Part shown: positions 1 through 64,000 of the stretch, in pieces
Position numbering within the stretch: position 1 is the first letter of the stretch
Layout of the letters: every line of letters begins with the position of its first letter
Virus record (IMG/VR): IMGVR_UViG_3300013233_000235
Coordinates: 124,001 to 188,000 of that record
Source of the DNA: a virus
Direction: 5' to 3' (one strand)
DNA length: 64,000 nucleotides
Notes under the pieces: model-generated
The model's database searches: none
What the model saw: only the letters and a program-made list of their open reading frames with translations
Told to the model about the DNA's origin: nothing
Translations under genes and position numbers: made by a program

Positions 1-121
1 ATTCGGCACACTTGTATCCTTAACGGTGTTTGAGGCCCCTGGTACAGACGCTATCATGGATAACCATTATGTAACCAGTTGCGATTTAACCATTCATATA
101 CGGAGGATGCAGGATGCTTGA
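1..121 (+). CDS. C-terminal end of an upstream protein (5' partial)
   Basis: An open frame runs from base 2 to a TGA at 119-121 and enters from outside the window. Only about 39 residues are visible and they match no family I recognise. The stop overlaps the start of the next gene (ATG at 114), the compact overlap typical of this genome, and this supports the frame as coding. It is too short for a functional call; it could be the last strand of a beta-rich protein like those elsewhere in the window. Confidence 0.55.
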   Translation, partial: FGTLVSLTVFEAPGTDAIMDNHYVTSCDLTIHIRRMQDA

Positions 122-476
122 ACCTAAATGGGAACAACGTGGTAAACTACTTATTGGTGATGTGGCCGTGTACCTCTACTGGGACTATATGGAAGACGTT
201 ATTGATGACGGGGTATTTAGCTTGGGAGCCGGCTGGTACGTTGTATACGCATATCGCTCTAACGGTAGGTTTAGGTCGTGGTTGCTAAGCGGCCGGCTTA
301 GACGGGTTATGCGGTGCTGTAGGGGGACAGTTGCCAAGGAGTTAATGGGACGGGCTGATAAAGTAATTGACATCGGTGTTACGGCTGCCACTGGGGTCAT
401 CACTATCGATGGCAAACCCGTGCCCCGGATATCCCAACACCGGTGGTACCTATCCAATTTACGAATATCTAACTAG
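114..476 (+). CDS. hypothetical protein (120 aa)
   Basis: A 120-residue protein starting at ATG 114, with GGAGG seven bases upstream. It overlaps the stop of the preceding frame and ends just before a Rho-independent terminator at 489-516, so it closes a transcription unit. The N-terminal half is rich in aromatic residues; the middle holds a basic patch (RLRRVMRCCR). The C-terminal part has an IDGKPVP-type beta turn. I do not recognise the family. Confidence 0.7.
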   Translation: MLEPKWEQRGKLLIGDVAVYLYWDYMEDVIDDGVFSLGAGWYVVYAYRSNGRFRSWLLSGRLRRVMRCCRGTVAKELMGRADKVIDIGVTAATGVITIDGKPVPRISQHRWYLSNLRISN

Positions 477-488
477 CTGTATAAGCGG

Positions 489-516
489 GCCCCAACTATG
501 GGGGCTTTCTTTTTTA
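489..516 (+). terminator. Rho-independent terminator
   Basis: GCCCC and GGGGC arms around a short loop, followed by CTTTCTTTTTTA. It lies after the 114-476 gene and forms the upstream half of the first cassette junction. Confidence 0.8.
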
Positions 517-537
517 TTTGTTTCCATACATTCTCAA

Positions 538-575
538 GACTATATAACTTGTATGAAGAGACACTTTGATCTCTT
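538..575 (+). promoter_or_regulatory. Cassette promoter plus hairpin leader (class A, copy 1)
   Basis: Promoter core CTATATAACTTGTATG is followed directly by the stem AAGAGA (556-561), loop CACTTTGA (562-569) and TCTCTT (570-575). The gene starts at 595 after GAAAGGG. In this copy the ATG inside the promoter reaches a TAG after eight codons, so the leader is not translated into the downstream protein. Transcription start is not known; the hairpin would sit at or very near the mRNA 5' end if transcription starts around the ATG. Confidence 0.75.
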
Positions 576-594
576 ATAGTGAAAGGGTTTAATT

Positions 595-978
595 ATGAAT
601 GAAGAAATCACAGACGTGCTAGTGGCGCTATTAGGCACACTACGTGGCAAGCAACTGGTATTTAAAGCCGCCCCCCCGGACGATTTGCCAGAGACCCACG
701 ACGCGATGGGTGCAAACCCGGCATTCCAATTAACACTTCCCGGAGAGTTGTACGTAGCACTCCACCCAAAACGGTCCCCGGGGTCAGAGGGCTATGACTA
801 CGCGGTGGTATGGGATCGCATATCCGGTGATGATGATTGGCGGCGATGTGGGTCACTGTTGTTAAAAGAGGCCCCTGGGGTGGGAATCATATTTGGTGGC
901 CACTTGCTGATGGACGTGCCCCACAAAGTATCTGGCGATGGCCCGCAGAGACTCACACTTGTGGAGTTATCCCGATGA
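595..978 (+). CDS. hypothetical protein, first gene of a cassette (127 aa)
   Basis: A 127-residue protein. ATG 595 lies eight bases after GAAAGGG in the class A leader. The N-terminal helix is followed by a beta-rich segment with GELYVALHPKR and YDYAVVWD strands, similar in texture to the single-blade proteins of this phage. The stop overlaps the next start (ATGA at 975-978), so the two are translationally coupled. Function unknown. Confidence 0.75.
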   Translation: MNEEITDVLVALLGTLRGKQLVFKAAPPDDLPETHDAMGANPAFQLTLPGELYVALHPKRSPGSEGYDYAVVWDRISGDDDWRRCGSLLLKEAPGVGIIFGGHLLMDVPHKVSGDGPQRLTLVELSR

Positions 979-1574
979 AGGGTGGTACAGGGGATGCCTA
1001 CGAGGGGCGGTGGTTCGAACTCTCGACCCTGCGCCACCTAGTTAAAGCCTTTAAAGATAAAGGTATAACAGTGGCTTCATTGGGCTGGGCTGATACAGAG
1101 GGCAGTCTAAACCCTGATTTCGCATGTATGGCATCACCGATAGAATCCCCATGTGGTAAGATCACCACCGAGTCTCTGGAGTGGATATTGAGCAATACCA
1201 TCACCATGCGGTGCGATCGCGGGTTCGGCTCACAAGCCCATATTTGCACACAGCACGATGGGAAGTCACACATACTCAATTATGAGACGGATGGGCTCCG
1301 TACAGCCCGGCGGATATTTATGGATGACAGCACCGTTCTCGACTGCGCAAGATCTGGGGATGGTAGGCTATGGGTTATAACCCGCCGTGGGTTGTACAAG
1401 TTCTTACCAGATACATTTGGGTGGGGCAATGTGGGCACCCTAGTCGGAGAAGAATTCCCAGTATGTTGGGATATGGTTTCCTCGATGACGCCTACAGAAA
1501 CAGGTGTATCCGTTACGGGTTTCTCGGAGCTCATTGGTTGCGCCGGAGTACGTGTCAGCGCATCTGGCGAATAA
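975..1574 (+). CDS. beta-rich hypothetical protein, propeller-blade-like family (199 aa)
   Basis: Start placed at ATG 975, which overlaps the preceding TGA with GGAG upstream; the longer open frame lies inside the previous gene. The central WVITRRGLYKF segment matches WIITDLGAWLV in 28734-29471 and WVVTTQGVYKH in 31850-32392, so these three are paralogues. The repeated pattern (DGRLWVIT, then a turn, then a strand) resembles one or two beta-propeller blades. The protein is coupled to 595-978 and closed by a terminator at 1581. No enzymatic motif is visible. Confidence 0.72.
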   Translation: MKGGTGDAYEGRWFELSTLRHLVKAFKDKGITVASLGWADTEGSLNPDFACMASPIESPCGKITTESLEWILSNTITMRCDRGFGSQAHICTQHDGKSHILNYETDGLRTARRIFMDDSTVLDCARSGDGRLWVITRRGLYKFLPDTFGWGNVGTLVGEEFPVCWDMVSSMTPTETGVSVTGFSELIGCAGVRVSASGE

Positions 1575-1580
1575 TAAGTT

Positions 1581-1604
1581 AGCCCTTCGGGGCTTTCTTT
1601 TTTA
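1581..1604 (+). terminator. Rho-independent terminator
   Basis: AGCCC-TTC-GGGGCT hairpin followed by TTCTTTTTTA, then the conserved TTTATTTGTTTCCATACATT spacer that precedes the next promoter. Confidence 0.85.
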
Positions 1605-1623
1605 TTTGTTTCCATACATTCTT

Positions 1624-1663
1624 AGAACTATATAACTTGTATGAAGAGACACTTTGATCTCTT
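1624..1663 (+). promoter_or_regulatory. Cassette promoter plus hairpin leader (class A, copy 2)
   Basis: Promoter core CTATATAACTTGTATG is followed by AAGAGA (1644-1649), loop CACTTTGA and TCTCTT (1658-1663). An AGGAG Shine-Dalgarno then precedes the true start at 1680. The ATG in the promoter (1641) is in frame with the gene by chance and should not be used as its start. Confidence 0.8.
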
Positions 1664-1679
1664 GTATAGGAGTTTAGTT

Positions 1680-2486
1680 ATGAGCATACTTGATAAATAC
1701 TTAGGCAAAGCCTTGACGTGCCGCCGATCCACCTTAGTGGAATTCGATGCCAGAGTGCCGTATTACAGAGAATACGCACTGCCTAACGGGCAGGTGGTGT
1801 TTACGCATATTGTCGTAAACAGGGGGCCCAACGAGCTGGGTCACGGGGTTATACTCGGAGGGGCGGGCGGTGATATCATTAAGACGTTAGAAGAAAGTGA
1901 TGACCCTATCATCATGGCGGCTGTCGCCGCACCAACAGAAGGGTTGGATGTCATAATGTTTCGCCGGTATGTGATAGTAACTTTGCCAGGGGCCGTTGCC
2001 GAGCTATCAAAACTATTCTGTGAATACACAGACCCTGATGAGCTCAGTGTGGACCTGACCCCCATGGTAGTGGAATACCACGAGCTGCCACCGGTGTTAG
2101 CTAAGTACCACCCCAACAGTGTGCCAGGTAATACGTTTGAAAGGTACGCACATGGCAACTCATCCGGAGAAGAGCTGTACCTTATTGAAAACCCCGAAAG
2201 CGGTATGCGGGCCTTTGGGGTATACTCACAGGAACAAGGTAAATGGGTGGTGACAGAGGTGGCCCAAACACCTGGTGTGGAAGTCGACCCTATGGCGCAT
2301 GATGAGTGGTTCACCATCGGCCCAATCATGTTTAGACGTGATACACCACTGGGCGTACTAACAGCCACATGGAAAAAGTCTGAACTGGGGGTGTTAATCA
2401 AGCCCAACGGGTATGTGGAGCCAGCCACTGGTGATGATGCGCCAGTTGGCAAGTGCCCCGATGGTAACATGTTGACACGTATGTAA
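1680..2486 (+). CDS. hypothetical protein paralogous to 27820-28584 (268 aa)
   Basis: Start set at ATG 1680, seven bases after AGGAG, not at the in-frame ATG 1641 inside the leader hairpin. The segment LYLIENPESGMRAFG...GKWV aligns with YYIRDPENGVSLYE...GRWF of the protein at 27820-28584, so the two are paralogues. Both look like mixed helix and beta ORFans without catalytic motifs. This gene is a single-gene cassette between terminators at 1581 and 2493. Confidence 0.8.
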   Translation: MSILDKYLGKALTCRRSTLVEFDARVPYYREYALPNGQVVFTHIVVNRGPNELGHGVILGGAGGDIIKTLEESDDPIIMAAVAAPTEGLDVIMFRRYVIVTLPGAVAELSKLFCEYTDPDELSVDLTPMVVEYHELPPVLAKYHPNSVPGNTFERYAHGNSSGEELYLIENPESGMRAFGVYSQEQGKWVVTEVAQTPGVEVDPMAHDEWFTIGPIMFRRDTPLGVLTATWKKSELGVLIKPNGYVEPATGDDAPVGKCPDGNMLTRM

Positions 2487-2492
2487 TTAGTT

Positions 2493-2521
2493 AGCCCCGA
2501 TTAAGGGGCTATCTTTTTTAT
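2493..2521 (+). terminator. Rho-independent terminator
   Basis: AGCCCC-GATTAA-GGGGCT hairpin followed by ATCTTTTTTA. It ends the 1680-2486 cassette. Confidence 0.85.
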
Positions 2522-2540
2522 TTGTTTCACCCATGTGTAA

Positions 2541-2579
2541 GAACTATATAACTACTATGAAGAGGCACTTTGATCTCTT
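2541..2579 (+). promoter_or_regulatory. Cassette promoter plus hairpin leader (class A, copy 3)
   Basis: Promoter core CTATATAACTACTATG is followed by AAGAGG (2560-2565), loop CACTTTGA and TCTCTT (2574-2579). The last stem base has changed A to G, giving a G-U pair that keeps the stem. The promoter ATG is 40 bases from the gene start, so out of frame with it, unlike copies 1 and 2. Confidence 0.78.
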
Positions 2580-2597
2580 ATGTTGAAGGATGTTGAT

Positions 2598-3107
2598 ATG
2601 ACAATCATTGTAACAACAGTGGATAAAAAGGTGATAACTATGACAGGCGACGGCCGTGGGAGTCTGAGACAGATGGTGGTATCAGACCACTGTGTAAAGG
2701 TGCACCGCCACCATGATAGATTATACGGTTTCGCTGGATCTACGCAGGAGATAGACCAAGCCTTAAAGGTGTTACCATTTATACCGGACGGCGCTGCACC
2801 CGAGACTGTGGAAATGTTTTTGTCGCGGATATTGCAGGATAGCACGTGCATCACGGCAGCCTGGGTCAATGACAAACCCAGACTAGATAGATTCGGGCAT
2901 GGTAAAGCCCACCGCATCACCGACCGCGTGGATTTCTTGGGATCTGGAAGTCGTATGGGTATAGACCTGTTCACACCGACCCGGCTTCTCCACGACTGCA
3001 CTGCGGCAGAGGCGGCTGTAATTACTGTTAACACCGTGGGGCTTATACACAGCTCGTGCGGGGGTAGCACAACCACGGTACGCGTGGCACGGGAGGTTGC
3101 CAAATGA
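2598..3107 (+). CDS. Proteasome beta/HslV-like Ntn-hydrolase (169 aa)
   Basis: Start set at ATG 2598, eight bases after GAAGGA, giving MTIIVTTVDKKVITMTGDGRG. This resembles the N terminus of HslV (MTT-I-V... AGDGQ). After Met removal Thr1, Asp17 and Lys33 fall exactly at the catalytic positions of proteasome beta subunits. LYGFAGST matches the HslV GFAGGT strand, and FLGSGSRMG followed by a CTAAEAAV helix matches the GSG and helix region. Length is close to HslV (about 175). Such subunits form ring peptidases with N-terminal nucleophiles in the cytoplasm. No HslU-like ATPase is in the window. The stop overlaps the next start (ATGA), so the partner at 3104 is probably co-translated. Its role in infection is unknown: host protein turnover or virion processing are possibilities. 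Confidence 0.82.
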   Translation: MTIIVTTVDKKVITMTGDGRGSLRQMVVSDHCVKVHRHHDRLYGFAGSTQEIDQALKVLPFIPDGAAPETVEMFLSRILQDSTCITAAWVNDKPRLDRFGHGKAHRITDRVDFLGSGSRMGIDLFTPTRLLHDCTAAEAAVITVNTVGLIHSSCGGSTTTVRVAREVAK

Positions 3108-3712
3108 GGATGATAATCACCGATAACAGTGGTAACGGGGTTATAAAAATGGGCAGTCTAATAAAGACCGCTCCAACACACCCGATCGATCTGCCTGAAG
3201 ACATTATTAATGCAGATGGTGATGTTGAAGCCTATGGGGTTATCAGCTATGGTACAGGGTTAGCGTTAGAAGGCCTGTTGTCCGCACCTATCTCCGACAT
3301 CGATATAAAGGCCCTACCGGCTCCGGTGGAAACACATGACTGCTTTATCATGCATGGTCGGGATCGCACAGACCCACCAACCATGGTGTACAAGTTCCCT
3401 GGTAGCCGTGTCCACCATAGTCGCCTGGTTAGAAGGGGGGTTGCTATATACGGGGATGACCCGGATATTAGGTACCTGCGTAACATGGCCGTCATGGCCA
3501 CGAACCAAGTCACAGCACCTGGTAAGAATAAACCCACATTTGATGAGTGGTTGGGTATAGCGGCTATGTTTACATCCCGTGGTAGATATGGGGCCAACGT
3601 CATACATCGTGATGGTGGTGAGGTAACAGAGCTGTATTACTCAGATGCTTACTTACGTATAAAGGCCAACGAACTTATACTACGATCTGGTCTAAAGCCG
3701 ATCCTAGTATAG
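3104..3712 (+). CDS. hypothetical protein coupled to the HslV-like gene; possible degenerate Ntn-fold partner (202 aa)
   Basis: ATG 3104 overlaps the stop of the HslV-like gene. I do not recognise the family with confidence. The order of elements loosely parallels its neighbour: an N-terminal beta hairpin, a YGVISYGTG strand-turn, a GVAIYGDDPDIRYL segment, then a TFDEWLGIAAMF helix. It lacks Thr at position 2, so if it shares the fold it would be non-catalytic at the N terminus. The gene ends just before the strong terminator at 3722. The partner role is inference from coupling and layout only. Confidence 0.72.
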   Translation: MRMIITDNSGNGVIKMGSLIKTAPTHPIDLPEDIINADGDVEAYGVISYGTGLALEGLLSAPISDIDIKALPAPVETHDCFIMHGRDRTDPPTMVYKFPGSRVHHSRLVRRGVAIYGDDPDIRYLRNMAVMATNQVTAPGKNKPTFDEWLGIAAMFTSRGRYGANVIHRDGGEVTELYYSDAYLRIKANELILRSGLKPILV

Positions 3713-3721
3713 CAGCATAAG

Positions 3722-3756
3722 TAGACCCCCCGATTAAGGGGGTCTATTCTTTTTAT
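3722..3756 (+). terminator. Rho-independent terminator
   Basis: TAGACCCCC and GGGGGTCTA arms around GATTAA, followed by TTCTTTTTA. It closes the 2598-3712 pair. Confidence 0.87.
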
Positions 3757-3782
3757 GTAAATCTGGAATCAAGCATATCTCA

Positions 3783-3825
3783 ATGACATATAACTAAAAT
3801 GGATATAGGCGTTTTGACTTATATC
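3783..3825 (+). promoter_or_regulatory. Cassette promoter plus hairpin leader (class B, copy 1)
   Basis: Promoter core GACATATAACTAAAATGG shares ATATAACTNNNATG with class A. It is followed by the stem GATATAGG (3802-3809), loop CGTTTTGA (3810-3817) and CTTATATC (3818-3825). The stem sequence differs completely from class A, but it pairs over eight positions with one G-U. The 8-nt loop keeps the same CNNNTTGA form. A longer leader with CCAGGAG then leads to ATG 3855. Confidence 0.75.
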
Positions 3826-3854
3826 ACTATGGCTTAACAGCCAGGAGTTTTACT

Positions 3855-4172
3855 ATGAACATGTCCAAATTTGCTGGAAAAATGTACAGCGTAGCACCAG
3901 TGGATACCAACTCTTTACCACCCATGGTGGCAGATGCGGCAGCCAAGGCTGCAAGCATCGTAGAGCTGAAATGCGTAAGCCAGTCTTTGGACACCCCACT
4001 ATACGCTGTACACAGTGGTGACAGCGTCGAACTATTCTACCAAGGTTCTAACGAGATATTCTCGTTAGAACCACGCACCCCCAACGGTGATAATACCATA
4101 CGTTGGTGCATAGATGCACCATACGGCTTCCTCGTGTATGGGGATGGCCGTATAGTCATCCTGAAAGCATAG
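3855..4172 (+). CDS. hypothetical protein (105 aa)
   Basis: A 105-residue protein with ATG 3855 seven bases after AGGAG. The N-terminal third is Ala-rich and probably helical (PPMVADAAAKAASIVELK). The C-terminal two thirds are short strands ending in FLVYGDGRIVILK, the DG-turn strand pattern common to this phage's beta-rich ORFans. It is the only gene under the class B leader copy 1. Function unknown. Confidence 0.75.
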   Translation: MNMSKFAGKMYSVAPVDTNSLPPMVADAAAKAASIVELKCVSQSLDTPLYAVHSGDSVELFYQGSNEIFSLEPRTPNGDNTIRWCIDAPYGFLVYGDGRIVILKA

Positions 4173-4174
4173 AA

Positions 4175-4230
4175 TATACACGGGTAGGGCACTTCGCCCT
4201 ACCCGTGTATTCACATATTTTCTTTTTTTC
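4175..4230 (+). terminator. Terminator between convergent genes
   Basis: A long hairpin of ATACACGGGTAGGGC and its complement around ACTTC, followed on + by a T-rich run. It lies between the + gene ending at 4172 and the - helicase gene ending at 4235, so it may serve both. The T-run favours + termination. Confidence 0.8.
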
Positions 4231-4234
4231 TTTA

Positions 4235-5815
4235 CTACCAGGTTTCCTTTTCCCCACCTGTTATGGGTGTGACGTTAGCATCGCCGTATTGGTCGGCATA
4301 CTCATCGGCCCCATCATCCGCTACCTCTTCTTGTAAGTTGTATATCACGTTGGGGGTGGGTTCATGTATGTCGTCTATCAGCCCGCCAATCTCTTTGAGC
4401 TCATAACAGAAGTACTTATGTTTCTCGGGGGTGACATCCAGCCCACGATGCTTACCCCTACCGAAGTGTAGGTACTTACGACCAAGATGCTCATGGATGT
4501 GCAATACCCACTCTAGATCAAATTTCTGGTGTAGTGATTTGCTGTACTGGTAATACCCTTTGTTGGATACAGCTTTGGGCAGATTGTTGGTCCCCTCCCG
4601 CACTAGGTTCTGGGCCTCAGTGGATAACTGGTGAGCTGTTACCACGGTGATACCACGAGGGTATGTATGATTACGAAGAACCTGGAAGAGATCATTGATA
4701 GCCGCATCACGGCCATCACCACCGCCGGATACTTTAAACAACTGGGATAAGTAATCGATAACCAGTAAATGGATCTCATACCCTTCGGCTTCCAGTTCAC
4801 TTAACACATCCAGTAGGTGGTCGATGCTGAAAGAATTGGCCTCATAGAACAGCATCATGAACTCGTAACCATTCTCACCCAGCTTGCCAATTACGTACTT
4901 AGCGGCTTCTCTGGAGTTAACCGATCTTACATCCATCTTGACACCAGTCTCTGCTTCGATCATCTCCTTGTAAATTACAGGGAAATCTTGATCGAGCGTA
5001 TTCTCGAAACTGATCTTTAGAATAAGAGGTTTCTTCTTCTTATCCCACATGTGGGGTTTGTTATGGAGTGCCACCGATCTGGCTAGATAGTTCAGCATGA
5101 ACGACTTGTAGTTGTGAGATAGTGCGCCAACATTGACGAGCTCGCCCCGTCGCATGCCACCCACACCACACCCACGGTTAAAGCCAACTAAGCCTGTTTG
5201 CATAACCCCCTCAGAAGAATGGTTATCTTTAGACTTATCCAACACCTCAATAATGGAGTCTAGGTTGGACAATGTTAGCCTACCACCGAACCCTGGTTTC
5301 TCACCTGAATCCACATCGCCGGTGAACTCGGTTATCCCATCCTGCAAATCCTTTAACTCTTGGCGGTAGTCAACCTCCCCACTGCTATATCGTATCCGCT
5401 TGTTAACCTTGGAAACAACATCTTTAATACGTTCCTGCTTTAACTGGTAACGGAGTTCCCCAACAGTAGAGTTAATACGCTTGACACTTCTTTCGAGGTC
5501 ACACTCAACCATCAACATCCGTTCTAACTCTTTTACAACGGATGGGTTGTCCTTAAGATCAATACGCACCTTAGCCAGCAGATCATCCTTATCAAACTCA
5601 ACACTGCCGACTACACGCAGCATCCAATCTAACGCCGACTTTATGCTTTCACCGGCCAGGTAATCGTTATTCTCACCAAGCACACTAGCTGATAGCTCAA
5701 TGCGGTTAACTACTATTCGGATGGTATCAAGCTGGCGTTCCCACTTACCCTTTGTCTTAGATATAAGGTATACAGTGGACACACATTGCATTAGAACGAC
5801 GTAGGGGTTTCCCAT
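4235..5815 (-). CDS. Replicative DnaB-like (RecA-fold) DNA helicase (526 aa)
   Basis: The C-terminal half has the DnaB-type RecA core. GMRRGELVNVGALSHNYKSFM (about 220-240) carries the Walker A region; HLLVIDYLSQLF (349-360) is Walker B, as in DnaB IDYLQL; VVTAHQLS (391-398) fits the motif after it. The N-terminal 200 residues are helical with coiled-coil character and would correspond to the interaction domain. Walker A is unusual: the Gly before Lys237 is Tyr (S-H-N-Y-K-S). Such proteins form hexamers that unwind DNA at the replication fork. It is read away from the capsid region, behind a small membrane gene on the same strand. Confidence 0.85.
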   Translation of the reverse strand: MGNPYVVLMQCVSTVYLISKTKGKWERQLDTIRIVVNRIELSASVLGENNDYLAGESIKSALDWMLRVVGSVEFDKDDLLAKVRIDLKDNPSVVKELERMLMVECDLERSVKRINSTVGELRYQLKQERIKDVVSKVNKRIRYSSGEVDYRQELKDLQDGITEFTGDVDSGEKPGFGGRLTLSNLDSIIEVLDKSKDNHSSEGVMQTGLVGFNRGCGVGGMRRGELVNVGALSHNYKSFMLNYLARSVALHNKPHMWDKKKKPLILKISFENTLDQDFPVIYKEMIEAETGVKMDVRSVNSREAAKYVIGKLGENGYEFMMLFYEANSFSIDHLLDVLSELEAEGYEIHLLVIDYLSQLFKVSGGGDGRDAAINDLFQVLRNHTYPRGITVVTAHQLSTEAQNLVREGTNNLPKAVSNKGYYQYSKSLHQKFDLEWVLHIHEHLGRKYLHFGRGKHRGLDVTPEKHKYFCYELKEIGGLIDDIHEPTPNVIYNLQEEVADDGADEYADQYGDANVTPITGGEKETW

Positions 5816-5858
5816 TACTTATTATCTCTCGGTAATCCATTATTGTGGGGGGTGTGTA

Positions 5859-5981
5859 TTACTTTGTGTAGAACAGTTCGTGCATGTTGGGTAGTTCACC
5901 GTATACCATCCGATCGTTGTAGTAGCTTAATCCGGTCATCACTATAATTAGAAAGATAGCCAGTTTGATAAGTTTCCGCAT
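5859..5981 (-). CDS. small membrane or secreted peptide (40 aa)
   Basis: A short frame read on the - strand starting MRKLIKLAIFLIIVMTGLSYY. Positive residues are followed by about 14 hydrophobic ones, the pattern of a signal anchor. The remaining 20 residues are polar. AGGAA lies eight bases upstream of the ATG. It lies upstream of the helicase on the same strand. A lysis accessory or inner-membrane peptide is possible, but nothing in the sequence decides. Confidence 0.6.
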   Translation of the reverse strand: MRKLIKLAIFLIIVMTGLSYYNDRMVYGELPNMHELFYTK

Positions 5982-6023
5982 GTCCGTATTCCTGTAAGTT
6001 GGTCTATTCGATTAGGGGTGACA

Positions 6024-6098
6024 AGAAAAATAATGCTTACACTATGTATCACCCCCTACCACCCCTAGCGGATGTAGAAGAAAAATAATAATGATATG
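6024..6098 (+). promoter_or_regulatory. Candidate late-type promoter region upstream of the capsid genes
   Basis: Within the 310-base gap between 5815 and 6125, apart from the 40-residue frame, an AGAAAAATAAT direct repeat occurs at 6024-6034 and 6079-6089. Each copy is followed within about 10-15 bases by TATG. The second, AATAATGATATG (6087-6098), recurs on the - strand at 56963-56981 before a fibre operon (TTTTTAATGATATG). Both precede genes with strong codon bias, so a late promoter is plausible. phiKZ late promoters are reported to centre on TATG; the link here is inference. Confidence 0.4.
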
Positions 6099-6124
6099 AC
6101 CCCATTAGTAATGAGCGAATAGCT

Positions 6125-6625
6125 ATGAAAGTGTTATGTTTAAACGCATATACTACATTGCTCATAAGGGCCGAAGGTATCCAACTGGCTGACGTATTGG
6201 CCCCTGGGAAACTAGCAAACAGATTGTCCGAAGACAGGCTCTATGATCTGGACATGATTACGCGTAAGGTGTTGATGCAGCTAACGCAGAAATCCGGATT
6301 GATCCCCATCAAACCTTTACATGGTGCCAGCGATGGCGACCTGATTGGGTATGATTACGATAATGATGCTACGCCCTCGACCGACGACTTTCAAGGCTCG
6401 GAGATAGCTTACAATGGAGAAACGCTAATTATAGCATTTCCAAAGGAGTTCGATGTACACCCGAGTCGCCCCAGCCTGCATGATAAGCTGGCTTTTTATG
6501 AGCGAATAATGGTTGTCTGCACAGACCACTTGCGTTTGGCAGGCACCGTAGAATCCACGATCTTTGCCGAGTGGCACCGTATCACCGAAATGTTAACAAG
6601 GAATACCACCAATGTCAAGATATAA
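6125..6625 (+). CDS. hypothetical protein upstream of the major capsid gene (166 aa)
   Basis: A 166-residue soluble protein, mostly helical with a short strand block (GETLIIAFPKEF). It is first in the capsid transcription unit and overlaps the MCP start by 14 bases. I do not recognise the family. Position suggests a capsid-associated or assembly protein, but no motif supports this. Confidence 0.75.
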   Translation: MKVLCLNAYTTLLIRAEGIQLADVLAPGKLANRLSEDRLYDLDMITRKVLMQLTQKSGLIPIKPLHGASDGDLIGYDYDNDATPSTDDFQGSEIAYNGETLIIAFPKEFDVHPSRPSLHDKLAFYERIMVVCTDHLRLAGTVESTIFAEWHRITEMLTRNTTNVKI

Positions 6626-8774
6626 ATCGTATGCCCAGAATGCCAGCCATGAGGGTTTCTTAGCGGAACTTCAAGGTAAAATCCGGGAAAGCAAATCTCT
6701 GCTGACCCCTGATCTGGCAAAAGCCGTTGCTGGTATGCAAGCCATGCCAGATGATAACATGATTGGCCTCACCACCACCCTGGACGGCATTAGTACCGAA
6801 CTGGATGCTTGTGGTCTGCAAAGTCTGCTGGAAGGTCACTATGGCGCTGATAACACCACAGCCATCGCACTGGGCAGAGAGGCGGCTACACTGCTGATGG
6901 CAAGCGCCGGTGATATGAAAGGCTTCACCGCAGCCAGCGAAGTGGAAGTGGGCGAAAACACCTACATGTCTCCTAATTCGGTTGCTGGTACCCAGGCATT
7001 CGAAGAAAAAGACGCCAGTAATTACATCGCCCAGTCAATCCTCTTGGCAGCATTCTCAGCGCATAACGGCCCTGATGATGAACTCTTTTTCCCAACCACT
7101 GTTGTTGAAGGTGGCACCAACGGCGTATCGGTGGATATCCAGATCCCTTACGTGTTTAACCGCACCAACCGTAAAACCGACGGCACCAAATTCGAGTACG
7201 AAAAAGTACCACTGCATCGCGCTCTGGAAGACCATACGATCTTGGAAAGTGACATCTGCCGTATTTGGCCTAATGCCGATATCGCAAAGGCTGGCCTGTT
7301 AGTCAGTGCTAGCGATGTACCAACCCTGAACAAAAATGTTAACGGCGTGGATGTTAAAACCCGCCCAATCAAGTTTGGCGCAGAAGTCGACCTGATGGGT
7401 ATCAGTGCACACCCCGGTCTGATTGGTCCCGACGCACAGGGTATCGAAGACACCGTATCTGCCAACATCAATCTGGGTGAAGTATTCTATCGCTTCTCAG
7501 TAGTTGTGCCTGATACCACTGTTGGTGCCGCCGCTGGTGCAACCGTTACCAAAACCCAAGTTGTGTCCTTTAAAGTGGATAACACCCAGGGTGCATTGTT
7601 CATGAAGTCCAACAACGCCGGTATGGCGAATGACTTGGTGATGAACTACTCAAACAGCATCGTGCTGACCTCCAAAGGTGTTGATGTCAGCGGCGTTGCC
7701 ATTGATATGGGTATCGGCGGCCTGTTGTCAGATGGTGGTAAAGGCTGGGCGGTGACTATCGGTGTCGAGTTGAACGGTAAAGCCAACCACGATACCGCGT
7801 ACTACCGGGTTTTTGCTAACCACAGTGAAGTGAGCGGCGCACGCATCGTTGGTTCCACCGATGGTTTGGCCTCTGATAACCCCGGTTTGCTGGACTTGAT
7901 CGCAAACATGACGATCACCCCATTGGGCGGATACCCACTGGCGCAGCGCACCAACAGTGGTTTGCAACAAATGGGTTACTTACTGGACGCTGGCGAAAAA
8001 GAAACCTTCTTCTTCGAACTGCGTGAAGGTTCCCCAATTGCGTCAATCGGTCCAACCGATGGCTCTGAGACCACCATGGGTGATATCACCATGATGCATC
8101 AAGCCACCCGCACATTGTCAAGCAACAATGCTATCACCACGATCCTCAACCATTTGGAAGATGTGAAACTGGCGCATGGCACTGGCAACCCTATGAGTGG
8201 CACCGGTAGTATCGGTGAGCGGTACACCAAACCCACTTACATGGAAGACACCATTGATGCAATCTCTGATGTACAGGTTCTCGAATCTCTACACACTCTT
8301 GAAAACCTGAAAGCGGTTATCATTGATGCAGTTTCAGTGATGGCATCTGAAATGGCATACTCATCTGGTTATAACACCAGCATGCGTCACCTGTCAAAAG
8401 ATGACAGCGAGTATGGCATTGCGATCTGGACAGAAGAACGTTTAGAGCGTTTGCTCATGCGTTCAGGTGATCCACGCACATTCGGCGATGGTCGTAAATT
8501 CACCGTGGCATCTTCAGTCGATTCGCGTATGGCATCTAAAATCCTCTTCTCGTTCTATCGTAAGAACCGTAAAGTGGTTGCAGATCCATTCAGCATTGGG
8601 TTCCGTCTGGCTCAACCACCTGTTATCCGTAAGTTGGACAACAGTCAGAAAACCCGCACTCTGGTGAACGAAGTACACATGCGCCCTCGTGAACACCATG
8701 TCGCAATCCTCCCCATCATGGGCGTGTTGCAAATTAACAACCTGACCGCGTACTACAAACGTGCGACTGCTTAG
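6612..8774 (+). CDS. Probable major capsid protein (720 aa)
   Basis: ATG 6612 follows AAGGAAT and overlaps the preceding gene. The length (720 aa) is in the range of jumbo-phage capsid proteins with an N-terminal propeptide. The first 110 residues are helical and end in FTAASE-VEVGENTY. A-S-E at 108-110 fits the (S/A/G)-x-E cleavage preference reported for phiKZ-type prohead proteases, so a delta domain of about 110 residues may be removed. The rest is beta-rich and ends in HHVAILPIMGVLQINNLT. Codon use is strikingly biased (CTG, GGC, CGT, AAA favoured) compared with neighbours, as expected for a very abundant protein. A perfect hairpin follows at 8794. The HK97-fold assignment is inferred from these features. 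Confidence 0.72.
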   Translation: MSRYKSYAQNASHEGFLAELQGKIRESKSLLTPDLAKAVAGMQAMPDDNMIGLTTTLDGISTELDACGLQSLLEGHYGADNTTAIALGREAATLLMASAGDMKGFTAASEVEVGENTYMSPNSVAGTQAFEEKDASNYIAQSILLAAFSAHNGPDDELFFPTTVVEGGTNGVSVDIQIPYVFNRTNRKTDGTKFEYEKVPLHRALEDHTILESDICRIWPNADIAKAGLLVSASDVPTLNKNVNGVDVKTRPIKFGAEVDLMGISAHPGLIGPDAQGIEDTVSANINLGEVFYRFSVVVPDTTVGAAAGATVTKTQVVSFKVDNTQGALFMKSNNAGMANDLVMNYSNSIVLTSKGVDVSGVAIDMGIGGLLSDGGKGWAVTIGVELNGKANHDTAYYRVFANHSEVSGARIVGSTDGLASDNPGLLDLIANMTITPLGGYPLAQRTNSGLQQMGYLLDAGEKETFFFELREGSPIASIGPTDGSETTMGDITMMHQATRTLSSNNAITTILNHLEDVKLAHGTGNPMSGTGSIGERYTKPTYMEDTIDAISDVQVLESLHTLENLKAVIIDAVSVMASEMAYSSGYNTSMRHLSKDDSEYGIAIWTEERLERLLMRSGDPRTFGDGRKFTVASSVDSRMASKILFSFYRKNRKVVADPFSIGFRLAQPPVIRKLDNSQKTRTLVNEVHMRPREHHVAILPIMGVLQINNLTAYYKRATA

Positions 8775-8793
8775 GTTGTAAGATAGCTGATAA

Positions 8794-8821
8794 ATAAGAG
8801 GAGGGTTTTGCCCTCCTCTTA
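8794..8821 (+). terminator. Hairpin after the capsid gene
   Basis: A 12-bp perfect stem ATAAGAGGAGGG-TTTT-CCCTCCTCTTAT without a long T-run. It could be a terminator or an mRNA 3'-end stabiliser for the capsid message. Confidence 0.7.
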
Positions 8822-8842
8822 TGCCGTAATCGGGCAAATGTC

Positions 8843-8862
8843 AGAACTATATAACTACTATG
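8843..8862 (+). promoter_or_regulatory. Cassette-type promoter without hairpin leader
   Basis: CAGAACTATATAACTACTATGA is the class A core, but the AAGAGA/TCTCTT hairpin is absent. The mRNA would begin with a short unstructured leader before TAGGAG. This shows that promoter and hairpin are separable modules. Confidence 0.65.
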
Positions 8863-8887
8863 AATACACCTATAGGAGTTTTTTAGG

Positions 8888-10228
8888 ATGATTATCACAC
8901 GGAAATCGTGGTATGGTTACCCCGATTCAGACGGTATGGATTATTACCGTAAAGTTAAAAACAACACCGGCATGCGCATACGCATATCGGATGTATCCGG
9001 ACGTGTGCGGGTACATGACAGTGACGTTGGCATAACCGATAATCCCCATTCCAGAGAAGTGGTCATCGAGGAGTTCTTCGCTGAGGGTACTGCCAAGTTC
9101 ATGGAGCACATATCCAAAGAGGATACTGAGCTGTATGGGGCCGGCACCGGGGTGGTTTTAACCACCATCGTTAAGCTTGACCTGATTAGGGAGGTTACCA
9201 AAGGGGTATACATCCGCGAGTTGGATTTGCACATAACCAAATCCGAGGGCCAAGTATACCGTGGGCATCCCAAATTTAACACCACTATTCGTGGCACTCA
9301 GCCGGCTAACGCGGTAGGGACCATGATAGAGCTGCTAGACCCTAGAAGTAGGTATACGACTATGTATGCCAACATCTCTGGGGAAGTGTACCTCGTGCAC
9401 CCAACCCGGTACCCAACGCCGGAAGTCGAGGGTGTGCGCATCACCTGCCACAACGGTAATAACCACGCACCAGACACTCATACGAGTGACGTAAAAGAGT
9501 TCACCACAGGTGATGGGGTGAATGGTATCCGGCTATATAGGGATATCGAGGAAGCGCGGGTTGATGCACGCGGTGACAAAGCCGTGGCTGTGAACGAGAG
9601 TATAGCCACTGCCAACAAGCTTATCGCTGAGAAGAATGCTGAATTCGCTAAGCGTGAGCAGAGCATTGCAGCGGCAAAATTGGCGGACAGTCGTGAAGCC
9701 GATTTGACCAAAGAGGCAATTAAGCGAGACCGGTCAGCGCTGGAAGTGCGTGAGCAGAATATACTTAACAAGCTGCATGAGCAGGAGAGCCGCGAGAAAG
9801 ATCGTAGAGCTGCTGCGGAAGCCACATTCATAAAACAACAGGAGGCTATAGATGAAAAACGAAAGGCTGAGTTAGACAAACGGCTTAAAGAGCTGAGGGC
9901 TACTGCGGATACCCACATACGGGACCTCACCAGTAGGATAAAAACGCTTGAAGGTAACATCGTTACCCTTAAGGCACAACACGCCAGGGATCTGGTAGAG
10001 GCGCGAAAAACCGCCAAGGAAGCAGCCGCTAAGGAGGAGGCTCAGCGATCAGCTGACCGAATTGAACGCGAGCAGGCTAAACGCAAGTCAGCAGAAGAAA
10101 AGGAACACACTGCTAAGGAAAGCAGTCGTAGCGTAGCATCAGCCTCTAATAAAGAGGGCTGGGGTACTATGACAAAGGTGTTGACATTCGGCGTAGCGGC
10201 ACTCGGCTTATGGCGGGTACTAGCGTAA
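8888..10228 (+). CDS. Coiled-coil protein with C-terminal membrane anchor (446 aa)
   Basis: The first 215 residues form a globular, strand-rich domain. Residues about 220-415 are highly charged, with Ala/Glu/Lys/Arg heptad-like spacing typical of a long coiled coil. The last 25 residues contain one hydrophobic segment (VLTFGVAALGLWRVLA). The layout suggests a rod anchored in a membrane with its head at the N terminus. It has its own promoter downstream of the capsid gene. It might be a scaffold-, inner-body- or membrane-tethering protein; I do not recognise a family. Confidence 0.8.
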   Translation: MIITRKSWYGYPDSDGMDYYRKVKNNTGMRIRISDVSGRVRVHDSDVGITDNPHSREVVIEEFFAEGTAKFMEHISKEDTELYGAGTGVVLTTIVKLDLIREVTKGVYIRELDLHITKSEGQVYRGHPKFNTTIRGTQPANAVGTMIELLDPRSRYTTMYANISGEVYLVHPTRYPTPEVEGVRITCHNGNNHAPDTHTSDVKEFTTGDGVNGIRLYRDIEEARVDARGDKAVAVNESIATANKLIAEKNAEFAKREQSIAAAKLADSREADLTKEAIKRDRSALEVREQNILNKLHEQESREKDRRAAAEATFIKQQEAIDEKRKAELDKRLKELRATADTHIRDLTSRIKTLEGNIVTLKAQHARDLVEARKTAKEAAAKEEAQRSADRIEREQAKRKSAEEKEHTAKESSRSVASASNKEGWGTMTKVLTFGVAALGLWRVLA

Positions 10229-10291
10229 CTACAATCCCTTAAAAAGGATGGTTATGTTAATTATCTGGGATCATAACTGGAGCCGTATCGG

Positions 10292-11899
10292 ATGATGGGT
10301 ACAGACCTTATAAAAAGGCAGCTTAATGGTAGACCAAGATTTAACCGTACACTCGGTGAAGGTCTGGCTTACCACCAGAGTGCGGAACACGAACCTTATA
10401 TCCGTGAGGTATTATTCTGGCAGGCTGAGTCATGGCCTACAGGGATAAAATACCTCGGATGCAGAAGGGCCACACCAGAGGAGCAGTTAGCGGAAAACAC
10501 CAGACATAAGCGCAGAGCACGGGTATTTGATATACTACCCAGCGACGTGTACATGATGGTGCACTCATTTGAGTATAACGGGCACCCGTTAAAAGACCGC
10601 AATATGTTCATGTTGACGCAGGGCCGTGGGTCGATGTTTAGGCTAAAGGGTTCACTGTTTAAAGCTTCGCCTGTATTGGCGGATATCTTATTCACAGTAG
10701 AGCACGACATGATATACATGCCCATAATGAAGTCCAAACTTAGATTCTGGCGAATCTCAGTAGACTACATAGCCAACGGCACACCAATGGGGGTGGATGT
10801 CATACACTCGCCGATACATCACCTAGCAACCAAGGCTAGTCGGACAAACGCCATAGTGACCACACTCGTGCATTACTTAATGTGCAAACATGGTCTGGCA
10901 GGTGCTATTAAGCACTACACCGGCGCAGAAGTGGTTGTTGGAAATGCTGAGATTAATAAGGACACGTACCCACCTGAAGATTGGATGGTGTGCGAGTCCA
11001 CAGGGGTGGCTCCTAAACGCAAAGGTCGGGCGATGTATAGCCCTACTGATGTACGCATAGCTGTACCCATGGATGCTTACAGTCAAACTGTGGCGTCCAT
11101 GATTGGCGGTATTTTCTACGTTATTGATCACGAGCCTGATATGGTTACGGTCGATGCGGTGGAGGATGTCTATTTGTGGCGGCGTTTGCTGCCAAGGTTT
11201 ATCTTGAAGGAGATTGATTCCGAAAAGAAAGCCATGGATATGATGGATGCACACTTCGATTCCTTAGATACATACCTGGACATCATAACTGAGCGCAAGC
11301 TTAAAGATGCTGGGGTTGTTGCGACGAACGTGTTTGACCTGTTATATCACATCATCGATTCTTTTAGGATTAGGACACTGCGAGCCAAACCGGCGGACAT
11401 GTCGGACAAGTACCTGGAGACCACGCGGTTTCTGCTATTCGGTATTGTCTGCGCTATCACTGATATAGGTTTTGCCCTCAAGAAGTTGGTAAAATCCAAA
11501 GGTGATAGACTGGATCACGCGGCTATTGATAAGCTGCTAGGGATGAAATTCCCTATAGATGAAATAATGGATATCACGTCCGGACATGGCGAGGTGACAT
11601 CTGTCAGTAGCCCAAGTGACTCTCTGCTGATAGGCATAACCAAATCTATCATTCCACAGTCAAGGACAACGCAGGTACGTAAATCCAACAGTAAATCTGG
11701 TGAGATGAACAACCCCGCGAATGCACTTGACAAGACCCAGCTTATAGTTAGTGGGGCTTCACTAATAACCGCTTCTAATCCGAGTGGTAGATCTTCCCTT
11801 AATCACTTTTTGCAAATAGAAAGAGATGGGAAGGTTATTATACCAGACGAATTCAAAGAAGATTTGGACAAGTTTGGCAGGATGATTGAAGGGGATTAA
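10292..11899 (+). CDS. hypothetical protein, capsid-region gene (535 aa)
   Basis: ATG 10292 follows GGAG by nine bases; a second ATG is adjacent. The 535-residue protein is mixed alpha/beta up to about residue 400, then polar and low in complexity (SSPSDS, SKSGEMNNPANALD). No catalytic motif or membrane segment is visible. It is followed two bases later by the next gene, so they are in one unit. Virion role inferred only from position. Confidence 0.8.
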   Translation: MMGTDLIKRQLNGRPRFNRTLGEGLAYHQSAEHEPYIREVLFWQAESWPTGIKYLGCRRATPEEQLAENTRHKRRARVFDILPSDVYMMVHSFEYNGHPLKDRNMFMLTQGRGSMFRLKGSLFKASPVLADILFTVEHDMIYMPIMKSKLRFWRISVDYIANGTPMGVDVIHSPIHHLATKASRTNAIVTTLVHYLMCKHGLAGAIKHYTGAEVVVGNAEINKDTYPPEDWMVCESTGVAPKRKGRAMYSPTDVRIAVPMDAYSQTVASMIGGIFYVIDHEPDMVTVDAVEDVYLWRRLLPRFILKEIDSEKKAMDMMDAHFDSLDTYLDIITERKLKDAGVVATNVFDLLYHIIDSFRIRTLRAKPADMSDKYLETTRFLLFGIVCAITDIGFALKKLVKSKGDRLDHAAIDKLLGMKFPIDEIMDITSGHGEVTSVSSPSDSLLIGITKSIIPQSRTTQVRKSNSKSGEMNNPANALDKTQLIVSGASLITASNPSGRSSLNHFLQIERDGKVIIPDEFKEDLDKFGRMIEGD

Positions 11900-11901
11900 C
11901 A

Positions 11902-12345
11902 ATGCAGTACAGGGATTACATATGGTTTTACAATGCCATTTTCTATCCAGAGCTTGTGGTCGACCAACGGACCAAGGCAGATAGAACGGTGTTGCGATTC
12001 TACGAGAATAGTATTGCAGCTATACACGGGTTACACCACTACGACTTATCCGAGGCGGATGCATCTGCTATAAAGAAGCATTTTGAAGACGAGAAGTACA
12101 GTGGTAGCGTGAGTACGGCCCTATGGAAAAACATCCGCACAGGTGCTTATGCGCACATGGGTAACGCTGGATTAAGCTTATCCGATGATGTAATTAGGTA
12201 CAGGGTGGAATCCATACTACTGGGCACGCTCTGGGATAACCGGTTACACCTACGGTTAACCTCGATGATACAACAAACTGCTAATTCCCAATCCATAAAG
12301 ATTGATAGGGATTACATGCGGGCAACGTCACAATCTAGTGACTAA
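11902..12345 (+). CDS. hypothetical protein (147 aa)
   Basis: A small helical protein starting MQYRDYIWFYNAIF, two bases after the 10292-11899 stop. Many Asp/Glu and His residues, no membrane segment. It lies between two unknown capsid-region genes and is probably co-expressed with them. Confidence 0.75.
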   Translation: MQYRDYIWFYNAIFYPELVVDQRTKADRTVLRFYENSIAAIHGLHHYDLSEADASAIKKHFEDEKYSGSVSTALWKNIRTGAYAHMGNAGLSLSDDVIRYRVESILLGTLWDNRLHLRLTSMIQQTANSQSIKIDRDYMRATSQSSD

Positions 12346-12360
12346 CTACAGGAGGGCACA

Positions 12361-13752
12361 ATGCCCCAATTACCGAACCTTGAACGAGACGGCTACGAAG
12401 GCCCCTATGAGCGCGAAGATGGCCATAGGGGGTTCTGTTACGTGGCAATGGATACCCAAGATATATATGAGGCTGAATCGCTTCTACAATCGCTTGGTTA
12501 TGGGGGGAGCGCCCCACAGCGTCACCGTGAACAGCCCCGCTACGACCGCCATGAGCACTATGATAGTTATGATGAGCGGCCAAGGGGTGGTCAACGCGGT
12601 CGCTCCTATAACGATCTGGACGGTGTTCAGGAGTCTCGCCCAGTGCGGCGCCGTAGCACCACGGCTAGCGAGGAGCTATCGTCTTACCGCGATAGTGAGC
12701 CGCAGTATGAAACACCGGTACGGGAAAGAGCACCCACTAATAAGCCAGCGCCACCGGCTGTTGGTAATGTGTCTGTGTACACATCACCCGATGATGGGCC
12801 TTACCTGGCACACCCCAAAGGGGATTTGACACACATCAAGCTTGAAACCGCAGTGGGTAACCACTTTTTCATATATGAAGGGGAATACGAGATGAACAGA
12901 AGCGAGCACGTTACGGCCGAGAAGATGGCGACAAGGGCCATTCCAATGGATGATGTTCTGGCCAAGGGTGCCACAGTGTACGACACAGCCGGCAATGTAA
13001 AACCTGGGGTAGCCACCAATATCTTCGAGGCAACGTCTATCCAAGAGCTGGCGGTTAACATAGCCGCATGTCTATCTGGGGATGTTGGTTCATGCATTGG
13101 ACAAACCGCCACGTTCATAGGCACCGCCCCAGCATCAACGGGCTTTGTAAAAGCCTTTTCTGAAAACCCAAATAGCACGGCGGACCTGCTACGCTGGGTT
13201 GAGTCTCTCAATGCCGGAGAGTTCGGCAACATTAAAGCTGAGGCCTATGCCATCGCTGCGGTAAATAGGTACCTGATGGAGGGGCTAAAGAACATATGCG
13301 TTCACAACATGGGTACTGACGTCGAATTCGAAGGTGATTTCCTAGAAGAGTTCGCGGATATGGTGGAGCACTATACCAGTGGCACCCGTGATACCGAGTT
13401 TTACAAGCTGGTAAATGAGTTTGTAAAATATGCAGTTACCCCATCTGTGGTAGAAAGCACTATGGGTGATGTGACCACAGAGGTGTTATGCTTGAACAAG
13501 CGCTCATTATACACCCACTATGATACCACAGCCATCCTCTCAAACACGACTTTGGGCATCGTGTCCGGGGATATTTACCCCGATCTTCGTAAGGCTTGTA
13601 TCGCTGCTGCTGAGAAGGCACACACAGCTGACGTAGAGAGCGATGGTTTCTATGTCACCGATGGTGGGATGATTACACTTGAGATTCGTCGAACATCGGC
13701 GGCCTCTTTCAACACCGCGATTTATCGCATCGTTAAGATCATCACATCTTGA
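12361..13752 (+). CDS. hypothetical protein with disordered N terminus, capsid region (463 aa)
   Basis: AGGAG precedes ATG 12361. Residues 1-35 are acidic and aromatic. Residues about 58-140 are rich in Arg, Asp, Tyr, Ser and Pro and are probably disordered, with several HRE/YDR repeats. From about 140 to the end the protein is ordered and mixed alpha/beta, starting VYTSPDDGPYLAHPKGD. It is the last gene before a strong terminator at 13771. I do not recognise the family; a DNA- or protein-binding virion protein would fit the charged N terminus. Confidence 0.8.
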   Translation: MPQLPNLERDGYEGPYEREDGHRGFCYVAMDTQDIYEAESLLQSLGYGGSAPQRHREQPRYDRHEHYDSYDERPRGGQRGRSYNDLDGVQESRPVRRRSTTASEELSSYRDSEPQYETPVRERAPTNKPAPPAVGNVSVYTSPDDGPYLAHPKGDLTHIKLETAVGNHFFIYEGEYEMNRSEHVTAEKMATRAIPMDDVLAKGATVYDTAGNVKPGVATNIFEATSIQELAVNIAACLSGDVGSCIGQTATFIGTAPASTGFVKAFSENPNSTADLLRWVESLNAGEFGNIKAEAYAIAAVNRYLMEGLKNICVHNMGTDVEFEGDFLEEFADMVEHYTSGTRDTEFYKLVNEFVKYAVTPSVVESTMGDVTTEVLCLNKRSLYTHYDTTAILSNTTLGIVSGDIYPDLRKACIAAAEKAHTADVESDGFYVTDGGMITLEIRRTSAASFNTAIYRIVKIITS

Positions 13753-13770
13753 ATGTGAGCTGACATGAAT

Positions 13771-13806
13771 AACCCCGGACTTAATTGCCCGGGGTTATTT
13801 TTTTTT
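13771..13806. terminator. Terminator between convergent genes
   Basis: AACCCCGG and CCGGGGTT arms around a 10-base loop, then a run of T residues on +. It separates the + capsid unit from the - gene ending at 13805. Confidence 0.85.
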
Positions 13807-14260
13807 ACCGTAATAACATAAAAAGGTTAATAAGCTCATCCATGCGCAAGTAGTGATCAGCCGATAAATATGTGTACGCGCCATACACGCCAATGGTTAT
13901 AACCCCGATAACTATAGTTAGGTAGGGCAAAAATCCAGTAGTATCGCGTACGGGCTTAGGCATGTGCACCCTATAATCCCGCCTATGTGTGCGGGGGGCG
14001 GGTTTAACCCCCCGCTTACCTAAGTCCATAAACAGACCTACCAACACTGCCACAATCGACAATGTAACCAGCGCAATAGAGAATAGCTCAGTGGCTAGCA
14101 ACTCACCTATGTATAGTTTACCATGCAGTGTGTAGACCAGCGTTGGAGGGTTAAGCATAGACTCCGTTAGCGCAAGGAAGCGCTCTTCATCGGATAACGG
14201 GTGTATCACCAACCCAGCCACGCCCACTGTGGAACTCACCGCATATATTGGCTGCGCCAT
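13805..14260 (-). CDS. Inner-membrane protein with two transmembrane segments (151 aa)
   Basis: Two hydrophobic segments are clear: FSIALVTLSIVAVLVGLF (about 60-78) and LPYLTIVIGVITIGVYGAY (about 111-130). They are separated by a basic loop (RGVKPAPRTHRRD) that should face the cytoplasm. AGGAG precedes the start, which overlaps the stop of the RuvC-like gene. A holin or other membrane function is possible, but the two-helix topology is not diagnostic. Confidence 0.75.
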   Translation of the reverse strand: MAQPIYAVSSTVGVAGLVIHPLSDEERFLALTESMLNPPTLVYTLHGKLYIGELLATELFSIALVTLSIVAVLVGLFMDLGKRGVKPAPRTHRRDYRVHMPKPVRDTTGFLPYLTIVIGVITIGVYGAYTYLSADHYLRMDELINLFMLLR

Positions 14261-14835
14261 TATAATACTCCTATATTTGCTGCGCGGTATTTATCAACAC
14301 CCCACATGCCCACACAGATGGCATCAATGGCATCTGGTCCCAAGGTGTCAACATATGACGGGTATGTGACATCTGTACGCCGCAATACCGCATCACGCAT
14401 CAGCCCCTTTACGCTGCTATTCCCATGTACGCCCATATGCCTCTTCACCTCAGTGGGACTAACCCTGTAAAAGTTAACAAGGTCGTCCCACCGCATGGTC
14501 CGGATAGACAGTTCATACACAACCTCCGACAACACCTGATATGCTGTGGGGAAACTACCGCTAAATGGGGCCTCGGAACACACGACCGTAGGTTCCCAAT
14601 CCTCCAGATATCTGGAGAACTCTTCACCATATGCCTGCATCACAGACTCACGATCGCCGATGCGTGCACCGGGGCGGCTATAATTACCAAGGACAGCCTT
14701 CCTTGTTAAGGTGGCTGCATGAATCACATTGATGGTACCGCTATCCAGACCATAGTCCGTTACAGCGATACCCATTAATGTGGTGCCCGGATCTATTGAT
14801 AGTATCCGAACTCTTTCTTGAAAGGGGGTGTACAT
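14260..14835 (-). CDS. RuvC-like Holliday-junction resolvase/nuclease (191 aa)
   Basis: The N terminus has ILSIDPGTTLMGIAV (11-25), the RuvC motif with the first catalytic Asp. VVCSEAPF supplies the catalytic Glu of the second motif, and GPDAIDAICVGMWG carries the C-terminal D-x-x-D pair. EVKRHMGVHGNSSVKGLM between them matches the RuvC K-rich strand-helix region. The length is normal for RuvC. Such enzymes resolve branched DNA before packaging. AGGAG lies six bases upstream of the start. It lies with virion-type genes on the - strand, in line with a late role. Confidence 0.85.
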   Translation of the reverse strand: MYTPFQERVRILSIDPGTTLMGIAVTDYGLDSGTINVIHAATLTRKAVLGNYSRPGARIGDRESVMQAYGEEFSRYLEDWEPTVVCSEAPFSGSFPTAYQVLSEVVYELSIRTMRWDDLVNFYRVSPTEVKRHMGVHGNSSVKGLMRDAVLRRTDVTYPSYVDTLGPDAIDAICVGMWGVDKYRAANIGVL

Positions 14836-14880
14836 TACGCACTCCTAGTTAATGCATTATACCCTTTCCATATCCGACAC

Positions 14881-15717
14881 CTACGGCGTGTAAGGTGTAA
14901 CAGTCCCTGTTGAATATTCAATGTCGAAGCCACTGGAGCTCGCTATTGGTAATAAAACGCTGGTTGGTATATGCAGATCGATCTGGGCAAGAATTGCCTC
15001 AGTGTATGTGATATTGATCCCACCCAGAGTGCTATTGACCTGGGTTGGTATAGCGCTAACCATGCCCACTTCGGATAGGTTGGCGTAACTCGCATCGCCG
15101 AATAATGCAATGCACGCTGCGACCATCTCGGTAACATCCACAGAATTGAACGGGATCACCCCGGGGGTCTGAACACTAATGTGCGACCCAGATACGACGT
15201 TCAGTTCAACATTGCTGAGAGCCCGAATGGATGGGTCCAGTTGGCCAGGCGTTGGCTGGTATGGGGTAACTACGGGTACATCGTCCACAATCGTTTGGAT
15301 GTCAATAGCTGGGGTGGAGGGTGTCACAGCCACGCGTTTAAGGTAGTACAGGAACTGCTCAACACCACCCGTGTTCACCAGCACCCTACCGGCATACCCT
15401 TCCCGCTCAACAGCTGTCAGATCGTCGTTAATGGGCCTGGCGATGAATGGGATGTGTTCAAACAAGGCCGCATCGGTGGGCTCATGGCTAGCGACATCCG
15501 TTTTCAGTCTGCCATTTGTATCAGCAATGGCCCGAAACCCGCCCCTGCCAGCAGCTATATAGCTGATAACCGGATAGGCGTATTCAGGGGTGGCCACGTC
15601 AGTGTATAACCCCCACTTCTCATTTAGGGTGCCAAACTCCAATGGTCTGTATGGTAAATGGTTATCGCGCAGTTGCTCAGCGTTGCTAGCATAAATAGTT
15701 TTAACTGTGTCGTACAT
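14881..15717 (-). CDS. Probable virion/baseplate protein (278 aa)
   Basis: A soluble, beta-rich protein of 278 residues starting MYDTVKTIYASNAEQLRDN, with AAAGG seven bases upstream. The C-terminal half is Thr/Val/Ser rich with repeated short strands. It ends 46 bases before the RuvC-like start and lies 10 bases after the 685-residue gene on the same strand. Composition and neighbours suggest a structural tail or baseplate component; no family recognised. Confidence 0.7.
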   Translation of the reverse strand: MYDTVKTIYASNAEQLRDNHLPYRPLEFGTLNEKWGLYTDVATPEYAYPVISYIAAGRGGFRAIADTNGRLKTDVASHEPTDAALFEHIPFIARPINDDLTAVEREGYAGRVLVNTGGVEQFLYYLKRVAVTPSTPAIDIQTIVDDVPVVTPYQPTPGQLDPSIRALSNVELNVVSGSHISVQTPGVIPFNSVDVTEMVAACIALFGDASYANLSEVGMVSAIPTQVNSTLGGINITYTEAILAQIDLHIPTSVLLPIASSSGFDIEYSTGTVTPYTP

Positions 15718-15727
15718 GTCTGTGCCT

Positions 15728-17785
15728 TTATCGGATGGTTGTTATTGAACGACCCATATTGGCCGTCGCTGGGGACATCGGTGCCACGTATGTTATCTTG
15801 CCGGTACTCGTTACGGTGGTACCACTATCAATAGATACATGGTACCCTATAATAACACGGCTATTACCAATGGCCTTGTTATTTGGACGCTTAGCGGTCA
15901 CGATCGGGCGCAGGGATGCCTTCGTATGACCCTGTGCACTCAATACAAAATGTTTTGTGCTGATGGAAGTGGTGGTGCCCATACTGTGGCTGCCACGTCG
16001 GACATCCCTGGTGGTATGGCCTAACCCTGCACCCTCATTGAATATAAGGCCATAGCTAGTGAGTTCCCTGAGTAACTCCACCAACCGCTTGTTACCGACT
16101 TTTATACCGTCAGAGGTTATCTCCAGACCGGTGAACACCTTGAGGGCCTTCAACGCAATACCACCTAGGTCCCTGACGGGGGTGTCGGCCAGAGACACAT
16201 TCAGCTTAGCAGCCCAATCCACATATGTTGTACCACTGGGAACCATGTCAATACTAACCGGGGGGTATACAGCGTCGTGGGTGGCCATGATGCGACTACG
16301 CTGGTATGCGTTCGCGCTACCCGCTACAAGCGTGTGCATCTTGTAACCGGATAGCCGCCACGCCTGCGTTACGCGGGTAAGGTCTGCCGGTGAACTAACA
16401 ACCCCCATCACCACCTGTAAACTTGCTATATGTTCAGCCAGTGGTAATCCCACAAGGTGGGCATTTATATCGGCCCCATTCAAAAAACGAGCAGATGGGG
16501 CAGTCGGCAGGATTAGCGGGGGTACCACCGTATTAACATCCCCGCCGGATACCAGTAGTGATATATACATCATCAAAACAAATCCGTCTGCCGTGGTTAG
16601 CATTAGGTCTTCGCGTTGCGGTAACTGTACTGGGTATGCCCCCGGGTATAGGCCGGCGCCGGCGTGCGCCCCCCACGACATCATGATGGCCGAATCCTCG
16701 GACATGTAACCATCCAGCGGGCTGTACTCGGCTGTGACGTCGATAATACCCGTTGGCACGCTATCGCCCGTGGTCGCCACAAGGTTGCGCTGGATCTTAT
16801 TTAGATCTTCGTCCACATATGGTGCGTTGCTAGGATACGTGGATATCAAATCCTGGTACAACTTAACTAGGGGGACTATGGTTTTTTCACCCCCTCTCAT
16901 AGGCTGCTTAACAACCACCGGTGTGGTTTTTCTACTACCCATCAGTGCGGACTCATCCTGACTAAGATCATATCGGGACAAAGTTAAGCCAGACGGCCCC
17001 ACTATATGCTTAACTAATAGATCTAGGGTCGAAGCTTTGCCAACATTATACCTAATGTATCGGATGTTACGGTATAAAAACAATAGCTGGTCGTTTGACA
17101 AATAGGGCATGTATTTATCAAGACCGGCTTCGCTGGCTAACCGCGCCGCCATGTGCCAAGTGGATACCTCTAGGGTACCCATGGTTTCCACCCTGCGGGC
17201 GGCGATAATATTTGGCAAATGTATGTAAAGAATACCATACATCGAGGCCAGATATAGTGGATCGGTAACCATGTATGCGGGCACGTTCCAGCGCACAGAA
17301 TAACCCTTTAACCACCTGTTAAGATATCTTATTAGACCTGACTCGGAGGCACCTATGTACGCTGGATCATGGTAGAGTATCGTAAAATCGTCAGCGGCAA
17401 TCGCCACATCCACATCCACTGGCCAAAACGCCCTAACCAGCACACCCCTATTGGCAGGGTTGGCTGTAATGAGCTCCCGGTGATATATACCACCGGGGCC
17501 GTACTCAGCTCTAGTGATCGGGTGGTCGGCAAGAGTAGCCGCATCCAAACGCATGAGGCTTTTGGTATCAGAAGAGATAATTGTAACCGGGGTATCAGTC
17601 GGATGATACATGCCAGATAAATTCAAGTAGTACTTCCAATCACGTGGGTCAGTTGATATGACGTAACCCATGGACTCTAGATAATCGTTTTGCTGCTCTA
17701 TAATGTGCTCTGATTTTATAACCAGGCTTCTGGCTAGTGCAATGCAAGAACCCATATATGTTCGGTAATTGGTATCCACACGCAT
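15728..17785 (-). CDS. Probable large virion/baseplate protein (685 aa)
   Basis: A 685-residue protein without membrane segments. The N terminus is helical (YRTYMGSCIALARSLVIKSEHII) and Tyr-rich through residue 300. The middle carries PVTIISSD and GPGGIYHREL motifs, and the C-terminal 120 residues are basic and glycine-rich. It is first of the - block and diverges from the portal-like gene across a 61-base intergenic region. I infer a tail-baseplate part from size and context; a homology search is needed to confirm. Confidence 0.7.
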   Translation of the reverse strand: MRVDTNYRTYMGSCIALARSLVIKSEHIIEQQNDYLESMGYVISTDPRDWKYYLNLSGMYHPTDTPVTIISSDTKSLMRLDAATLADHPITRAEYGPGGIYHRELITANPANRGVLVRAFWPVDVDVAIAADDFTILYHDPAYIGASESGLIRYLNRWLKGYSVRWNVPAYMVTDPLYLASMYGILYIHLPNIIAARRVETMGTLEVSTWHMAARLASEAGLDKYMPYLSNDQLLFLYRNIRYIRYNVGKASTLDLLVKHIVGPSGLTLSRYDLSQDESALMGSRKTTPVVVKQPMRGGEKTIVPLVKLYQDLISTYPSNAPYVDEDLNKIQRNLVATTGDSVPTGIIDVTAEYSPLDGYMSEDSAIMMSWGAHAGAGLYPGAYPVQLPQREDLMLTTADGFVLMMYISLLVSGGDVNTVVPPLILPTAPSARFLNGADINAHLVGLPLAEHIASLQVVMGVVSSPADLTRVTQAWRLSGYKMHTLVAGSANAYQRSRIMATHDAVYPPVSIDMVPSGTTYVDWAAKLNVSLADTPVRDLGGIALKALKVFTGLEITSDGIKVGNKRLVELLRELTSYGLIFNEGAGLGHTTRDVRRGSHSMGTTTSISTKHFVLSAQGHTKASLRPIVTAKRPNNKAIGNSRVIIGYHVSIDSGTTVTSTGKITYVAPMSPATANMGRSITTIR

Positions 17786-17846
17786 ACTCCTGTATGGGTT
17801 AATGGTATCATAATATTCTTAACTAACCCAACCACGGTGACCTTAT

Positions 17847-20288
17847 ATGAAATCCAAACGGGATCGGAATAAACACGTCAAGACGGCGGTCAAGGCAAAG
17901 GGGCTTATACAAAGCATCGCTATCCCCGCTGACATTTATAGTGATAGGGCTATAGCGGCCAGCAGGCATAAAACTAAACCCTCGCGGGGTGGGCCATCTA
18001 ATCTAGATAAGCTTTTAAAAAGGGCATCTGAAAGGGTGGGTGATAATGCAGCCTTAATGGATTTACTACCCGATATGGAGTTGCTGCAAGAAATTATTGT
18101 ATCTGGCATAATGTCCCCTAAAGACATGATGACCAATGCGATGAACCTATCACTTACCCCGCTGCGGAGTACAGATGTGCGATATTCCACAGACTTGGAG
18201 GGTAAGCTGCGGGAGTTTTTCACCACGGATGGCGGGTACAACATTAAAGCCAAGGTGCAGATCATCTTAGAGGAGGCACTGTTTAGATACGGCAGTTATA
18301 CGCTTGTATGTTTGCCAGTAAATCAGCTTGCCAAAATGGCCGCTGAAGAGAATGCCCGCGATGCCGACCGTAAAAAGATGTATGGCGCCACCGAGAAAGT
18401 AACCCACGGGTATCAGGGCATCATGGGTACCGCCCCGAGACTGATCACCGGCGATACCATCGATTTCGGTATAACTGTGACGGAGGATGCCACATACCTA
18501 GGGTCTAGCAATGTTGATACAGCCACGGCTGACCGCTTTGTGGACGTCCCCGGCTTCCAAGCCATGTTCGATAAGTCCGTATTAACACTCATGCCCAATG
18601 GGGCCGATGCGGTCGACGGCGATACACACCCCATGGTGATAAAGATACCGGCGGATGCACTTCTGCCAGTCGTCAATCCATATGAGGTGGATGAACCGGT
18701 CGGATACTGGGTACCCATATCCCCAAAAACATCGATGCCCATAACCCGCACCCGCAAAGACCGTAGCAATAAATTGCTAGATGCCGCGAAGAAGGCCGGT
18801 AAAGATGGTCCACTGGGCGATATGTTTAAGGTTTCAGGACTGGCTACTAATAAATCTAAGCTTGAGGATGTTGATAACGAGGAGTTGTTTATCAACTTTG
18901 AGCGATACCTAGATACACAACTAGCCAGGCAATTGAACGAGAAGGGTGCCGTTGGAGAAGAGCTTGAGGTCGGTAGTAGCAACGACGTATATCGGAGTGT
19001 ATTCCGGAGAACACTCAAGTCCATGGAGACGCGGTTCCTGTACCTTCCCGCCGAGTTAGTTACATGTGTGGCTGTTAAGTACACAGCCGATGGAATGGGT
19101 AAGTCGTTACTGGAGGCCGGCAAGACATATGGTATCCTTAGAGCGGTCTTATTGTTTTCCCGTGTAATGGCCAGCGTGAAGAATTCTGTTGGCCGCACCC
19201 GACTGGAAATAACCCTGGAAGAAGACGAGGAGAATCCCTCCGAGACAATCGAGGCCATACTACAAAACTACGCAGGATATCAGAGTGATATGTTGCCAAT
19301 GGGTAGCATGAGTATGCCTGACATTGCCCAATCATTAAGACGTGCTGGGGTTGAGGTGGCTGTCGATGGGGGGGATAACTGGCCAAACACCAAGACTGAT
19401 ATTGTCGAAGCGGCAAGATCCGGGTACGTACCCGATGAATCCATTTTGGAAGAACTGACCGCCTTGCAGTACAAGTCATTTGCACTAGACCCGAATATAC
19501 TGGAGGATGTCATATCCGGTGATACCGCCACACGGGTGTTGATTAAGAATAACCTGTTAACCAAGATCCTGGTGGGCTTATCCACTAAGGTGTCAGCCCA
19601 CCTGACCCGACATGTGCGACAGTATACCAGAGCTTCAGGGGTGCTTACCAAAATCGTGCGTGATAGTTTGGAGGGCAGTGCCACTAGCGCAGATGTGCTG
19701 AGTGTTATAAATAGCATCACTGTCACTCTACCGGAGCCGGATGGCGCCCGAATAGAAAGTCATACCGAGGTCTATGAAAAGTACAGCTCGATGATAGACG
19801 ATGTTGTTGAGGCGCACATCACCGAGGATATGATGTCTGAGTTGATGGATGGCGATATAGACTCAGGCGTGATAGAGTCACTGCAAATCTCGGTGGCTGC
19901 CCATCTTAAACGGGAGTGGATGCGTAAACAGAATGTGATGAACGATGTTACGGAGCTACTGTCCGATACCAAGGGTCTAGCCTCGGCCATATCCTCTCAC
20001 AACAACGATATATTCAGCATGCTCAAGCCGGTGTTGCTTAGAGCTATGAAGGGTAATAGCAAACTTGATAAAGCCGCCGCCAAGTTGGAGGATAAACTTA
20101 GCAACGAGGAAGAGGATAACGAAGATACAGAATCGAGCGGGAATGAATCCACAGATGAAACGGGTGGTGGAGAGCCAGATGACACCAACCCACCGGATGA
20201 AACGGGTGGTGGAGAGCCAGATGACACCAACCCACCGGATGAAACGGGTGGTGACGGCATGAGCGGCGATGGCCCACCGGACTTATAG
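17847..20288 (+). CDS. Probable portal protein (813 aa)
   Basis: An 813-residue protein. The segment LLPDMELLQEIIVSGIMSPKDM (about 69-90) resembles the stem-proximal helix of large-phage portals, where LPDxELAxQILxSSILSP is common from memory. A basic N terminus, a central alpha/beta region with an IPADALLPVVNPYEVDEPVGYW strand, and a long helical C terminus fit portal architecture. The last 50 residues are an acidic tail containing tandem copies of DETGGGEPDDTNPP. Portals form a dodecameric ring through which DNA is packaged. Terminase is not in this window. The family call rests on pattern resemblance. Confidence 0.6.
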   Translation: MKSKRDRNKHVKTAVKAKGLIQSIAIPADIYSDRAIAASRHKTKPSRGGPSNLDKLLKRASERVGDNAALMDLLPDMELLQEIIVSGIMSPKDMMTNAMNLSLTPLRSTDVRYSTDLEGKLREFFTTDGGYNIKAKVQIILEEALFRYGSYTLVCLPVNQLAKMAAEENARDADRKKMYGATEKVTHGYQGIMGTAPRLITGDTIDFGITVTEDATYLGSSNVDTATADRFVDVPGFQAMFDKSVLTLMPNGADAVDGDTHPMVIKIPADALLPVVNPYEVDEPVGYWVPISPKTSMPITRTRKDRSNKLLDAAKKAGKDGPLGDMFKVSGLATNKSKLEDVDNEELFINFERYLDTQLARQLNEKGAVGEELEVGSSNDVYRSVFRRTLKSMETRFLYLPAELVTCVAVKYTADGMGKSLLEAGKTYGILRAVLLFSRVMASVKNSVGRTRLEITLEEDEENPSETIEAILQNYAGYQSDMLPMGSMSMPDIAQSLRRAGVEVAVDGGDNWPNTKTDIVEAARSGYVPDESILEELTALQYKSFALDPNILEDVISGDTATRVLIKNNLLTKILVGLSTKVSAHLTRHVRQYTRASGVLTKIVRDSLEGSATSADVLSVINSITVTLPEPDGARIESHTEVYEKYSSMIDDVVEAHITEDMMSELMDGDIDSGVIESLQISVAAHLKREWMRKQNVMNDVTELLSDTKGLASAISSHNNDIFSMLKPVLLRAMKGNSKLDKAAAKLEDKLSNEEEDNEDTESSGNESTDETGGGEPDDTNPPDETGGGEPDDTNPPDETGGDGMSGDGPPDL
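20154..20254 (+). repeat. 42-bp tandem repeat in the portal-like gene tail
   Basis: Two full near-identical 42-bp units (20154-20195 and 20196-20237) and a partial third encode DETGGGEPDDTNPP. The unit is a multiple of three, so copy number can change without a frameshift. Confidence 0.9.
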
Positions 20289-20291
20289 GGG

Positions 20292-20396
20292 ATGGCAATG
20301 GTAATCAGATGTACGGGATTTAACTGGCCCCTCATTACGGTGCTAATTACGCTGGTCACCAGCGTCATACTGGTCATAGAGTGGGGACGTTGGTAG
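20292..20396 (+). CDS. single-pass membrane micropeptide (34 aa)
   Basis: A 34-residue frame starting MAMVIRCTGFNW and ending VILVIEWGRW. The middle 20 residues (WPLITVLITLVTSVILVI) form one transmembrane helix. ATG 20292 is three bases after the portal-like stop, with AGGGG next to it. Its stop overlaps the next gene's GTG 20381. It is followed by two more genes with membrane segments, so the cluster 20292-21051 may be one membrane-associated unit. Confidence 0.6.
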   Translation: MAMVIRCTGFNWPLITVLITLVTSVILVIEWGRW

Positions 20397-20869
20397 CCCC
20401 CTCAGGTGATCATATTGCCGCCGTTGACCAGTTTGGTGATAATGTGATCCTCTACAATACGGTCAGTCGTACGTACCGCATACTGGCCCCCCGGCTGGGT
20501 AATTATACCGTCCTGTGGGAGGGTGACGACCCATCCGAGCCACCAGCCCGCGCGGCTGATGGGGTGATCATAAGTTCAACTGGGGATGCCTTCGCAACAC
20601 TGTATATGTGCGGCCGTGGTATACGCATGGTTAGGGTGGTCAATATGCACACGGGTGGTGATACATTATCCACCGCCTATCTAACTACGGGTGACCCACC
20701 ACTGAATCGGATTATTTTATACGGGGATGGGTCAGTAGGGCTCATTGGGTCTGAGGCCACCTACCCGTATATCGGCACCGGCCCATTGTGCCGGCGATAT
20801 ATGCACAAGTGGTTTTTACCACTTATATCTTTGGGTGTATTTTTTTATAGGACAGGGTGGACTTTATGA
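20381..20869 (+). CDS. beta-rich protein with C-terminal membrane segment (162 aa)
   Basis: GTG 20381 is used as start; TTG 20390 is an alternative with GGGG upstream. VAPSGDHIAAVDQFGDNVILYN and VIISSTGDAFATLYMCG show the DG/GD-turn strands of a propeller-like domain. The end, WFLPLISLGVFFYRTGW, is hydrophobic and could anchor the protein. It overlaps genes on both sides (ATGA with 20866). Function unknown. Confidence 0.68.
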   Translation: MGTLVAPSGDHIAAVDQFGDNVILYNTVSRTYRILAPRLGNYTVLWEGDDPSEPPARAADGVIISSTGDAFATLYMCGRGIRMVRVVNMHTGGDTLSTAYLTTGDPPLNRIILYGDGSVGLIGSEATYPYIGTGPLCRRYMHKWFLPLISLGVFFYRTGWTL

Positions 20870-21051
20870 GTAAATATGGTAAAAAGGTTGGTGGCATGGC
20901 CACCACCGTGGTTGTTACTATCGCAAAGCACAAGAAGAAAACCATGGCGGCCGTTTTGGCTGTAATCGTGATCATCTTATCAGCCACTGGTGTGGTTGAG
21001 TTAAACCCAAGTGATATGCTACAATTACTATCAACCGCTAGCGACGGTTAA
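20866..21051 (+). CDS. small membrane protein (61 aa)
   Basis: ATG 20866 overlaps the previous TGA, and AGGGTGG lies upstream. The sequence has a basic N terminus (KYGKK, KHKKK) and one strong transmembrane segment, MAAVLAVIVIILSATGVVE. The C-terminal 15 residues are acidic/polar. The topology is a type found in holin-like or phage inner-membrane proteins, but no identity is claimed. Confidence 0.7.
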   Translation: MSKYGKKVGGMATTVVVTIAKHKKKTMAAVLAVIVIILSATGVVELNPSDMLQLLSTASDG

Positions 21052-21057
21052 CACCTA

Positions 21058-21083
21058 GCGCACTCTGTCAATGCAGGGTGCGC
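21058..21083 (+). terminator. Hairpin between genes
   Basis: GCGCAC-TCTG and CAGGGTGCGC arms form an imperfect stem after the 20866-21051 gene. There is no T-run, so it may be a processing site or weak terminator. Confidence 0.4.
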
Positions 21084-21124
21084 CTTATGCTGATCTTGGC
21101 AGACACCTATAGTTGGAATTCAAT

Positions 21125-22003
21125 ATGCATACACAAGAACATACAAAAGCCGCGTTAGCGGTACATTTCGGTAAACACCCAGTGGTGGTATTATTAACAG
21201 ATGCTGGGGATCTGACCATAGCCGTTACTGGCAAGGTGGTTTTTCATATAACTGGTGTCAGCGCATATCCAACTGTGGCCGTGGACCGGCTCGGTAAGCA
21301 TGTGTACATGTATGGGATATTCGATGGATTATCCACCCCCACGCTGGTGGTTGTGGGATTGGACCCTGTGGCCGTTGTGATTAAAGCCTACGTGGATGTG
21401 GACCCACTCCTTGAAGTACACATCGTACCAATCGCCGGACTCGATGTATATTTGCGTGGCTACCACCCCCGCACTGGTGAGATGGTGGAGTGGGTATTTG
21501 GGGATGACCAAGAGTCCGTTGATGAGCAGATGGGTGTCCCAGCCGATATGGATCTGTGTGATATAAACGTGTACGCAACCCAGCGGCTATACCACGGTAA
21601 TGGGCAGCTCGCCACAACTTCCAACAACATGCCACCATCCGCCCCACTGTGCATTCCTGGAATTATGGCCGCTGGGTTTATTTCGGCAACGCAGCTCCAC
21701 AGCATATCGAATGTGAATGGTGCGTGGTATGCTAATACCATCCGCGTGGATCCAATGGCCGTGGATGGACAGCACTTACAGATAACCGGCACAATGCGAC
21801 TGCCAAATATACCAGACGGGGAACAATACGTCCTGGCGGGCTGTGGCACAATAGCATACTTACCCGATGGTGTGATAAGTCCGGCTATAACTGTGCACAC
21901 ACATTGCGACCAAGGTCTGTGGTATAGTAACCCACTTGGGTACGCCACCAGCGGGAATAAGATACCCAGCCTACTAAATCACACAACAGCCGTGGTAAAT
22001 TAA
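21125..22003 (+). CDS. beta-propeller-like hypothetical protein (292 aa)
   Basis: ATG 21125 is preferred to TTG 21113; the Shine-Dalgarno is weak for both. The protein alternates short strands with DAGDLTIAV, DRLGKHVYMYG and GCGTIAYLPDGV turns, the texture of a WD40/YVTN-type propeller without its signature residues. It opens a run of four beta-rich genes at 21125-24550. Function unknown. Confidence 0.68.
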   Translation: MHTQEHTKAALAVHFGKHPVVVLLTDAGDLTIAVTGKVVFHITGVSAYPTVAVDRLGKHVYMYGIFDGLSTPTLVVVGLDPVAVVIKAYVDVDPLLEVHIVPIAGLDVYLRGYHPRTGEMVEWVFGDDQESVDEQMGVPADMDLCDINVYATQRLYHGNGQLATTSNNMPPSAPLCIPGIMAAGFISATQLHSISNVNGAWYANTIRVDPMAVDGQHLQITGTMRLPNIPDGEQYVLAGCGTIAYLPDGVISPAITVHTHCDQGLWYSNPLGYATSGNKIPSLLNHTTAVVN

Positions 22004-22021
22004 CACAAAGTTGGGGGTCAT

Positions 22022-22600
22022 ATGCTACAGAAGACCTCTGCGCTAGAAGTACTTAACCCCAAAGGTCGGTCCAACTCTTCATACCTCACTAAAGATGGTA
22101 CCATGTTCATCTCACCCAAGGTGGGTATATCTGGGCCGGGTTTAGTAAGGGTTTTTACGAACGATGGTGACGGGTTTAAGGAAGGCAAGGCTTTGTCACC
22201 AGATCTAGCTATCCGTTACATCACATTTGGGGAGACCACATATGCCGACGCTGGCAGAAGACTTATAGTGGTGTCATCCGTTGTTAGAAACAGCGGTGGT
22301 GTATCCGCTATGGTGGAGTTGTATGAACCCATCGCCGGCATGGGCAGCCGTTGGGGCAAACGCGGCGGCGGTTATATACCGCATGAACTTAACGACTACA
22401 TGTGTCTATCCATTATTGTGGATGATACAACAAATGTATGCCACATTGCATATAAACTGAGAGGTAAAGATGGACACATCAGGTATGACTTTAAAAAATC
22501 CGGTGGAGGAGATTGGTACTGCGATGGAAAAGCTACAGTGCGCCCACGTGGACTACCGGCAATCCGTGCTGCGATTAAAAGCCCTGTTACCAGGGGCTGA
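22022..22600 (+). CDS. beta-rich hypothetical protein overlapping the next gene (192 aa)
   Basis: Starts at ATG 22022 after GGGGG. SYLTKDGTMFISPKVG and RYITFGETTYADAGRRLIVVSS are propeller-like strands. Its last 43 codons (from 22470) overlap the next gene in a different frame. The C-terminal GLPAIRAAIKSPVTRG is basic, unlike the rest. Confidence 0.65.
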   Translation: MLQKTSALEVLNPKGRSNSSYLTKDGTMFISPKVGISGPGLVRVFTNDGDGFKEGKALSPDLAIRYITFGETTYADAGRRLIVVSSVVRNSGGVSAMVELYEPIAGMGSRWGKRGGGYIPHELNDYMCLSIIVDDTTNVCHIAYKLRGKDGHIRYDFKKSGGGDWYCDGKATVRPRGLPAIRAAIKSPVTRG

Positions 22601-23375
22601 CATCCTAATTGGCACAAGACTTACTACTGACCAGTCGGAGCTGTACGCCGTACTATCAACCGATGATGGGCTAGTCAGCTACATATACAGTTGCGACGAT
22701 GGTACTCTTCGAGAGGGCGCGTTCATTAAACACGTCCGCCCTAAACTGATCCATGATGATCCCGATCATCTGTACAAGGCTATGGCCGTCACTGGTGGGT
22801 GTGTGATCACCCCGGTAGAGAAGGGCATCCTGATTACAGACTTGTCAAATGGCAGGAACGTGGATGTACTCGTAACACCGTCCCCACCGGATGAGATACA
22901 GTTGGCCGGGCCAGGGTACCGCGATATCATTTATACCGGGTCTAGTGGCGAGACTATGGTGTTCGACACTATTGGCCGCACCACCACATCCGTATTCCCC
23001 TCACTGATTGCGCACGCTTTACTCACCGCCGAGGGTGGCTTCCTAGTGGTAGATAAACACGCCGAGGGTGTGTATGACTACATCCCGGCATTCTACGCTG
23101 ATGGTCAACTTATCACTGTACACAGTGCGCTACGTATCCCCGGCGGTGTGTGGGGGCTAAGTGCTGTGACTACCATCGAGTGCGCACATGGCACCACGTT
23201 GGTAATCTACCAGATGTCATCCGTATTCCCGGTAACCCCCTCTATTGTTGTCACCATACCCATTAGTGGTGAAGCCACTATGGAACTCATAATCGATAGC
23301 AATGGGTGCTTTAATAACCTTGTACACGCCGATTCTGGCAAAGACGTTGTAGTAGTTAATGGAGAACCCGTATGA
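22470..23375 (+). CDS. beta-propeller-like hypothetical protein (301 aa)
   Basis: ATG 22470 has AGAGGT five bases upstream, so I keep it although it lies 131 bases inside the previous gene. MEKLQC at 22524 is an alternative. LYAVLSTDDGLVSYIYSCDDGTL, DIIYTGSSGETMVFDTIGRT and the remaining blades follow the repeated strand-turn pattern of the group. The stop overlaps the start of the dTMP kinase fusion (ATGA at 23372). Confidence 0.7.
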   Translation: MDTSGMTLKNPVEEIGTAMEKLQCAHVDYRQSVLRLKALLPGADILIGTRLTTDQSELYAVLSTDDGLVSYIYSCDDGTLREGAFIKHVRPKLIHDDPDHLYKAMAVTGGCVITPVEKGILITDLSNGRNVDVLVTPSPPDEIQLAGPGYRDIIYTGSSGETMVFDTIGRTTTSVFPSLIAHALLTAEGGFLVVDKHAEGVYDYIPAFYADGQLITVHSALRIPGGVWGLSAVTTIECAHGTTLVIYQMSSVFPVTPSIVVTIPISGEATMELIIDSNGCFNNLVHADSGKDVVVVNGEPV

Positions 23376-24550
23376 GTGAAAACACGTGTATTGAGAAACT
23401 AGAAATACCTGTTAAGGATGATACCGAGTTATCAGCCGCCATGAACCGGCGCGGTGAATGCATGATCGGTACAGAAGACGGTAATATGCGCACCATTTGT
23501 GTACTCCCATACGACGACGATGAAAACGTGGAACTGTGGAGTATCAAAACCGGTGACCCAGTGGTCCGCAGACGGGTGCTGTTCAAGATGGCCGCATTCC
23601 TATCGGATGGGCAAACACTTGTAGACACCCTTATTTACGGGCGATTCTTTGTGGCCATGTCAAAGAACCGTATAACCATCCAGGATGTGCTGCGTCGGGC
23701 GTCCATCTTTGAAGCCGAGCAGGCCGGTGAGAACGTGGCATTAAGGTTGGTTGATGACGACATCGTGGTCTTCACCAGCATCGAGGGGCGCATCGGGGCC
23801 ACACGGATTAATACCACCACTGGTAGCGATTACGCAGTGTACCTACCGAAGCACATCCGTAAACGTCCAAAGGTTTCGCGATGGGTGAGGTGGGTCAAGT
23901 CTAAAGAAGGTATGGCTGAGTTCAAACGCAACTACGCTAAAGGGCCAGACCCTCTTAAAGGGGTGTACACTTTTGACGGAGTAGATGGTAGTGGTAAAAC
24001 CACACTAATCAATTCGTTAAAGGATCATTATACCGACCTTGGTGTCGAGGTTATTGTCTTTAACTGGAAGGACTATTTGAACGAATGGTTGGGTGATACA
24101 ACCACCGAGACCTTAGGGGCTTGTTGGGAAGAGGTAGCCCGCTTGGTGATTGCTTCCCCAGCGGATGCGCTGGTTCTAGTTGATCGATACGCCATGACGA
24201 CAGCCGTTTATCAAGGGGATGACTTTAACACGGGGGTTAGTGACTCTGATGGGGCGTATCAAGTCTACCATGATGCTTACCAACGCATGAACCCCTCTAC
24301 CTCTTTCATCATGGTGGGTGACGTTACAAAGTTTATCGCCCGTAGTACCACCGTTGAAGGGGATGCTAACGGGAATAAGGGGTTAGATTTCTACCAGCGC
24401 GCACAAACAAGTTACATCATGCTCGGTAGTAAAGCGTGGCATAACACCTGCCATATCAATGCCGACAAGCCGGCAGATGAGATCGCAGCGGAGGTACGTA
24501 AAACCATCGATGCATGGTTACAAACCAAAACGGAAAAGGAAGATGTATGA
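23372..24550 (+). CDS. dTMP kinase with N-terminal propeller-like extension (392 aa)
   Basis: Residues about 1-165 are beta-rich with the same blade texture as the preceding gene (GTEDGNMRTICVLPYDD, VFTSIEGRIGATRI). A basic linker (HIRKRPKVSRWVRWVK) follows. From residue 195 there is a P-loop kinase of the thymidylate kinase family: YTFDGVDGSGKTTL carries the Walker A at 203-211, and VLVDRYAMTTAVYQ carries the DR-Y and Y-Q substrate motif. The kinase part is about 200 residues, the usual length. It phosphorylates dTMP to dTDP for DNA synthesis. GGAGAA lies upstream, and the start and stop overlap the neighbours. The fusion could target or regulate the kinase. Confidence 0.83.
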   Translation: MSENTCIEKLEIPVKDDTELSAAMNRRGECMIGTEDGNMRTICVLPYDDDENVELWSIKTGDPVVRRRVLFKMAAFLSDGQTLVDTLIYGRFFVAMSKNRITIQDVLRRASIFEAEQAGENVALRLVDDDIVVFTSIEGRIGATRINTTTGSDYAVYLPKHIRKRPKVSRWVRWVKSKEGMAEFKRNYAKGPDPLKGVYTFDGVDGSGKTTLINSLKDHYTDLGVEVIVFNWKDYLNEWLGDTTTETLGACWEEVARLVIASPADALVLVDRYAMTTAVYQGDDFNTGVSDSDGAYQVYHDAYQRMNPSTSFIMVGDVTKFIARSTTVEGDANGNKGLDFYQRAQTSYIMLGSKAWHNTCHINADKPADEIAAEVRKTIDAWLQTKTEKEDV

Positions 24551-25068
24551 GTAAGTCATTAGCGTTTAGCATGAAAGAGTTACTACCATTTAAAATGGGC
24601 GAGCTTAAACTTAACCGATTGAACCGGTTGACCATGGACGGCCACCGTATGCCGGGATGTGAGTCGGGGTTCTTTGGTAAAGGTAGCATCAGTTGGGTAG
24701 ACGGGTCTAATCGCCGAATCATCAGCTATACCAACCCTCGGTACGCGGCGTTTAGACTTGATGGGCAGAATATCGTAATGCTACAGGGTGAGTACCAGTA
24801 CCCCGATGGTCGTATCGCCGCAAGTTTGTATTACAATCTTGATGGCAAGTTCAAATCACTGGGGCGTTACCACCGTGGCTGTGTTGGGCCATACCTAGTG
24901 TTTAGAGACCGGCTGGTTAACACCACAAGCGGCGAAGTGGCATTCCCCGGTCGGACTGTTGTAAAGGTATCCATGCCCGGTGATGCCGGCGTGATAAGGG
25001 TTGCATTTGAAAATAACCCTACCAGAGATTTCACTGTAAACAGGGCTGGCGAGTTAGTTCCTCAATAG
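24547..25068 (+). CDS. beta-rich hypothetical protein (173 aa)
   Basis: ATG 24547 overlaps the kinase stop (ATGA), with AAGGAAG upstream. The protein is made of repeated short strands (GSISWVDGSNRRIISYT, YAAFRLDGQNIVMLQGEY) and resembles a small propeller or beta-sandwich. It is the last gene of the kinase operon. Function unknown. Confidence 0.7.
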   Translation: MSKSLAFSMKELLPFKMGELKLNRLNRLTMDGHRMPGCESGFFGKGSISWVDGSNRRIISYTNPRYAAFRLDGQNIVMLQGEYQYPDGRIAASLYYNLDGKFKSLGRYHRGCVGPYLVFRDRLVNTTSGEVAFPGRTVVKVSMPGDAGVIRVAFENNPTRDFTVNRAGELVPQ

Positions 25069-25180
25069 CAGTATAAAGACGGCCCCGAAGGCCACCCATA
25101 CCCACCGGGCTATTATAAGTCGGGTGTGGCATACAAGGGTGCCCGATAAACATGGGTACCAACTAAAGGATGTTTGTATT

Positions 25181-25759
25181 ATGAAGTTGTATCACTATTC
25201 CGCTAATTCACACGATGTGCTTAAATCTTTATATGCACAGGCCAAACTTACTGACAAAGAAGCTGAGCGCGCGAATGCCTGGGCAGTAGAAAGTCAGGCA
25301 GTCGGGCCCTACCATAAGCATATCGCATTGTTTTTTGAGAAAGTACCCTTGGACGAGCTTGGGGATATCTACGGCGACTACCATGAGATCTGGTACCACG
25401 GTAATGAGATTTACGAACACACCGTGTCTACGGAAGATATGGCCGATCGACCATACGTGATTACTGAAACCGAAACCCACAGGGCCACCATTGGTGAGTT
25501 GTGGGATGATGACTATGCACATCGTGGTAAGTATTACACCACCCTAAATAAAAGGCAGCAGGATAATAATGAGCGTGGGCATACCATGTCCGCCATGGTT
25601 AAAGCTGCAAAACCTTTTGTCGGTGGCACGCGGGCCGCCTTCGAGGCCAACCGTGGCAAAGAAGATTTGTTGTACGCAGCCAATGTGCCGCACCTTATGT
25701 ACTACGCGGGTGCGTTTGAGATACCTGTTCGTAAGATTGAGAAGGTGACTGTAAAATAG
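25181..25759 (+). CDS. unknown protein with N-terminal LYHYS motif (192 aa)
   Basis: Start set at ATG 25181, after AAAGGATG, giving MKLYHYSANSHDVLKSLYAQ. An LYH-x-S/T start followed by a helix and then HIALFFEKVPLDEL recalls phage proteins with ADP-ribosyltransferase-like beginnings (YHGT/YHYS), but no complete catalytic triad can be traced. The rest is helical and Glu-rich. The 110-base spacer before it may hold a transcription signal. It is followed by a terminator and a cassette junction. Confidence 0.68.
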   Translation: MKLYHYSANSHDVLKSLYAQAKLTDKEAERANAWAVESQAVGPYHKHIALFFEKVPLDELGDIYGDYHEIWYHGNEIYEHTVSTEDMADRPYVITETETHRATIGELWDDDYAHRGKYYTTLNKRQQDNNERGHTMSAMVKAAKPFVGGTRAAFEANRGKEDLLYAANVPHLMYYAGAFEIPVRKIEKVTVK

Positions 25760-25771
25760 CAGTAATAAGTC

Positions 25772-25798
25772 AGCCCCTTCGGGGGCTTTCTTTTTTAT
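25772..25798 (+). terminator. Rho-independent terminator
   Basis: AGCCCC-TTC-GGGGGCT hairpin with TTCTTTTTTA, followed by the conserved spacer of a cassette junction. Confidence 0.85.
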
Positions 25799-25815
25799 TT
25801 GTTTCCATACATTTT

Positions 25816-25856
25816 CAGAACCATATAACTACTATGAAGAGGCATCTTGATCTCTT
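25816..25856 (+). promoter_or_regulatory. Cassette promoter plus hairpin leader (class A, copy 4)
   Basis: Core CCATATAACTACTATG is followed by AAGAGG (25837-25842), loop CATCTTGA and TCTCTT (25851-25856). The loop differs from copies 1-3 yet keeps CNNNTTGA. TTGGAG lies before ATG 25873. Confidence 0.75.
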
Positions 25857-25872
25857 ACATTGGAGTTTAGTT

Positions 25873-26481
25873 ATGAATGACTTATTAATGCGCTTAGTTG
25901 TCACCAGTGGTGTTAAGCTGAGATGTGACCACCGGGTGGTTGCGGTATCGCCCGATCGAGCCTGTACGTGGGCGGCGATACTAACCATTGGGGCTGAACA
26001 CCCCATCCTCCCAACCATGGGTGGTTGGGATAATGTCCACGCCGTCCCACTAGCCACACCCGGTCGGGGGGTGCTAAACGACAACGATGCCACCCGACGG
26101 TTTACCCAGGCGATCGTAGATGGGGTCGGGCGTGGGCACGGGCTTCTATCAGACCGTACACGTGCCATACAGGGCCTCAACATGGGTGTGAGACTGCCGG
26201 AGTTGTTTGAGGGATACATGTGGTCAAAACTGGCCACAAGACATGGGCTGGGTAACAGCCGGGCACTTTTTTACGCTGCATACGGGCTGTGCGAGCGGCA
26301 GGGCGACTGGTGGGAGGTACTGACCCACATGGAAGAGTACCAGCGTAGCGCACGCCAGCTTGTTGGGTTGGCTGGTGTGCGTACAGGGGGGGATCACGGG
26401 CTACTGTATATGAACAGTCGCCCGGAGTTACGAGATGCTGCATTGGACACACTCATCGAGTATGTAAGGGGGGTGAAATGA
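25873..26481 (+). CDS. helical ORFan of the 'CxW / YGL' paralogue family (202 aa)
   Basis: Start set at ATG 25873 after TTGGAG. RACTWAAILTIGAEHPIL matches PCTWRTLHRLARTYPIV in 32385-33008, SCSWYTMRRLALLHPQV in 33721-34389 and GMSWISLGRIITNNPIL in 35144-35737. LFYAAYGL matches YSEVYGI, YTAMYGL and YREVYGL in the same proteins. So there are at least four paralogues with a shared N-terminal module and a later YG(L/I) helix-turn segment. It is coupled by ATGA to the next gene. A DNA-binding role is possible but not shown. Confidence 0.75.
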   Translation: MNDLLMRLVVTSGVKLRCDHRVVAVSPDRACTWAAILTIGAEHPILPTMGGWDNVHAVPLATPGRGVLNDNDATRRFTQAIVDGVGRGHGLLSDRTRAIQGLNMGVRLPELFEGYMWSKLATRHGLGNSRALFYAAYGLCERQGDWWEVLTHMEEYQRSARQLVGLAGVRTGGDHGLLYMNSRPELRDAALDTLIEYVRGVK

Positions 26482-27407
26482 GTAGGGTGGTTAAAGAGCA
26501 GTTCGGCCCACTCCACGAGATGTTGCTCGCATCAATGTCATCCCATGGGCGTAACCGGCTGGTAAGTATGACCGGCATGGGTGTGGACGGCACCTGGTGG
26601 GATAGGGTGCTCACAAAGGGCCGTCGCATCACACCAACGAAGTTGTGGTCCTACCTGGATAACGTCTACGATCCCGCAAAGGACCCCTTTACCCCCCGTG
26701 AACTTATTGATGCCGCTATTGAGTGGGACTGGGGGGTAGGGGTAACACCAACCAATGCTGCGGCCACGAGCCCCATCGTTAAGGAGTTCTGGTGGATCAG
26801 GGTTAACCACCACATCAGCACTACCCAGCTGTGTAGGTCCATACACATGTGCTCAAGCCAAGTGTACAACATGGAGTCCGGCGACCGAGGGTGCTCATTA
26901 GAGCACAGCCTGCAACTGGCAGAGGCATTTATAAGCATCGGTGTAAGCAGAGAGTTGGTAGCCGCCGCCATTCTCAGATCTTTCTGCCCAGATCCTCGCC
27001 GTCATGCGCTGATGGGTACCGTGCTGAACATACTGGTTATGAGCCGGTGTACGTTAGCACCACTGCTGCTGATCATGGGTGGGCCTGATCTAACCAGAGC
27101 CCGCTTCCTGACTGGAGAGGGTGTTTCAATAACCACCATTGCGGCATGGACCCGGCATGCTACAAATAAGTATAGAGAGTTACGATCTATACTGGAGACG
27201 GGGGCCGTTGGTAACAGGCAGGTATTGTGGGAGGCACTTATGATGAGGGATGTGCCCCAAGGTGGATTGGCAAAACACCTCGGTACAAACCCACGCCTAT
27301 TTAAATACATGCTAGCCATAGGCCGAGGGGTTGGGGAATTGGATCTCACTCCGATCCAAAATATGCCATTGCGGGACGATGTTATAACGGGGGTTTACGT
27401 ATGCTAA
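26478..27407 (+). CDS. Protein with XRE-type helix-turn-helix in the middle (309 aa)
   Basis: ATG 26478 overlaps the preceding TGA. Residues about 103-155 (EFWWIRVNHHISTTQLCRSI...YNMESGDRGCSLEHSLQLAEAF) fit an XRE/lambda-repressor helix-turn-helix, with the typical MESG turn and following helix. The N-terminal 100 residues and the C-terminal 150 are helical; the end repeats a GGLAKHLGTNPRLFKYML turn, possibly a second, degenerate helix-turn-helix. The gene is overlapped at its stop by 27401-27790. Confidence 0.75.
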   Translation: MSRVVKEQFGPLHEMLLASMSSHGRNRLVSMTGMGVDGTWWDRVLTKGRRITPTKLWSYLDNVYDPAKDPFTPRELIDAAIEWDWGVGVTPTNAAATSPIVKEFWWIRVNHHISTTQLCRSIHMCSSQVYNMESGDRGCSLEHSLQLAEAFISIGVSRELVAAAILRSFCPDPRRHALMGTVLNILVMSRCTLAPLLLIMGGPDLTRARFLTGEGVSITTIAAWTRHATNKYRELRSILETGAVGNRQVLWEALMMRDVPQGGLAKHLGTNPRLFKYMLAIGRGVGELDLTPIQNMPLRDDVITGVYVC

Positions 27408-27790
27408 ATACGCTGGTTAAGCAGGGGCCGTTCACGGTCCCTACCGGTCTATCGGATAGAGCGCTACTGAGGGTAATATCGGCCAATATACCCCACATCC
27501 CCACCATGCACCGTGACCCCGCCGCAGTGGTGGTGGCATTGGCCATGGTGTGGGGAAGCATGTGCACAGAAGATCGACGAGATCTGTATGCCAACTACAG
27601 GACTGGATTGGACATTTACTTATGTCCAGACGAATACGCTGTCAAAATAAATGGGTTGAAATCACCCATAGTCGCAGCCGAATGCGGTATGTGGGTCAGA
27701 TCACTACCAGCGGATGTCCGCAAACGGCTTACCCACATGGTGAGTAAAGCCATATCGAAATACCGGGCGGATACCCCGCCACCAACATAG
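27401..27790 (+). CDS. helical hypothetical protein (129 aa)
   Basis: ATG 27401 overlaps the last codons of the preceding gene. GLSDRALLRVISANIP and PADVRKRLTHMVSKAISKYRAD are amphipathic helices. No helix-turn-helix is clear here. It is co-expressed with the HTH protein at 26478. Confidence 0.7.
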   Translation: MLNTLVKQGPFTVPTGLSDRALLRVISANIPHIPTMHRDPAAVVVALAMVWGSMCTEDRRDLYANYRTGLDIYLCPDEYAVKINGLKSPIVAAECGMWVRSLPADVRKRLTHMVSKAISKYRADTPPPT

Positions 27791-27819
27791 GGTGCACATT
27801 GCGTCCCGAGGAGCTAGTA

Positions 27820-28584
27820 ATGATTAAAACTGTAGAAGAACTGAATGAAGTATTGCCCGAGGGCTACCTCGCCGAGATTGGTGAGGGTAGTGGGGATGAC
27901 ACACACCACCAGCTTACCGTGATGAGAGGGGATGCACTGATCATTAAGTATCTGTACAATGCCAACAGGTTCCCTAACATCTGGGTAGATGGGGACTACC
28001 TCGCCATTGTACAAAGCATAGACCGTAGCTGCATCCGGTTCTATCGGTTGGACATGGTGGGACAGGGGATGCTCTACAGCCTCATCTTCACCGGGTATGT
28101 GTTCGAGGTACCCGTGAGTATGTTAGAGGATGTGGTGGCCACTCTACGGGCTTTAGAACTGGCTATAACTGCATACACCCCTGGCTTGGTGGACGTCGAG
28201 TACGCATCTTTGGCGCCGGGGGCATCCGCGATGTTTAAACACATGGCTGTATCAAGGGGGTTCATACAGAAGAACCGTGGGGCAAGGTTGCACAGCGATT
28301 ACTACATCCGTGACCCCGAGAATGGTGTGTCGCTGTATGAGAACACACTTTACCGGGAGGGCCGATGGTTTGGAGAAGGGGAGTACACAACGTTCGACGT
28401 GCGTATGGATGCTACCCGCTGGTCTATCTCTAACAGGATTCGCACAGGCACTGGTAAGAGTATCAGTCAGTGCATCAACGTGTATCGCCCAGAGCTGGCG
28501 CCTGGCCAGGCAGCCATGGTGTCGCTCATAAACGAATCACACATGGTGGAGTTATTAGCTAACTCCACTGTTGTGGTTGCATAG
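27820..28584 (+). CDS. hypothetical protein, paralogue of 1680-2486 (254 aa)
   Basis: Start set at ATG 27820 after GAGGAG; the longer reading from TTG 27799 is not needed. The N-terminal part is mixed (EELNEVLPEGYLAEIGE). YYIRDPENGVSLYENTLYREGRWF aligns with the paralogue near the start of the window. It ends with two hairpins (28592-28615 and 28633-28660) before the next cassette. Confidence 0.77.
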   Translation: MIKTVEELNEVLPEGYLAEIGEGSGDDTHHQLTVMRGDALIIKYLYNANRFPNIWVDGDYLAIVQSIDRSCIRFYRLDMVGQGMLYSLIFTGYVFEVPVSMLEDVVATLRALELAITAYTPGLVDVEYASLAPGASAMFKHMAVSRGFIQKNRGARLHSDYYIRDPENGVSLYENTLYREGRWFGEGEYTTFDVRMDATRWSISNRIRTGTGKSISQCINVYRPELAPGQAAMVSLINESHMVELLANSTVVVA

Positions 28585-28632
28585 TGGGCACGGGGCTTTC
28601 TTAACCGTAAGCCCCATAGCTGTGTATGTGAT

Positions 28633-28660
28633 GGCCCCCTCGGGGGCTTTCTTTTTTATT
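28633..28660 (+). terminator. Rho-independent terminator
   Basis: GGCCCC-CTC-GGGGGC hairpin with TTTCTTTTTTA. An extra hairpin (GGGGCTT with AAGCCCC, 28592-28615) lies just upstream. Confidence 0.83.
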
Positions 28661-28676
28661 TGTTTCCATACATTTT

Positions 28677-28717
28677 CAGAACTATATAACTTGTATGAAG
28701 AGACATCTTGATCTCTT
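28677..28717 (+). promoter_or_regulatory. Cassette promoter plus hairpin leader (class A, copy 5)
   Basis: Core CTATATAACTTGTATG is followed by AAGAGA (28698-28703), loop CATCTTGA and TCTCTT (28712-28717). TAGGAG precedes ATG 28734. Confidence 0.8.
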
Positions 28718-28733
28718 GTATAGGAGTTTAGTT

Positions 28734-29471
28734 ATGAGTAAAATGGTTAACTCGCTTAAGAAGGTGCCCAATACACCACGCAATTTCATGCACGAGGGGC
28801 GCCTTAGAAACCTCTTGGTACATATGCGGGAGTCGGACCCATCCGCTATTACGCCAGAGAACATGTTCGTCATGGCGGACATCCCGGTAGATTTTACCCG
28901 GCTGGCTTTACCCGAGATCCACGCCAGTGGTGCGACCCAGCCGATTTCTATCGCCGCCCTGACACGTCTTATCAACGGTGTCCAAATTGGCCGCATACGG
29001 TCGACAGATGGGTCGTTTGTGGTGGCTGCCTTTCCTAGATGGTATGATTCGGGCGCTGGTGCTATTAGCGTCGCCATATGTGTGGAAGGGGCGACAAATT
29101 CGGCTCTGGATATTAACATTATACATGGTCGGCGTATACTCCATGTTGCATGTGGGCATAAGCGGGCGTGGATAATCACGGATCTGGGTGCATGGCTTGT
29201 AGGCTGGGATGTCGATAGCCAGGGATCTGTACATATCCAGGAAGGGGCGGTACCACTCGGCGATGGGGGCCCATTGTACAACACTCGCATCCAGATGATC
29301 TATAATGCGGATGTGGATGAAGATAACAATCTTACATACACGGCCGTATGCTATAATGGGGGGGAACCAACCGCTGCATACGAGGTCTGCGTATCCCCGA
29401 TGACAGGTCAACACGATGCACCGTCCGATATGAGTGTGTCCGAATTGATGGACACACTTAAAACAAACTAA
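28734..29471 (+). CDS. propeller-blade-like hypothetical protein (245 aa)
   Basis: Start set at ATG 28734 after TAGGAG; the in-frame ATG 28695 is in the leader. The first 75 residues are helical with IPVDFTRLALPEIHASGA. From about 90 the chain shows strands such as GRRILHVACGHKRAWIITDLGAWLVGW, which match the family of 975-1574 and 31850-32392. GGPLYNTRIQMIYNADVDEDN looks like a last blade. It is followed at 29482 by a nucleotidyltransferase-like gene with its own AAGGAG. Confidence 0.77.
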   Translation: MSKMVNSLKKVPNTPRNFMHEGRLRNLLVHMRESDPSAITPENMFVMADIPVDFTRLALPEIHASGATQPISIAALTRLINGVQIGRIRSTDGSFVVAAFPRWYDSGAGAISVAICVEGATNSALDINIIHGRRILHVACGHKRAWIITDLGAWLVGWDVDSQGSVHIQEGAVPLGDGGPLYNTRIQMIYNADVDEDNNLTYTAVCYNGGEPTAAYEVCVSPMTGQHDAPSDMSVSELMDTLKTN

Positions 29472-29481
29472 GGAGTTAGAC

Positions 29482-29886
29482 ATGAACCGAGTAAGCTTAG
29501 TGAGAGCGCTAAAAGAGTTTTGTAAGTCCACGGGCACCAAGCTATCCGATTACGTGGTAGGTGCAGGTGGTGCCATGATGTTGGAGAGTCGCACTTTGCG
29601 CTCCGAAACCGATGATGTGGATGTTGCTACTTCACACCGGGTGTGGGATCTGTTGTACAAGTTACCACACCGGGAAGAGTATTTCGGGGACACTGAGATA
29701 CGTGCCTTTGGCAAAGTGGATGTACACCTGGTTGATAACCCGGTGGTTATTGAAACACTGGTATCAAAAGAGGGTGTCATATATTGGGACCCTGAGACCG
29801 TGCTACGGTTCAAGCAATACCTCAACAGAGATAAGGATCAGAAGGATATAACCGCCCTAAAGAAGTACATCGCTAGTAATAAGTAA
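29482..29886 (+). CDS. nucleotidyltransferase-fold protein (134 aa)
   Basis: VVGAGGAMMLESRTLRSETDDVDVAT (about 26-51) has the G-G and D-x-D arrangement of minimal nucleotidyltransferases. The C-terminal DQKDITALKKYI helix is typical for the family (KD--DL--L). Length and layout resemble phage and toxin-antitoxin NTases, for example AbiEii-type or MNT-like. AAGGAG lies upstream of ATG 29482. A role in nucleotidylating RNA or protein is possible; substrate is unknown. Confidence 0.72.
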   Translation: MNRVSLVRALKEFCKSTGTKLSDYVVGAGGAMMLESRTLRSETDDVDVATSHRVWDLLYKLPHREEYFGDTEIRAFGKVDVHLVDNPVVIETLVSKEGVIYWDPETVLRFKQYLNRDKDQKDITALKKYIASNK

Positions 29887-29892
29887 TAAGTC

Positions 29893-29920
29893 AGCCCCTT
29901 CGGGGGCTTTCCTTTTTATT
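29893..29920 (+). terminator. Rho-independent terminator
   Basis: AGCCCC-TTC-GGGGGCT hairpin with TTCCTTTTTA. It ends the 28734-29886 cassette. Confidence 0.85.
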
Positions 29921-29936
29921 TGTTTCCATCAATTCT

Positions 29937-29977
29937 TAGAACTATATAACTTGTATGAAGAGACACTTTGATCTCTT
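29937..29977 (+). promoter_or_regulatory. Cassette promoter plus hairpin leader (class A, copy 6)
   Basis: Core CTATATAACTTGTATG is followed by AAGAGA (29958-29963), loop CACTTTGA and TCTCTT (29972-29977). A GAAGGA Shine-Dalgarno leads to ATG 29996. The promoter ATG is 41 bases from that start and reads into a stop. Confidence 0.8.
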
Positions 29978-29995
29978 ATTGTGAAGGATGTTGAT

Positions 29996-30088
29996 ATGAG
30001 TAAAGTATGTAAGAACCCCACAGGCCCAAATGGCCGGGTTAGTTACGGACTCGCCCACGGTACCACCCTCTCCAACGAGCCACACTAG
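29996..30088 (+). CDS. small ORF at the head of the HTH operon (30 aa)
   Basis: A 30-residue frame starting MSKVCKNPTGPNGRVSYG at ATG 29996, with GAAGGA six bases upstream. It occupies the position where the first gene of a cassette normally lies, so it is probably translated. It is polar, with no membrane segment. It might be a leader peptide or a remnant of a longer gene. The next gene starts 13 bases after its stop. Confidence 0.5.
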   Translation: MSKVCKNPTGPNGRVSYGLAHGTTLSNEPH

Positions 30089-30101
30089 GGATAAAGGCGC
30101 A

Positions 30102-30731
30102 ATGACCAACCATAGGGTTAGCCCCAACTACACACCCCCAGCAACCCCGCTAGGCGATTATCTGCGTGCCGTCATGGCGCACCAGGATATAACCTGGAGG
30201 GGACTTTCCAATCGCGTGGGATGTACACCCATCTCATTGGCCGCCATCGCATCAGGTGAATCCCGCTTTCCGGATGTATCCCAAGAAAACCTTCTGATGT
30301 ATTGTAAACACGTTTACAAAGATAGGTTTTGTAAGGATGCTTGGCGCAGAGCTATGTCCGGCATACCAACGGGTAATAAGGAGGTGCACGCAGCAATGGC
30401 CACCCCTTTGGGGGACGCTATGCGGGAGTTCCGCCGAGAGCATGGGATCACCTATAGCCAGTTCGCCCGCATGTGTGGTATCAATCACACGTACCTGCGG
30501 TCAATCGAGCGTGGTAAAGTGAAACTTAGCTTTGCCAACGGCGTTTATATATCAAAAGGTATACGCGCCAATGGGGACCTAGATGTGGCAGCGACACGCC
30601 TACTTGATTTGGTGTCTAGCACCATGGTGCAACCCACTTACACGGATATGGCTATTAGAATATCCGCCCTTAATGAAACCAAACAACGCAGGCTTTCTGA
30701 CCTGCTACTTAAGTTGGAGACAGAGAAATGA
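30102..30731 (+). CDS. Double XRE-type helix-turn-helix protein (209 aa)
   Basis: Start set at ATG 30102 after AAAGG; the longer frame from 30030 overlaps the small ORF. Two helix-turn-helix units share the opening TPLGD: residues 15-72 (TPLGDYLRAVMAHQDITWRGLSNRVGC) and 101-155 (TPLGDAMREFRREHGITYSQFARMC...LRSIERGKVKLSF). The second is a textbook XRE motif. Internal duplication of the domain is clear. A transcription regulator, possibly of phage or host genes, is the most likely role. It overlaps the next HTH gene at 30728. Confidence 0.83.
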   Translation: MTNHRVSPNYTPPATPLGDYLRAVMAHQDITWRGLSNRVGCTPISLAAIASGESRFPDVSQENLLMYCKHVYKDRFCKDAWRRAMSGIPTGNKEVHAAMATPLGDAMREFRREHGITYSQFARMCGINHTYLRSIERGKVKLSFANGVYISKGIRANGDLDVAATRLLDLVSSTMVQPTYTDMAIRISALNETKQRRLSDLLLKLETEK

Positions 30732-30970
30732 ATAATGCCGTAACAAGATACATCAAACAGTTCGTACCAATGCATCCCGAGCGGATTTCCAAGATGGGTA
30801 AGGCCATCGGGTGGGATGGTAATGAGCTATACCACTGGCTGCGTGGTGAACGCCCAAACCCATCCTTGGCGTACATGGAGCGGATCTCCCGTTACCTGAG
30901 CCGGGGTAACCCTGAGTTTGAACCAATCCGGTTCGATCAGCTAATAGAAGGAGTGAACAAACGTGATTGA
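30728..30970 (+). CDS. Small XRE-type helix-turn-helix protein (80 aa)
   Basis: 80 residues: ISKMGKAIGWDGNELYHWLRGERPNPSLAYMERISRYLSRG is a complete XRE-type helix-turn-helix with WLRGERPNPSL as the turn and recognition-helix boundary. ATG 30728 overlaps the stop of the double-HTH gene. The protein is little more than the DNA-binding domain, as in Cro-like repressors. Confidence 0.82.
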   Translation: MNNAVTRYIKQFVPMHPERISKMGKAIGWDGNELYHWLRGERPNPSLAYMERISRYLSRGNPEFEPIRFDQLIEGVNKRD

Positions 30971-31481
30971 GAAAACAGATGTAAGAAAGCTGTGGCTCAT
31001 GGGTCGCATGGCCGGTATGGTTGACACCATCCGTGGTGAGCGGATGGCTGGTAATATACACATACCCATTGGGGAGCATATGCGGGATGGTGTGTACAAG
31101 CACCAGTTTGTGAACGATAAGCTGGTACGGTCCATTGCGCAGATCCGAGCGGTGATATTGGCGGCCTTAGTCGCCCCACCGGCTGAGTACCTGCCGATAC
31201 TGGCACTGCTGAGCCCCGAAAACCCCGTCCCATATGGTAAAGGTTGGCCTGAAGAGTATGCCCCCGTGCATATGGCGGTGCACGGGTGCTACTTACTAAA
31301 CACCCCCCTGCTATTGACCGAATTGGTGGAGGTGGTTACCTACAGCCTCTTCGACATCCCTGATGAAAACATGGATGTGGCCATTGCCGCGATTCGGTCC
31401 TACTACGCTATGGGGGCCACCGGGGAGTCGCTAGCATTGTACGAGGCATTAGAGGTCTATGACACCATCCCAAAAGGGTAG
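30963..31481 (+). CDS. helical hypothetical protein in HTH operon (172 aa)
   Basis: GTG 30963 is the start, with GAAGGAG upstream, overlapping the previous stop. It is mostly helical (DVRKLWLMGRMAGMVDTIRGERM, IAQIRAVILAALVAPPAEYLPILALL). A helix-turn-helix is not clear. It overlaps the next gene by 23 bases. A regulatory role is inferred only from company. Confidence 0.68.
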   Translation: MIEKTDVRKLWLMGRMAGMVDTIRGERMAGNIHIPIGEHMRDGVYKHQFVNDKLVRSIAQIRAVILAALVAPPAEYLPILALLSPENPVPYGKGWPEEYAPVHMAVHGCYLLNTPLLLTELVEVVTYSLFDIPDENMDVAIAAIRSYYAMGATGESLALYEALEVYDTIPKG

Positions 31482-31728
31482 ATGCACATTGCCCCCAACC
31501 TCACCATGTGGTGCATGGTTGGATAAGCGTGTACGTGAGGGGGTGATAACTAGGGGCCAGTGGGTGGCTGCACTACCCATCGCGTATGGTACCTGGAGGA
31601 AGATCGAACTGGGTCGTATCCCCATTACCGAGGCGACAGCCATGCGCCTACAGCGGACTGTTATACGTGTGTTGGGTCACGACCACTTAGATAGTTGGTG
31701 GGGTTGTGTTAACACACACCCGCTGTAA
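31459..31728 (+). CDS. Small helix-turn-helix protein (89 aa)
   Basis: WLDKRVREGVITRGQWVAALPIAYGTWRKIELGRIPITEATAMRLQRTVIRVLG has the length, spacing and turn (RKIELGRIPIT) of an XRE-like helix-turn-helix. ATG 31459, with AGAGG three bases upstream, overlaps the previous gene; a later start is possible. It ends before the terminator at 31743. Confidence 0.7.
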   Translation: MTPSQKGRCTLPPTSPCGAWLDKRVREGVITRGQWVAALPIAYGTWRKIELGRIPITEATAMRLQRTVIRVLGHDHLDSWWGCVNTHPL

Positions 31729-31742
31729 ATTGCGGCATAACA

Positions 31743-31775
31743 AGACTCCCTTAATCGGGAGTCTTTCTTTTTTAT
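31743..31775 (+). terminator. Rho-independent terminator
   Basis: AGACTCCC-TTAATC-GGGAGTCT hairpin with TTCTTTTTTA. Its stem differs from the usual AGCCCC form, while the T-rich tail and following spacer are the same. Confidence 0.86.
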
Positions 31776-31793
31776 TTGTTTCCATACATTCTT

Positions 31794-31833
31794 AAGACTA
31801 TATAACTTGTATGAAGAGACGCATTGATCTCTT
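31794..31833 (+). promoter_or_regulatory. Cassette promoter plus hairpin leader (class A, copy 7)
   Basis: Core CTATATAACTTGTATG is followed by AAGAGA (31814-31819), loop CGCATTGA and TCTCTT (31828-31833). A third loop sequence, still CNNNTTGA. TAGGAG precedes ATG 31850. Confidence 0.8.
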
Positions 31834-31849
31834 GTATAGGAGTTTAGTT

Positions 31850-32392
31850 ATGAACGAAGAATTATCTAAAGCGTGTGCATCCATAGCGGATACCCCGCAG
31901 TTGGAATTGACATTTGATGTCAACCGCATTAGCGGTATGCCCGATGGGACAAGTGCCAATATCTTGTCACGATTGTTGGGTGTTCCGCTATCATTCCTAA
32001 CTGCGGTTGCCGGGGTGAGTTGCAAGAAAGCCGCTCTGGCGAATATTTGCACAGCAGTAACACGCCCCGGCCTATCGGTGGTATACGCCGTACGGGGCGG
32101 TACACTGCATGTACAATTCTTGGTTGCTGGGGAGTACGAGCATCTACGGATAGATGCCCCTGAGGATCCCATTCTAGGCATGGGGGTGTCGGGGTTAACC
32201 GCATGGGTGGTTACCACACAGGGTGTCTACAAACACCAGTTGAATGACTTCGAGCCCCCGCAAGTGTTTACATACCCTATAACGGGTATAACGGGCATGG
32301 CGGTAAGTGGTACGGGGATCATCATTGATGTCTTGCTGCCCGACGGTGTTGAGCGATCAATGCATCTGCGTGTGGAGGCCGATAGTGAATAA
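31850..32392 (+). CDS. hypothetical protein, blade-like family, N-terminal helical domain (180 aa)
   Basis: Start set at ATG 31850. Residues 1-75 are helical, with LSRLLGVPLSFLTAVAGVSCKKAALANI resembling a helix-turn-helix. From about 80 the blade-like AWVVTTQGVYKH segment appears, shared with 975-1574 and 28734-29471. The family may therefore combine a helical head with a beta module. The stop overlaps the next gene's GTG 32385. Confidence 0.72.
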   Translation: MNEELSKACASIADTPQLELTFDVNRISGMPDGTSANILSRLLGVPLSFLTAVAGVSCKKAALANICTAVTRPGLSVVYAVRGGTLHVQFLVAGEYEHLRIDAPEDPILGMGVSGLTAWVVTTQGVYKHQLNDFEPPQVFTYPITGITGMAVSGTGIIIDVLLPDGVERSMHLRVEADSE

Positions 32393-33008
32393 GTCCATAT
32401 TAATGGTCTGCGACCCCAAGATCTTTGCTGTGCAGGATCGGTATCTGGTAACCAGACCTGACAGACCCTGTACGTGGAGAACACTGCATCGGCTGGCCCG
32501 CACTTACCCAATCGTTGACAGATACCTAAGTGTTGGGTGCCTGCTGCCAAATCCTGCCCCACACCGCCGTAGCAAGTTCATAGACGAAGGCACCGCCGAA
32601 CTGTACGGCATTATCGCAGACTATGTGGCCAGTGGGTACGCCCACTATAAGTTCGGAGTAGAGGTCGCCAAACACCTGCGCGCCACCACATGTGTGCAGA
32701 GCATGAGTGGTACGCTGAACTGGCTGGCTATCTTACCACACGTCTATCCGGAGTTACGCCCACTTGTGTTAAAGATACATGGCTTGGATGGGTTAGATAG
32801 CGTTATGGTTGCTAAGGCCGTGCGGTTAGCTATAAGCATATCTAAGTACAGGCACCGCCGGACCACCTATTCCGAGGTATACGGAATAACGCCAGCAAAC
32901 GAACGACAGTTGTTCAGCAGAGGATACACCTGCAAACATAAAGAAAAGATTATATCTAACCTAAAAGAGGGGGGCGAGTTATGGGATACATCATCGGTTC
33001 TATGGTAA
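32385..33008 (+). CDS. helical ORFan, 'CxW / YGI' paralogue family (207 aa)
   Basis: GTG 32385 is chosen: GGAGG lies six bases before it and it overlaps the previous stop. PCTWRTLHRLARTYPIV and TTYSEVYGITPANERQLF match the paralogues at 25873, 33721 and 35144. The C-terminal YGITPANERQLFSRGYTCKHKEKIISNL is a candidate helix-turn-helix. It overlaps the next gene by 28 bases. Confidence 0.72.
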   Translation: MNKSILMVCDPKIFAVQDRYLVTRPDRPCTWRTLHRLARTYPIVDRYLSVGCLLPNPAPHRRSKFIDEGTAELYGIIADYVASGYAHYKFGVEVAKHLRATTCVQSMSGTLNWLAILPHVYPELRPLVLKIHGLDGLDSVMVAKAVRLAISISKYRHRRTTYSEVYGITPANERQLFSRGYTCKHKEKIISNLKEGGELWDTSSVLW

Positions 33009-33721
33009 AGAGGCTACGGGAAGTACAAGGGCTATCTGTAAAGGGCATGGCCCTCTTATACGGGGTTGGTCACCAAAGTCTCCGTAATGCCGAACACGGG
33101 GTTTACTCGCTAACCCCGGATGCTTTCCAAAGTATCGCAATGGCTAGCGAGGAAGTGTATGCTAAAGCGGGGTTTACAAGGGCAGAGATGGCCACTGCCG
33201 CTGCTGACATGTACCTGGCTAGACACCGTGAAGTCATGAAAGACTTCTCATCGAAGAAGGTTGGGCCACGTAAAGAGTATAAGGTGCTGTTACGTAACGC
33301 TCGCCTGAATGGACACATATCGTCAACGCTGCTAGCCCAAGAAATGGGCATAACCCCATACAACTTCGGTCAGTTGGAATGCGCGGGGAGATCTGTTAAG
33401 GGCCCCATGTTACACCGATGGTTATTAGCACTTGAACAATACCAGTGTGAGCGGCCCGTGCTTATAGAGATAGTGGCTGCCAGATATGGGATCTCTATAA
33501 GTATAGCTGGGGAGGTGTTCAACCAGATATACAGTGCTATCCTGGCCAGCGGTATCACCACCCAACGGTACCTTAAAGAAACGGGTACCCGGTCAACTAC
33601 GCTACAGGTGCTGAATGTGCACCGCAGGGTGATGTGGAACATGTGCATGGCCCACAATCGGTGGGTGGACGATAATGGTTTATTAGGCGATAGTTGTAAA
33701 ATAAATATGGAGGAGCTATAA
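32981..33721 (+). CDS. Triple-HTH-like protein of the regulator array (246 aa)
   Basis: ATG 32981 follows GAGGGGGG. The N terminus MVKRLREVQGLSVKGMALLYGVGHQSLRNAEHGVYSLTPDAFQSIA is an XRE-type helix-turn-helix. Residues about 95-145 (LLRNARLNGHISSTLLAQEMGITPYNFGQLECAG) form a second. A third, weaker copy (ILASGITTQRYLKETGTRSTTLQVLN) follows. The tandem duplication within one chain mirrors the duplication of genes in the region. It overlaps the next start by one base. Confidence 0.78.
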   Translation: MGYIIGSMVKRLREVQGLSVKGMALLYGVGHQSLRNAEHGVYSLTPDAFQSIAMASEEVYAKAGFTRAEMATAAADMYLARHREVMKDFSSKKVGPRKEYKVLLRNARLNGHISSTLLAQEMGITPYNFGQLECAGRSVKGPMLHRWLLALEQYQCERPVLIEIVAARYGISISIAGEVFNQIYSAILASGITTQRYLKETGTRSTTLQVLNVHRRVMWNMCMAHNRWVDDNGLLGDSCKINMEEL

Positions 33722-34389
33722 TGAACATTGGTTTACAACGGGCGCTGGCAGGGTCCATAACGGGTGTGGTCAGCGAGACTGCCCGGCGCGCCATACAGCG
33801 GGACGATGCATCTTGCAGTTGGTACACAATGCGTAGACTGGCCCTACTGCATCCGCAGGTTGGTACAGCACTCAACCTTAACAGGCTGCTACCCACGGTC
33901 ATTCGCAACACCACCTCGCAGACGGTGTGTGATAACACCGGGGAGTTCTACAGCGAGATCAGTACACGGCTTAAGATAACACATGCAGACCACCCTGATC
34001 TGGAGGCGTGTCTGCGCCACCTGGGTACAGACACGCTGAGACCGCACCCTGCCGATGCGATCAACTGGGTAAATATGCGTTACTCACCTGGGCACCTGTG
34101 GACCCTATTTGGCAAGATGTACGGACTAGGCGAGTTATCTACCCACCATCTGAAGCAAGCTGTGTGGCTGGCTGCCGCCCTGGGCACGTACACGGTTCTG
34201 CCCAAAGATTACACGGCAATGTATGGGCTCACCAACCGTGAGGTCAGTTCGGTATTCTCCATTGGGCGAGGGACTAGAGAAAAGTTGGCGGCCCTGGATA
34301 AATGGTCCCAGGTGTCTCCACGGGTCTCAGCCCATGGGGACCTGCCCATATTAACGCACTGGCTGATGTTATTGCAACTACACTCGTAA
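33721..34389 (+). CDS. helical ORFan, 'CxW / YGL' paralogue family (222 aa)
   Basis: ATG 33721 shares one base with the previous stop and has GGAGGAG upstream. SCSWYTMRRLALLHPQV and DYTAMYGLTNREVSSVFSIGRGTREKL place it with the 25873, 32385 and 35144 proteins. Between them is a variable 120-residue region, so the proteins share both ends but not the middle. Confidence 0.72.
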   Translation: MNIGLQRALAGSITGVVSETARRAIQRDDASCSWYTMRRLALLHPQVGTALNLNRLLPTVIRNTTSQTVCDNTGEFYSEISTRLKITHADHPDLEACLRHLGTDTLRPHPADAINWVNMRYSPGHLWTLFGKMYGLGELSTHHLKQAVWLAAALGTYTVLPKDYTAMYGLTNREVSSVFSIGRGTREKLAALDKWSQVSPRVSAHGDLPILTHWLMLLQLHS

Positions 34390-34448
34390 CAAACAAATCT
34401 GGGTATACTACCCTAACTAACGCCGCAGATGCGGCAAGGATATTGACT

Positions 34449-35147
34449 ATGGAAAACCAAAGAATAGAAGCAGTTGAAACCAATGCGGCAATTTTAGAGG
34501 TCATGTTAAACTGCGGGTATGACCCCACCTACAGTCACGACATGGCCGCAGGCCGGGTGACATTGGCCGACGCGACATTGGCCCGCATACACGCGGAGGA
34601 CCACCGTATACCCGCCCCCCTCCGCCGTATTGTCGGCGGGATTGACGAGCTGGTAGATCAGGAGCTGAATAGATTGGGGCACACGGCGGTCTCAGTGGAA
34701 GCCAATCTTGGCAAAGGCCTATGCTATTGGGCCGGATGGAAATATAGGTATGTCAAAAGTGGTCAACGTATGTATCACGCACCAGCCCCCGTGGACATGT
34801 TGCTAGAGGCACACAGGATGTCTGGGGAGGCTGTGGATACCGGCTTACTGAAAGCCGTGCTCACAGTGGACGTATACAGCGACCGAGTGCAACGTATGGC
34901 TGTGGCGGCCACGATGTTCCGGACGGCCTACACACTGTCTCATCCAGAGATGGCTGTGGCTGTAGGGTTGGAAAGGCCCGAGCTAGGGCGCTACCTATGT
35001 ATGGGTGGGGATGAGTCGGGTGTACTGTTAGATGCGTCCAAGACGTTTTATCGGTACATGTGGACTCACCGGGTTAAGCTTGGCGAGCTCGTCCCCGACT
35101 GGCTCAACCCTGTTGATTTCAACAGCGCTTATGGTGAATCGATATGA
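34449..35147 (+). CDS. helical hypothetical protein of the array (232 aa)
   Basis: Start set at ATG 34449 after AAGGA rather than at the upstream ATG 34302, which lies inside the previous gene. The protein is helical; YTLSHPEMAVAVGLERPELGRYLCMGGDESGVLLDASKTF could be a helix-turn-helix. It overlaps the next gene as ATGA at 35144. Confidence 0.7.
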   Translation: MENQRIEAVETNAAILEVMLNCGYDPTYSHDMAAGRVTLADATLARIHAEDHRIPAPLRRIVGGIDELVDQELNRLGHTAVSVEANLGKGLCYWAGWKYRYVKSGQRMYHAPAPVDMLLEAHRMSGEAVDTGLLKAVLTVDVYSDRVQRMAVAATMFRTAYTLSHPEMAVAVGLERPELGRYLCMGGDESGVLLDASKTFYRYMWTHRVKLGELVPDWLNPVDFNSAYGESI

Positions 35148-35737
35148 ATGAGTTGCTGACGAAGGTCTTGGGTGACCGCCAGCTAAACTTGACCCCGTCT
35201 GAAGAGAGGGCTATTTATACACCCGGCGTCGGTATGAGCTGGATAAGTCTTGGCAGGATTATCACCAATAACCCCATCCTGATGGGGCAGGGCTATTACG
35301 CCCATCTGTCAGCTGTACACTGCGATCCAAAAACATGCGTGTTAGTGGGTGGGGATGAGATGTCTACGGCTCTGGCTATCTCGATGAAAGAGTTAGCTAC
35401 CTATGGTGATTCCACGTCATTGGATAACCATAAGTACTTCCTATCCAGGGGTGCCAAGCCTACTGGCATCATGGCGAGCTTGTGGATATACCACTTAGAG
35501 CGACATGGCATAACCAGTGCATCAGCGCTGTACAGAGAGGTGTATGGCCTAGATAAGCAACAGGCTAAGGCGGCGTGCGAGCTTGTCTGGGTGACCACCA
35601 TGCGTGGGAGGACGGTCAGCAGGATCGCCAGCTATGCGGGTTACCGCGCCAAAGAGGTTTCCCAACTATGGGTGGTTGGGGCAAAGTCGTCCAAGAAGGA
35701 TGAGGTAATCCACCGTTTACGGGAACTCATGGGGTAG
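35144..35737 (+). CDS. helical ORFan, 'SW / YGL' paralogue family (197 aa)
   Basis: GMSWISLGRIITNNPIL and ALYREVYGLDKQQAKAACEL mark the family. The C-terminal GRTVSRIASYAGYRAKEVSQLWVVGAKSSKKDEVIHRL has helix-turn-helix character with a basic end. It closes the longest operon of the region (31850-35737), followed by the terminator at 35758. Confidence 0.73.
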   Translation: MNELLTKVLGDRQLNLTPSEERAIYTPGVGMSWISLGRIITNNPILMGQGYYAHLSAVHCDPKTCVLVGGDEMSTALAISMKELATYGDSTSLDNHKYFLSRGAKPTGIMASLWIYHLERHGITSASALYREVYGLDKQQAKAACELVWVTTMRGRTVSRIASYAGYRAKEVSQLWVVGAKSSKKDEVIHRLRELMG

Positions 35738-35757
35738 TTAACCCCCAGAATAAAGTT

Positions 35758-35782
35758 AGCCCTTCGGGGCTTTCTTTTTTAT
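35758..35782 (+). terminator. Rho-independent terminator
   Basis: AGCCC-TTC-GGGGCT hairpin with TTCTTTTTTA at the end of the HTH-rich operon. Confidence 0.85.
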
Positions 35783-35800
35783 TTGTTTCCCTATATTCTT

Positions 35801-35840
35801 AGAACTATATAACTTGTATGAAGAGACACTTTGATCTCTT
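35801..35840 (+). promoter_or_regulatory. Cassette promoter plus hairpin leader (class A, copy 8)
   Basis: Core CTATATAACTTGTATG is followed by AAGAGA (35821-35826), loop CACTTTGA and TCTCTT (35835-35840). TAGGAG precedes ATG 35857. Confidence 0.8.
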
Positions 35841-35856
35841 GTATAGGAGTTTAGTT

Positions 35857-36444
35857 ATGAGCGATTTTCTGACACACAGGTGTCACATGTTAAGTACACG
35901 CACCACCACCGGGGGGTCCGAGATGACCACCATCGACGGCCTTGATCTACCACGGGCGGTTAACGTAGGCGGGCATATTGAGTTGAAGAGAGGGGGTGTT
36001 ACATATCGCACTGATAAGCATCCGCCTTGGAAGCCCTTTACAGTGTTGTCAAGCTCGGGACGCCACGCCAACGGGGTATTGTTGGAAATGCACTGCGGGT
36101 GCGATGGCACATACCCGTATGTCCTGTTTATCGATGGTCGGTGCCACGTACTAGGTAAACATTTTGGTGACATCCCAGAGAATGGTTGCGTGTTTGAACA
36201 GGGTCTCTGGATGTACGGCCATGGTCTTCTAGACTACCATGAGTCTGTGGTTATAGCCATCGGTGAGTACACCGGCACCAAACCTAAGCGGCAGCTCAAC
36301 TACAAGGTAATTGCAATGGATACCCCCAAACAAGAGTTCGTAATAGAGATTATACCCAATGCTGAAAATAGCATTGTGTATCAATTGCGGGTAACCCTGC
36401 CAGCGTGGGGTCCCCGCGCACAAGTGATACAACGCGTTAAGTAA
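35857..36444 (+). CDS. beta-rich ORFan, first of a tandem trio (195 aa)
   Basis: Start set at ATG 35857. YRTDKHPPWKPFTVLSS, LLEMHCGCDGTYPYVLFIDGRCHVLG and VFEQGLWMYGHGLLDYH are repeated in the next two proteins as VSQPYPLYH... and VTGPHPPYVML... VIVDKGGPVIMG... CEQRVWLHGLGHTDLH. So 35857, 36476 and 36904 arose by tandem duplication. Cys-rich beta strands, no catalytic motif. Confidence 0.74.
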   Translation: MSDFLTHRCHMLSTRTTTGGSEMTTIDGLDLPRAVNVGGHIELKRGGVTYRTDKHPPWKPFTVLSSSGRHANGVLLEMHCGCDGTYPYVLFIDGRCHVLGKHFGDIPENGCVFEQGLWMYGHGLLDYHESVVIAIGEYTGTKPKRQLNYKVIAMDTPKQEFVIEIIPNAENSIVYQLRVTLPAWGPRAQVIQRVK

Positions 36445-36475
36445 TACACACACGGTATATACCAGGAGCTTAATT

Positions 36476-36907
36476 ATGAAAAACGAACAAGCATTAAAAG
36501 ACAAATTGCTGTATGTTAAAGCGGAGTCCGTAAAAACGATCTCCTCCACGTTCGCCAATGGGGATCGTATCAGTCATCTGGAGGTGGACGGCATGCATAT
36601 CCAGGGGCTGGATGGGTCGTCCGACGGGCGGATCGGGTGGAGTGACGGCGTCAACACATGGGTGAGCCAGCCATACCCGCTTTACCATAAAGCGGTCGGT
36701 GGACCCCAACGCTGCGGTGGGGGGCACAACCACATTGGGGTTATACTCCGCGTAAGGGATGGTGGTAGACGTCATCGGCTGTGCCTAGTTTACCGTGGCG
36801 CTGTGTACTACACTGGCGGGCTGGTTAAGAAAACCGGTGATGACATCCTATTCAAGAACCTACTTTGGGTTGGTGGTGTGGGTCCACGGCCAGTGCCCCA
36901 GTCGTGA
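36476..36907 (+). CDS. beta-rich ORFan, second of a tandem trio (143 aa)
   Basis: CAGGAG precedes ATG 36476. The N-terminal helix (KNEQALKDKLLYVKAESVK) is followed by the shared module: TWVSQPYPLYHKAVGG, LCLVYRGAVYYTGGLVKK and FKNLLWVGGVG. It is shorter than its neighbours and ends with GPRPVPQS just after the shared FKNLLWV strand, overlapping the next gene as GTGA. Confidence 0.72.
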   Translation: MKNEQALKDKLLYVKAESVKTISSTFANGDRISHLEVDGMHIQGLDGSSDGRIGWSDGVNTWVSQPYPLYHKAVGGPQRCGGGHNHIGVILRVRDGGRRHRLCLVYRGAVYYTGGLVKKTGDDILFKNLLWVGGVGPRPVPQS

Positions 36908-37485
36908 GCCAGTCGGAGTGGATGACACCCTACCAATCATTCCTGATAAGTGTCTCCCCCCAACCCCCCGATGGTGACATTATCTGCATTGATGGGCATC
37001 CCCTGCCCAATATAGGGCGTGTCGGCAACGGGTTAACCCTGGACATATCCGGTGAGCCATGGGTGACGGGTCCCCACCCGCCGTACGTGATGCTCAATGG
37101 GGTGCCAGGTGGCATCGCCATCGTATTGGTGTTCCGATGTGATGATCTTGGCACGATGGTCATCGTTGATAAAGGCGGCCCGGTTATAATGGGGAGGTTA
37201 GTCAGGGAGGTCCCCGCGTGTGGTCCAAATGGCACAATTGTTTGTGAGCAGCGTGTGTGGTTACACGGCTTGGGGCACACCGACCTACACGGGCAGCTAA
37301 AGAAAGCCGTTAAATACACCCGGACGTGGGATGCGATCTGCATTAGCACAGCCAACGTCAAGTCTGAGTGGGTTATCACAGCCACCAGGGGTTGGCCCAC
37401 CAATCCCGACGTAGTGGATAACCCATGGGAGCCAACGTATCTGTGCCGTTGGGAAGATGCCCACTGGGCATTTGCACGTATGTAA
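36904..37485 (+). CDS. beta-rich ORFan, third of a tandem trio (193 aa)
   Basis: GTG 36904 overlaps the previous stop (GTGA); ATG 36919 with CGGAG just before it is an alternative. PWVTGPHPPYVMLNGVPGG, TMVIVDKGGPVIMGRLV and CEQRVWLHGLGHTDLHGQL are the shared module, longest here. The C terminus ends in WEDAHWAFARM. A terminator follows at 37492. Confidence 0.73.
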   Translation: MSQSEWMTPYQSFLISVSPQPPDGDIICIDGHPLPNIGRVGNGLTLDISGEPWVTGPHPPYVMLNGVPGGIAIVLVFRCDDLGTMVIVDKGGPVIMGRLVREVPACGPNGTIVCEQRVWLHGLGHTDLHGQLKKAVKYTRTWDAICISTANVKSEWVITATRGWPTNPDVVDNPWEPTYLCRWEDAHWAFARM

Positions 37486-37491
37486 TTAGTT

Positions 37492-37517
37492 AGCCCTTCG
37501 GGGCTTTCTTTTTTATT
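37492..37517 (+). terminator. Rho-independent terminator
   Basis: AGCCC-TTC-GGGGCT hairpin with TTCTTTTTTA, followed by the junction spacer before the ligase cassette. Confidence 0.85.
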
Positions 37518-37535
37518 TGCTTCCCTATATTCTTA

Positions 37536-37574
37536 AGCCTATATAACTTGTATGAAGAGACGCATTGATCTCTT
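37536..37574 (+). promoter_or_regulatory. Cassette promoter plus hairpin leader (class A, copy 9)
   Basis: Core CCTATATAACTTGTATG is followed by AAGAGA (37555-37560), loop CGCATTGA and TCTCTT (37569-37574). TAGGAG precedes ATG 37591. The loop matches copy 7, not copy 8, so loop type does not simply follow map position. Confidence 0.8.
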
Positions 37575-37590
37575 GTATAGGAGTTTAGTT

Positions 37591-39522
37591 ATGAGTGAAA
37601 GATATATCAGAGATCTGAGCCTTAAGTTACAGAGGTGGACAGATGCGTATGCAAGTGGCACCCCACTTGTGTCAGATAGTTTATACGATGCCGTCCATAA
37701 GGAGTTGGACAAAGCGGTCGGCGGATCGGCTGAGAAGTTCGTACCGCAGACCCTGACAGTGGCCACCACTGGTAAGCACCGCGTCCCCATGACCACTCTC
37801 AAAGATGTTTACACGATTGAGGATATTGGCAGATTCGTGAATGGTTTTCCAGAGGGTACCCGCTTTATAGCGGAGCCAAAGATGGATGGGATGGCTATCA
37901 GCCTAACATATGAAAACGGCGATCTGGTCAAAGGGTTAACCCGGGGTGATTATGTTAATGGGGAGCTCTGTACTGAATCCATCAGCTACGTCCCAAGCGT
38001 GCCTATAACACTCGGTCTGGATATCGATATGGAGGTTCGGGGTGAGCTTGTTGTTACCCACGAAAGCTTTACACCAGACATGGGTGTATCGCCACGCAAC
38101 TTTGCCGCAGGCAGCCTTATGAAGGGGGACCAAGAGCGGAACAAGCATCTAACGTTCATCCCATACGCTGTGACAGTGGCGCGCGGTGAATACGGGGAGT
38201 TAACAAGTCTGCACGACAAACTCATGTGGCTGGGGACCATCGGGTTCCAAACCAATCCGGCCAAGATACTGCTGGGCACCCGCGTACAAATCATCGATTG
38301 GATGAAGGATATGCATGAAAGTTGTGACCCGCAGGCACGGCCAGAAGCTTACATGTGCGCGATTGATGGGTTAGTGCTAAAGGTCGATGACTCTGAGCTG
38401 TTTGCCGACGCTGGTGGTACCAGCAAGCACCCCCACGGGGCGATCGCCTTTAAGTACAACTCAGCTAGCGCTGTCACCACGATCGTGGCTGTGGAGGAGT
38501 CTATGGGCCGCTTTGGCGAGATAACTCCAGTGGCTATCGTGGAGCCTGTGACCATCGATGGTAATGTGGTTACCCGTGCCACCCTCCACAACTACGCCAA
38601 GGTTCTAAGCAAGGGTGTATTCATTGGTGGGGAATGCGTACTGATGCGGGCAGGTGGTGTGATACCGGACCTGGTTGCTATGACGGAGAATGTTGACAAG
38701 TTGCCAATCGTATCCCCGCCATCTGTATGCCCAAGCTGTGGTGCCGCAACAATCGTCACCGCCGACCTTATCAACACCACCTGTAGTAGAGAAGACTGGT
38801 CGGAATGTAAGGCGCGTGCGGTGCGTACTGGGGCATACATCGTGTCTAAGAAGGTGCTAAATATACAGGGGCTTGGTGGAAAGACTATCGAGAAGTTGTA
38901 TGACCTTGGTGTCAAGTTAACCACCTTGCACCATGTGCTGACACTTTCCAAGGATGATCTGGTAAAGGCCGCAGGTAACGCTATGGGGAAAAAGGTATAT
39001 GACCGCATCCAGTCGGCGGCTGAGATGTCATGCCAAACATTCATAAAGGCCATGTGCATAAAGGAAATCGGCAACCATGCATCCGTTATATTGTCCGAGC
39101 ATGTGGGTCACCACCCCCAGGGTTTTCTCGACTTATCGGGGGAATCTATCGGGCTTATCAATGGTTTAGCCGAAGATGAAGTTGGGCATTTGGTGGAATT
39201 CTTTGGCGATACCGCGAGGCAAGCGGCGGCATGGCGTGGTCATGATCTGGTGACAGACCCTATGTCGCCTGAAGATGACCCCGCTAATAAAAACGCTGAT
39301 GAGTTGGTAGCTAGGTTCAGCAACGCTGGATTCGATACGTCTCACAAGGTGTGTGTAACCGGATCGTTTGAGGGTTGTAACCGCGATGATATTCACAAGG
39401 CCCTAAGCAACGCTGGGTTCACACCCACGAAATCAGCCAGTGCGAATACCGCCCTAATAGCCGGCGATAAACCGTCGGCATCAAAGGTGGATAAATCGGG
39501 CGCGATGTTCTGTGCGTTTTAA
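37591..39522 (+). CDS. ligA: NAD+-dependent DNA ligase (643 aa)
   Basis: Start set at ATG 37591 after TAGGAG. The N-terminal Ia-type segment (LVSDSLYDAVHKELD) binds NMN of NAD+. FIAEPKMDGMAIS holds the adenylation Lys97 in KxDG. An OB region follows. A Cys4 zinc finger begins CPSCGAAT and ends near TCSREDWSECK. Then come helix-hairpin-helix repeats (LNIQGLGGKTIEKLYDLG, AAGNAMGKKVYDRI) and a BRCT domain (HKVCVTGSFEGCNRDDIHKALSNAG). Length is close to bacterial LigA (about 670), only the BRCT end being short. It seals nicks during replication and repair. It is the sole gene of its cassette. Confidence 0.95.
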   Translation: MSERYIRDLSLKLQRWTDAYASGTPLVSDSLYDAVHKELDKAVGGSAEKFVPQTLTVATTGKHRVPMTTLKDVYTIEDIGRFVNGFPEGTRFIAEPKMDGMAISLTYENGDLVKGLTRGDYVNGELCTESISYVPSVPITLGLDIDMEVRGELVVTHESFTPDMGVSPRNFAAGSLMKGDQERNKHLTFIPYAVTVARGEYGELTSLHDKLMWLGTIGFQTNPAKILLGTRVQIIDWMKDMHESCDPQARPEAYMCAIDGLVLKVDDSELFADAGGTSKHPHGAIAFKYNSASAVTTIVAVEESMGRFGEITPVAIVEPVTIDGNVVTRATLHNYAKVLSKGVFIGGECVLMRAGGVIPDLVAMTENVDKLPIVSPPSVCPSCGAATIVTADLINTTCSREDWSECKARAVRTGAYIVSKKVLNIQGLGGKTIEKLYDLGVKLTTLHHVLTLSKDDLVKAAGNAMGKKVYDRIQSAAEMSCQTFIKAMCIKEIGNHASVILSEHVGHHPQGFLDLSGESIGLINGLAEDEVGHLVEFFGDTARQAAAWRGHDLVTDPMSPEDDPANKNADELVARFSNAGFDTSHKVCVTGSFEGCNRDDIHKALSNAGFTPTKSASANTALIAGDKPSASKVDKSGAMFCAF

Positions 39523-39538
39523 ATAGCAGTATAAAGTC

Positions 39539-39568
39539 AGCCCCGATTAAGGGGCTTTCTTTTTTATT
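39539..39568 (+). terminator. Rho-independent terminator
   Basis: AGCCCC-GATTAA-GGGGCT hairpin with TTCTTTTTTA after the ligase gene. Confidence 0.86.
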
Positions 39569-39584
39569 TGTTTCGCCCATATGT

Positions 39585-39625
39585 CAGAACTATATAACTA
39601 CTATGAAGAGACACTTTGATCTCTT
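39585..39625 (+). promoter_or_regulatory. Cassette promoter plus hairpin leader (class A, copy 10)
   Basis: Core CTATATAACTACTATG is followed by AAGAGA (39606-39611), loop CACTTTGA and TCTCTT (39620-39625). TTGGAG precedes ATG 39642. Confidence 0.8.
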
Positions 39626-39641
39626 ACTTTGGAGTTTAGTT

Positions 39642-40325
39642 ATGAGTAAAGTAAACGTAGATGTAACCCCCGCGATGGTAGAAACCTCATTAGCGGTATG
39701 CCTGTCCCGGAATGGTGGTACCAGTGTGCGGGAGTTTGTCGAAAAGACCAGCGCCTACTGGAAAGCCATCTTGACTGAAGAGGCTGGGGAGGTGCTGTGC
39801 GAATTGGGCATAAAGCCCTGGAAACCTCTTAAGAAGGTGAACGCACTGCTGGAATGCGCAGACTTGTATTACACGTTACTGGCTGCCGCACACCAGCCCG
39901 GCTCGGGGGTAGGTAACGTGTACGAATCCGTGGCAGATTGGATGTCGGCACCACCGCGCGATGACATCCCCGAGGGGTTGGTTGACAAAGGCCTCACGCT
40001 GGTACACGTGGCGTCAGATCCGATGAGTACGGTCGCCGACAAGTTGGGGGAGACCGCCATGATAATGGTGGCGATCCTCAAACAGTTGGGGTACTCCCCC
40101 GCCGACATGCTTGGGGCGTTCAAATGGAAGAACGCATTGGTAGAACGACGGTACGAGTTTACACCGACAACTGATGGGAAGGTCGTTATCTACAACAGCG
40201 GGGTGATGTCCGATGATACCGCGCTGGGCCACATCATCCGTGAGCGGGATCTCGCGATGGATCTCCATAAACCATACATGGAGATGTGCGGGGAGATCCG
40301 CAACCGTCTGGCACCTGTAAAATAG
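39642..40325 (+). CDS. dUTPase-2/MazG-like all-alpha NTP pyrophosphatase (227 aa)
   Basis: Start set at ATG 39642. ILTEEAGEVLCELGIKPWKPLKK and ALLECADLYYTLLAAA have the E-x-x-E and E-x-x-D metal-binding helices of the dimeric dUTPase/MazG family, including the GxKPWK turn seen in dUTPase-2. GAFKWKNALVERRYEF carries the K-x-x-N-x-x-R motif. The enzyme would hydrolyse dUTP or another dNTP to the monophosphate in the cytoplasm and so shape the nucleotide pool, together with the dTMP kinase. It is the only gene of its cassette. Confidence 0.75.
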   Translation: MSKVNVDVTPAMVETSLAVCLSRNGGTSVREFVEKTSAYWKAILTEEAGEVLCELGIKPWKPLKKVNALLECADLYYTLLAAAHQPGSGVGNVYESVADWMSAPPRDDIPEGLVDKGLTLVHVASDPMSTVADKLGETAMIMVAILKQLGYSPADMLGAFKWKNALVERRYEFTPTTDGKVVIYNSGVMSDDTALGHIIRERDLAMDLHKPYMEMCGEIRNRLAPVK

Positions 40326-40334
40326 CAGCATAAG

Positions 40335-40368
40335 TAGACCCCCTATTAAGGGGTCTATTCTTTTTATG
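40335..40368 (+). terminator. Rho-independent terminator
   Basis: TAGACCCC and GGGGTCTA arms around CTATTAA, with TTCTTTTTA. Very similar to the terminator at 3722, which also precedes a class B leader. Confidence 0.86.
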
Positions 40369-40392
40369 TAAATCTGGAATCAACGTATTTTC

Positions 40393-40436
40393 AATGACAT
40401 ATAACTAAAATGGATATAGGCGTTTTGACTTATATC
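40393..40436 (+). promoter_or_regulatory. Cassette promoter plus hairpin leader (class B, copy 2)
   Basis: Core GACATATAACTAAAATGG is followed by GATATAGG (40413-40420), loop CGTTTTGA and CTTATATC (40429-40436). It matches the copy at 3783 over promoter and hairpin; the distal leader varies by a few bases. Thus terminator, promoter and leader form one duplicated block. Confidence 0.78.
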
Positions 40437-40467
40437 TATTAATGGCTTAACAGCCAGGAGTTTTACT

Positions 40468-40809
40468 ATGACAAATCTAAAAGCGTTAGTAGTGTTCACA
40501 AATCAGTCATCCACCTATCCAGGTGTAAGCCGGTTGGTACACAAGGCGTTAGATGGGTACAATGTTGGAGTTATGAGTATCGGTACCGTGGACCTGGAAA
40601 ACAATGCGGAGGATAGAGCAATGATGGTACAACTGTTGCAGAGAAAGCAGCACGAATACAATCGGGTTGTTTACATCGATGGGGGGGATGGGAAGGCTTC
40701 TCATACCGTAGCATCCCACGCAGGTGCGTGGGATATGGTAATCCACGTGAATGCAGACAAAGTGGTAACAGGTTGCAGTAGATCATGGGGTGAGGATATC
40801 ACCCTATAA
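40468..40809 (+). CDS. hypothetical protein (113 aa)
   Basis: ATG 40468 after CAGGAG. LKALVVFTNQSSTYPGVSRLVHKAL and YNRVVYIDGGDGKASHTVASHAGAWDMVIHVNADKVV alternate strands and helices, as in a small Rossmann-like fold. No nucleotide-binding motif is complete. It is alone under a class B leader. Confidence 0.72.
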   Translation: MTNLKALVVFTNQSSTYPGVSRLVHKALDGYNVGVMSIGTVDLENNAEDRAMMVQLLQRKQHEYNRVVYIDGGDGKASHTVASHAGAWDMVIHVNADKVVTGCSRSWGEDITL

Positions 40810-40813
40810 AGTC

Positions 40814-40840
40814 AGCCCCTTCGGGGGCTTTCTTTTTTAT
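40814..40840 (+). terminator. Rho-independent terminator
   Basis: AGCCCC-TTC-GGGGGCT hairpin with TTCTTTTTTA and the usual spacer. Confidence 0.85.
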
Positions 40841-40856
40841 TTGTTTCCATACATTT

Positions 40857-40879
40857 TCAGAACTATATAACTTGTATGA
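40857..40879 (+). promoter_or_regulatory. Cassette promoter without canonical hairpin
   Basis: Core CTATATAACTTGTATGA is present, but AAGAGA/TCTCTT is replaced by an unrelated 55-base leader. A CCTATTGA octamer occurs in it without a visible stem. AAAGGATG leads to ATG 40936. Confidence 0.65.
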
Positions 40880-40935
40880 TAGAATAACCACATCACCTAT
40901 TGACCACTATACTCTGGGTAACAAAAGGATGCTGT

Positions 40936-41253
40936 ATGAACACTATACAAGTAGAAGGAAAGATGTACCCAGTGATCGATATGTCAACCCACCCCACAAA
41001 TGGGCTCATGCTCGTGGCTTTCGCCAAAGGTGTGGCGGTGGTTAGACAGGACGCACTAGGTACCAATTATGTGGATGTGGTTATACCTTACCAGGTCCCT
41101 AACCCTAGGGACATCAGGGTCCATGTAAATGCGGCTTTATCAAATGGCTATTTTTCGGCCGACTTAACCTATACGCACGTGGGCACCCCATGTACGTTCA
41201 ACCTAATAATCCCAGCAATGGGGGGAACAGATGATGAAACACACATTCGGTAG
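40936..41253 (+). CDS. beta-rich hypothetical protein (105 aa)
   Basis: Start set at ATG 40936 after AAAGGATG rather than at 40900. MLVAFAKGVAVVRQDALGTNYVDVVIPYQV is a strand-rich segment of blade-like texture. Its last 23 bases overlap the next gene. Confidence 0.7.
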   Translation: MNTIQVEGKMYPVIDMSTHPTNGLMLVAFAKGVAVVRQDALGTNYVDVVIPYQVPNPRDIRVHVNAALSNGYFSADLTYTHVGTPCTFNLIIPAMGGTDDETHIR

Positions 41254-42067
41254 TAGATTAACAATGGGCAAAGTTGCCTTTAAGGATGACGATAACTACA
41301 TCGCCATCGAGGAGGTAGTAGAAGATGGCGCTGCTAAATACGTCATGCTGGCATACGCGGGCGGCCAACAGCGGTACCAGATGGTTCGTATGCCGACATC
41401 ACCAGAGCGGTGGCGTGGGGCTGCGGTATACATGCGAGGGGGTGCATATGTGGCACACATCTCCAGACACCTGGTTACCGGGGAACACGGTATCCTGATA
41501 CGACTGTTCCTGGCCACGGGTGGTTATGTGGGCCAGTGTTACCAGCAGGATAGTGGTAACACCAGCGCAATAGGCCATAAGGCGTTGGACCACGCCGTCG
41601 AGTCCATCATCGCTGGGTCGGCCCCGGTGTTACTGGCCGGGCATGATGCTTATCCGATGGATCTTAATGAAGGTATGGATTATATTGAGGCCGACAACCC
41701 GGGTGTTGACACAGTGCAGGTGGCCGGCGATGGTAGCCTGGATATCAGTGCCTACCACGGCGACGTGTTATTCACCGTAGAGCGCACGGGCGACGATGGT
41801 AATCTGGTGAGACACAGTGTCCGTAAACACAGCCGTACAGATGGGGCGATTAGTGACAATGGTGATTATCTGGTGCTGGTGCAGCGCAAGCTTGTAAAGA
41901 CATCATTTATCACCCGACTGCTCACTTACAAGACAACACAGAATGGGTTAATGCCTATCTCCACAGCAACTGTGGGTAAGCACGGGGGGTATTTCTCAAA
42001 GGCCGAGTTGTCAGTGCGCCTAGGTAAATTTGTAGATGCCTCCATGGCATACGTTAACTACAATTAA
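41231..42067 (+). CDS. beta-propeller-like hypothetical protein (278 aa)
   Basis: ATG 41231 (with an adjacent second ATG) follows GGGGGAA. Repeats of the type AVYMRGGAYVAHISR, VQVAGDGSLDISAYHG and GAISDNGDYLVLVQR suggest a multi-blade propeller. It ends before the GGCCC terminator at 42073. Function unknown. Confidence 0.72.
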   Translation: MMKHTFGSRLTMGKVAFKDDDNYIAIEEVVEDGAAKYVMLAYAGGQQRYQMVRMPTSPERWRGAAVYMRGGAYVAHISRHLVTGEHGILIRLFLATGGYVGQCYQQDSGNTSAIGHKALDHAVESIIAGSAPVLLAGHDAYPMDLNEGMDYIEADNPGVDTVQVAGDGSLDISAYHGDVLFTVERTGDDGNLVRHSVRKHSRTDGAISDNGDYLVLVQRKLVKTSFITRLLTYKTTQNGLMPISTATVGKHGGYFSKAELSVRLGKFVDASMAYVNYN

Positions 42068-42072
42068 AAAAT

Positions 42073-42096
42073 GGCCCGTTTGGGCCCTTTTTTTTT
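42073..42096 (+). terminator. Rho-independent terminator
   Basis: GGCCC-GTTT-GGGCC hairpin followed by nine T residues. Its form differs from the cassette terminators and it separates the accessory array from the propeller/spike operon. Confidence 0.87.
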
Positions 42097-42134
42097 AGTC
42101 CGGTATTAAACCTTAATGCATAGGGAAGATGTAA

Positions 42135-42473
42135 ATGAAAGCCATATTGCGAGTGGATAGTGTGAGTAAAGTGAGCGTGGATCGAATGGGTGCAGGTACG
42201 TTGACCACGACTCTTACAGGTGGCCGCACACACCAGGTTAGTACAGACGGGTTGAGCAATGCTGACATAACGGCTTTGCGTGCTAACAAATACGGGGTGG
42301 TTTATAGTGATGGTAGCATCTTGTTGCTGAGCATCAGGGACTTGATACACTTAGCTTTGGCTGCACTCGATGACGATATAAATAACAATCTACCATTACT
42401 CAGGATGGTTGGCCAATCTGTGGAGCATGGTGGTAGTGCCACCGCCGCTATCCTACTAGAGTTGGGGATCTGA
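42135..42473 (+). CDS. hypothetical protein (112 aa)
   Basis: First gene of the 42135-46970 unit, with GGGAAG upstream of ATG 42135. A beta-rich N-terminal half (VDRMGAGTLTTTLTGGR, YGVVYSDGSILLL) is followed by a helical C terminus. It is followed two bases later by a propeller gene. No family recognised. Confidence 0.7.
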   Translation: MKAILRVDSVSKVSVDRMGAGTLTTTLTGGRTHQVSTDGLSNADITALRANKYGVVYSDGSILLLSIRDLIHLALAALDDDINNNLPLLRMVGQSVEHGGSATAAILLELGI

Positions 42474-42475
42474 CT

Positions 42476-43576
42476 GTGGCTAATAGTTACGTAAGCGGGC
42501 TATTAAAGCGGAAGGTGTATAAACATATAACCGATGCATCCGGTGACGGGGTTGTAACAATGGCGTTCACACCCACCGACGGCGGGGGGGCCCTAGCCAT
42601 CAGGCGTAGAGACGCCGCCGGTGTACGAGTTGTATCACTGGATACATCTATAACACATGTGGGTGAGTACTTTACAGGTATGGCGGCCATAAGCGGTGAT
42701 GGAAACTTGGCGATAATAATCACATCGGTTGGGGATAGTCATAAAGTCCGCATGTACCGTTACGATGGTAGCACGTATCGGGATGTTGGTACGCATACGT
42801 TGGCAACTGGTGGTGGATTACACACCGGCATCAACTTAAGTTGGACCGGTGTTACCTACGTACTCCATTCCAACCTAACCCCCTGGGAAGCACCCAGTGC
42901 AATCGTAGTAACCAATGTCAACGGCAGCCCAGAGGTAATAGGGCAGGCGGGCGTGGGCTACGTATCCATATCTGATGATGGTACACAGATGCTAGGGGTG
43001 AGTCGCTGTTCTGCCACAGATGTTGGTAAGGCGGTTATCTACGACCTATCTGGCGGAACTGTCGCCACCATGGCTAACCTGAGCATGGCTATACCTGGTG
43101 GGGCTAAAATACCCCACGCCGCAGGCACTATGTCTGGTAACGGTAAGAGTGTGGTTATTCCTATGTACACCATGCCGAGAGCGGGTGGTAGGGATGGTAT
43201 ATCTGCACTAATGCGGTTCACTAAATCCGACGCCACCGGGGCGTGGGAATACATGGGTGCTGTCAACTTATACAGCGGGTGTATAACCCCCCCATTGCTG
43301 GAGAGTACCACATCTATAGTCAGCTGTTACACAGGTGAACATATGTGCATAGCTGGGGTGGATGATGGTGGTGAAACCATGATCCGTTTTTATAAATACG
43401 CTACCCCTAGGTGGTTAATGGTAGAACACTCCATCGACAATGGTTCAGTGCTATCCGCTATGCGTAGGCTACCGCCTATGTACCTGCGCAGTCATGGGGA
43501 TCAGGCCTTGCTTGTTAGAGCCACCAATTCTGGTGTAATGGAAGTCACAATGTTTTACGACCAATTCGGGGGATAA
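42476..43576 (+). CDS. beta-propeller protein, first of three in tandem (366 aa)
   Basis: GTG 42476 starts just after the previous TGA. Blade signatures GMAAISGDGNLAIIITS, VSISDDGTQMLGVSR and AGTMSGNGKSVVIPMY recur at about 45-60 residue spacing, matching a propeller of the FG-GAP/YVTN kind. It is likely secreted or virion-associated rather than enzymatic. Two further propeller genes and a spike-like gene follow. Confidence 0.75.
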   Translation: MANSYVSGLLKRKVYKHITDASGDGVVTMAFTPTDGGGALAIRRRDAAGVRVVSLDTSITHVGEYFTGMAAISGDGNLAIIITSVGDSHKVRMYRYDGSTYRDVGTHTLATGGGLHTGINLSWTGVTYVLHSNLTPWEAPSAIVVTNVNGSPEVIGQAGVGYVSISDDGTQMLGVSRCSATDVGKAVIYDLSGGTVATMANLSMAIPGGAKIPHAAGTMSGNGKSVVIPMYTMPRAGGRDGISALMRFTKSDATGAWEYMGAVNLYSGCITPPLLESTTSIVSCYTGEHMCIAGVDDGGETMIRFYKYATPRWLMVEHSIDNGSVLSAMRRLPPMYLRSHGDQALLVRATNSGVMEVTMFYDQFGG

Positions 43577-43580
43577 CAAC

Positions 43581-44708
43581 ATGGTAACCATAACTAAAGC
43601 AGCCATTCTAGATGGTATAGATATCGGTGTCACAGATATAGCGGTGTCATTGGATGGGTCCTTAATGCTGGTCGGTGATGCAGCCGTTGGCACGGTACAC
43701 GTCTACGATTATGGCCCAACTGGATACACCCTCACGGAGAAGCTGCACCCCCCGGGTATTAGAAACTTCGGATACGCCCTTGGAATAAGCCCTGATAATA
43801 CCACAATCATTATCGGGTCGTCTGTGGCACTCATCGGCGACCAGGTGCTATCCCCTGAGAGGGCCTTCGCAACCATCCTAGAACGGCCTCTAGGGGCTCT
43901 ATTCTTTATGGAGTCAGCTTTCATCGATGTTGGCCTTAACGGCCTAACACCGGCATGCTATAGCTTCTCAGCGGATGGTCTCACCTTATCTATTGCGGCA
44001 GCCCGACTCCAGGGTGAGGTATTCATGTTCGAGGGGGAAGAGACCGCTGTTACTGGTGACGACCCCCTATCCGTGCAGATCTACAAGTACGGGCTTGCAG
44101 CAGGATGGGCTATTGAGAAAGAATATGTGGTGGGTAATATGGATAACCTCCGCCAAGCTTATGGTGGGACGGCATGGTTAGACCCCCTGGGCACATCTAT
44201 CTGGATGACCACCAATTGGGGTTGGGGTGCCGGCTCTGGCACACGCTTACATCGGGCAGAAATGGTTAGTGGTTTTTGGGCACCACCGGTGCTGGTGGTG
44301 CCGGACATCGGCGATACGATCGTGTACTCCACCACCCCCACGACCATGCTGTATAGTGACACTAGCCGCGTACCAGGGTTAGGCTGTGCATACACTCTCC
44401 CACTCCCACCGCCAATGGGCGCACTGCCGGCATTACTGCCAAAGCCCGCAGGCGCTGATCCATTAATGTATGCTAAGAATGTAGCCATCTCACCAGATGG
44501 TGCACTTATAGCAACAACATCTAGACGCGAGGATGCGATAACTGGCAACATACATATCACCCGTGGCGGGACATACCTTGGGGCGATATGGGTACGCAAT
44601 GTTAAAGAGACTGATTACGGGGAGATAATCCGACTTGTAAACACCCCACTTGGATACAGAGTCATCACGAATGAGGGCGCTAGCGTAAATATATACGAGT
44701 GCGTTTAA
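43581..44708 (+). CDS. beta-propeller protein, second of three in tandem (375 aa)
   Basis: Starts at ATG 43581, four bases after the previous stop. IAVSLDGSLMLVGDAAVGTVHVYDYG, GYALGISPDNTTIIIGSSV and VAISPDGALIATTSRRED are close to the FG-GAP blade pattern of the large fibres at 49-55 kb. A shared ancestry is therefore likely. Function in adhesion or tail structure is inferred. Confidence 0.75.
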   Translation: MVTITKAAILDGIDIGVTDIAVSLDGSLMLVGDAAVGTVHVYDYGPTGYTLTEKLHPPGIRNFGYALGISPDNTTIIIGSSVALIGDQVLSPERAFATILERPLGALFFMESAFIDVGLNGLTPACYSFSADGLTLSIAAARLQGEVFMFEGEETAVTGDDPLSVQIYKYGLAAGWAIEKEYVVGNMDNLRQAYGGTAWLDPLGTSIWMTTNWGWGAGSGTRLHRAEMVSGFWAPPVLVVPDIGDTIVYSTTPTTMLYSDTSRVPGLGCAYTLPLPPPMGALPALLPKPAGADPLMYAKNVAISPDGALIATTSRREDAITGNIHITRGGTYLGAIWVRNVKETDYGEIIRLVNTPLGYRVITNEGASVNIYECV

Positions 44709-44728
44709 ACATAACACTGGAGAGAGAT

Positions 44729-45793
44729 ATGCGTATAGTTGTAAATGGCCCACCGATGTATGGGAGGCACATGGCGTCTTCCGACGATGGTACGATGCTG
44801 GCAATAGGTATGGTTGGGGACGCTAGAATAGAGGGTGTCCCTGTATGGGTAGTGGACCTATACCACGTTGTTATGGGTAAACCCAAACTTATAGACAGGC
44901 TGACCGGGCAGTGCGGTGAAGGCACCCCCAGAATAACAGATCTGGTCATGGCTGATTACGGTCAGAGATTAACCATATCCAGTTCAACGGGGGTAACCAC
45001 TTACCACATATGGCCGCATGGGGCCAAGAAGCGTCCAGATGTGAGTGAGTCTTACTGCTATGATGCTAAGGTGGCTATTAGCTCTGATGGTGGCACCATT
45101 ATGGCAAGTCGGACGAGTGCCACGGCGTACGGTGGTATAGCTAGTAGACTCGGCATCATGAAGCCCCATGAACACCCAGACTTACTACCACGGTATTTTA
45201 AATCGGTCAAGGGTAAAGTCAGGGTTATATCCGGTGGCGTTTCCAACGATGGTACGACTATCGCGGTAGCCACAACGATGTGGTGTGACGGCCGATACCT
45301 AGCTAACCAACTAGCCATATGTGGTAATTGTGGGGATATACGTAAATACCCTGTTGACACATTCTCCCCGGATACCCCACCGGTGCTGTCCACTGGTGGT
45401 GGGACAGTATGGCTATCCCAGGGTGCGGGCGGTAGAAGCATAAACATCTATACCAAAGATGGTAAGTCGAGACTGTTTATGTTACTCCCTGATAACCTGA
45501 CTGTTGTTGGCCGGGTGTGTCTAAGTGTCACACAGCGGTACCTATATATCGGCGTGTTCGACGCCAGCATTGGGAGTACCCAGGTGTGGATGGTAAGCAC
45601 GGCTCGGCGGGAATATACCCCGCTACCGAATAAAATCTTCGGATTGAACCTACCTTATCCGGGTGTTACAGCTTGGTCCGTTGGGACAAGCGGGTTATAC
45701 ATGCTATCGGGTGACACCAACATGGTGTACCTTGAAAAGACTACGGGCATTAGCCCTTTAACACTAAGTTCTCTAAGGAGTTGTGATGAGTAA
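44729..45793 (+). CDS. beta-propeller protein, third of three in tandem (354 aa)
   Basis: Start set at ATG 44729 after GGAGAGAG. MASSDDGTMLAIGMVGD, VAISSDGGTIMASRTS and GGVSNDGTTIAVATT are blade repeats. Cys pairs (ICGNCGD) interrupt the middle. The stop overlaps the next small gene (ATGAGTAA). Confidence 0.74.
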   Translation: MRIVVNGPPMYGRHMASSDDGTMLAIGMVGDARIEGVPVWVVDLYHVVMGKPKLIDRLTGQCGEGTPRITDLVMADYGQRLTISSSTGVTTYHIWPHGAKKRPDVSESYCYDAKVAISSDGGTIMASRTSATAYGGIASRLGIMKPHEHPDLLPRYFKSVKGKVRVISGGVSNDGTTIAVATTMWCDGRYLANQLAICGNCGDIRKYPVDTFSPDTPPVLSTGGGTVWLSQGAGGRSINIYTKDGKSRLFMLLPDNLTVVGRVCLSVTQRYLYIGVFDASIGSTQVWMVSTARREYTPLPNKIFGLNLPYPGVTAWSVGTSGLYMLSGDTNMVYLEKTTGISPLTLSSLRSCDE

Positions 45794-46046
45794 CGCCTTC
45801 AACGGGTACTTCGATAACACCATCAGTGGTGACCACGGTAGAAGGCACGCCCTTAAGGGCGATGCTGTTATGGCCACCTTCATACAACTGGACGATACGG
45901 GCCTATGGCTGTACAGCGAAGAGGATACAAGATCCGAGCAGCTGTGGGCACTGCTAGCCCACTACACTTCCACCACCGGTAGCACATCCATACAGAAAAT
46001 GTACAAGGAACTAATGGGGTGGGCTGAACATAACCTAGAGGTTTAA
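45786..46046 (+). CDS. small hypothetical protein upstream of the spike (86 aa)
   Basis: Start set at ATG 45786 after AAGGAG. FIQLDDTGLWLYSEEDTRSEQLWALLAHY is half beta, half helix. It lies four bases before the spike-like gene, so it could be its chaperone or baseplate partner. Confidence 0.7.
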   Translation: MSNAFNGYFDNTISGDHGRRHALKGDAVMATFIQLDDTGLWLYSEEDTRSEQLWALLAHYTSTTGSTSIQKMYKELMGWAEHNLEV

Positions 46047-46049
46047 CAC

Positions 46050-46970
46050 ATGAGTATTATATCGATATACTCGTTGGGCACCGTGGCTGAGAACAAGCTT
46101 CCGGACACCGATGTGGTAGAGATATACCCCAATGAAACATTACCACTAATGGATGGGGAACTTGATGTATCCATATCGCCGGTCGAGTCATCTGGCATCG
46201 ATCGTGAGGGCCGAGGTTACACAGCATCTGCTAATGTGGCTAACACCCTGTCGTGCAAATGGTTAAAGAGTACCTTTAGAGACACGTGCCCCGATGTAAG
46301 GCGCGGTGAGCGCGTGCTAATCATCAACATCGGCAACAGTATGGATTTCTGGTTCATACCGTTGGGGCTGGATGACCACTTGCGGAGGTTGGAGACCGTG
46401 CGCTTCTCTATCAGCGCATTCCCAGAAAACGAGGATGAGGACCCCAGTGTAGATAACAGATATTTCATTGAGCTAAGTTCTCACAAAAAGACTATAACAG
46501 TTAGTACCTCTATGCGGAATGGTGAAGTCGCTAGTTATGTCATGCAGTTGAACATGGATATAGGCCATGCGACCCTGGTGGATAACACCGAACAGATCAT
46601 CCAGATGGACACCGCCAATAAGCACATCTGGGCCCAAAACAGTGAGAAGGTATTGGCCGAGCTTAATAAGCGTGACCTTAAGTTACAAACACCAGATGGA
46701 TCAGAGATCCATATGCGTGGGGCTGACATACTTGCGCATAACGGCAATGGTGTAAAATTCGAGATGGTGGGGTCAAATACAACATCGACCTCACCCGGTA
46801 ACCACGTGGTTAATGCCACTAACCATATTGTCAATGCTAAGACTTTCCATAACAAACCCGTGATTGGCGGGAAGGCCACATACGGAAAGATCAATGCTGG
46901 CAAAGTCAGTGCTGGCCAGATTGGGGTAGGCATCCTCGTAGCAGGTAAGTTTAACTATCCAAAACCATAA
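46050..46970 (+). CDS. Probable baseplate central spike protein (306 aa)
   Basis: AGAGG lies nine bases upstream of ATG 46050. Residues 1-190 are beta-rich, with an ERVLIINIGNSMDFWFIPLG segment of the OB-fold/gpV type. The C-terminal third has the repetitive short-strand pattern of a membrane-piercing beta-helix (NHVVNATNHIVNAKTFHNKPVIGGKATYGKINAGKVSAGQIGVG). Trimeric spikes with this layout puncture the outer membrane. It is the last gene before a perfect bidirectional hairpin. Called by pattern, not by similarity search. Confidence 0.65.
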   Translation: MSIISIYSLGTVAENKLPDTDVVEIYPNETLPLMDGELDVSISPVESSGIDREGRGYTASANVANTLSCKWLKSTFRDTCPDVRRGERVLIINIGNSMDFWFIPLGLDDHLRRLETVRFSISAFPENEDEDPSVDNRYFIELSSHKKTITVSTSMRNGEVASYVMQLNMDIGHATLVDNTEQIIQMDTANKHIWAQNSEKVLAELNKRDLKLQTPDGSEIHMRGADILAHNGNGVKFEMVGSNTTSTSPGNHVVNATNHIVNAKTFHNKPVIGGKATYGKINAGKVSAGQIGVGILVAGKFNYPKP

Positions 46971-47009
46971 ATAACACCCAGAGCCACATCGGCTCTGGGT
47001 GTTATTTAT
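46967..47009. terminator. Bidirectional terminator
   Basis: A perfect 19-bp stem (ATAAATAACACCCAGAGCC and its complement) around ACATC between converging operons. On both strands the arm ends in a T/A-rich tract. Confidence 0.85.
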
Positions 47010-47026
47010 GTTTAAAAGGTGTGTTA

Positions 47027-47497
47027 CTAACACATGCGGATGATTGGTATACCCATGTAATTGGCCACACCTCTGGCACAGGCCTGTGCCTGATTTTTAG
47101 TGCTGTCACTAGGTGCAACCATTAACCCAGCGGACCTCACATCCGTGGCCTGAAAGCCCTCGTCCCCAATTACAGACATTACCGTGGCCGATACCGCATT
47201 CTGGAAGGCCGTATTAGCAGTTGTTAGTTCTCTAACAATACCGTGGGTCTCTAAGAATTTGGCGACCTCTTGCGTTTCATAGCGGGTTGGCGTGAATGTG
47301 CCGGGCCTCGCTTTAGCCGTCCATAAGTCGGCCGAACCACCCTCCTCGACACATATTTGCATTAAGGCATCATTGCCGTCGGGCACCTCGGTTAGCCGGA
47401 TTTGCCAGCCCTTGGCAATCTGTCCCTTGACAACCGCCCGCATGTAATCCATGTTTTTAAGCACATACGCGTTACTACACATTATCGTACAATACAT
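47027..47497 (-). CDS. hypothetical tail-block protein (156 aa)
   Basis: Starts MYCTIMCSNAYVLKNMDYMRAVVKGQIAKGW. Its N terminus resembles that of the 231-residue protein at 52652-53347 (MYCEIYRGTLRVAGPMEYTMDAVKEVCG), so the two share a small domain. Both lie downstream of fibre genes in the same direction, which suggests fibre assembly or attachment factors. Function not established. Confidence 0.68.
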   Translation of the reverse strand: MYCTIMCSNAYVLKNMDYMRAVVKGQIAKGWQIRLTEVPDGNDALMQICVEEGGSADLWTAKARPGTFTPTRYETQEVAKFLETHGIVRELTTANTAFQNAVSATVMSVIGDEGFQATDVRSAGLMVAPSDSTKNQAQACARGVANYMGIPIIRMC

Positions 47498-47510
47498 CTA
47501 GGTAAATCTC

Positions 47511-48851
47511 CTATACCGATCCGGCATTAATATCCCCAACATATATCTCGTCAGGTGGGTAGACCACAGTTGGTATTGTGTCGCTATCGCGGCAATCGAT
47601 TATATCACTAGCGCTAATGGTGACTGGGATTACAGCGGTCCCATCGCCATCATCAGTCTCTAATAACGCCTCGGTGTCGTCACCATAGCCCACATCGGTA
47701 TCTACCACAACTGTATCATCAGAAGAAGCGACATCATCGGTGGTGGTACTGGCGTCACCAACACTTGTATCGGCAGACTCGCCGGTGGCATCGGTTGTGG
47801 CCGTGGCATCTTCTGCGGATGCACCGCCGGTATCAGAAGACCCATCGGTGCTATCAGTGGTGGCGTCATTGGATGTGTCCACACTATCCGTAGATACATC
47901 GCCGGCATCGGAGGTGCTGGCGTTATCACCATCGCTTGTACCGACATCTGTGGACGTGACATCATCGGCCGGGACCTCTGTTACCACCTCCACCCCATCA
48001 TCTGAAGACGCAGTTATGGTGGATGACCCATCCTCGTGCACTTCCTCGGTAGTAGTGGTGGTGGTAACGGTTTCAGACCCGTTAGCTTCGACCACATGCA
48101 CTTCCTCGGTAGTGGTGGTTGATGTAACCTGTGTAGTTGGGTGGTTAGTGATGTGGCTGTTTATGGTCTCCCTTAGGGCGGAGACCTCCACCTTAAGGTT
48201 CTCGTTGTCGGATATCAATTGCTGTAAGTGGTAGAAATACAGGTTAACATCTTCCCGCATTCTGCCAAGTAACTGCAATGTACGACCGTCTTGCTCGCGC
48301 AATGCCTGACCCGATGTGGCCAGCGGCCTGGCGTCCACCATCGCCTGGGTCATTTTATCGATGGCATCGGTGAGTGGGTTAAGCTTCTCGACATCATCGA
48401 TGGTGTGTGTATGTGGACCGGGTGGGTACAACCCCGGGAGATTACGGATATGGCTAAATACAACCACCCTATCGGCCGCTAATCGGATAGCATCCCTGAG
48501 ATTACGCAGCAGCTCATCGGATGTACCCTCGTACCCACCCACCAATTGGCAGGTCAGTAGCAGTTCCCCATACACCGCAGGATTTATTAACTCGATGGCA
48601 GTTGCAGCTTCGTGCCCTGTTGCTGCTACCACTTCAGGCTCAATGCCTAGAAAGCGGTAGTCCACCCCTAGCACCAATGGGGCGCTATCCAACGGTCTAC
48701 GTAGATAATGACCCTTGGTGTAAAATATACCCTCATTGCAGATGATGATACGGCTTCCATCCTCAGCTGCATTGTGGGGCTCGTCAACAACTAAGTTGGC
48801 GGGGTTTTTTGCCGACTCATCGTAATGCCGTTTAAATATACCGGTAACCAT
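47511..48851 (-). CDS. Probable tail/fibre protein with long acidic Ser/Thr/Asp tail (446 aa)
   Basis: Residues 1-230 look folded: LVLGVDYRFLGIEPE, then a GPHTHTIDDVEKLNPLTDAIDKM segment typical of baseplate proteins, and a coiled coil (LQQLISDNENLKVEVSALRETI). From about 240 to 405 the chain is almost wholly Ser, Thr, Asp, Ala and Val in irregular repeats (TTEEVH twice). The C terminus is short and folded again. The low-complexity part could be a flexible stalk. Function inferred from location. Confidence 0.7.
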   Translation of the reverse strand: MVTGIFKRHYDESAKNPANLVVDEPHNAAEDGSRIIICNEGIFYTKGHYLRRPLDSAPLVLGVDYRFLGIEPEVVAATGHEAATAIELINPAVYGELLLTCQLVGGYEGTSDELLRNLRDAIRLAADRVVVFSHIRNLPGLYPPGPHTHTIDDVEKLNPLTDAIDKMTQAMVDARPLATSGQALREQDGRTLQLLGRMREDVNLYFYHLQQLISDNENLKVEVSALRETINSHITNHPTTQVTSTTTTEEVHVVEANGSETVTTTTTTEEVHEDGSSTITASSDDGVEVVTEVPADDVTSTDVGTSDGDNASTSDAGDVSTDSVDTSNDATTDSTDGSSDTGGASAEDATATTDATGESADTSVGDASTTTDDVASSDDTVVVDTDVGYGDDTEALLETDDGDGTAVIPVTISASDIIDCRDSDTIPTVVYPPDEIYVGDINAGSV

Positions 48852-48861
48852 GTATCACCCC

Positions 48862-49254
48862 CTAGGCTGTGTCGCCGAACCATCTAACCCGTAGATATCC
48901 GTAAACAGAAACGGCCATGTACATGGACTTACGACGGATAGGCTGTATGCCACCGAGCTTCATGGATTCATTAAAAATCCGGTTGGCTTTGGCCCAGCCC
49001 CAGCCTTCATCCAATGCATAGTCGTGAAGACATGCCTCAATGAAATACCGATCGATGGGCGGGAATAAACCCCACATCACGCGAAGTGTGCTGGCGCCAT
49101 CCGTGATAAACCCTTTGGGGATAGTGATCCCACTCGCTTGGTCCTTATATTCTTCAACAAAGAGGTATAGGACCCGGCCACCAATCTTGTTTGGTATGAT
49201 AGGTTGTACAGGGATCGGCGTATGGTCGGAAATATCGTATTTACTCTTATACAT
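48862..49254 (-). CDS. DUF1353 family phage protein (130 aa)
   Basis: The DUF1353 pattern is clear: GITIPKGFITDGASTLRVMWGLFPP, FIEACLHDYALDEGW with the conserved HDY, then KANRIFNESMKLGGI and a final SMYMAVSVYGYLRV. The family is common in phages, often near tail or lysis genes, and its function is not known. It sits between tail genes here. Confidence 0.85.
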   Translation of the reverse strand: MYKSKYDISDHTPIPVQPIIPNKIGGRVLYLFVEEYKDQASGITIPKGFITDGASTLRVMWGLFPPIDRYFIEACLHDYALDEGWGWAKANRIFNESMKLGGIQPIRRKSMYMAVSVYGYLRVRWFGDTA

Positions 49255-49259
49255 ATTGG

Positions 49260-50978
49260 TTATCCAAGTAAGAAGGCATTGCCGGCATCCGTTAGACCAG
49301 TGTCGGACCCTGGGGCCCCCACTATGCCACGTGCACCATCGCCTGATAAAGATACAGCGGTGCCGAGATAATCAGCGGCTAGAGAGCCTGTGACGCCTAG
49401 CTCGACACCGGCCAACCAGGTCCCTGAAACGTCAGCGAATGTGTACACCAGCCCGGCGTCATTGGCAGAGGAATCCGACATTGGACAACCCACAATAATG
49501 GCCAGTCCGTCGCCAGACATCCCCACTGCGTGACCAAACTGGTCATTTAGAGCAGGGGTGGGTGCTGTAAGAGTGGCCGCTAATGTGGGCACGCCTGTAA
49601 CCACGTTGAACACATATGCGGCACCGCCACCAGACACAGCGGAATCATCGCCCTCCGCGCCGATAACCACGCGGTCACCAGCGGCGCTTATGGCCGAACT
49701 TATGCCGAACTTATCGTAAGCCGACACACCAGTCGCCGTCAGGGTGCCAGATGGGCTCCAAGCACCAGATGTGGATGTGTACACAAACCCCGTACCGGAA
49801 TCAATACCTAAGGTGGCATCAGTGGGTGCTGTTATTACGGCGGTAACCCCTTGATCGGCTATCGCAACGCTGTAACCAAAGTAACCACCCTGCGACAGCA
49901 CGGCCGGCACGATGTTGGCGGACTGTACATATGCGCCAGTCACATCCGCGGTAAAGACATATACAGTGCCCACGGTTGTCAATAAACCATTACTCTTCGT
50001 GGGTGAGCCAATGATGATCTCATTGGTAACCCCTGCGATCGCAACGCTGTATCCGAACCATCCGATATCCGTGTGGTCTGTGGGTATCAGCTCCTGTGTA
50101 ACTGCGTAACCTGTGCCAGCATCCGTAATCACGTAAGCTTTACCAGCCCCAGCAACTCCGGCCGCATTGACATCGTTACTAGCACCCACCACGATAACAC
50201 TGCCATCGGCATTGACATCGATAGAGGAGCCAAAATATGCCGAAGGTGCGGCTGACGGGCTAGTTAACCGGGCAACCTCAACCCATATGTTGGATACGAG
50301 TTTTAGTATGAAAACCGCACCACCGCTTGCTGACGTATTGGAGTCTGTTGGGGCGCCTATTACGGCTACATCACCGCTGTCACTAATAACCACCGCGCTA
50401 CCATACCCACCCGATGTGGATGCCAAGCTTGGTGGTAGTGTAGATATAACCCCATTGATTGCCAGTGCATCCACGATGAAGCTGCTAACGGGGCCCCAAT
50501 TAGAAAGACCCCCCGAAACCGCCTCGTGTTTGATGCGTACGAAATGTTCGACAGATGGTGCTAGCTGGATACCCGCCACACCCAGATCGTAAACACCGGT
50601 ATTACCTGCTTGTCTACCACTCGCGTGTACGATGGTGGTAAAGGCGAGATCTGTGGCGATCTCTATAAACATGGCAGCCATGGTTTCAGACGTAAGATCT
50701 GTGGCAATGCCATTGAAAGCGCCACTACGGATAATGGGGCTCTGGTTTATACTGACGGCGGTGTTGGCCGGGCTAGCTACAACTGGGGCGCCAATGCCGG
50801 TAACCACATTACCCTTGATATCATGCCCACCGGCTTTAACGCCATCATGGATGGTTATCACGGGTGGGTTGCGACCATAGTCAATGATCAACTCATCCCG
50901 TATACCGGTTATGTTTGCCATGTTACCGGATATGCACGACTTCCATAAGAAATCGCCTAATAAAAATCTAGTACTCAT
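49260..50978 (-). CDS. Receptor-binding fibre with seven-bladed FG-GAP propeller (572 aa)
   Basis: Residues 1-60 have the DELIIDYG...ITIHDGVKAGG module seen at the start of many phage tail fibres. Then an FnIII-like domain (PSVEHFVRIKHEAVSGGLSNWGPVSSFIV). From about 190 there are seven FG-GAP repeats: GGYGSAVVIS, YFGSSIDVN, WFGYSVAIA, YFGYSVAIA, KFGISSAIS, QFGHAVGMS and YLGTAVSLS. This gives an integrin-alpha-like propeller that ends at FLLG. It is one of three paralogues in a row and probably binds host surface glycans or proteins. Confidence 0.82.
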   Translation of the reverse strand: MSTRFLLGDFLWKSCISGNMANITGIRDELIIDYGRNPPVITIHDGVKAGGHDIKGNVVTGIGAPVVASPANTAVSINQSPIIRSGAFNGIATDLTSETMAAMFIEIATDLAFTTIVHASGRQAGNTGVYDLGVAGIQLAPSVEHFVRIKHEAVSGGLSNWGPVSSFIVDALAINGVISTLPPSLASTSGGYGSAVVISDSGDVAVIGAPTDSNTSASGGAVFILKLVSNIWVEVARLTSPSAAPSAYFGSSIDVNADGSVIVVGASNDVNAAGVAGAGKAYVITDAGTGYAVTQELIPTDHTDIGWFGYSVAIAGVTNEIIIGSPTKSNGLLTTVGTVYVFTADVTGAYVQSANIVPAVLSQGGYFGYSVAIADQGVTAVITAPTDATLGIDSGTGFVYTSTSGAWSPSGTLTATGVSAYDKFGISSAISAAGDRVVIGAEGDDSAVSGGGAAYVFNVVTGVPTLAATLTAPTPALNDQFGHAVGMSGDGLAIIVGCPMSDSSANDAGLVYTFADVSGTWLAGVELGVTGSLAADYLGTAVSLSGDGARGIVGAPGSDTGLTDAGNAFLLG

Positions 50979-50983
50979 TATGA

Positions 50984-52639
50984 TTATCCGAGTGCATAAA
51001 CCGCACCGGCCTCGTTGCCATTTGTACCTTCACCGAAAGCGCCGACAGCGCCAACTGTACCATCGTTGCCGATAGCCCCGGAGAAGCCATAGTAGTCATA
51101 GCTACTGCTATTAGAAGCTGTTAGCTCAGACCCAGACTGTGCCCATGCGCCACTATCCTTAGTGAACACGTAGGCTGACCCACGGTAACTGGCGCTAGCA
51201 TAGGACCCAATCAAGATTGTGCTGCCATCCCCACTTATATTAACGCTGCGTCCAAAGTTATCACCGGCGGCGATCTCACTCGGCACTATTCGGATAGCCG
51301 GGCCCCAAGTGTTAGTGGCCAAGTCTTGCTCAAAGATGTACGCACCACCAGCATTGCTGCCATTGATGTCTTCCCCATAAGCCCCAACCACGGCAACTGA
51401 ACCATCCGCTGAGATATCCACCGAGAACCCAAAGTAACCGTATAGCTCGGGGTTAGGGGTGCTAAGCGTGGCCACCTCCGGCCAGTTGCTACCCTGGTTC
51501 TCGAAGATGGTGACCTCACCACCATCGCCAACTAAGGTGTCAGACAGATAGGATCCGGCTATGATGAAGTTCGTGTCACCCGATATGCTTACAGACGTGC
51601 CAAGATGATCACCAGTGGTATGGTTCCCAGGATTCAACTCCGTGCCGCTATCCCAATTGCCAACACCGCCTTCGAATACCCATACGTTGCCAGACGATGT
51701 ACCATTAACATCATCAAGGTCGGCACCGATTACACAGAAGATTCCGTCATCGCTCAGTCTGACATCGATGCCAAATTGATCACTATCGTTACCCGTACCG
51801 GCGAGCAGGTCCTGTTCGGCCCAGCCACCATTATCCTCGAAGATTATAACAGCACCATCATCATTACCACCGTCATCAAACAGGGGGGCACCTACTGCAC
51901 AGATCGTACCATCGAAGTTGAGGGCCACACTGTAGCCAAAGTGGTCGACTGGGTTGGAGTTCTTAGGATCACTTTCCAGGATATCGTTCCACACCCATTT
52001 GCCGGCAACCGACTTGTAAATATCTACAGCCCCTTCATCCGTTTGGTTATTATCCCCTAGGTAGGAGCCCACGGCCATGGTGCTATTGTCACCCGAGATT
52101 GCGATGGAGTGCCCTGACCTATCCCCGCCAGCGGGGTTGGCTGGGTATACAATTTCGATCTCTTTTGATAACGCGGCAGCGACTGTCGTAAATGACGTGA
52201 CAGCAGACCAAGCCGAGATGGGGGCTAGATTACTTTCGAAACGCACACGGATGTAATATGCCAACCCTTGGGTGAGTACCACCCCGGCCTGTGCCATATC
52301 GTGGCTGTTAAGATCGGTCAACCCCACAGTGCTATACACCGTGGTCGCAAAGGTCGGGTCCAGACTTAGCTCATAGTAACTCAAGATGTGTGCGCCGTCG
52401 CCCACCATGGTGCCCGTTGTGACAATTGGCGCAACAACGATTCCACTCGACCCATCTAAAGGGGAGGTGATGATAGGGGCCGCAATGGTGAATCCTACGG
52501 CCACAATGCCGTTACCACCCACGGTTGACCCATCTTGGATGTGCATGGGTCCGCGACCTTCCCGAATGGTTAGGCACCCGGTGGGGCCCACGTAAGTGGA
52601 CTCCGAGGCTGCGGTCATGGTTTTTATTTGTACACGCAT
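50984..52639 (-). CDS. Receptor-binding fibre with seven-bladed FG-GAP propeller (551 aa)
   Basis: Same architecture as its neighbour: an N-terminal TIREGRGPMHIQDGSTVGG module, an FnIII-like segment (YIRVRFESNLAPISAWSAVTSFTT), then seven repeats from GHSIAIS through HFGYSVALN, QFGIDVRLS, HLGTSVSIS, YFGFSVDIS, NFGRSVNIS and YYGFSGAIG, ending VYALG. Many SGDxSTxxxGxx Asp-rich loops could bind calcium as in integrins. Codon use is ordinary for the region. Confidence 0.83.
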   Translation of the reverse strand: MRVQIKTMTAASESTYVGPTGCLTIREGRGPMHIQDGSTVGGNGIVAVGFTIAAPIITSPLDGSSGIVVAPIVTTGTMVGDGAHILSYYELSLDPTFATTVYSTVGLTDLNSHDMAQAGVVLTQGLAYYIRVRFESNLAPISAWSAVTSFTTVAAALSKEIEIVYPANPAGGDRSGHSIAISGDNSTMAVGSYLGDNNQTDEGAVDIYKSVAGKWVWNDILESDPKNSNPVDHFGYSVALNFDGTICAVGAPLFDDGGNDDGAVIIFEDNGGWAEQDLLAGTGNDSDQFGIDVRLSDDGIFCVIGADLDDVNGTSSGNVWVFEGGVGNWDSGTELNPGNHTTGDHLGTSVSISGDTNFIIAGSYLSDTLVGDGGEVTIFENQGSNWPEVATLSTPNPELYGYFGFSVDISADGSVAVVGAYGEDINGSNAGGAYIFEQDLATNTWGPAIRIVPSEIAAGDNFGRSVNISGDGSTILIGSYASASYRGSAYVFTKDSGAWAQSGSELTASNSSSYDYYGFSGAIGNDGTVGAVGAFGEGTNGNEAGAVYALG

Positions 52640-52651
52640 ATGTTACCCCTA

Positions 52652-53347
52652 CTAAACTGAGGTTGATTGCAGGTTATCGTGCAAGGCCTTAGATATGTTC
52701 AGTGCCCGTAGATCTGGCTCCGTCATCCCGTCCAGTAACCGATCAATGGAGGCTGCCGCATTAAACACCTTCCCACGATTAATGAGGATGGCTTTGTAAA
52801 GAGCCTGTGCAGCAGCCAAGGTATCAATGGTCAAATATCCACGCTCGAACGATGGGATCGCCCCGGGTGCGTCATTGCCCACCGACGGCATGATCCCAGA
52901 GAATAAGGTAACCTCGCCGAAGCCTTCAGTGTATGCGTAGACGACTCCGCTGACATCCGATACAGCTTGGCTGCCAGACTTAATAAGCAGACCATCATAC
53001 ATGAACCGTGCCTTCAATGTGTTGATCCGGGCCTGCTTCAGTTGCATACGTCTTTTTGCTAACAGTTCCATGACTGTCAAATCCCTAGCTGCTCGCACAA
53101 CAGTGATTAGTGAGTCTTCAGCAATCCGATCAACTGTCACCAGTTTCTGCCAATCCTCGCAGGGTGGCGTGGTGGTGGTGATAGGGATGATCTTAAGCAC
53201 ATTCGCTAGTTGTAGCGCCCCGCTTAAGACCCGTGGTACCAGGTCAGCAGGTACCCCGTATTTACCGCACACTTCTTTAACTGCGTCCATGGTGTATTCC
53301 ATTGGACCAGCTACCCGTAACGTACCTCTATAGATCTCGCAATACAT
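52652..53347 (-). CDS. hypothetical protein between fibre genes (231 aa)
   Basis: The N terminus is related to 47027-47497 (see there). The body is helical with a LLAKRRMQLKQARINTLKARF basic helix, then a beta segment (GVVYAYTEGFGEVTLFSG). It lies between two FG-GAP fibre genes and could be a fibre chaperone or connector. Confidence 0.68.
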   Translation of the reverse strand: MYCEIYRGTLRVAGPMEYTMDAVKEVCGKYGVPADLVPRVLSGALQLANVLKIIPITTTTPPCEDWQKLVTVDRIAEDSLITVVRAARDLTVMELLAKRRMQLKQARINTLKARFMYDGLLIKSGSQAVSDVSGVVYAYTEGFGEVTLFSGIMPSVGNDAPGAIPSFERGYLTIDTLAAAQALYKAILINRGKVFNAAASIDRLLDGMTEPDLRALNISKALHDNLQSTSV

Positions 53348-53356
53348 GTCTTATAC

Positions 53357-55042
53357 CTACCCTAAAATTAATGCGCTACCAGCGCTGGCTAACAATGTGC
53401 TATCAGATGGCGCGCCGGCTATGACGTAATCACCATCTTTGGAACACCCAATGCTGCTTCCAAGCAACCCTCCGGCACCCGTGGTGGAACTCACAATGGG
53501 TGGTAATGCCGTCCACGCCCCGCTGACCAATTTATAGATGGCTACGGCGCCGGTGCTTGCCCCTGACACGGCGTTAGTTACATAAGGGGTGCCTACAAAC
53601 AATAACCCCACATCGTGGGCTACGGCCATTGCATACTGCCCACCAGAGACATCCACAGCAGTAAGAGCCGCGATGGTTGCTGTCCACACACCCGGCGCCG
53701 ATTCAGCGTAGATGTGAATGGTGCGCGTACCTGGCTCCGATACGAATAAGTGGCCCGAACCCTTATCGAACTCCACAGTGTCACCGTAAAAGGCGTCAAG
53801 TGTGGGGGTGGCCGAAAATAGTTCGGCTTCTGTCCACAGTGTTCCGCTCTTTGTGTACACGAATGCCCGGCCATAGATCGATGTCAACGCCCCCTGGTTG
53901 GTACCTACAGCGATAGCGGTGCCATCAAAGTTGATACTAACCGAATTACCATACCGCTGATAAACAGTGGATGTGGTGGGGGTGAGTTCCGCCGACCATA
54001 CCCACAGGCCTGTATTGTTTTTAACGTACACCAGTGCGGCACCAACCAGGTTATAATCGATGCGCCCTAAGACCATGGTGTTACCATCGCCAGAGATATC
54101 GATAGACATACCAAGTAGGCCCGATGGGATCGCTGTTGGTGATGTGATGGTCTGTTTAAGTACGAAGAATCCAGAACTGTCTGGGCTGTAAACGTATACC
54201 GCCCCAGCATTGGTAATCGTCGCACCGGTGGTGTCATCCAAGTATGGTGCGCTTACAATCAGATCTCCCGACGGGGTGAATGTAATCGCCGTGCCGTAAT
54301 AGTCATACGCCACCGGGTTGGGGTCTGTAAGTTTCTGTGTCTCCACGTACTGCCCGTTTACCATGGCGCTGATGTATACAGACCCTGCATCAGCCAGACC
54401 GTTGGCATCTTCTCGACTTGCGCTAACGGCTAACCGTTGTTTATCCGGGGATATCGCTACGGCCGACCCAAGGCCATCCCCCGCTGCTATATCACTGCTC
54501 TTGAATACCTGTAACTCCAAGCTGGGTGTGGAGGCCGCGACAGTGAAGCTTATCGGCGTAGACCATTCGCTGACACCACCAGTTTTAGAGGTGTGTTTTA
54601 CACGGGCGTATATAACACCCACTGGTAGAGTTGCGCCAACTTCTAGCAGATTGATACTCGTTAGATTGACGCTATCTTCCCCTGAGAAGTACGTACTGGT
54701 TAAAAAGGTGCTATCTGTACTGATCTCCCAGATGGCCCCGGCTTGCGTGTCTGCGCTGCGATCCTCTTTAATGCCATTGAACTGACTGGTCATGAGCAAT
54801 GGGCTAGGCAGGACGCCTGTAAGGCCGTTCAATGGGGATGTGATCACAGGGGTGGCCACCCCATTGATACCGAAGGACCCGAGTGGGTATCCACCGGGGG
54901 TGCTGCCATCACCGATACGTAGTCTCGGCAATGTGTCTCTCCAATCGATGAATAGTTCTCGATCAAGCTGGACGCTATTAAACATCAGATTGTCTTGGTA
55001 GCTTTTTAAAGGTACCGGTGTTGTAAGTAGTAATGTAGGCAT
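53357..55042 (-). CDS. Receptor-binding fibre with seven-bladed FG-GAP propeller (561 aa)
   Basis: N terminus: RELFIDWRDTLPRLRIGDGSTPGGYPLG, the GDG-TPGG module of phage fibres and tropism-type proteins. Then an FnIII-like domain (VIYARVKHTSKTGGVSEWSTPISFTV). Seven blades follow: LGSAVAIS, YYGTAITF, LLGMSIDIS, RYGNSVSIN, FYGDTVEF, YAMAVAH and LLGSSIGCS, ending ALILG. The first module would attach to the baseplate and the propeller would face the host. Confidence 0.83.
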   Translation of the reverse strand: MPTLLLTTPVPLKSYQDNLMFNSVQLDRELFIDWRDTLPRLRIGDGSTPGGYPLGSFGINGVATPVITSPLNGLTGVLPSPLLMTSQFNGIKEDRSADTQAGAIWEISTDSTFLTSTYFSGEDSVNLTSINLLEVGATLPVGVIYARVKHTSKTGGVSEWSTPISFTVAASTPSLELQVFKSSDIAAGDGLGSAVAISPDKQRLAVSASREDANGLADAGSVYISAMVNGQYVETQKLTDPNPVAYDYYGTAITFTPSGDLIVSAPYLDDTTGATITNAGAVYVYSPDSSGFFVLKQTITSPTAIPSGLLGMSIDISGDGNTMVLGRIDYNLVGAALVYVKNNTGLWVWSAELTPTTSTVYQRYGNSVSINFDGTAIAVGTNQGALTSIYGRAFVYTKSGTLWTEAELFSATPTLDAFYGDTVEFDKGSGHLFVSEPGTRTIHIYAESAPGVWTATIAALTAVDVSGGQYAMAVAHDVGLLFVGTPYVTNAVSGASTGAVAIYKLVSGAWTALPPIVSSTTGAGGLLGSSIGCSKDGDYVIAGAPSDSTLLASAGSALILG

Positions 55043-55047
55043 ATTCC

Positions 55048-55266
55048 CTAACCATCCTCTTTTTCAGGCACTCCAGTGAAGAAGGAGCTTTTATCGTCAC
55101 CAACGCAGTAAGATACCAACGCAGATAACGCCGTATAGTTCATAATAATAGCGTCTGTATTTTCGGCATTGGTCCTACTGCCGGATAATTCGCTATTCTC
55201 ACGCATGTATTTACCAGCCATATTGTACCAGTTGGTAAAATACTCAATGTCTTTCTCAGTGCGCAT
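55048..55266 (-). CDS. small hypothetical protein (72 aa)
   Basis: Helical and acidic: IEYFTNWYNMAGKYMREN, then NTDAIIMNYTALSALVSYCVG. It overlaps the next gene by 11 bases and sits upstream of a fibre gene on the same strand. Unknown function. Confidence 0.68.
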   Translation of the reverse strand: MRTEKDIEYFTNWYNMAGKYMRENSELSGSRTNAENTDAIIMNYTALSALVSYCVGDDKSSFFTGVPEKEDG

Positions 55267-55477
55267 TATACATCCTTTCTAATTTGGCATAGTAGGCTTG
55301 TAAGTACTGAGTGTTCTTAGAGAACCACCTCATCACCTCGGGGTCATTTATCTCCGCCACCGACAATGCTGCTGACTCCATCTTCAATATGTCCAACACC
55401 CGCAGTATCTCACCATAGATGTCTGGCTTTTTTGTGAGGGTGGACAAGTTGGCAAACATTATATCTTCTCTAGCCAT
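55256..55477 (-). CDS. small hypothetical protein (73 aa)
   Basis: Helical, with IYGEILRVLDILKMESAALSV and WFSKNTQYLQAYYAKLERMY. A pair with 55048-55266 because the two overlap. A hetero-oligomeric assembly factor is possible. Confidence 0.68.
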   Translation of the reverse strand: MAREDIMFANLSTLTKKPDIYGEILRVLDILKMESAALSVAEINDPEVMRWFSKNTQYLQAYYAKLERMYNAH

Positions 55478-55510
55478 ATCGGGCTCCTTACCTGTAACGC
55501 ATATAAAACA

Positions 55511-55596
55511 CGAGGTGGGGAAACCCCACCTCGCGCCCTAGAATGGCCACTATGGGCTCTTCCCTTTCTAATAACCACGTTACCAAAATAACGTGG
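55511..55596 (-). terminator. Double hairpin after the 339-residue fibre gene
   Basis: Two stems: CGAGGTGGGG-AAA-CCCCACCTCG (55511-55533) and CCACGTT-accaaaat-AACGTGG (55575-55596). They lie just downstream of the - gene ending at 55614. Neither has a long T-run on -, so termination is likely but not certain. Confidence 0.6.
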
Positions 55597-55613
55597 GTGT
55601 AACTAGCGGAACC

Positions 55614-56633
55614 TTATACCAAGGCATCCATTTCCTGCACAGACAGGCGAACCTGTGCTGCTTGGAACATGCTCATGCTGAAGGACTTGGTCACTGAATC
55701 CAGAGAGGTTAACACCTGGGTGTTAATCCACTTGCTGGTAGCAGGATCAAGCATCATTGCATTCACATTCAAGAAGTCACCAGAAAGACCATGGATCTCA
55801 CTGTGGACCGCTTTAGCAGTAATGGAATCGTAGGTGTAAACCTTACCATTGATTTTACCCATCAGTGCTGCGGCACCGGCACCGGCTTCGCTTTTCAGCT
55901 CGTTGATGGCGGCGGTCAGACTGGAGTGATCAGTTGTGGTAAGAGTGGTGATGTCACCGGTTACGATACCCTGTGCTGTCTCGTAATCAGTCAATGCTTT
56001 GTTAGCATCGACGATTGCTTGATCAACGGTCTGGCGGTAAGAGGCTAAGTCGCTAGCAGCGCCTTCTGCAACACCGGCCACTTCATTGATAGCACCAACC
56101 AGGTCGCTTTTATATGAAGTGGTAAGGTTAGCAACATCGCCCATATCAGCAACGATGTTGTTGATGGCAGCCTGCACTTCACCAAGAGTATCCATCGCAG
56201 CGGTAGCACCACTAACAACAGATTCTTTCATGGTTGCGATTTTGCTATCCATCAACTGGGTAAGCGTATCCGCGATGTTTTGATCAGCATTGATTGCATT
56301 TGAAATCTCAATCAAGGTGTTCAACGCATCAGGTGCGCCACCGATCAAAGCTTGGATCTCACTACGGAATGAACCAGCGACGGTCGCATCACCATTGACT
56401 TGGTCAACAACCAATTTCAGCGCAGCCAATTCGGATACCGTGGCGAAGGTCTGTACGACAATGGCACCATTGACATCCAAAGAACTCAAACGCATGACTT
56501 TATCAGTGGTATTGTACCAGATACGACCAGCAACAATCGGAGATGGATCAACTGACAACTGCTCAGCATTCAGATCTTCGATCGCAGAACCTGGTACCAG
56601 GCTGATTCCATTAAACTGTTGATACTTTGACAT
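55614..56633 (-). CDS. Abundant fibre-like virion protein (339 aa)
   Basis: Contains the ALIGGAPDALNTLIEISNAI helix common in phage tail fibres (GGAP-LDTL-EIA-AL). Long helical stretches rich in Ala, Ile and Asp follow, with a late WINTQVLTSLDSVTKSF. Codon bias is as strong as in the capsid gene, unlike surrounding - genes, suggesting a high-copy virion protein. It may be a long tail fibre or whisker. Confidence 0.75.
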   Translation of the reverse strand: MSKYQQFNGISLVPGSAIEDLNAEQLSVDPSPIVAGRIWYNTTDKVMRLSSLDVNGAIVVQTFATVSELAALKLVVDQVNGDATVAGSFRSEIQALIGGAPDALNTLIEISNAINADQNIADTLTQLMDSKIATMKESVVSGATAAMDTLGEVQAAINNIVADMGDVANLTTSYKSDLVGAINEVAGVAEGAASDLASYRQTVDQAIVDANKALTDYETAQGIVTGDITTLTTTDHSSLTAAINELKSEAGAGAAALMGKINGKVYTYDSITAKAVHSEIHGLSGDFLNVNAMMLDPATSKWINTQVLTSLDSVTKSFSMSMFQAAQVRLSVQEMDALV

Positions 56634-56699
56634 AGGTAAATCCTTAAAAGGTATGATTAAGGTCCCATTCCCATTCCCTGCCCGTCACATGCATTCGCA

Positions 56700-56951
56700 C
56701 TAACGGGGCTTTTTACCCAGAGCTCTGTCGCGGTATCTACGTAAAGTCAGAAGAACGCGATCAGTAGACAAACAACACGAGTTTGTGTGCCTTGTATACC
56801 ACTCATCTTCAGGAACACTACTCTTGTAGACATAGCAATTCGTATCCAAATCGTAGCGTAACAGCTCGTTACTAGGGTCAGCCCCTATGAAAGCCGCAAA
56901 GTGCATGTTCTTTGACGGTACAGAGATTTCGTACGGTTTTTCCTTGCTCAT
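56700..56951 (-). CDS. small hypothetical protein (83 aa)
   Basis: Starts MSKEKPYEISVPSKNMHFAAFIGADPSNELLRYD after GGAG. A beta-rich N-terminal half and a basic C terminus (LTLRRYRDRALGKKPR). It precedes the abundant fibre gene and lies behind the AATGATATG promoter candidate. Unknown function. Confidence 0.7.
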   Translation of the reverse strand: MSKEKPYEISVPSKNMHFAAFIGADPSNELLRYDLDTNCYVYKSSVPEDEWYTRHTNSCCLSTDRVLLTLRRYRDRALGKKPR

Positions 56952-56962
56952 TTTAAACTCCG

Positions 56963-56981
56963 CATATCATTAAAAATAATG
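56963..56981 (-). promoter_or_regulatory. Candidate late promoter for the fibre unit
   Basis: On - the sequence reads ATTATTTTTAATGATATG. It shares AATGATATG with 6090-6098 before the capsid genes. Two occurrences before strongly codon-biased genes are suggestive but not proof. Confidence 0.4.
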
Positions 56982-56991
56982 CACCACAGTA

Positions 56992-59598
56992 TTAGACTTT
57001 TCCAAGGTCAATGGTGTCATTCACAGTGAGCACATCTGCGACCTTGATGGCCCCTATATTAACCAATGCGTCGATGGCCGCTTGTACCGATACTGGTACC
57101 GCCGTATCAAGCTGGCCAGCAATTAGCAAAGGCGCCTGGTTAGCCACCTCGCTGTTTACTAATGCTGGTACTTGGCTGGTCACCTCGGCTGGTAACTTAG
57201 CAGAAACCTCAGTGGGTAGTCCTGCCGCAACAGCGGTGGTTACAGCACCGGGCAGTTTGGAATCCACATCCGTGGTTACAGCGCCGGGGACAACGGCATT
57301 GACAGCGGTTGTTATCAGAGCCGGAGCTTGGTTAGCCACCTCGGCTGGTAGTTTAGCAGCAACCTCGGTGCCCACAGATGTGCCAATCTGGCCAGTCACC
57401 TCGGCTGGCAGTTTAGCAGCAACTTCTGTGGTTACAGCGCCTGGTACTGCCGTATTTACAGCGGTTGTTATCAGGGCTGGTGCCTGTTTAGTCACTTCGG
57501 CTGGTAACTTAAGACCAACTTCCGTTGCCACCAGTGGTGTGGCTTGGTTAGCCACCTCGGCTGGTAACACATTACCCACTTCTGTTGCAACGGAGGTGCC
57601 AATCTGCGTACCAACTTCCGCCGGTAGTTTAGCAGCAACTTCTGTGGTTAATGCTGCTGGTAACTGGGTACCAACTTCCGCCGGTAGTTTAGCAGCAACT
57701 TCTGTGGTTACGGCGCCTGGTACCGCCGTATTTACAGCGGTTGTTATCAGAGCCGGAGCTTGGTTAGCCACCTCGGCTGGTAGTTTAGCAGCAACTTCCG
57801 TTGCTACCAAGGGTGTGGCTTGGTTAGCCACCTCGGCTGGTAACACATTACCCACCTCTGTTGCAACGGAGGTGCCAATCTGGCCAGTCACCTCGGCTGG
57901 CAGTTTAGCAGCAACTTCTGTGGTTAATGCTGCTGGTAACTGGGTACCAACTTCCGCCGGTAACTTAGCAGCAACTTCTGCGGTTACAGCGGTGGGTAGC
58001 TGCTTAGTAACCTCAGTACCAACGACTGTGCTAAGTTGTAGCGCCACGGTGTCGGTGATAATGGGGGTCGCCAGCGTGGCGATCTCAGTGGCTAGGTTAG
58101 CCGATAACTGTTTGGTTACCTCGGCCGACACACTGGTTGGCAACGCCGCTGCTAGGGCTGTGGTAATCTCTGTAGGTAATTTGGTACCTAGCTGGTTGGC
58201 GATATCCACGGTGATCTGGTCCGTCAACTGTGTTGTTACCTCCGCCGTAACAGCGGCCGGTAACAGCTTGCCAATCTCCACAGTGATGCTATTACCGATT
58301 TGTGCACCCACCTCAATCGCAACCAGATTAGGGAGGTTTGCCACCATATACACTGCCACCTCATTAGCGAGGTTTGTACCTAAGGTGTTGGTTATGATGG
58401 TGGTGAGATTACCCAGGTCGGTGGCCTGCTGTGCCGTGATGTTCTGGATGTGCGCCGGTAAGGCTAGTTGTACACCCAGTGTGTCAATAGCCGCCCCTAC
58501 TGCATTCGCAACCACGGTTGGCAAGGTGTCTGCCACAAACGCCGTCAATGCGGTACTAACACCGGCATTAACACTATCCGGTATAGTGACGCTCTTTATA
58601 GAGTTCATGGATGTGGTGACAGCTGCCGCCACGTTATCCGCTATAACCGTGGACTGATTAACCAGGTCTGTAACAAGTTGCTGACTTATATCGCTAAAGT
58701 AAGCTGGCGGGGAGTATGGTGCTGGTAGCTTCCCAACCTCTGTGTTAACTGTGGCCTGGATCTGGCCTGGAATATCTTCAATCGTGAGTTTTCTTCCGAC
58801 CTCCGCTGTGACAGCATCTGCCAATGTTGCACTACCCAGTTGCTTGGTAACCTCCGCTGATACCCCAGCCGGAAGTGTGTTGGCTAGCAAGGGGTCCCAC
58901 AACGTTGTTAATGCCGCCGACACCTTACCGGGAATGTCTTGGGCAGTTAGTGCACCAACCAGCTGCGTGGCTATCTTACCGGGGATGTCTTGGGCTGTAA
59001 GGCTAGTTAGTACCTGTGCGGCCACAGCCTCACCAAGCCTGTTATTGAGGCCCAGTGTGATACCATCCGTGACTGCTTGTGCGATGGTGCCCGGCAGGTT
59101 CAGTGTGGTTATCTGGGACGTAACCTCTGTACCGATCTGTAAAGGCACGTTCATGGCGGTGAAGGCGGTGGTTATCTGGTTGCTGACCTCTGTGGGTATG
59201 GTTGTACTCTTTAACAGAGTTACCGCGGTATCAAGCAACAGCTTGCTGGTAGTGTCAACCACTGTGCGTAACGCCTTAAGATCGGTGACGTCCGCAGCTG
59301 TCATCAACTGAATATGCGATGGCAGTATTGTGGTTAGATCGATGTTACCAACTGCGGTGGCAGCGGCAGCATCCACGGTGCTGTTAATACCATTTACAGC
59401 GGCAACCACATCGGCCGATAGCAACCCCAGATCAATCCACGGGGAGTTTGCAATACCTGGGCTAAACCATAGTGAGCCATCCACGGTGATAAGGGCTGGC
59501 ATTGATATAACAGTCGGTGTTGGCGGCACGGCCGCGTATACCGGTAGTACGAAGTCTGACTTAAACTCCAACCGGCTTAGTACTTGAATGCTTGGCAT
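56992..59598 (-). CDS. Repetitive Ala/Val/Thr-rich virion protein (868 aa)
   Basis: From about 200 to 830 the chain repeats TTEVAAKLPAEV...QLPAALTTEV, ANQATPLVATEV and APALITTAVNTAVPGAVTTEV units with 14-50 residue spacing. This is expected to form a long trimeric beta or alpha rod. The repeats are close at the DNA level too (57180-58010). N-terminal 60 residues (FVLPVYAAVPPTPTVI) may attach it to the tail. Cys is absent from the repeat region. A long stalk or fibre is the best guess. Confidence 0.75.
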   Translation of the reverse strand: MPSIQVLSRLEFKSDFVLPVYAAVPPTPTVISMPALITVDGSLWFSPGIANSPWIDLGLLSADVVAAVNGINSTVDAAAATAVGNIDLTTILPSHIQLMTAADVTDLKALRTVVDTTSKLLLDTAVTLLKSTTIPTEVSNQITTAFTAMNVPLQIGTEVTSQITTLNLPGTIAQAVTDGITLGLNNRLGEAVAAQVLTSLTAQDIPGKIATQLVGALTAQDIPGKVSAALTTLWDPLLANTLPAGVSAEVTKQLGSATLADAVTAEVGRKLTIEDIPGQIQATVNTEVGKLPAPYSPPAYFSDISQQLVTDLVNQSTVIADNVAAAVTTSMNSIKSVTIPDSVNAGVSTALTAFVADTLPTVVANAVGAAIDTLGVQLALPAHIQNITAQQATDLGNLTTIITNTLGTNLANEVAVYMVANLPNLVAIEVGAQIGNSITVEIGKLLPAAVTAEVTTQLTDQITVDIANQLGTKLPTEITTALAAALPTSVSAEVTKQLSANLATEIATLATPIITDTVALQLSTVVGTEVTKQLPTAVTAEVAAKLPAEVGTQLPAALTTEVAAKLPAEVTGQIGTSVATEVGNVLPAEVANQATPLVATEVAAKLPAEVANQAPALITTAVNTAVPGAVTTEVAAKLPAEVGTQLPAALTTEVAAKLPAEVGTQIGTSVATEVGNVLPAEVANQATPLVATEVGLKLPAEVTKQAPALITTAVNTAVPGAVTTEVAAKLPAEVTGQIGTSVGTEVAAKLPAEVANQAPALITTAVNAVVPGAVTTDVDSKLPGAVTTAVAAGLPTEVSAKLPAEVTSQVPALVNSEVANQAPLLIAGQLDTAVPVSVQAAIDALVNIGAIKVADVLTVNDTIDLGKV
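57180..58010 (-). repeat. Internal direct repeats in the 868-residue gene
   Basis: Several near-identical blocks occur, for instance TTTACAGCGGTTGTTATCAG about 57450 and 57732, each followed by GTTAGCCACCTCGGCTGGTA-type segments. Repeat length and order vary, as expected from unequal recombination or gene conversion. Confidence 0.8.
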
Positions 59599-59599
59599 G

Positions 59600-61291
59600 T
59601 TATCTCCTTATCTTCGCCTTTAAGAACGAGGGGTTGGCTAGAATGGCGCGGATATTATTTGCATCGACAATCTCCACGCGCATGGCGTCTCTTCTCCACA
59701 CGTTATCAATATCTAACACGTAGATCTCGACTTCCGGGATGTCTTCATTAAGCTGGTGGTTAATCAAATGGATAGATTTAGCCACATCAGATGTGTACCG
59801 GTATACCCCATCCGTGATTGTTTTAATTGCTAGCTCGGTACTGATTAGCCGGCTAGTAACAGTCACCATGGATGCATCAACTTCCGTCATCCGATCCATG
59901 AGTAACAGATGCTCATTATGCGCAACTATGTGCTCGTTACCAATCTCTTCCAAGATGGGTTGTACGACTATCCTGCTATTCACACCGGTGGGTGTTTCAA
60001 AGGATATGGTGTTGAGCCCACGCATAGACAAACGCACCATCTCCATAGCGAACTGGCCATTCGACCCTTCAACCCACAAAGTGGCTGTCACAAAACCGGT
60101 ATTGAGTCTGTGGTTATAGATGGTCGAGGTACTGGGTGCCGTGGTGCGACCGATGTACGCGTTCTGCAATGGTGCTTGTATAATGGCGCGTATATTTACG
60201 GCCACATCGGTGGTTACCACGATATTCTTACCATCGACCATCCGCGTGCTGGCGACAGCCCTACGCCATACACCCTGATCGTTAACCCATAAACACATCG
60301 ATGGGTACATGGTGTTAAGGTTATGCACCATGGGGTGGTCAGTTTTAGGGACCAGGGATTCATATATGAAAGAACCTGTCCCCATCAGACGCACGGTTAT
60401 TCTTACGCGCAATGGCTCGTCAGATGTAATAACCACTACATCGGGGTGGGTCATCGCCACATCCGATAGTGGGATACTGAACAGCCCATCCGAGTCCTGC
60501 GCCCACACCTGCACATCTAAATCGTAACTATTCAGACCGTGTACAAACGTGTGAACCAACTCGGCGGTGTCGCTGCTATAGGCCTTACCGCTGGATAATG
60601 GTACTTGTGCGAAATACCCGTTCTCGATGGTGTTCTTAATGGATGCCTGTAACTCCAACAGTGCGTTGAACTCGTTGCGCATTGCTAAGAAATCACCAAG
60701 GACCGTTGCCTGCTGCACGTCCAGTGTGGACTGGCGAAGCTCCAGGTCGGTCACCTGCTTGATACCCACAGTGTCCGCTTGTGGGGCAAGTGGTTTTACA
60801 GCCTCTTTTATGGCCTCGATGCCCTGCGTTAATGCGGAGCATGCTAAGTCATTGTTAAGAAGTGGATTTGTATGACGCGTGTTATATTCCAGGTTTCCCC
60901 GGAATGATAGCCACGTGGCTGGGTCCAGCTTATCGAATGGGGCACTGTTAATTGAATCCAGCAGACCTTGGTCAACATACCCTGTACCAACCGCCTGGTA
61001 ACGTACACGGATGTACTTGTAAGCGCCCCTGATTACTAGGTAGCTATACACCTCCTCCGATGTCACCTCGCTGACAGACAAGAACATGGGAGAGAAGAAT
61101 ACATCACGCTGAGCTATAAGGGGGGTCCAGACAGGTATTGTTAGGGAATCCCCACCCTCAACTATCAGACCCCTGCGGTAAAAAGCACCGGCTGACAAGA
61201 TGACACCCACTGACGATGTCAGCGAGTGTATCTCATCGGGTATAAGGTTATCCACACTAGCAGCGGTGTGGTCGTACGAATAAGTAGCCAT
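59600..61291 (-). CDS. Probable baseplate/tail fibre protein (563 aa)
   Basis: A folded protein with a VDNLIPDEIHSLTSSVGVILSAGAFYRRGL N terminus similar to the next gene's PENLIPNEVHTITAANGVSLNYV. It has three copies of a 'VHxLNxxxxxxxLWVNDQGVWRRAV'-like unit (HTFVHGLNSYDLDVQVWAQDSDGLFSIPL, VHNLNTMYPSMCLWVNDQGVWRRA and LINHQLNEDIPEVEIYVLDIDNVWRRDAM). Internal repeats of about 100-150 residues with this WR/RR motif suggest a chain of similar domains. Virion role inferred. Confidence 0.73.
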   Translation of the reverse strand: MATYSYDHTAASVDNLIPDEIHSLTSSVGVILSAGAFYRRGLIVEGGDSLTIPVWTPLIAQRDVFFSPMFLSVSEVTSEEVYSYLVIRGAYKYIRVRYQAVGTGYVDQGLLDSINSAPFDKLDPATWLSFRGNLEYNTRHTNPLLNNDLACSALTQGIEAIKEAVKPLAPQADTVGIKQVTDLELRQSTLDVQQATVLGDFLAMRNEFNALLELQASIKNTIENGYFAQVPLSSGKAYSSDTAELVHTFVHGLNSYDLDVQVWAQDSDGLFSIPLSDVAMTHPDVVVITSDEPLRVRITVRLMGTGSFIYESLVPKTDHPMVHNLNTMYPSMCLWVNDQGVWRRAVASTRMVDGKNIVVTTDVAVNIRAIIQAPLQNAYIGRTTAPSTSTIYNHRLNTGFVTATLWVEGSNGQFAMEMVRLSMRGLNTISFETPTGVNSRIVVQPILEEIGNEHIVAHNEHLLLMDRMTEVDASMVTVTSRLISTELAIKTITDGVYRYTSDVAKSIHLINHQLNEDIPEVEIYVLDIDNVWRRDAMRVEIVDANNIRAILANPSFLKAKIRR

Positions 61292-62275
61292 CTAACCCAC
61301 CTTCATTATTGATAGACCGCAGGCTATGCCAGGGCCAGCAATGACGCATGTCACGGGAACGCCATCGGATGACTGAACCTCCAAACCTATAATCTGATTT
61401 GTAGATACTCCAACAACAGACCCGTAAATGGGGGATGTTGTAACCGGTAGGCCATCTATAACGTAACGGAATATGCCCCTCAGTTTTGTACCATCAACAT
61501 CCAGAATGGTGGGGTTGCCAGCCATGTTCACCATATAGGTGCCACTGACACCCGGTTTAATAACTACCCCGGTGGGCACCCACGTATTTTCGCCAATGTT
61601 TCCGAGGTCCTTGGAAGCACTACCCGTATTAGCTTGGAAGTAAATCTGTCTACTGGACTCTGTCGCCTGGACGACGGATTCAGCGAGGGTGCGCATGCTA
61701 GACACGATTGGGAAAACCAGTGAATCATTTAGATCCTGGATATCGGACATGCTGATGTTGCGCGACGGATTCTCTAGAGCGACAGCCATGCCGGCCATCG
61801 CCTCTAGAATTCTTGGTACACCGTCTATGGATGTGAAGGGTACATTGTGCGGAGTGTGTGGGAAGGTTGCTGGTACGTCGGCGATTGCATCCCAGTCGGT
61901 CGTGGTCAGTGCGGTCAGTGTGTCCAGACCCTGTTTCACGATCTGTGGGACCACATCAGCCAATTCCCCACCGAGCGTCCTATAGACTAATACGTAAGAC
62001 CCGCTGGTGGTGGGGTCCATGAAACCGAACCCCCCAACCACGCGCTTATTCGTATTATCGGTGGCGGTTTCGTACGGATAGGCCATGAATATCTCATTGC
62101 CTTCTGTTAGAACTGTTCCTGATTCCTTATCAATCACCACCAAGCTATCCGCGTAAAACGGGGACACATCTGGTATGACGTAATTCAGTGAAACCCCGTT
62201 AGCGGCGGTTATGGTATGAACTTCGTTTGGGATCAAATTCTCCGGCAACGTCCCCAGTGGATCGAATGGGTACAT
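61292..62275 (-). CDS. Probable baseplate/tail protein (327 aa)
   Basis: The N terminus shares the LIPNEVHTITAANGV motif with 59600-61291, so the two have a common attachment domain. The rest is beta-rich, ending GPGIACGLSIMKVG. It is first of the - tail block, transcribed from the region at 62280-62330. No enzymatic motif. Confidence 0.72.
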   Translation of the reverse strand: MYPFDPLGTLPENLIPNEVHTITAANGVSLNYVIPDVSPFYADSLVVIDKESGTVLTEGNEIFMAYPYETATDNTNKRVVGGFGFMDPTTSGSYVLVYRTLGGELADVVPQIVKQGLDTLTALTTTDWDAIADVPATFPHTPHNVPFTSIDGVPRILEAMAGMAVALENPSRNISMSDIQDLNDSLVFPIVSSMRTLAESVVQATESSRQIYFQANTGSASKDLGNIGENTWVPTGVVIKPGVSGTYMVNMAGNPTILDVDGTKLRGIFRYVIDGLPVTTSPIYGSVVGVSTNQIIGLEVQSSDGVPVTCVIAGPGIACGLSIMKVG

Positions 62276-62301
62276 ATTTCTCTCCTTATATGGGTGGTTC
62301 G

Positions 62302-62321
62302 CATATAATTAAATTGAATGG
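62302..62321 (+). promoter_or_regulatory. Weak promoter candidate in a divergent intergenic region
   Basis: CATATAATTAAATTGAATGG resembles the class B core (ATATAACTAAAATGG) but with insertions. It is between divergent genes at 62275 (-) and 62335 (+). No hairpin of the cassette type follows. Confidence 0.3.
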
Positions 62322-62334
62322 AACAGTGATTATT

Positions 62335-63555
62335 ATGTTTGAATTGGTAAAAATATACGTACGTACCGGCCGAAAGTGGGAGACCATATCGGCGGACGGA
62401 CTGGCGGTTGGTGACCTTTTAGATGGTTATCGGGAGACGCGGCTTATCATATTAGGCTCGGGGGTCCCCATCACCACTGTTGATCTTAAAACACTTTGTA
62501 TCGGCATCCCCGCAGAGGAATCCACCATGGGCATCGTGGCCTGGCTGGGCCTGCTCCAATCCATACCTAGGGACGCTGTTGTAAACCATCGCCGGCTAAC
62601 CGAACTCGGTAAGATGCGGGTATCCAACGTATCCAACTATGCGGTATCTGTTGGCATTGGGGATGGCAGCCATGGGGATGGGGGTAGCGTGGCTATCGCC
62701 AGTGGGGCTGATATAATCATGCGGAACACTTCTGACGACGACGTCACCAGTTACTTGCAGGAGAACTGCTTATTCTGCATTAACGGGTACGTGTTGACAA
62801 GCACGCTGGTGGGTGACAATCTGGTTATAGACCTGGGAGCACCTTTCGCATGGGCCAACAGCCCTCGCCCATACACCGTAGATATTATCGACCTGAGTGA
62901 GCTAGGTTCGTGGGAGTGGGTACCATTTGCCGACTGTGCATTGACCAGACAGCCTGATATGGATGCTGATCGCATACTCAACCATAGTCGGGTGCATGTC
63001 AACATCCCAAACCTCCATGAGTACACACCCATTGTGATACTGGATGGGATGCCCCACTTCTTAGATGGTACCTACGATGTGGTCAGTAAAGATACGCTGG
63101 AGATAACATTGGACCATACCAGGGTTACGGCCAACGTAATGAACTACCCCATTAGCCGTAACCTCACTGGCAATAAGACAAGTGGGTTTGTCTCCTATGA
63201 CTTCGATCCGATTATGTACATGGGCGTACCTCAGAGTGGCATGCTACTTATCAAGAATACAGACATCAACCTAGATATAACCCACCTCGGTGGCACGGGT
63301 ATACCCGGTATGTACACCACTGGCGCACCAACCGACGGGCTGTTAATTGATACGCGTGGCAGGCCACATAGTTACCAATACGGGTTATCTAACGGTTACA
63401 TCTGGGGGGTTACATGTAACCTCGGTTACCGTAAGGGGGATCTGATGGAGGGGCAGTTTGGTGTGACGTACCGTGGGCACGTCCCCGTTGATGACAAACA
63501 CCCTCGTTTAGAGGATGCACGGCTGTTGAACCTATACACACTGACTTCGGTATAA
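62335..63555 (+). CDS. Probable virion protein (406 aa)
   Basis: Start set at ATG 62335, giving MFELVKIYVRTGRKWETISADGL; the upstream in-frame ATG at 62227 lies inside the divergent gene. The protein is beta-rich with many GD and DG turns and a HLGGTGIPGMYTTGAP stretch. It stands alone between a - block and a terminator and could be a tail or fibre protein. Confidence 0.7.
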   Translation: MFELVKIYVRTGRKWETISADGLAVGDLLDGYRETRLIILGSGVPITTVDLKTLCIGIPAEESTMGIVAWLGLLQSIPRDAVVNHRRLTELGKMRVSNVSNYAVSVGIGDGSHGDGGSVAIASGADIIMRNTSDDDVTSYLQENCLFCINGYVLTSTLVGDNLVIDLGAPFAWANSPRPYTVDIIDLSELGSWEWVPFADCALTRQPDMDADRILNHSRVHVNIPNLHEYTPIVILDGMPHFLDGTYDVVSKDTLEITLDHTRVTANVMNYPISRNLTGNKTSGFVSYDFDPIMYMGVPQSGMLLIKNTDINLDITHLGGTGIPGMYTTGAPTDGLLIDTRGRPHSYQYGLSNGYIWGVTCNLGYRKGDLMEGQFGVTYRGHVPVDDKHPRLEDARLLNLYTLTSV

Positions 63556-63556
63556 A

Positions 63557-63587
63557 AGAACCCACGCCCGTTTGGGCGTGGGTTCTT
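63557..63587. terminator. Terminator between convergent genes
   Basis: AAGAACCCACGCCC-GTTT-GGGCGTGGGTTCTT, a 14-bp perfect stem between genes ending at 63555 (+) and 63593 (-). Confidence 0.8.
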
Positions 63588-63592
63588 ATGAG

Positions 63593-64000
63593 CTATACCG
63601 CGATTTCTATCAATGATGCTTCCAATAATGCCACTTGCCGCTCTAGTCGTGTGCACCGATCCCGCCAGTGTTTCACTTCGGCATGACTGGAGGTTCTAGC
63701 GGCAATGGAGCCAGCCCTAGCCGCCAATAGCTTTGCCATAGCAGCTGGGCTAATAGCCTTCGAAGTCGGATAACGGTGGGTGGTTACTTTCGGAGCAACC
63801 CCTATAAGGTCACTAATGACATCTGATAACTGGGCTTTAACCTCACCCAATAACACGTCGTCGGGCAGTAACCCGATATCAATGGAGAGTATGATGTCAT
63901 TTACCGTGGCTGATATACCCGGTGGTGCCCCGACTATCAGCGAGCTGGGCATGGCTAGCCTAGCACTGGATATCACGCTGGACAACGTTATAATTTTAAC
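63593..64000 (-). CDS. hypothetical protein, 5' partial at window edge
   Basis: The frame is open to the window end, so the start is not fixed; TTG near 63985 is only the last candidate inside. The visible 130 residues have an Ala/Ser-rich helical middle (PAAMAKLLAARAGSIAART) and a C-terminal coiled coil (HWRDRCTRLERQVALLEASLIEI). No family recognised. Confidence 0.6.
   Translation of the reverse strand, partial: VKIITLSSVISSARLAMPSSLIVGAPPGISATVNDIILSIDIGLLPDDVLLGEVKAQLSDVISDLIGVAPKVTTHRYPTSKAISPAAMAKLLAARAGSIAARTSSHAEVKHWRDRCTRLERQVALLEASLIEIAV

Follow-up and report, generated by a model that had tools for sequence, protein, structure and literature searches.

Nearly all early genes of an uncultured giant phage are predicted to give mRNAs that start with a small hairpin, and this 5′ hairpin, conserved in shape and variable in sequence, points to an unreported way in which a virus may shield or tag its earliest mRNAs. 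A pattern search of the window (the whole 64-kb stretch of DNA that was analysed) found ten class A and two class B hairpins, all abutting a promoter, as had been claimed from a first reading of the sequence. The class A pattern, an AAGAGR stem, an 8-nt loop and TCTCTT, gave 18 matches, both strands counted, against 0.01 expected. In every window copy of either class the first stem base is the base after the ATG of ATATAACTNNNATG, and across the 204-kb phage record 21 class A and 5 class B hairpins lie directly 3′ of this element. Two window copies (2560 and 25837) have an AAGAGG stem in which pairing is kept through G-U, also as predicted. The features are listed below in window coordinates.

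489..515 (+) terminator-like inverted repeat with T run, GCCCC..GGGGC-TTTCTTTTTT, read from the sequence; a repeated motif and an example of the unit ahead of most class A promoters
542..555 (+) vRNAP-type early promoter core ATATAACTTGTATG, predicted +1 at G555 (sequence; PMC5312081)
556..575 (+) class A hairpin AAGAGA/CACTTTGA/TCTCTT (pattern search)
1630..1643 (+) early promoter core, predicted +1 at G1643
1644..1663 (+) class A hairpin, loop CACTTTGA
2546..2559 (+) early promoter core, predicted +1 at G2559
2560..2579 (+) class A hairpin, AAGAGG stem with closing G-U, loop CACTTTGA
3788..3801 (+) early promoter core ATATAACTAAAATG, predicted +1 at G3801
3802..3825 (+) class B hairpin GATATAGG/CGTTTTGA/CTTATATC
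8849..8862 (+) early promoter core without 5′ hairpin (exception)
25823..25836 (+) early promoter core, predicted +1 at G25836
25837..25856 (+) class A hairpin, AAGAGG stem with closing G-U, loop CATCTTGA
28684..28697 (+) early promoter core, predicted +1 at G28697
28698..28717 (+) class A hairpin, loop CATCTTGA
29944..29957 (+) early promoter core, predicted +1 at G29957
29958..29977 (+) class A hairpin, loop CACTTTGA
31800..31813 (+) early promoter core, predicted +1 at G31813
31814..31833 (+) class A hairpin, loop CGCATTGA
35807..35820 (+) early promoter core, predicted +1 at G35820
35821..35840 (+) class A hairpin, loop CACTTTGA
37541..37554 (+) early promoter core, predicted +1 at G37554
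37555..37574 (+) class A hairpin, loop CGCATTGA, 5′ of the NAD-dependent DNA ligase gene
39592..39605 (+) early promoter core, predicted +1 at G39605
39606..39625 (+) class A hairpin, loop CACTTTGA
40399..40412 (+) early promoter core ATATAACTAAAATG, predicted +1 at G40412
40413..40436 (+) class B hairpin, loop CGTTTTGA
40865..40878 (+) early promoter core without 5′ hairpin (exception)

The record belongs to a phiKZ-related jumbo phage in which capsid, multisubunit RNA polymerase and chimallin families are present. The capsid/RNA polymerase family matches were phrog_3231 (E 1e-80) and phrog_2943 (E 7e-117), and tblastn with the capsid/polymerase genes gave matches in 101 and 239 phage records; a capsid-protein scan of viral contigs gave no match. 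The gene for chimallin, the nucleus shell, was missed in the record with phiKZ chimallin as a single query and detected with the family profile (phrog_4795 at 71476-72681 of the record, E 2e-20), and its 640-aa ORF was also recovered by an iterative profile search.

The record contains 30 strict promoters, on one strand only, plus 4 degenerate ones. Their layout, TATATAAC-TNNNAT-G, fits the early type used by virion RNA polymerases, with an AT-rich box centred near −10, 6 nt and G+1. The same arrangement is found in AR9, phiKZ and phiR1-37, where early transcripts start at a G about 6 nt past the AT-rich box (PMC5312081, PMC7598289), although the box here, TATATAACT, is unlike theirs. The strongly one-stranded distribution is likewise shared with phiKZ (29:2) and several relatives, among them 201phi2-1 (26:2). 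The predicted first transcript base is the G of ATG, which places the stem at +2; while we infer the start sites in this phage, the claim that the hairpin is the mRNA 5′ end is well supported by homology to the mapped promoters of these three phages. The literature checked made no mention of a leader hairpin at their early promoters.

Relative to the predicted start, class A and B stems begin at +2, and the stems of a third type (below) and of the chimallin leader at +1. In all four the hairpin leaves at most about two unpaired 5′ bases, as a stabilising stem-loop is expected to do. An outer pair at +2 with a hairpin of at least 6 bp was seen in 20 of the 25 leaders scanned in the record. A class A or B element is absent behind 4 of the 30 strict promoters, and in the window two promoters (8849 and 40865) have no hairpin; the proposal that the hairpin controls all cassettes goes too far, as several early promoters lack a 5′ hairpin. 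A Shine-Dalgarno stretch begins a few bases 3′ of the hairpin, and the class B leader has a second hairpin just ahead of AGGAG. No Rfam family matched the window above its gathering score. Translation from the upstream ATG as a leader peptide (MKRHFDLL...) was considered and rejected: codons 4 and 5 differ with the loop, the frame ends just past the stem in several class A copies, and the class B peptide is unrelated.

A third stem, GGTAG/CACATTGT/CTACC, lies behind the early promoter at 83190 of the record. The original prediction spoke of two unrelated stems and of C...TTGA loop ends; A and B are indeed present and C and TTG are kept, but at least three unrelated stems carry such a loop, and with the third type ending in U rather than A the fuller form is CRYNTTG(A/T). 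In this motif, CRYNUUG(A/U) as RNA, position 1 is C facing an invariant G and position 2 is A or G facing an invariant U. Within the loop, C-G and R-U pairs may form over a triloop with one bulged base; RNAfold gave this closure only for the AAGAGG and third-type sequences.

Among the distinct A, B and third-type sequences, a set of only three stem types from a single record, every pair cell is standard and five pairs are changed on both sides, a result matched by 0 of 500 shuffles. Hence pairing and not sequence alone is conserved, one of the points on which the original prediction was to stand or fall, and paired changes are also found in an independent phage genus, Moabitevirus. The class A hairpin has a stability of only about −5 kcal/mol (−5.2), with z 0.4 relative to shuffled versions of its leader, and for the class B leader z is −2.4. 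Longer class A folds leave the surroundings of the start codon partly paired to coding sequence. It is position, repetition and paired changes that carry the argument; stability does not.

The loop motif did not recur as a family behind TATATWAC promoters in 50 related contigs, which gave three isolated matches, two of them identical. Searches of viral contigs, in a collection from which close relatives of the phage are possibly absent, gave scattered single matches to a broad promoter and loop pattern (no hairpin of at least 3 pairs among those checked), 93 stretches matching stem and loop (one match apiece among those listed) and none matching promoter, loop and partial stem. The nearest relatives found (L198/L199, 44% polymerase protein identity) have CCTATATTAC promoters without a repeated hairpin.

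Of 93 early leaders from other phages, 11 carry a perfectly paired hairpin (≥6 bp) whose stem begins at +1 to +3, where 1.4-1.7 would be expected. In Moabitevirus early leaders stems are altered with pairing kept and loops constant; GAAGTAA sits on unrelated stems, several different loops are in use, and one orthologous leader shows two double changes. Several of these hairpins begin at +4 to +6, with 3 to 5 free 5′ bases. For the Totoro/BUCT660 leaders an automatic count gave 97 pairs unchanged, 11 changed on one side, 3 on both and 16 broken; because gapped alignment blurs this count, covariation is claimed there for individual leaders only. Among 16 phages whose chimallin leaders are for the most part unrelated in sequence, leader bases +2 to +4 are paired with a mean of 0.79 against 0.44 in shuffles (z 4.4), and base +1 is paired in the folds of 12 of the 16, with no shared loop. 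No bias towards 5′-end pairing was found when all early leaders of phiKZ, Eowyn, Yong, G001 and pEa54 were pooled. Not every early leader in the group has the 5′ hairpin; the principle of a 5′-paired leader recurs in Moabitevirus early leaders and most chimallin leaders.

We lean, tentatively, towards a model in which the hairpin acts as a structural shield at the 5′ terminus, delaying both the removal of pyrophosphate and the entry of RNase E. Early mRNAs would be made by the injected virion RNA polymerase, initiating at the G of ATG, and their first ~20 nt would fold during emergence, leaving one or zero unpaired 5′ bases. An RppH-type host pyrophosphohydrolase would then be denied the single-stranded 5′ end it requires, and RNase E its 5′ landing point; early mRNA lifetime would be extended, with the ribosome-binding site beginning a few bases past the hairpin. 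Under selection on 5′-end pairedness, stems would drift by compensatory change and come to differ among cassettes and phages, class A copies having presumably multiplied alongside terminator-promoter cassettes bearing small early genes. The B. subtilis RppH requires at least two unpaired 5′ nucleotides, and the ompA and papA mRNAs are stabilised by 5′-terminal stem-loops (PMC3997798 and its references 92-95). Of three roles originally proposed, protection from 5′-dependent decay fits best and is favoured: stems begin at +1 or +2, and across the wider group it is this position, not the sequence, that is retained; the effect on decay we likewise infer. Simple shielding does not need the CRYNUUG loop shared by three stems. 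The weakness of class A, no stabler than its shuffles, counts against a shield, as do the pooled early leaders, the later starts in Moabitevirus and the start-codon pairing of class A.

The main rival, which we consider possible though distinctly less probable, is that a phage or host RNA-binding protein reads the loop (CRYNUUGA, with its bulged base) for translation control, ribosome targeting or export of mRNA from the early vesicle. Such a role is conceivable in the present phage, where the loop is common to three unrelated stems, and the Moabitevirus GAAGTAA loop behaves alike; T4/RB69 gene 43 provides a precedent, its RNA operators being conserved in the loop (PMC3014915), and nucleus-forming phages encode the mRNA-binding protein ChmC (PMC12908238, PMC13282480). 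Against this, the motif is missing from the related contigs save the isolated matches, loops are diverse in Moabitevirus and unshared among chimallin leaders, and common descent may be all that links the A, B and third-type loops. The narrower proposal of a lineage-specific address tag, loop-read by a phage RNA-binding protein for early-vesicle export or priority translation, seems unlikely. Rather unlikely, too, is an insulator of translation initiation that keeps leader and ribosome-binding site from base-pairing or acts as a standby site: the closeness of the hairpin 3′ end to the Shine-Dalgarno and the second class B hairpin agree with it, but it would not require the most constant feature, the stem start at +1/+2, and the class A start region is itself partly paired.

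Two further readings have lower probability. The element could be a DNA signal, serving either as a dyad operator bound by a repressor or as the stretch of the vRNAP promoter that is transcribed first. This would account for its fixed placement behind the promoter; sequence downstream is required by the phiKZ late polymerase (PMC4666361), and a helix-turn-helix protein is encoded at 30030-30731. We nevertheless regard this reading as improbable: the G-U pairs of AAGAGG and class B preserve RNA pairing and break DNA symmetry, the half-sites differ entirely among the three types, and four strict promoters have no A or B element. Very improbable is a reading without selection on structure, in which terminator-promoter cassettes (compare T4-type PeSL) carried the hairpin along as they were duplicated and recombination kept the copies alike. 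In its favour, the terminator-like unit precedes most class A promoters, and k-mers from terminator and leader recur on one strand some 15-20 times. Copying of class A, however, leaves the B, third-type and chimallin stems unexplained, loops vary on fixed stems, and the double changes in Moabitevirus orthologues are among the paired changes that already weaken this reading.

For the question of how nucleus-forming phages retain, export and translate their first mRNAs, a pairing-conserved 5′ hairpin that recurs at the chimallin gene of most phages examined offers a concrete and cheap test of a 5′ shield or tag, and short portable 5′ elements for expression work may result.

Several known systems resemble parts of this arrangement. 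In T7 gene 10 and class III transcripts a phage polymerase promoter is followed immediately by a 5′ hairpin, made by a single-subunit polymerase on late genes with a GGGAGA start; the promoter-abutting 5′ position is shared with the phage here, and no sequence is. The T4-type PeSL cassettes of Arbiol et al. 2010 are reportedly units of terminator and early promoter between small early genes; there the stem-loop is the terminator, whereas here a separate, second hairpin lies in the leader past the start site. The T4/RB69 gene 43 operator also has conserved loop bases in a leader hairpin 5′ of the start codon, but it serves a single gene, is bound by DNA polymerase and is not 5′-terminal on many genes. 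The ompA and papA 5′ stem-loops (Emory, Bouvet, Belasco) likewise have a stem at most 1-2 bases from the 5′ end and ahead of the ribosome-binding site. The phage hairpins, for which stabilisation is proposed, differ in that they include a weak class A, are repeated on most early genes of one virus and show compensatory stem changes.

Searching the complete virus record (204,041 bases, with the window at positions 124001-188000) showed 21 class A hairpins (AAGAGR/TCTCTT stem, 8-nt loop) and five class B hairpins (unrelated stem, comparable loop), all on the + strand and each directly preceded by ATATAACTNNNATG. The original prediction had placed twelve copies in the window, ten of class A and two of class B, and these positions are right. 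The record contains thirty strict early promoters (full core ending in ATG) and four degenerate ones (looser match). All 30 strict promoters lie on one strand, and the − strand genes of the window (e.g. 47-62 kb) have none. The early gene at window 2580-3107 gave a weak HslV peptidase family match (phrog_1040, E 4e-8). In the class B leaders a further hairpin (GGCTTAACAGCC) stands immediately 5′ of AGGAG (window 3826-3850 and 40437-40470). Other leaders were as follows.

Record 83174, degenerate early promoter followed by a third stem, GGTAG/CACATTGT/CTACC
Record 132849 (window 8849), promoter; leader without clear 5′ hairpin
Record 164865 (window 40865), promoter; leader without clear 5′ hairpin
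Record 78521, promoter; leader without clear 5′ hairpin
Record 121919, promoter; leader without clear 5′ hairpin
Record 62741, leader with a small 5′ hairpin only
Record 44019, leader with a different, longer hairpin starting at +5

In this phage group an early promoter is an AT-rich box with its centre near −10; that of AR9 is AAATATATATTAT-(6N)-G, and in phiKZ and phiR1-37 transcripts start 6 nt 3′ of the box (PMC5312081, PMC7598289). The form in this record is TATATAAC-(TNNNAT)-G, and TATATWAY-(6N)-G shows strong strand bias in most named relatives (phiKZ 29:2, PhiPA3 18:1, 201phi2-1 26:2). Based on this match and the one-stranded sets in relatives, +1 is likely the G of ATG, with the class A and class B stems predicted to begin at +2; the ATG is then probably not the start codon of the early mRNA. 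From −3 to +1, class A promoters (e.g. window 552-555) additionally read TATG, the phiKZ late-promoter motif (PMC4666361), and class B promoters read AATG. Both phage polymerases might transcribe the class A genes.

We then aligned eight class A variants with class B and the third stem. The proposal that the hairpin is kept by its pairing held: every cell pairs, five pairs have changed in both partners, none of 500 shuffles did as well and slid versions were at most 61% paired, in an alignment of three stem types from one record with few independent events. The shared loop consensus is CRYNUUG(A/U). R2, opposite U6, is A or G only, and C1-G7 and R2-U6 could form two extra pairs with one base bulged. 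Class A folds with modest stability (−5.2 kcal/mol, z 0.4), and the stronger of the two is class B (whole leader −14.1, z −2.4).

By protein comparison the phage belongs among the phiKZ-related jumbo phages: capsid protein, polymerase subunit and replicative helicase match phiKZ-group families, with distant matches in many phiKZ-like phages. A close named relative did not turn up; the nearest contigs are 44% identical in the polymerase protein. Early promoters of the nearest relatives (L298-L309) read CCTATATTAC. The record also has a chimallin (phage-nucleus shell protein) gene at roughly 70.8-72.7 kb, and the phage is probably nucleus-forming.

A degenerate early promoter precedes this gene (record 70739-72733, L312), and its leader folds from +1 (GATAA, inner GC/ACAA/GC, TTATC). 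We compared it with its counterparts in 15 other phages, with +1 set by the promoter motif. In minimum-energy folds, base +1 is paired in the opening hairpin in 12 of the 16; in a thirteenth, Eowyn, it is paired only irregularly. Mean pairing at +2 to +4 is 0.79 vs 0.44 in shuffles (z 4.4), with a Fisher p of 2e-6 that is optimistic, given the kinship among some of the phages and the placing of a few promoters by eye. The pattern is broken or unclear in G004, Noxifer, PhiPA3 and Eowyn, and the Yong hairpin starts at +2. In Pseudomonas-phage chimallin leaders (L531, L532, L534, L535, L539, L540, L462) another palindrome, CTTGATCAAG or TTGATCAAG, separates the 5′ hairpin from the ribosome-binding site.

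The CRYNUUG(A/U) loop is private to this record as far as relatives were searched, but the principle of a pairing-kept 5′ hairpin is not, and recurs in relatives. In Moabitevirus (Serratia phages; L494-L496, L498, L503, L511, L513, L516, L521, L524, L526) promoter regions are closely similar and the stems 3′ of them have changed.

Moabite leader stem, AAGGGTA/GAAGTAA/TACCTTT-type
BUCT660 counterpart, TATCCA/GAAGTAA/TGGGTA
Yaphecito counterpart, TATCCG/GAAGTAA/TGGGTA

Another orthologous leader (BUCT660 TAGGAT/ACAA/ATCCTA vs Totoro TAGAGT/ACAA/ACTCTA) has a constant loop and two double changes, matched by 125 of 500 shuffles in this low-power control of two sequences. Constant loops on changed stems (GAAGTAA, ACAA, GTAA-type) form an independent parallel. 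Across eight other phages, a perfect hairpin of 6 bp or more begins at +1 to +3 in 11 of 93 early leaders (expected 1.4 from shuffles, 1.7 from other offsets). The nearest relatives G001 (63162) and G002 (9435) share the 5′-terminal hairpin GCATAC/N7/GTATGC with one loop base different, apparently at one locus. Over all early leaders, 5′-end pairing is in excess in this record (z 3.8) and Moabite (z 2.0), with no excess in phiKZ, Eowyn, Yong, G001 or pEa54. Hence the 5′ hairpin is common at chimallin and in some lineages, not on all early genes.

The most constant feature of the hairpin is its position at the very 5′ end, while sequence, loop and stem length vary, which fits a model where it would shield the mRNA against 5′-dependent decay. 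At least two unpaired 5′ bases are required by a bacterial pyrophosphohydrolase (B. subtilis RppH; PMC3997798), and ompA and papA mRNAs are stabilised by 5′-terminal stem-loops according to references cited there. With a conserved loop in this record and constant loops in Moabitevirus, a protein may also bind the hairpin, perhaps in addition to shielding. G-U pairs retain the RNA stem while DNA symmetry is lost, which makes a DNA operator unlikely.

In the open full-text literature covered, nothing joined phiKZ, hairpin, leader and transcription start site, and neither a 2026 jumbo-phage review nor a 2025 nucleus-forming-phage review mentions a hairpin; the element may be new. Most class A copies are preceded by a common terminator-like repeat and spacer and followed by small genes; of the genes scanned, the majority had no family match. 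Cassette copying explains why class A is uniform but leaves the unrelated stems unexplained. The PeSL cassettes reportedly described for T4-type phages resemble these class A terminator-promoter units.
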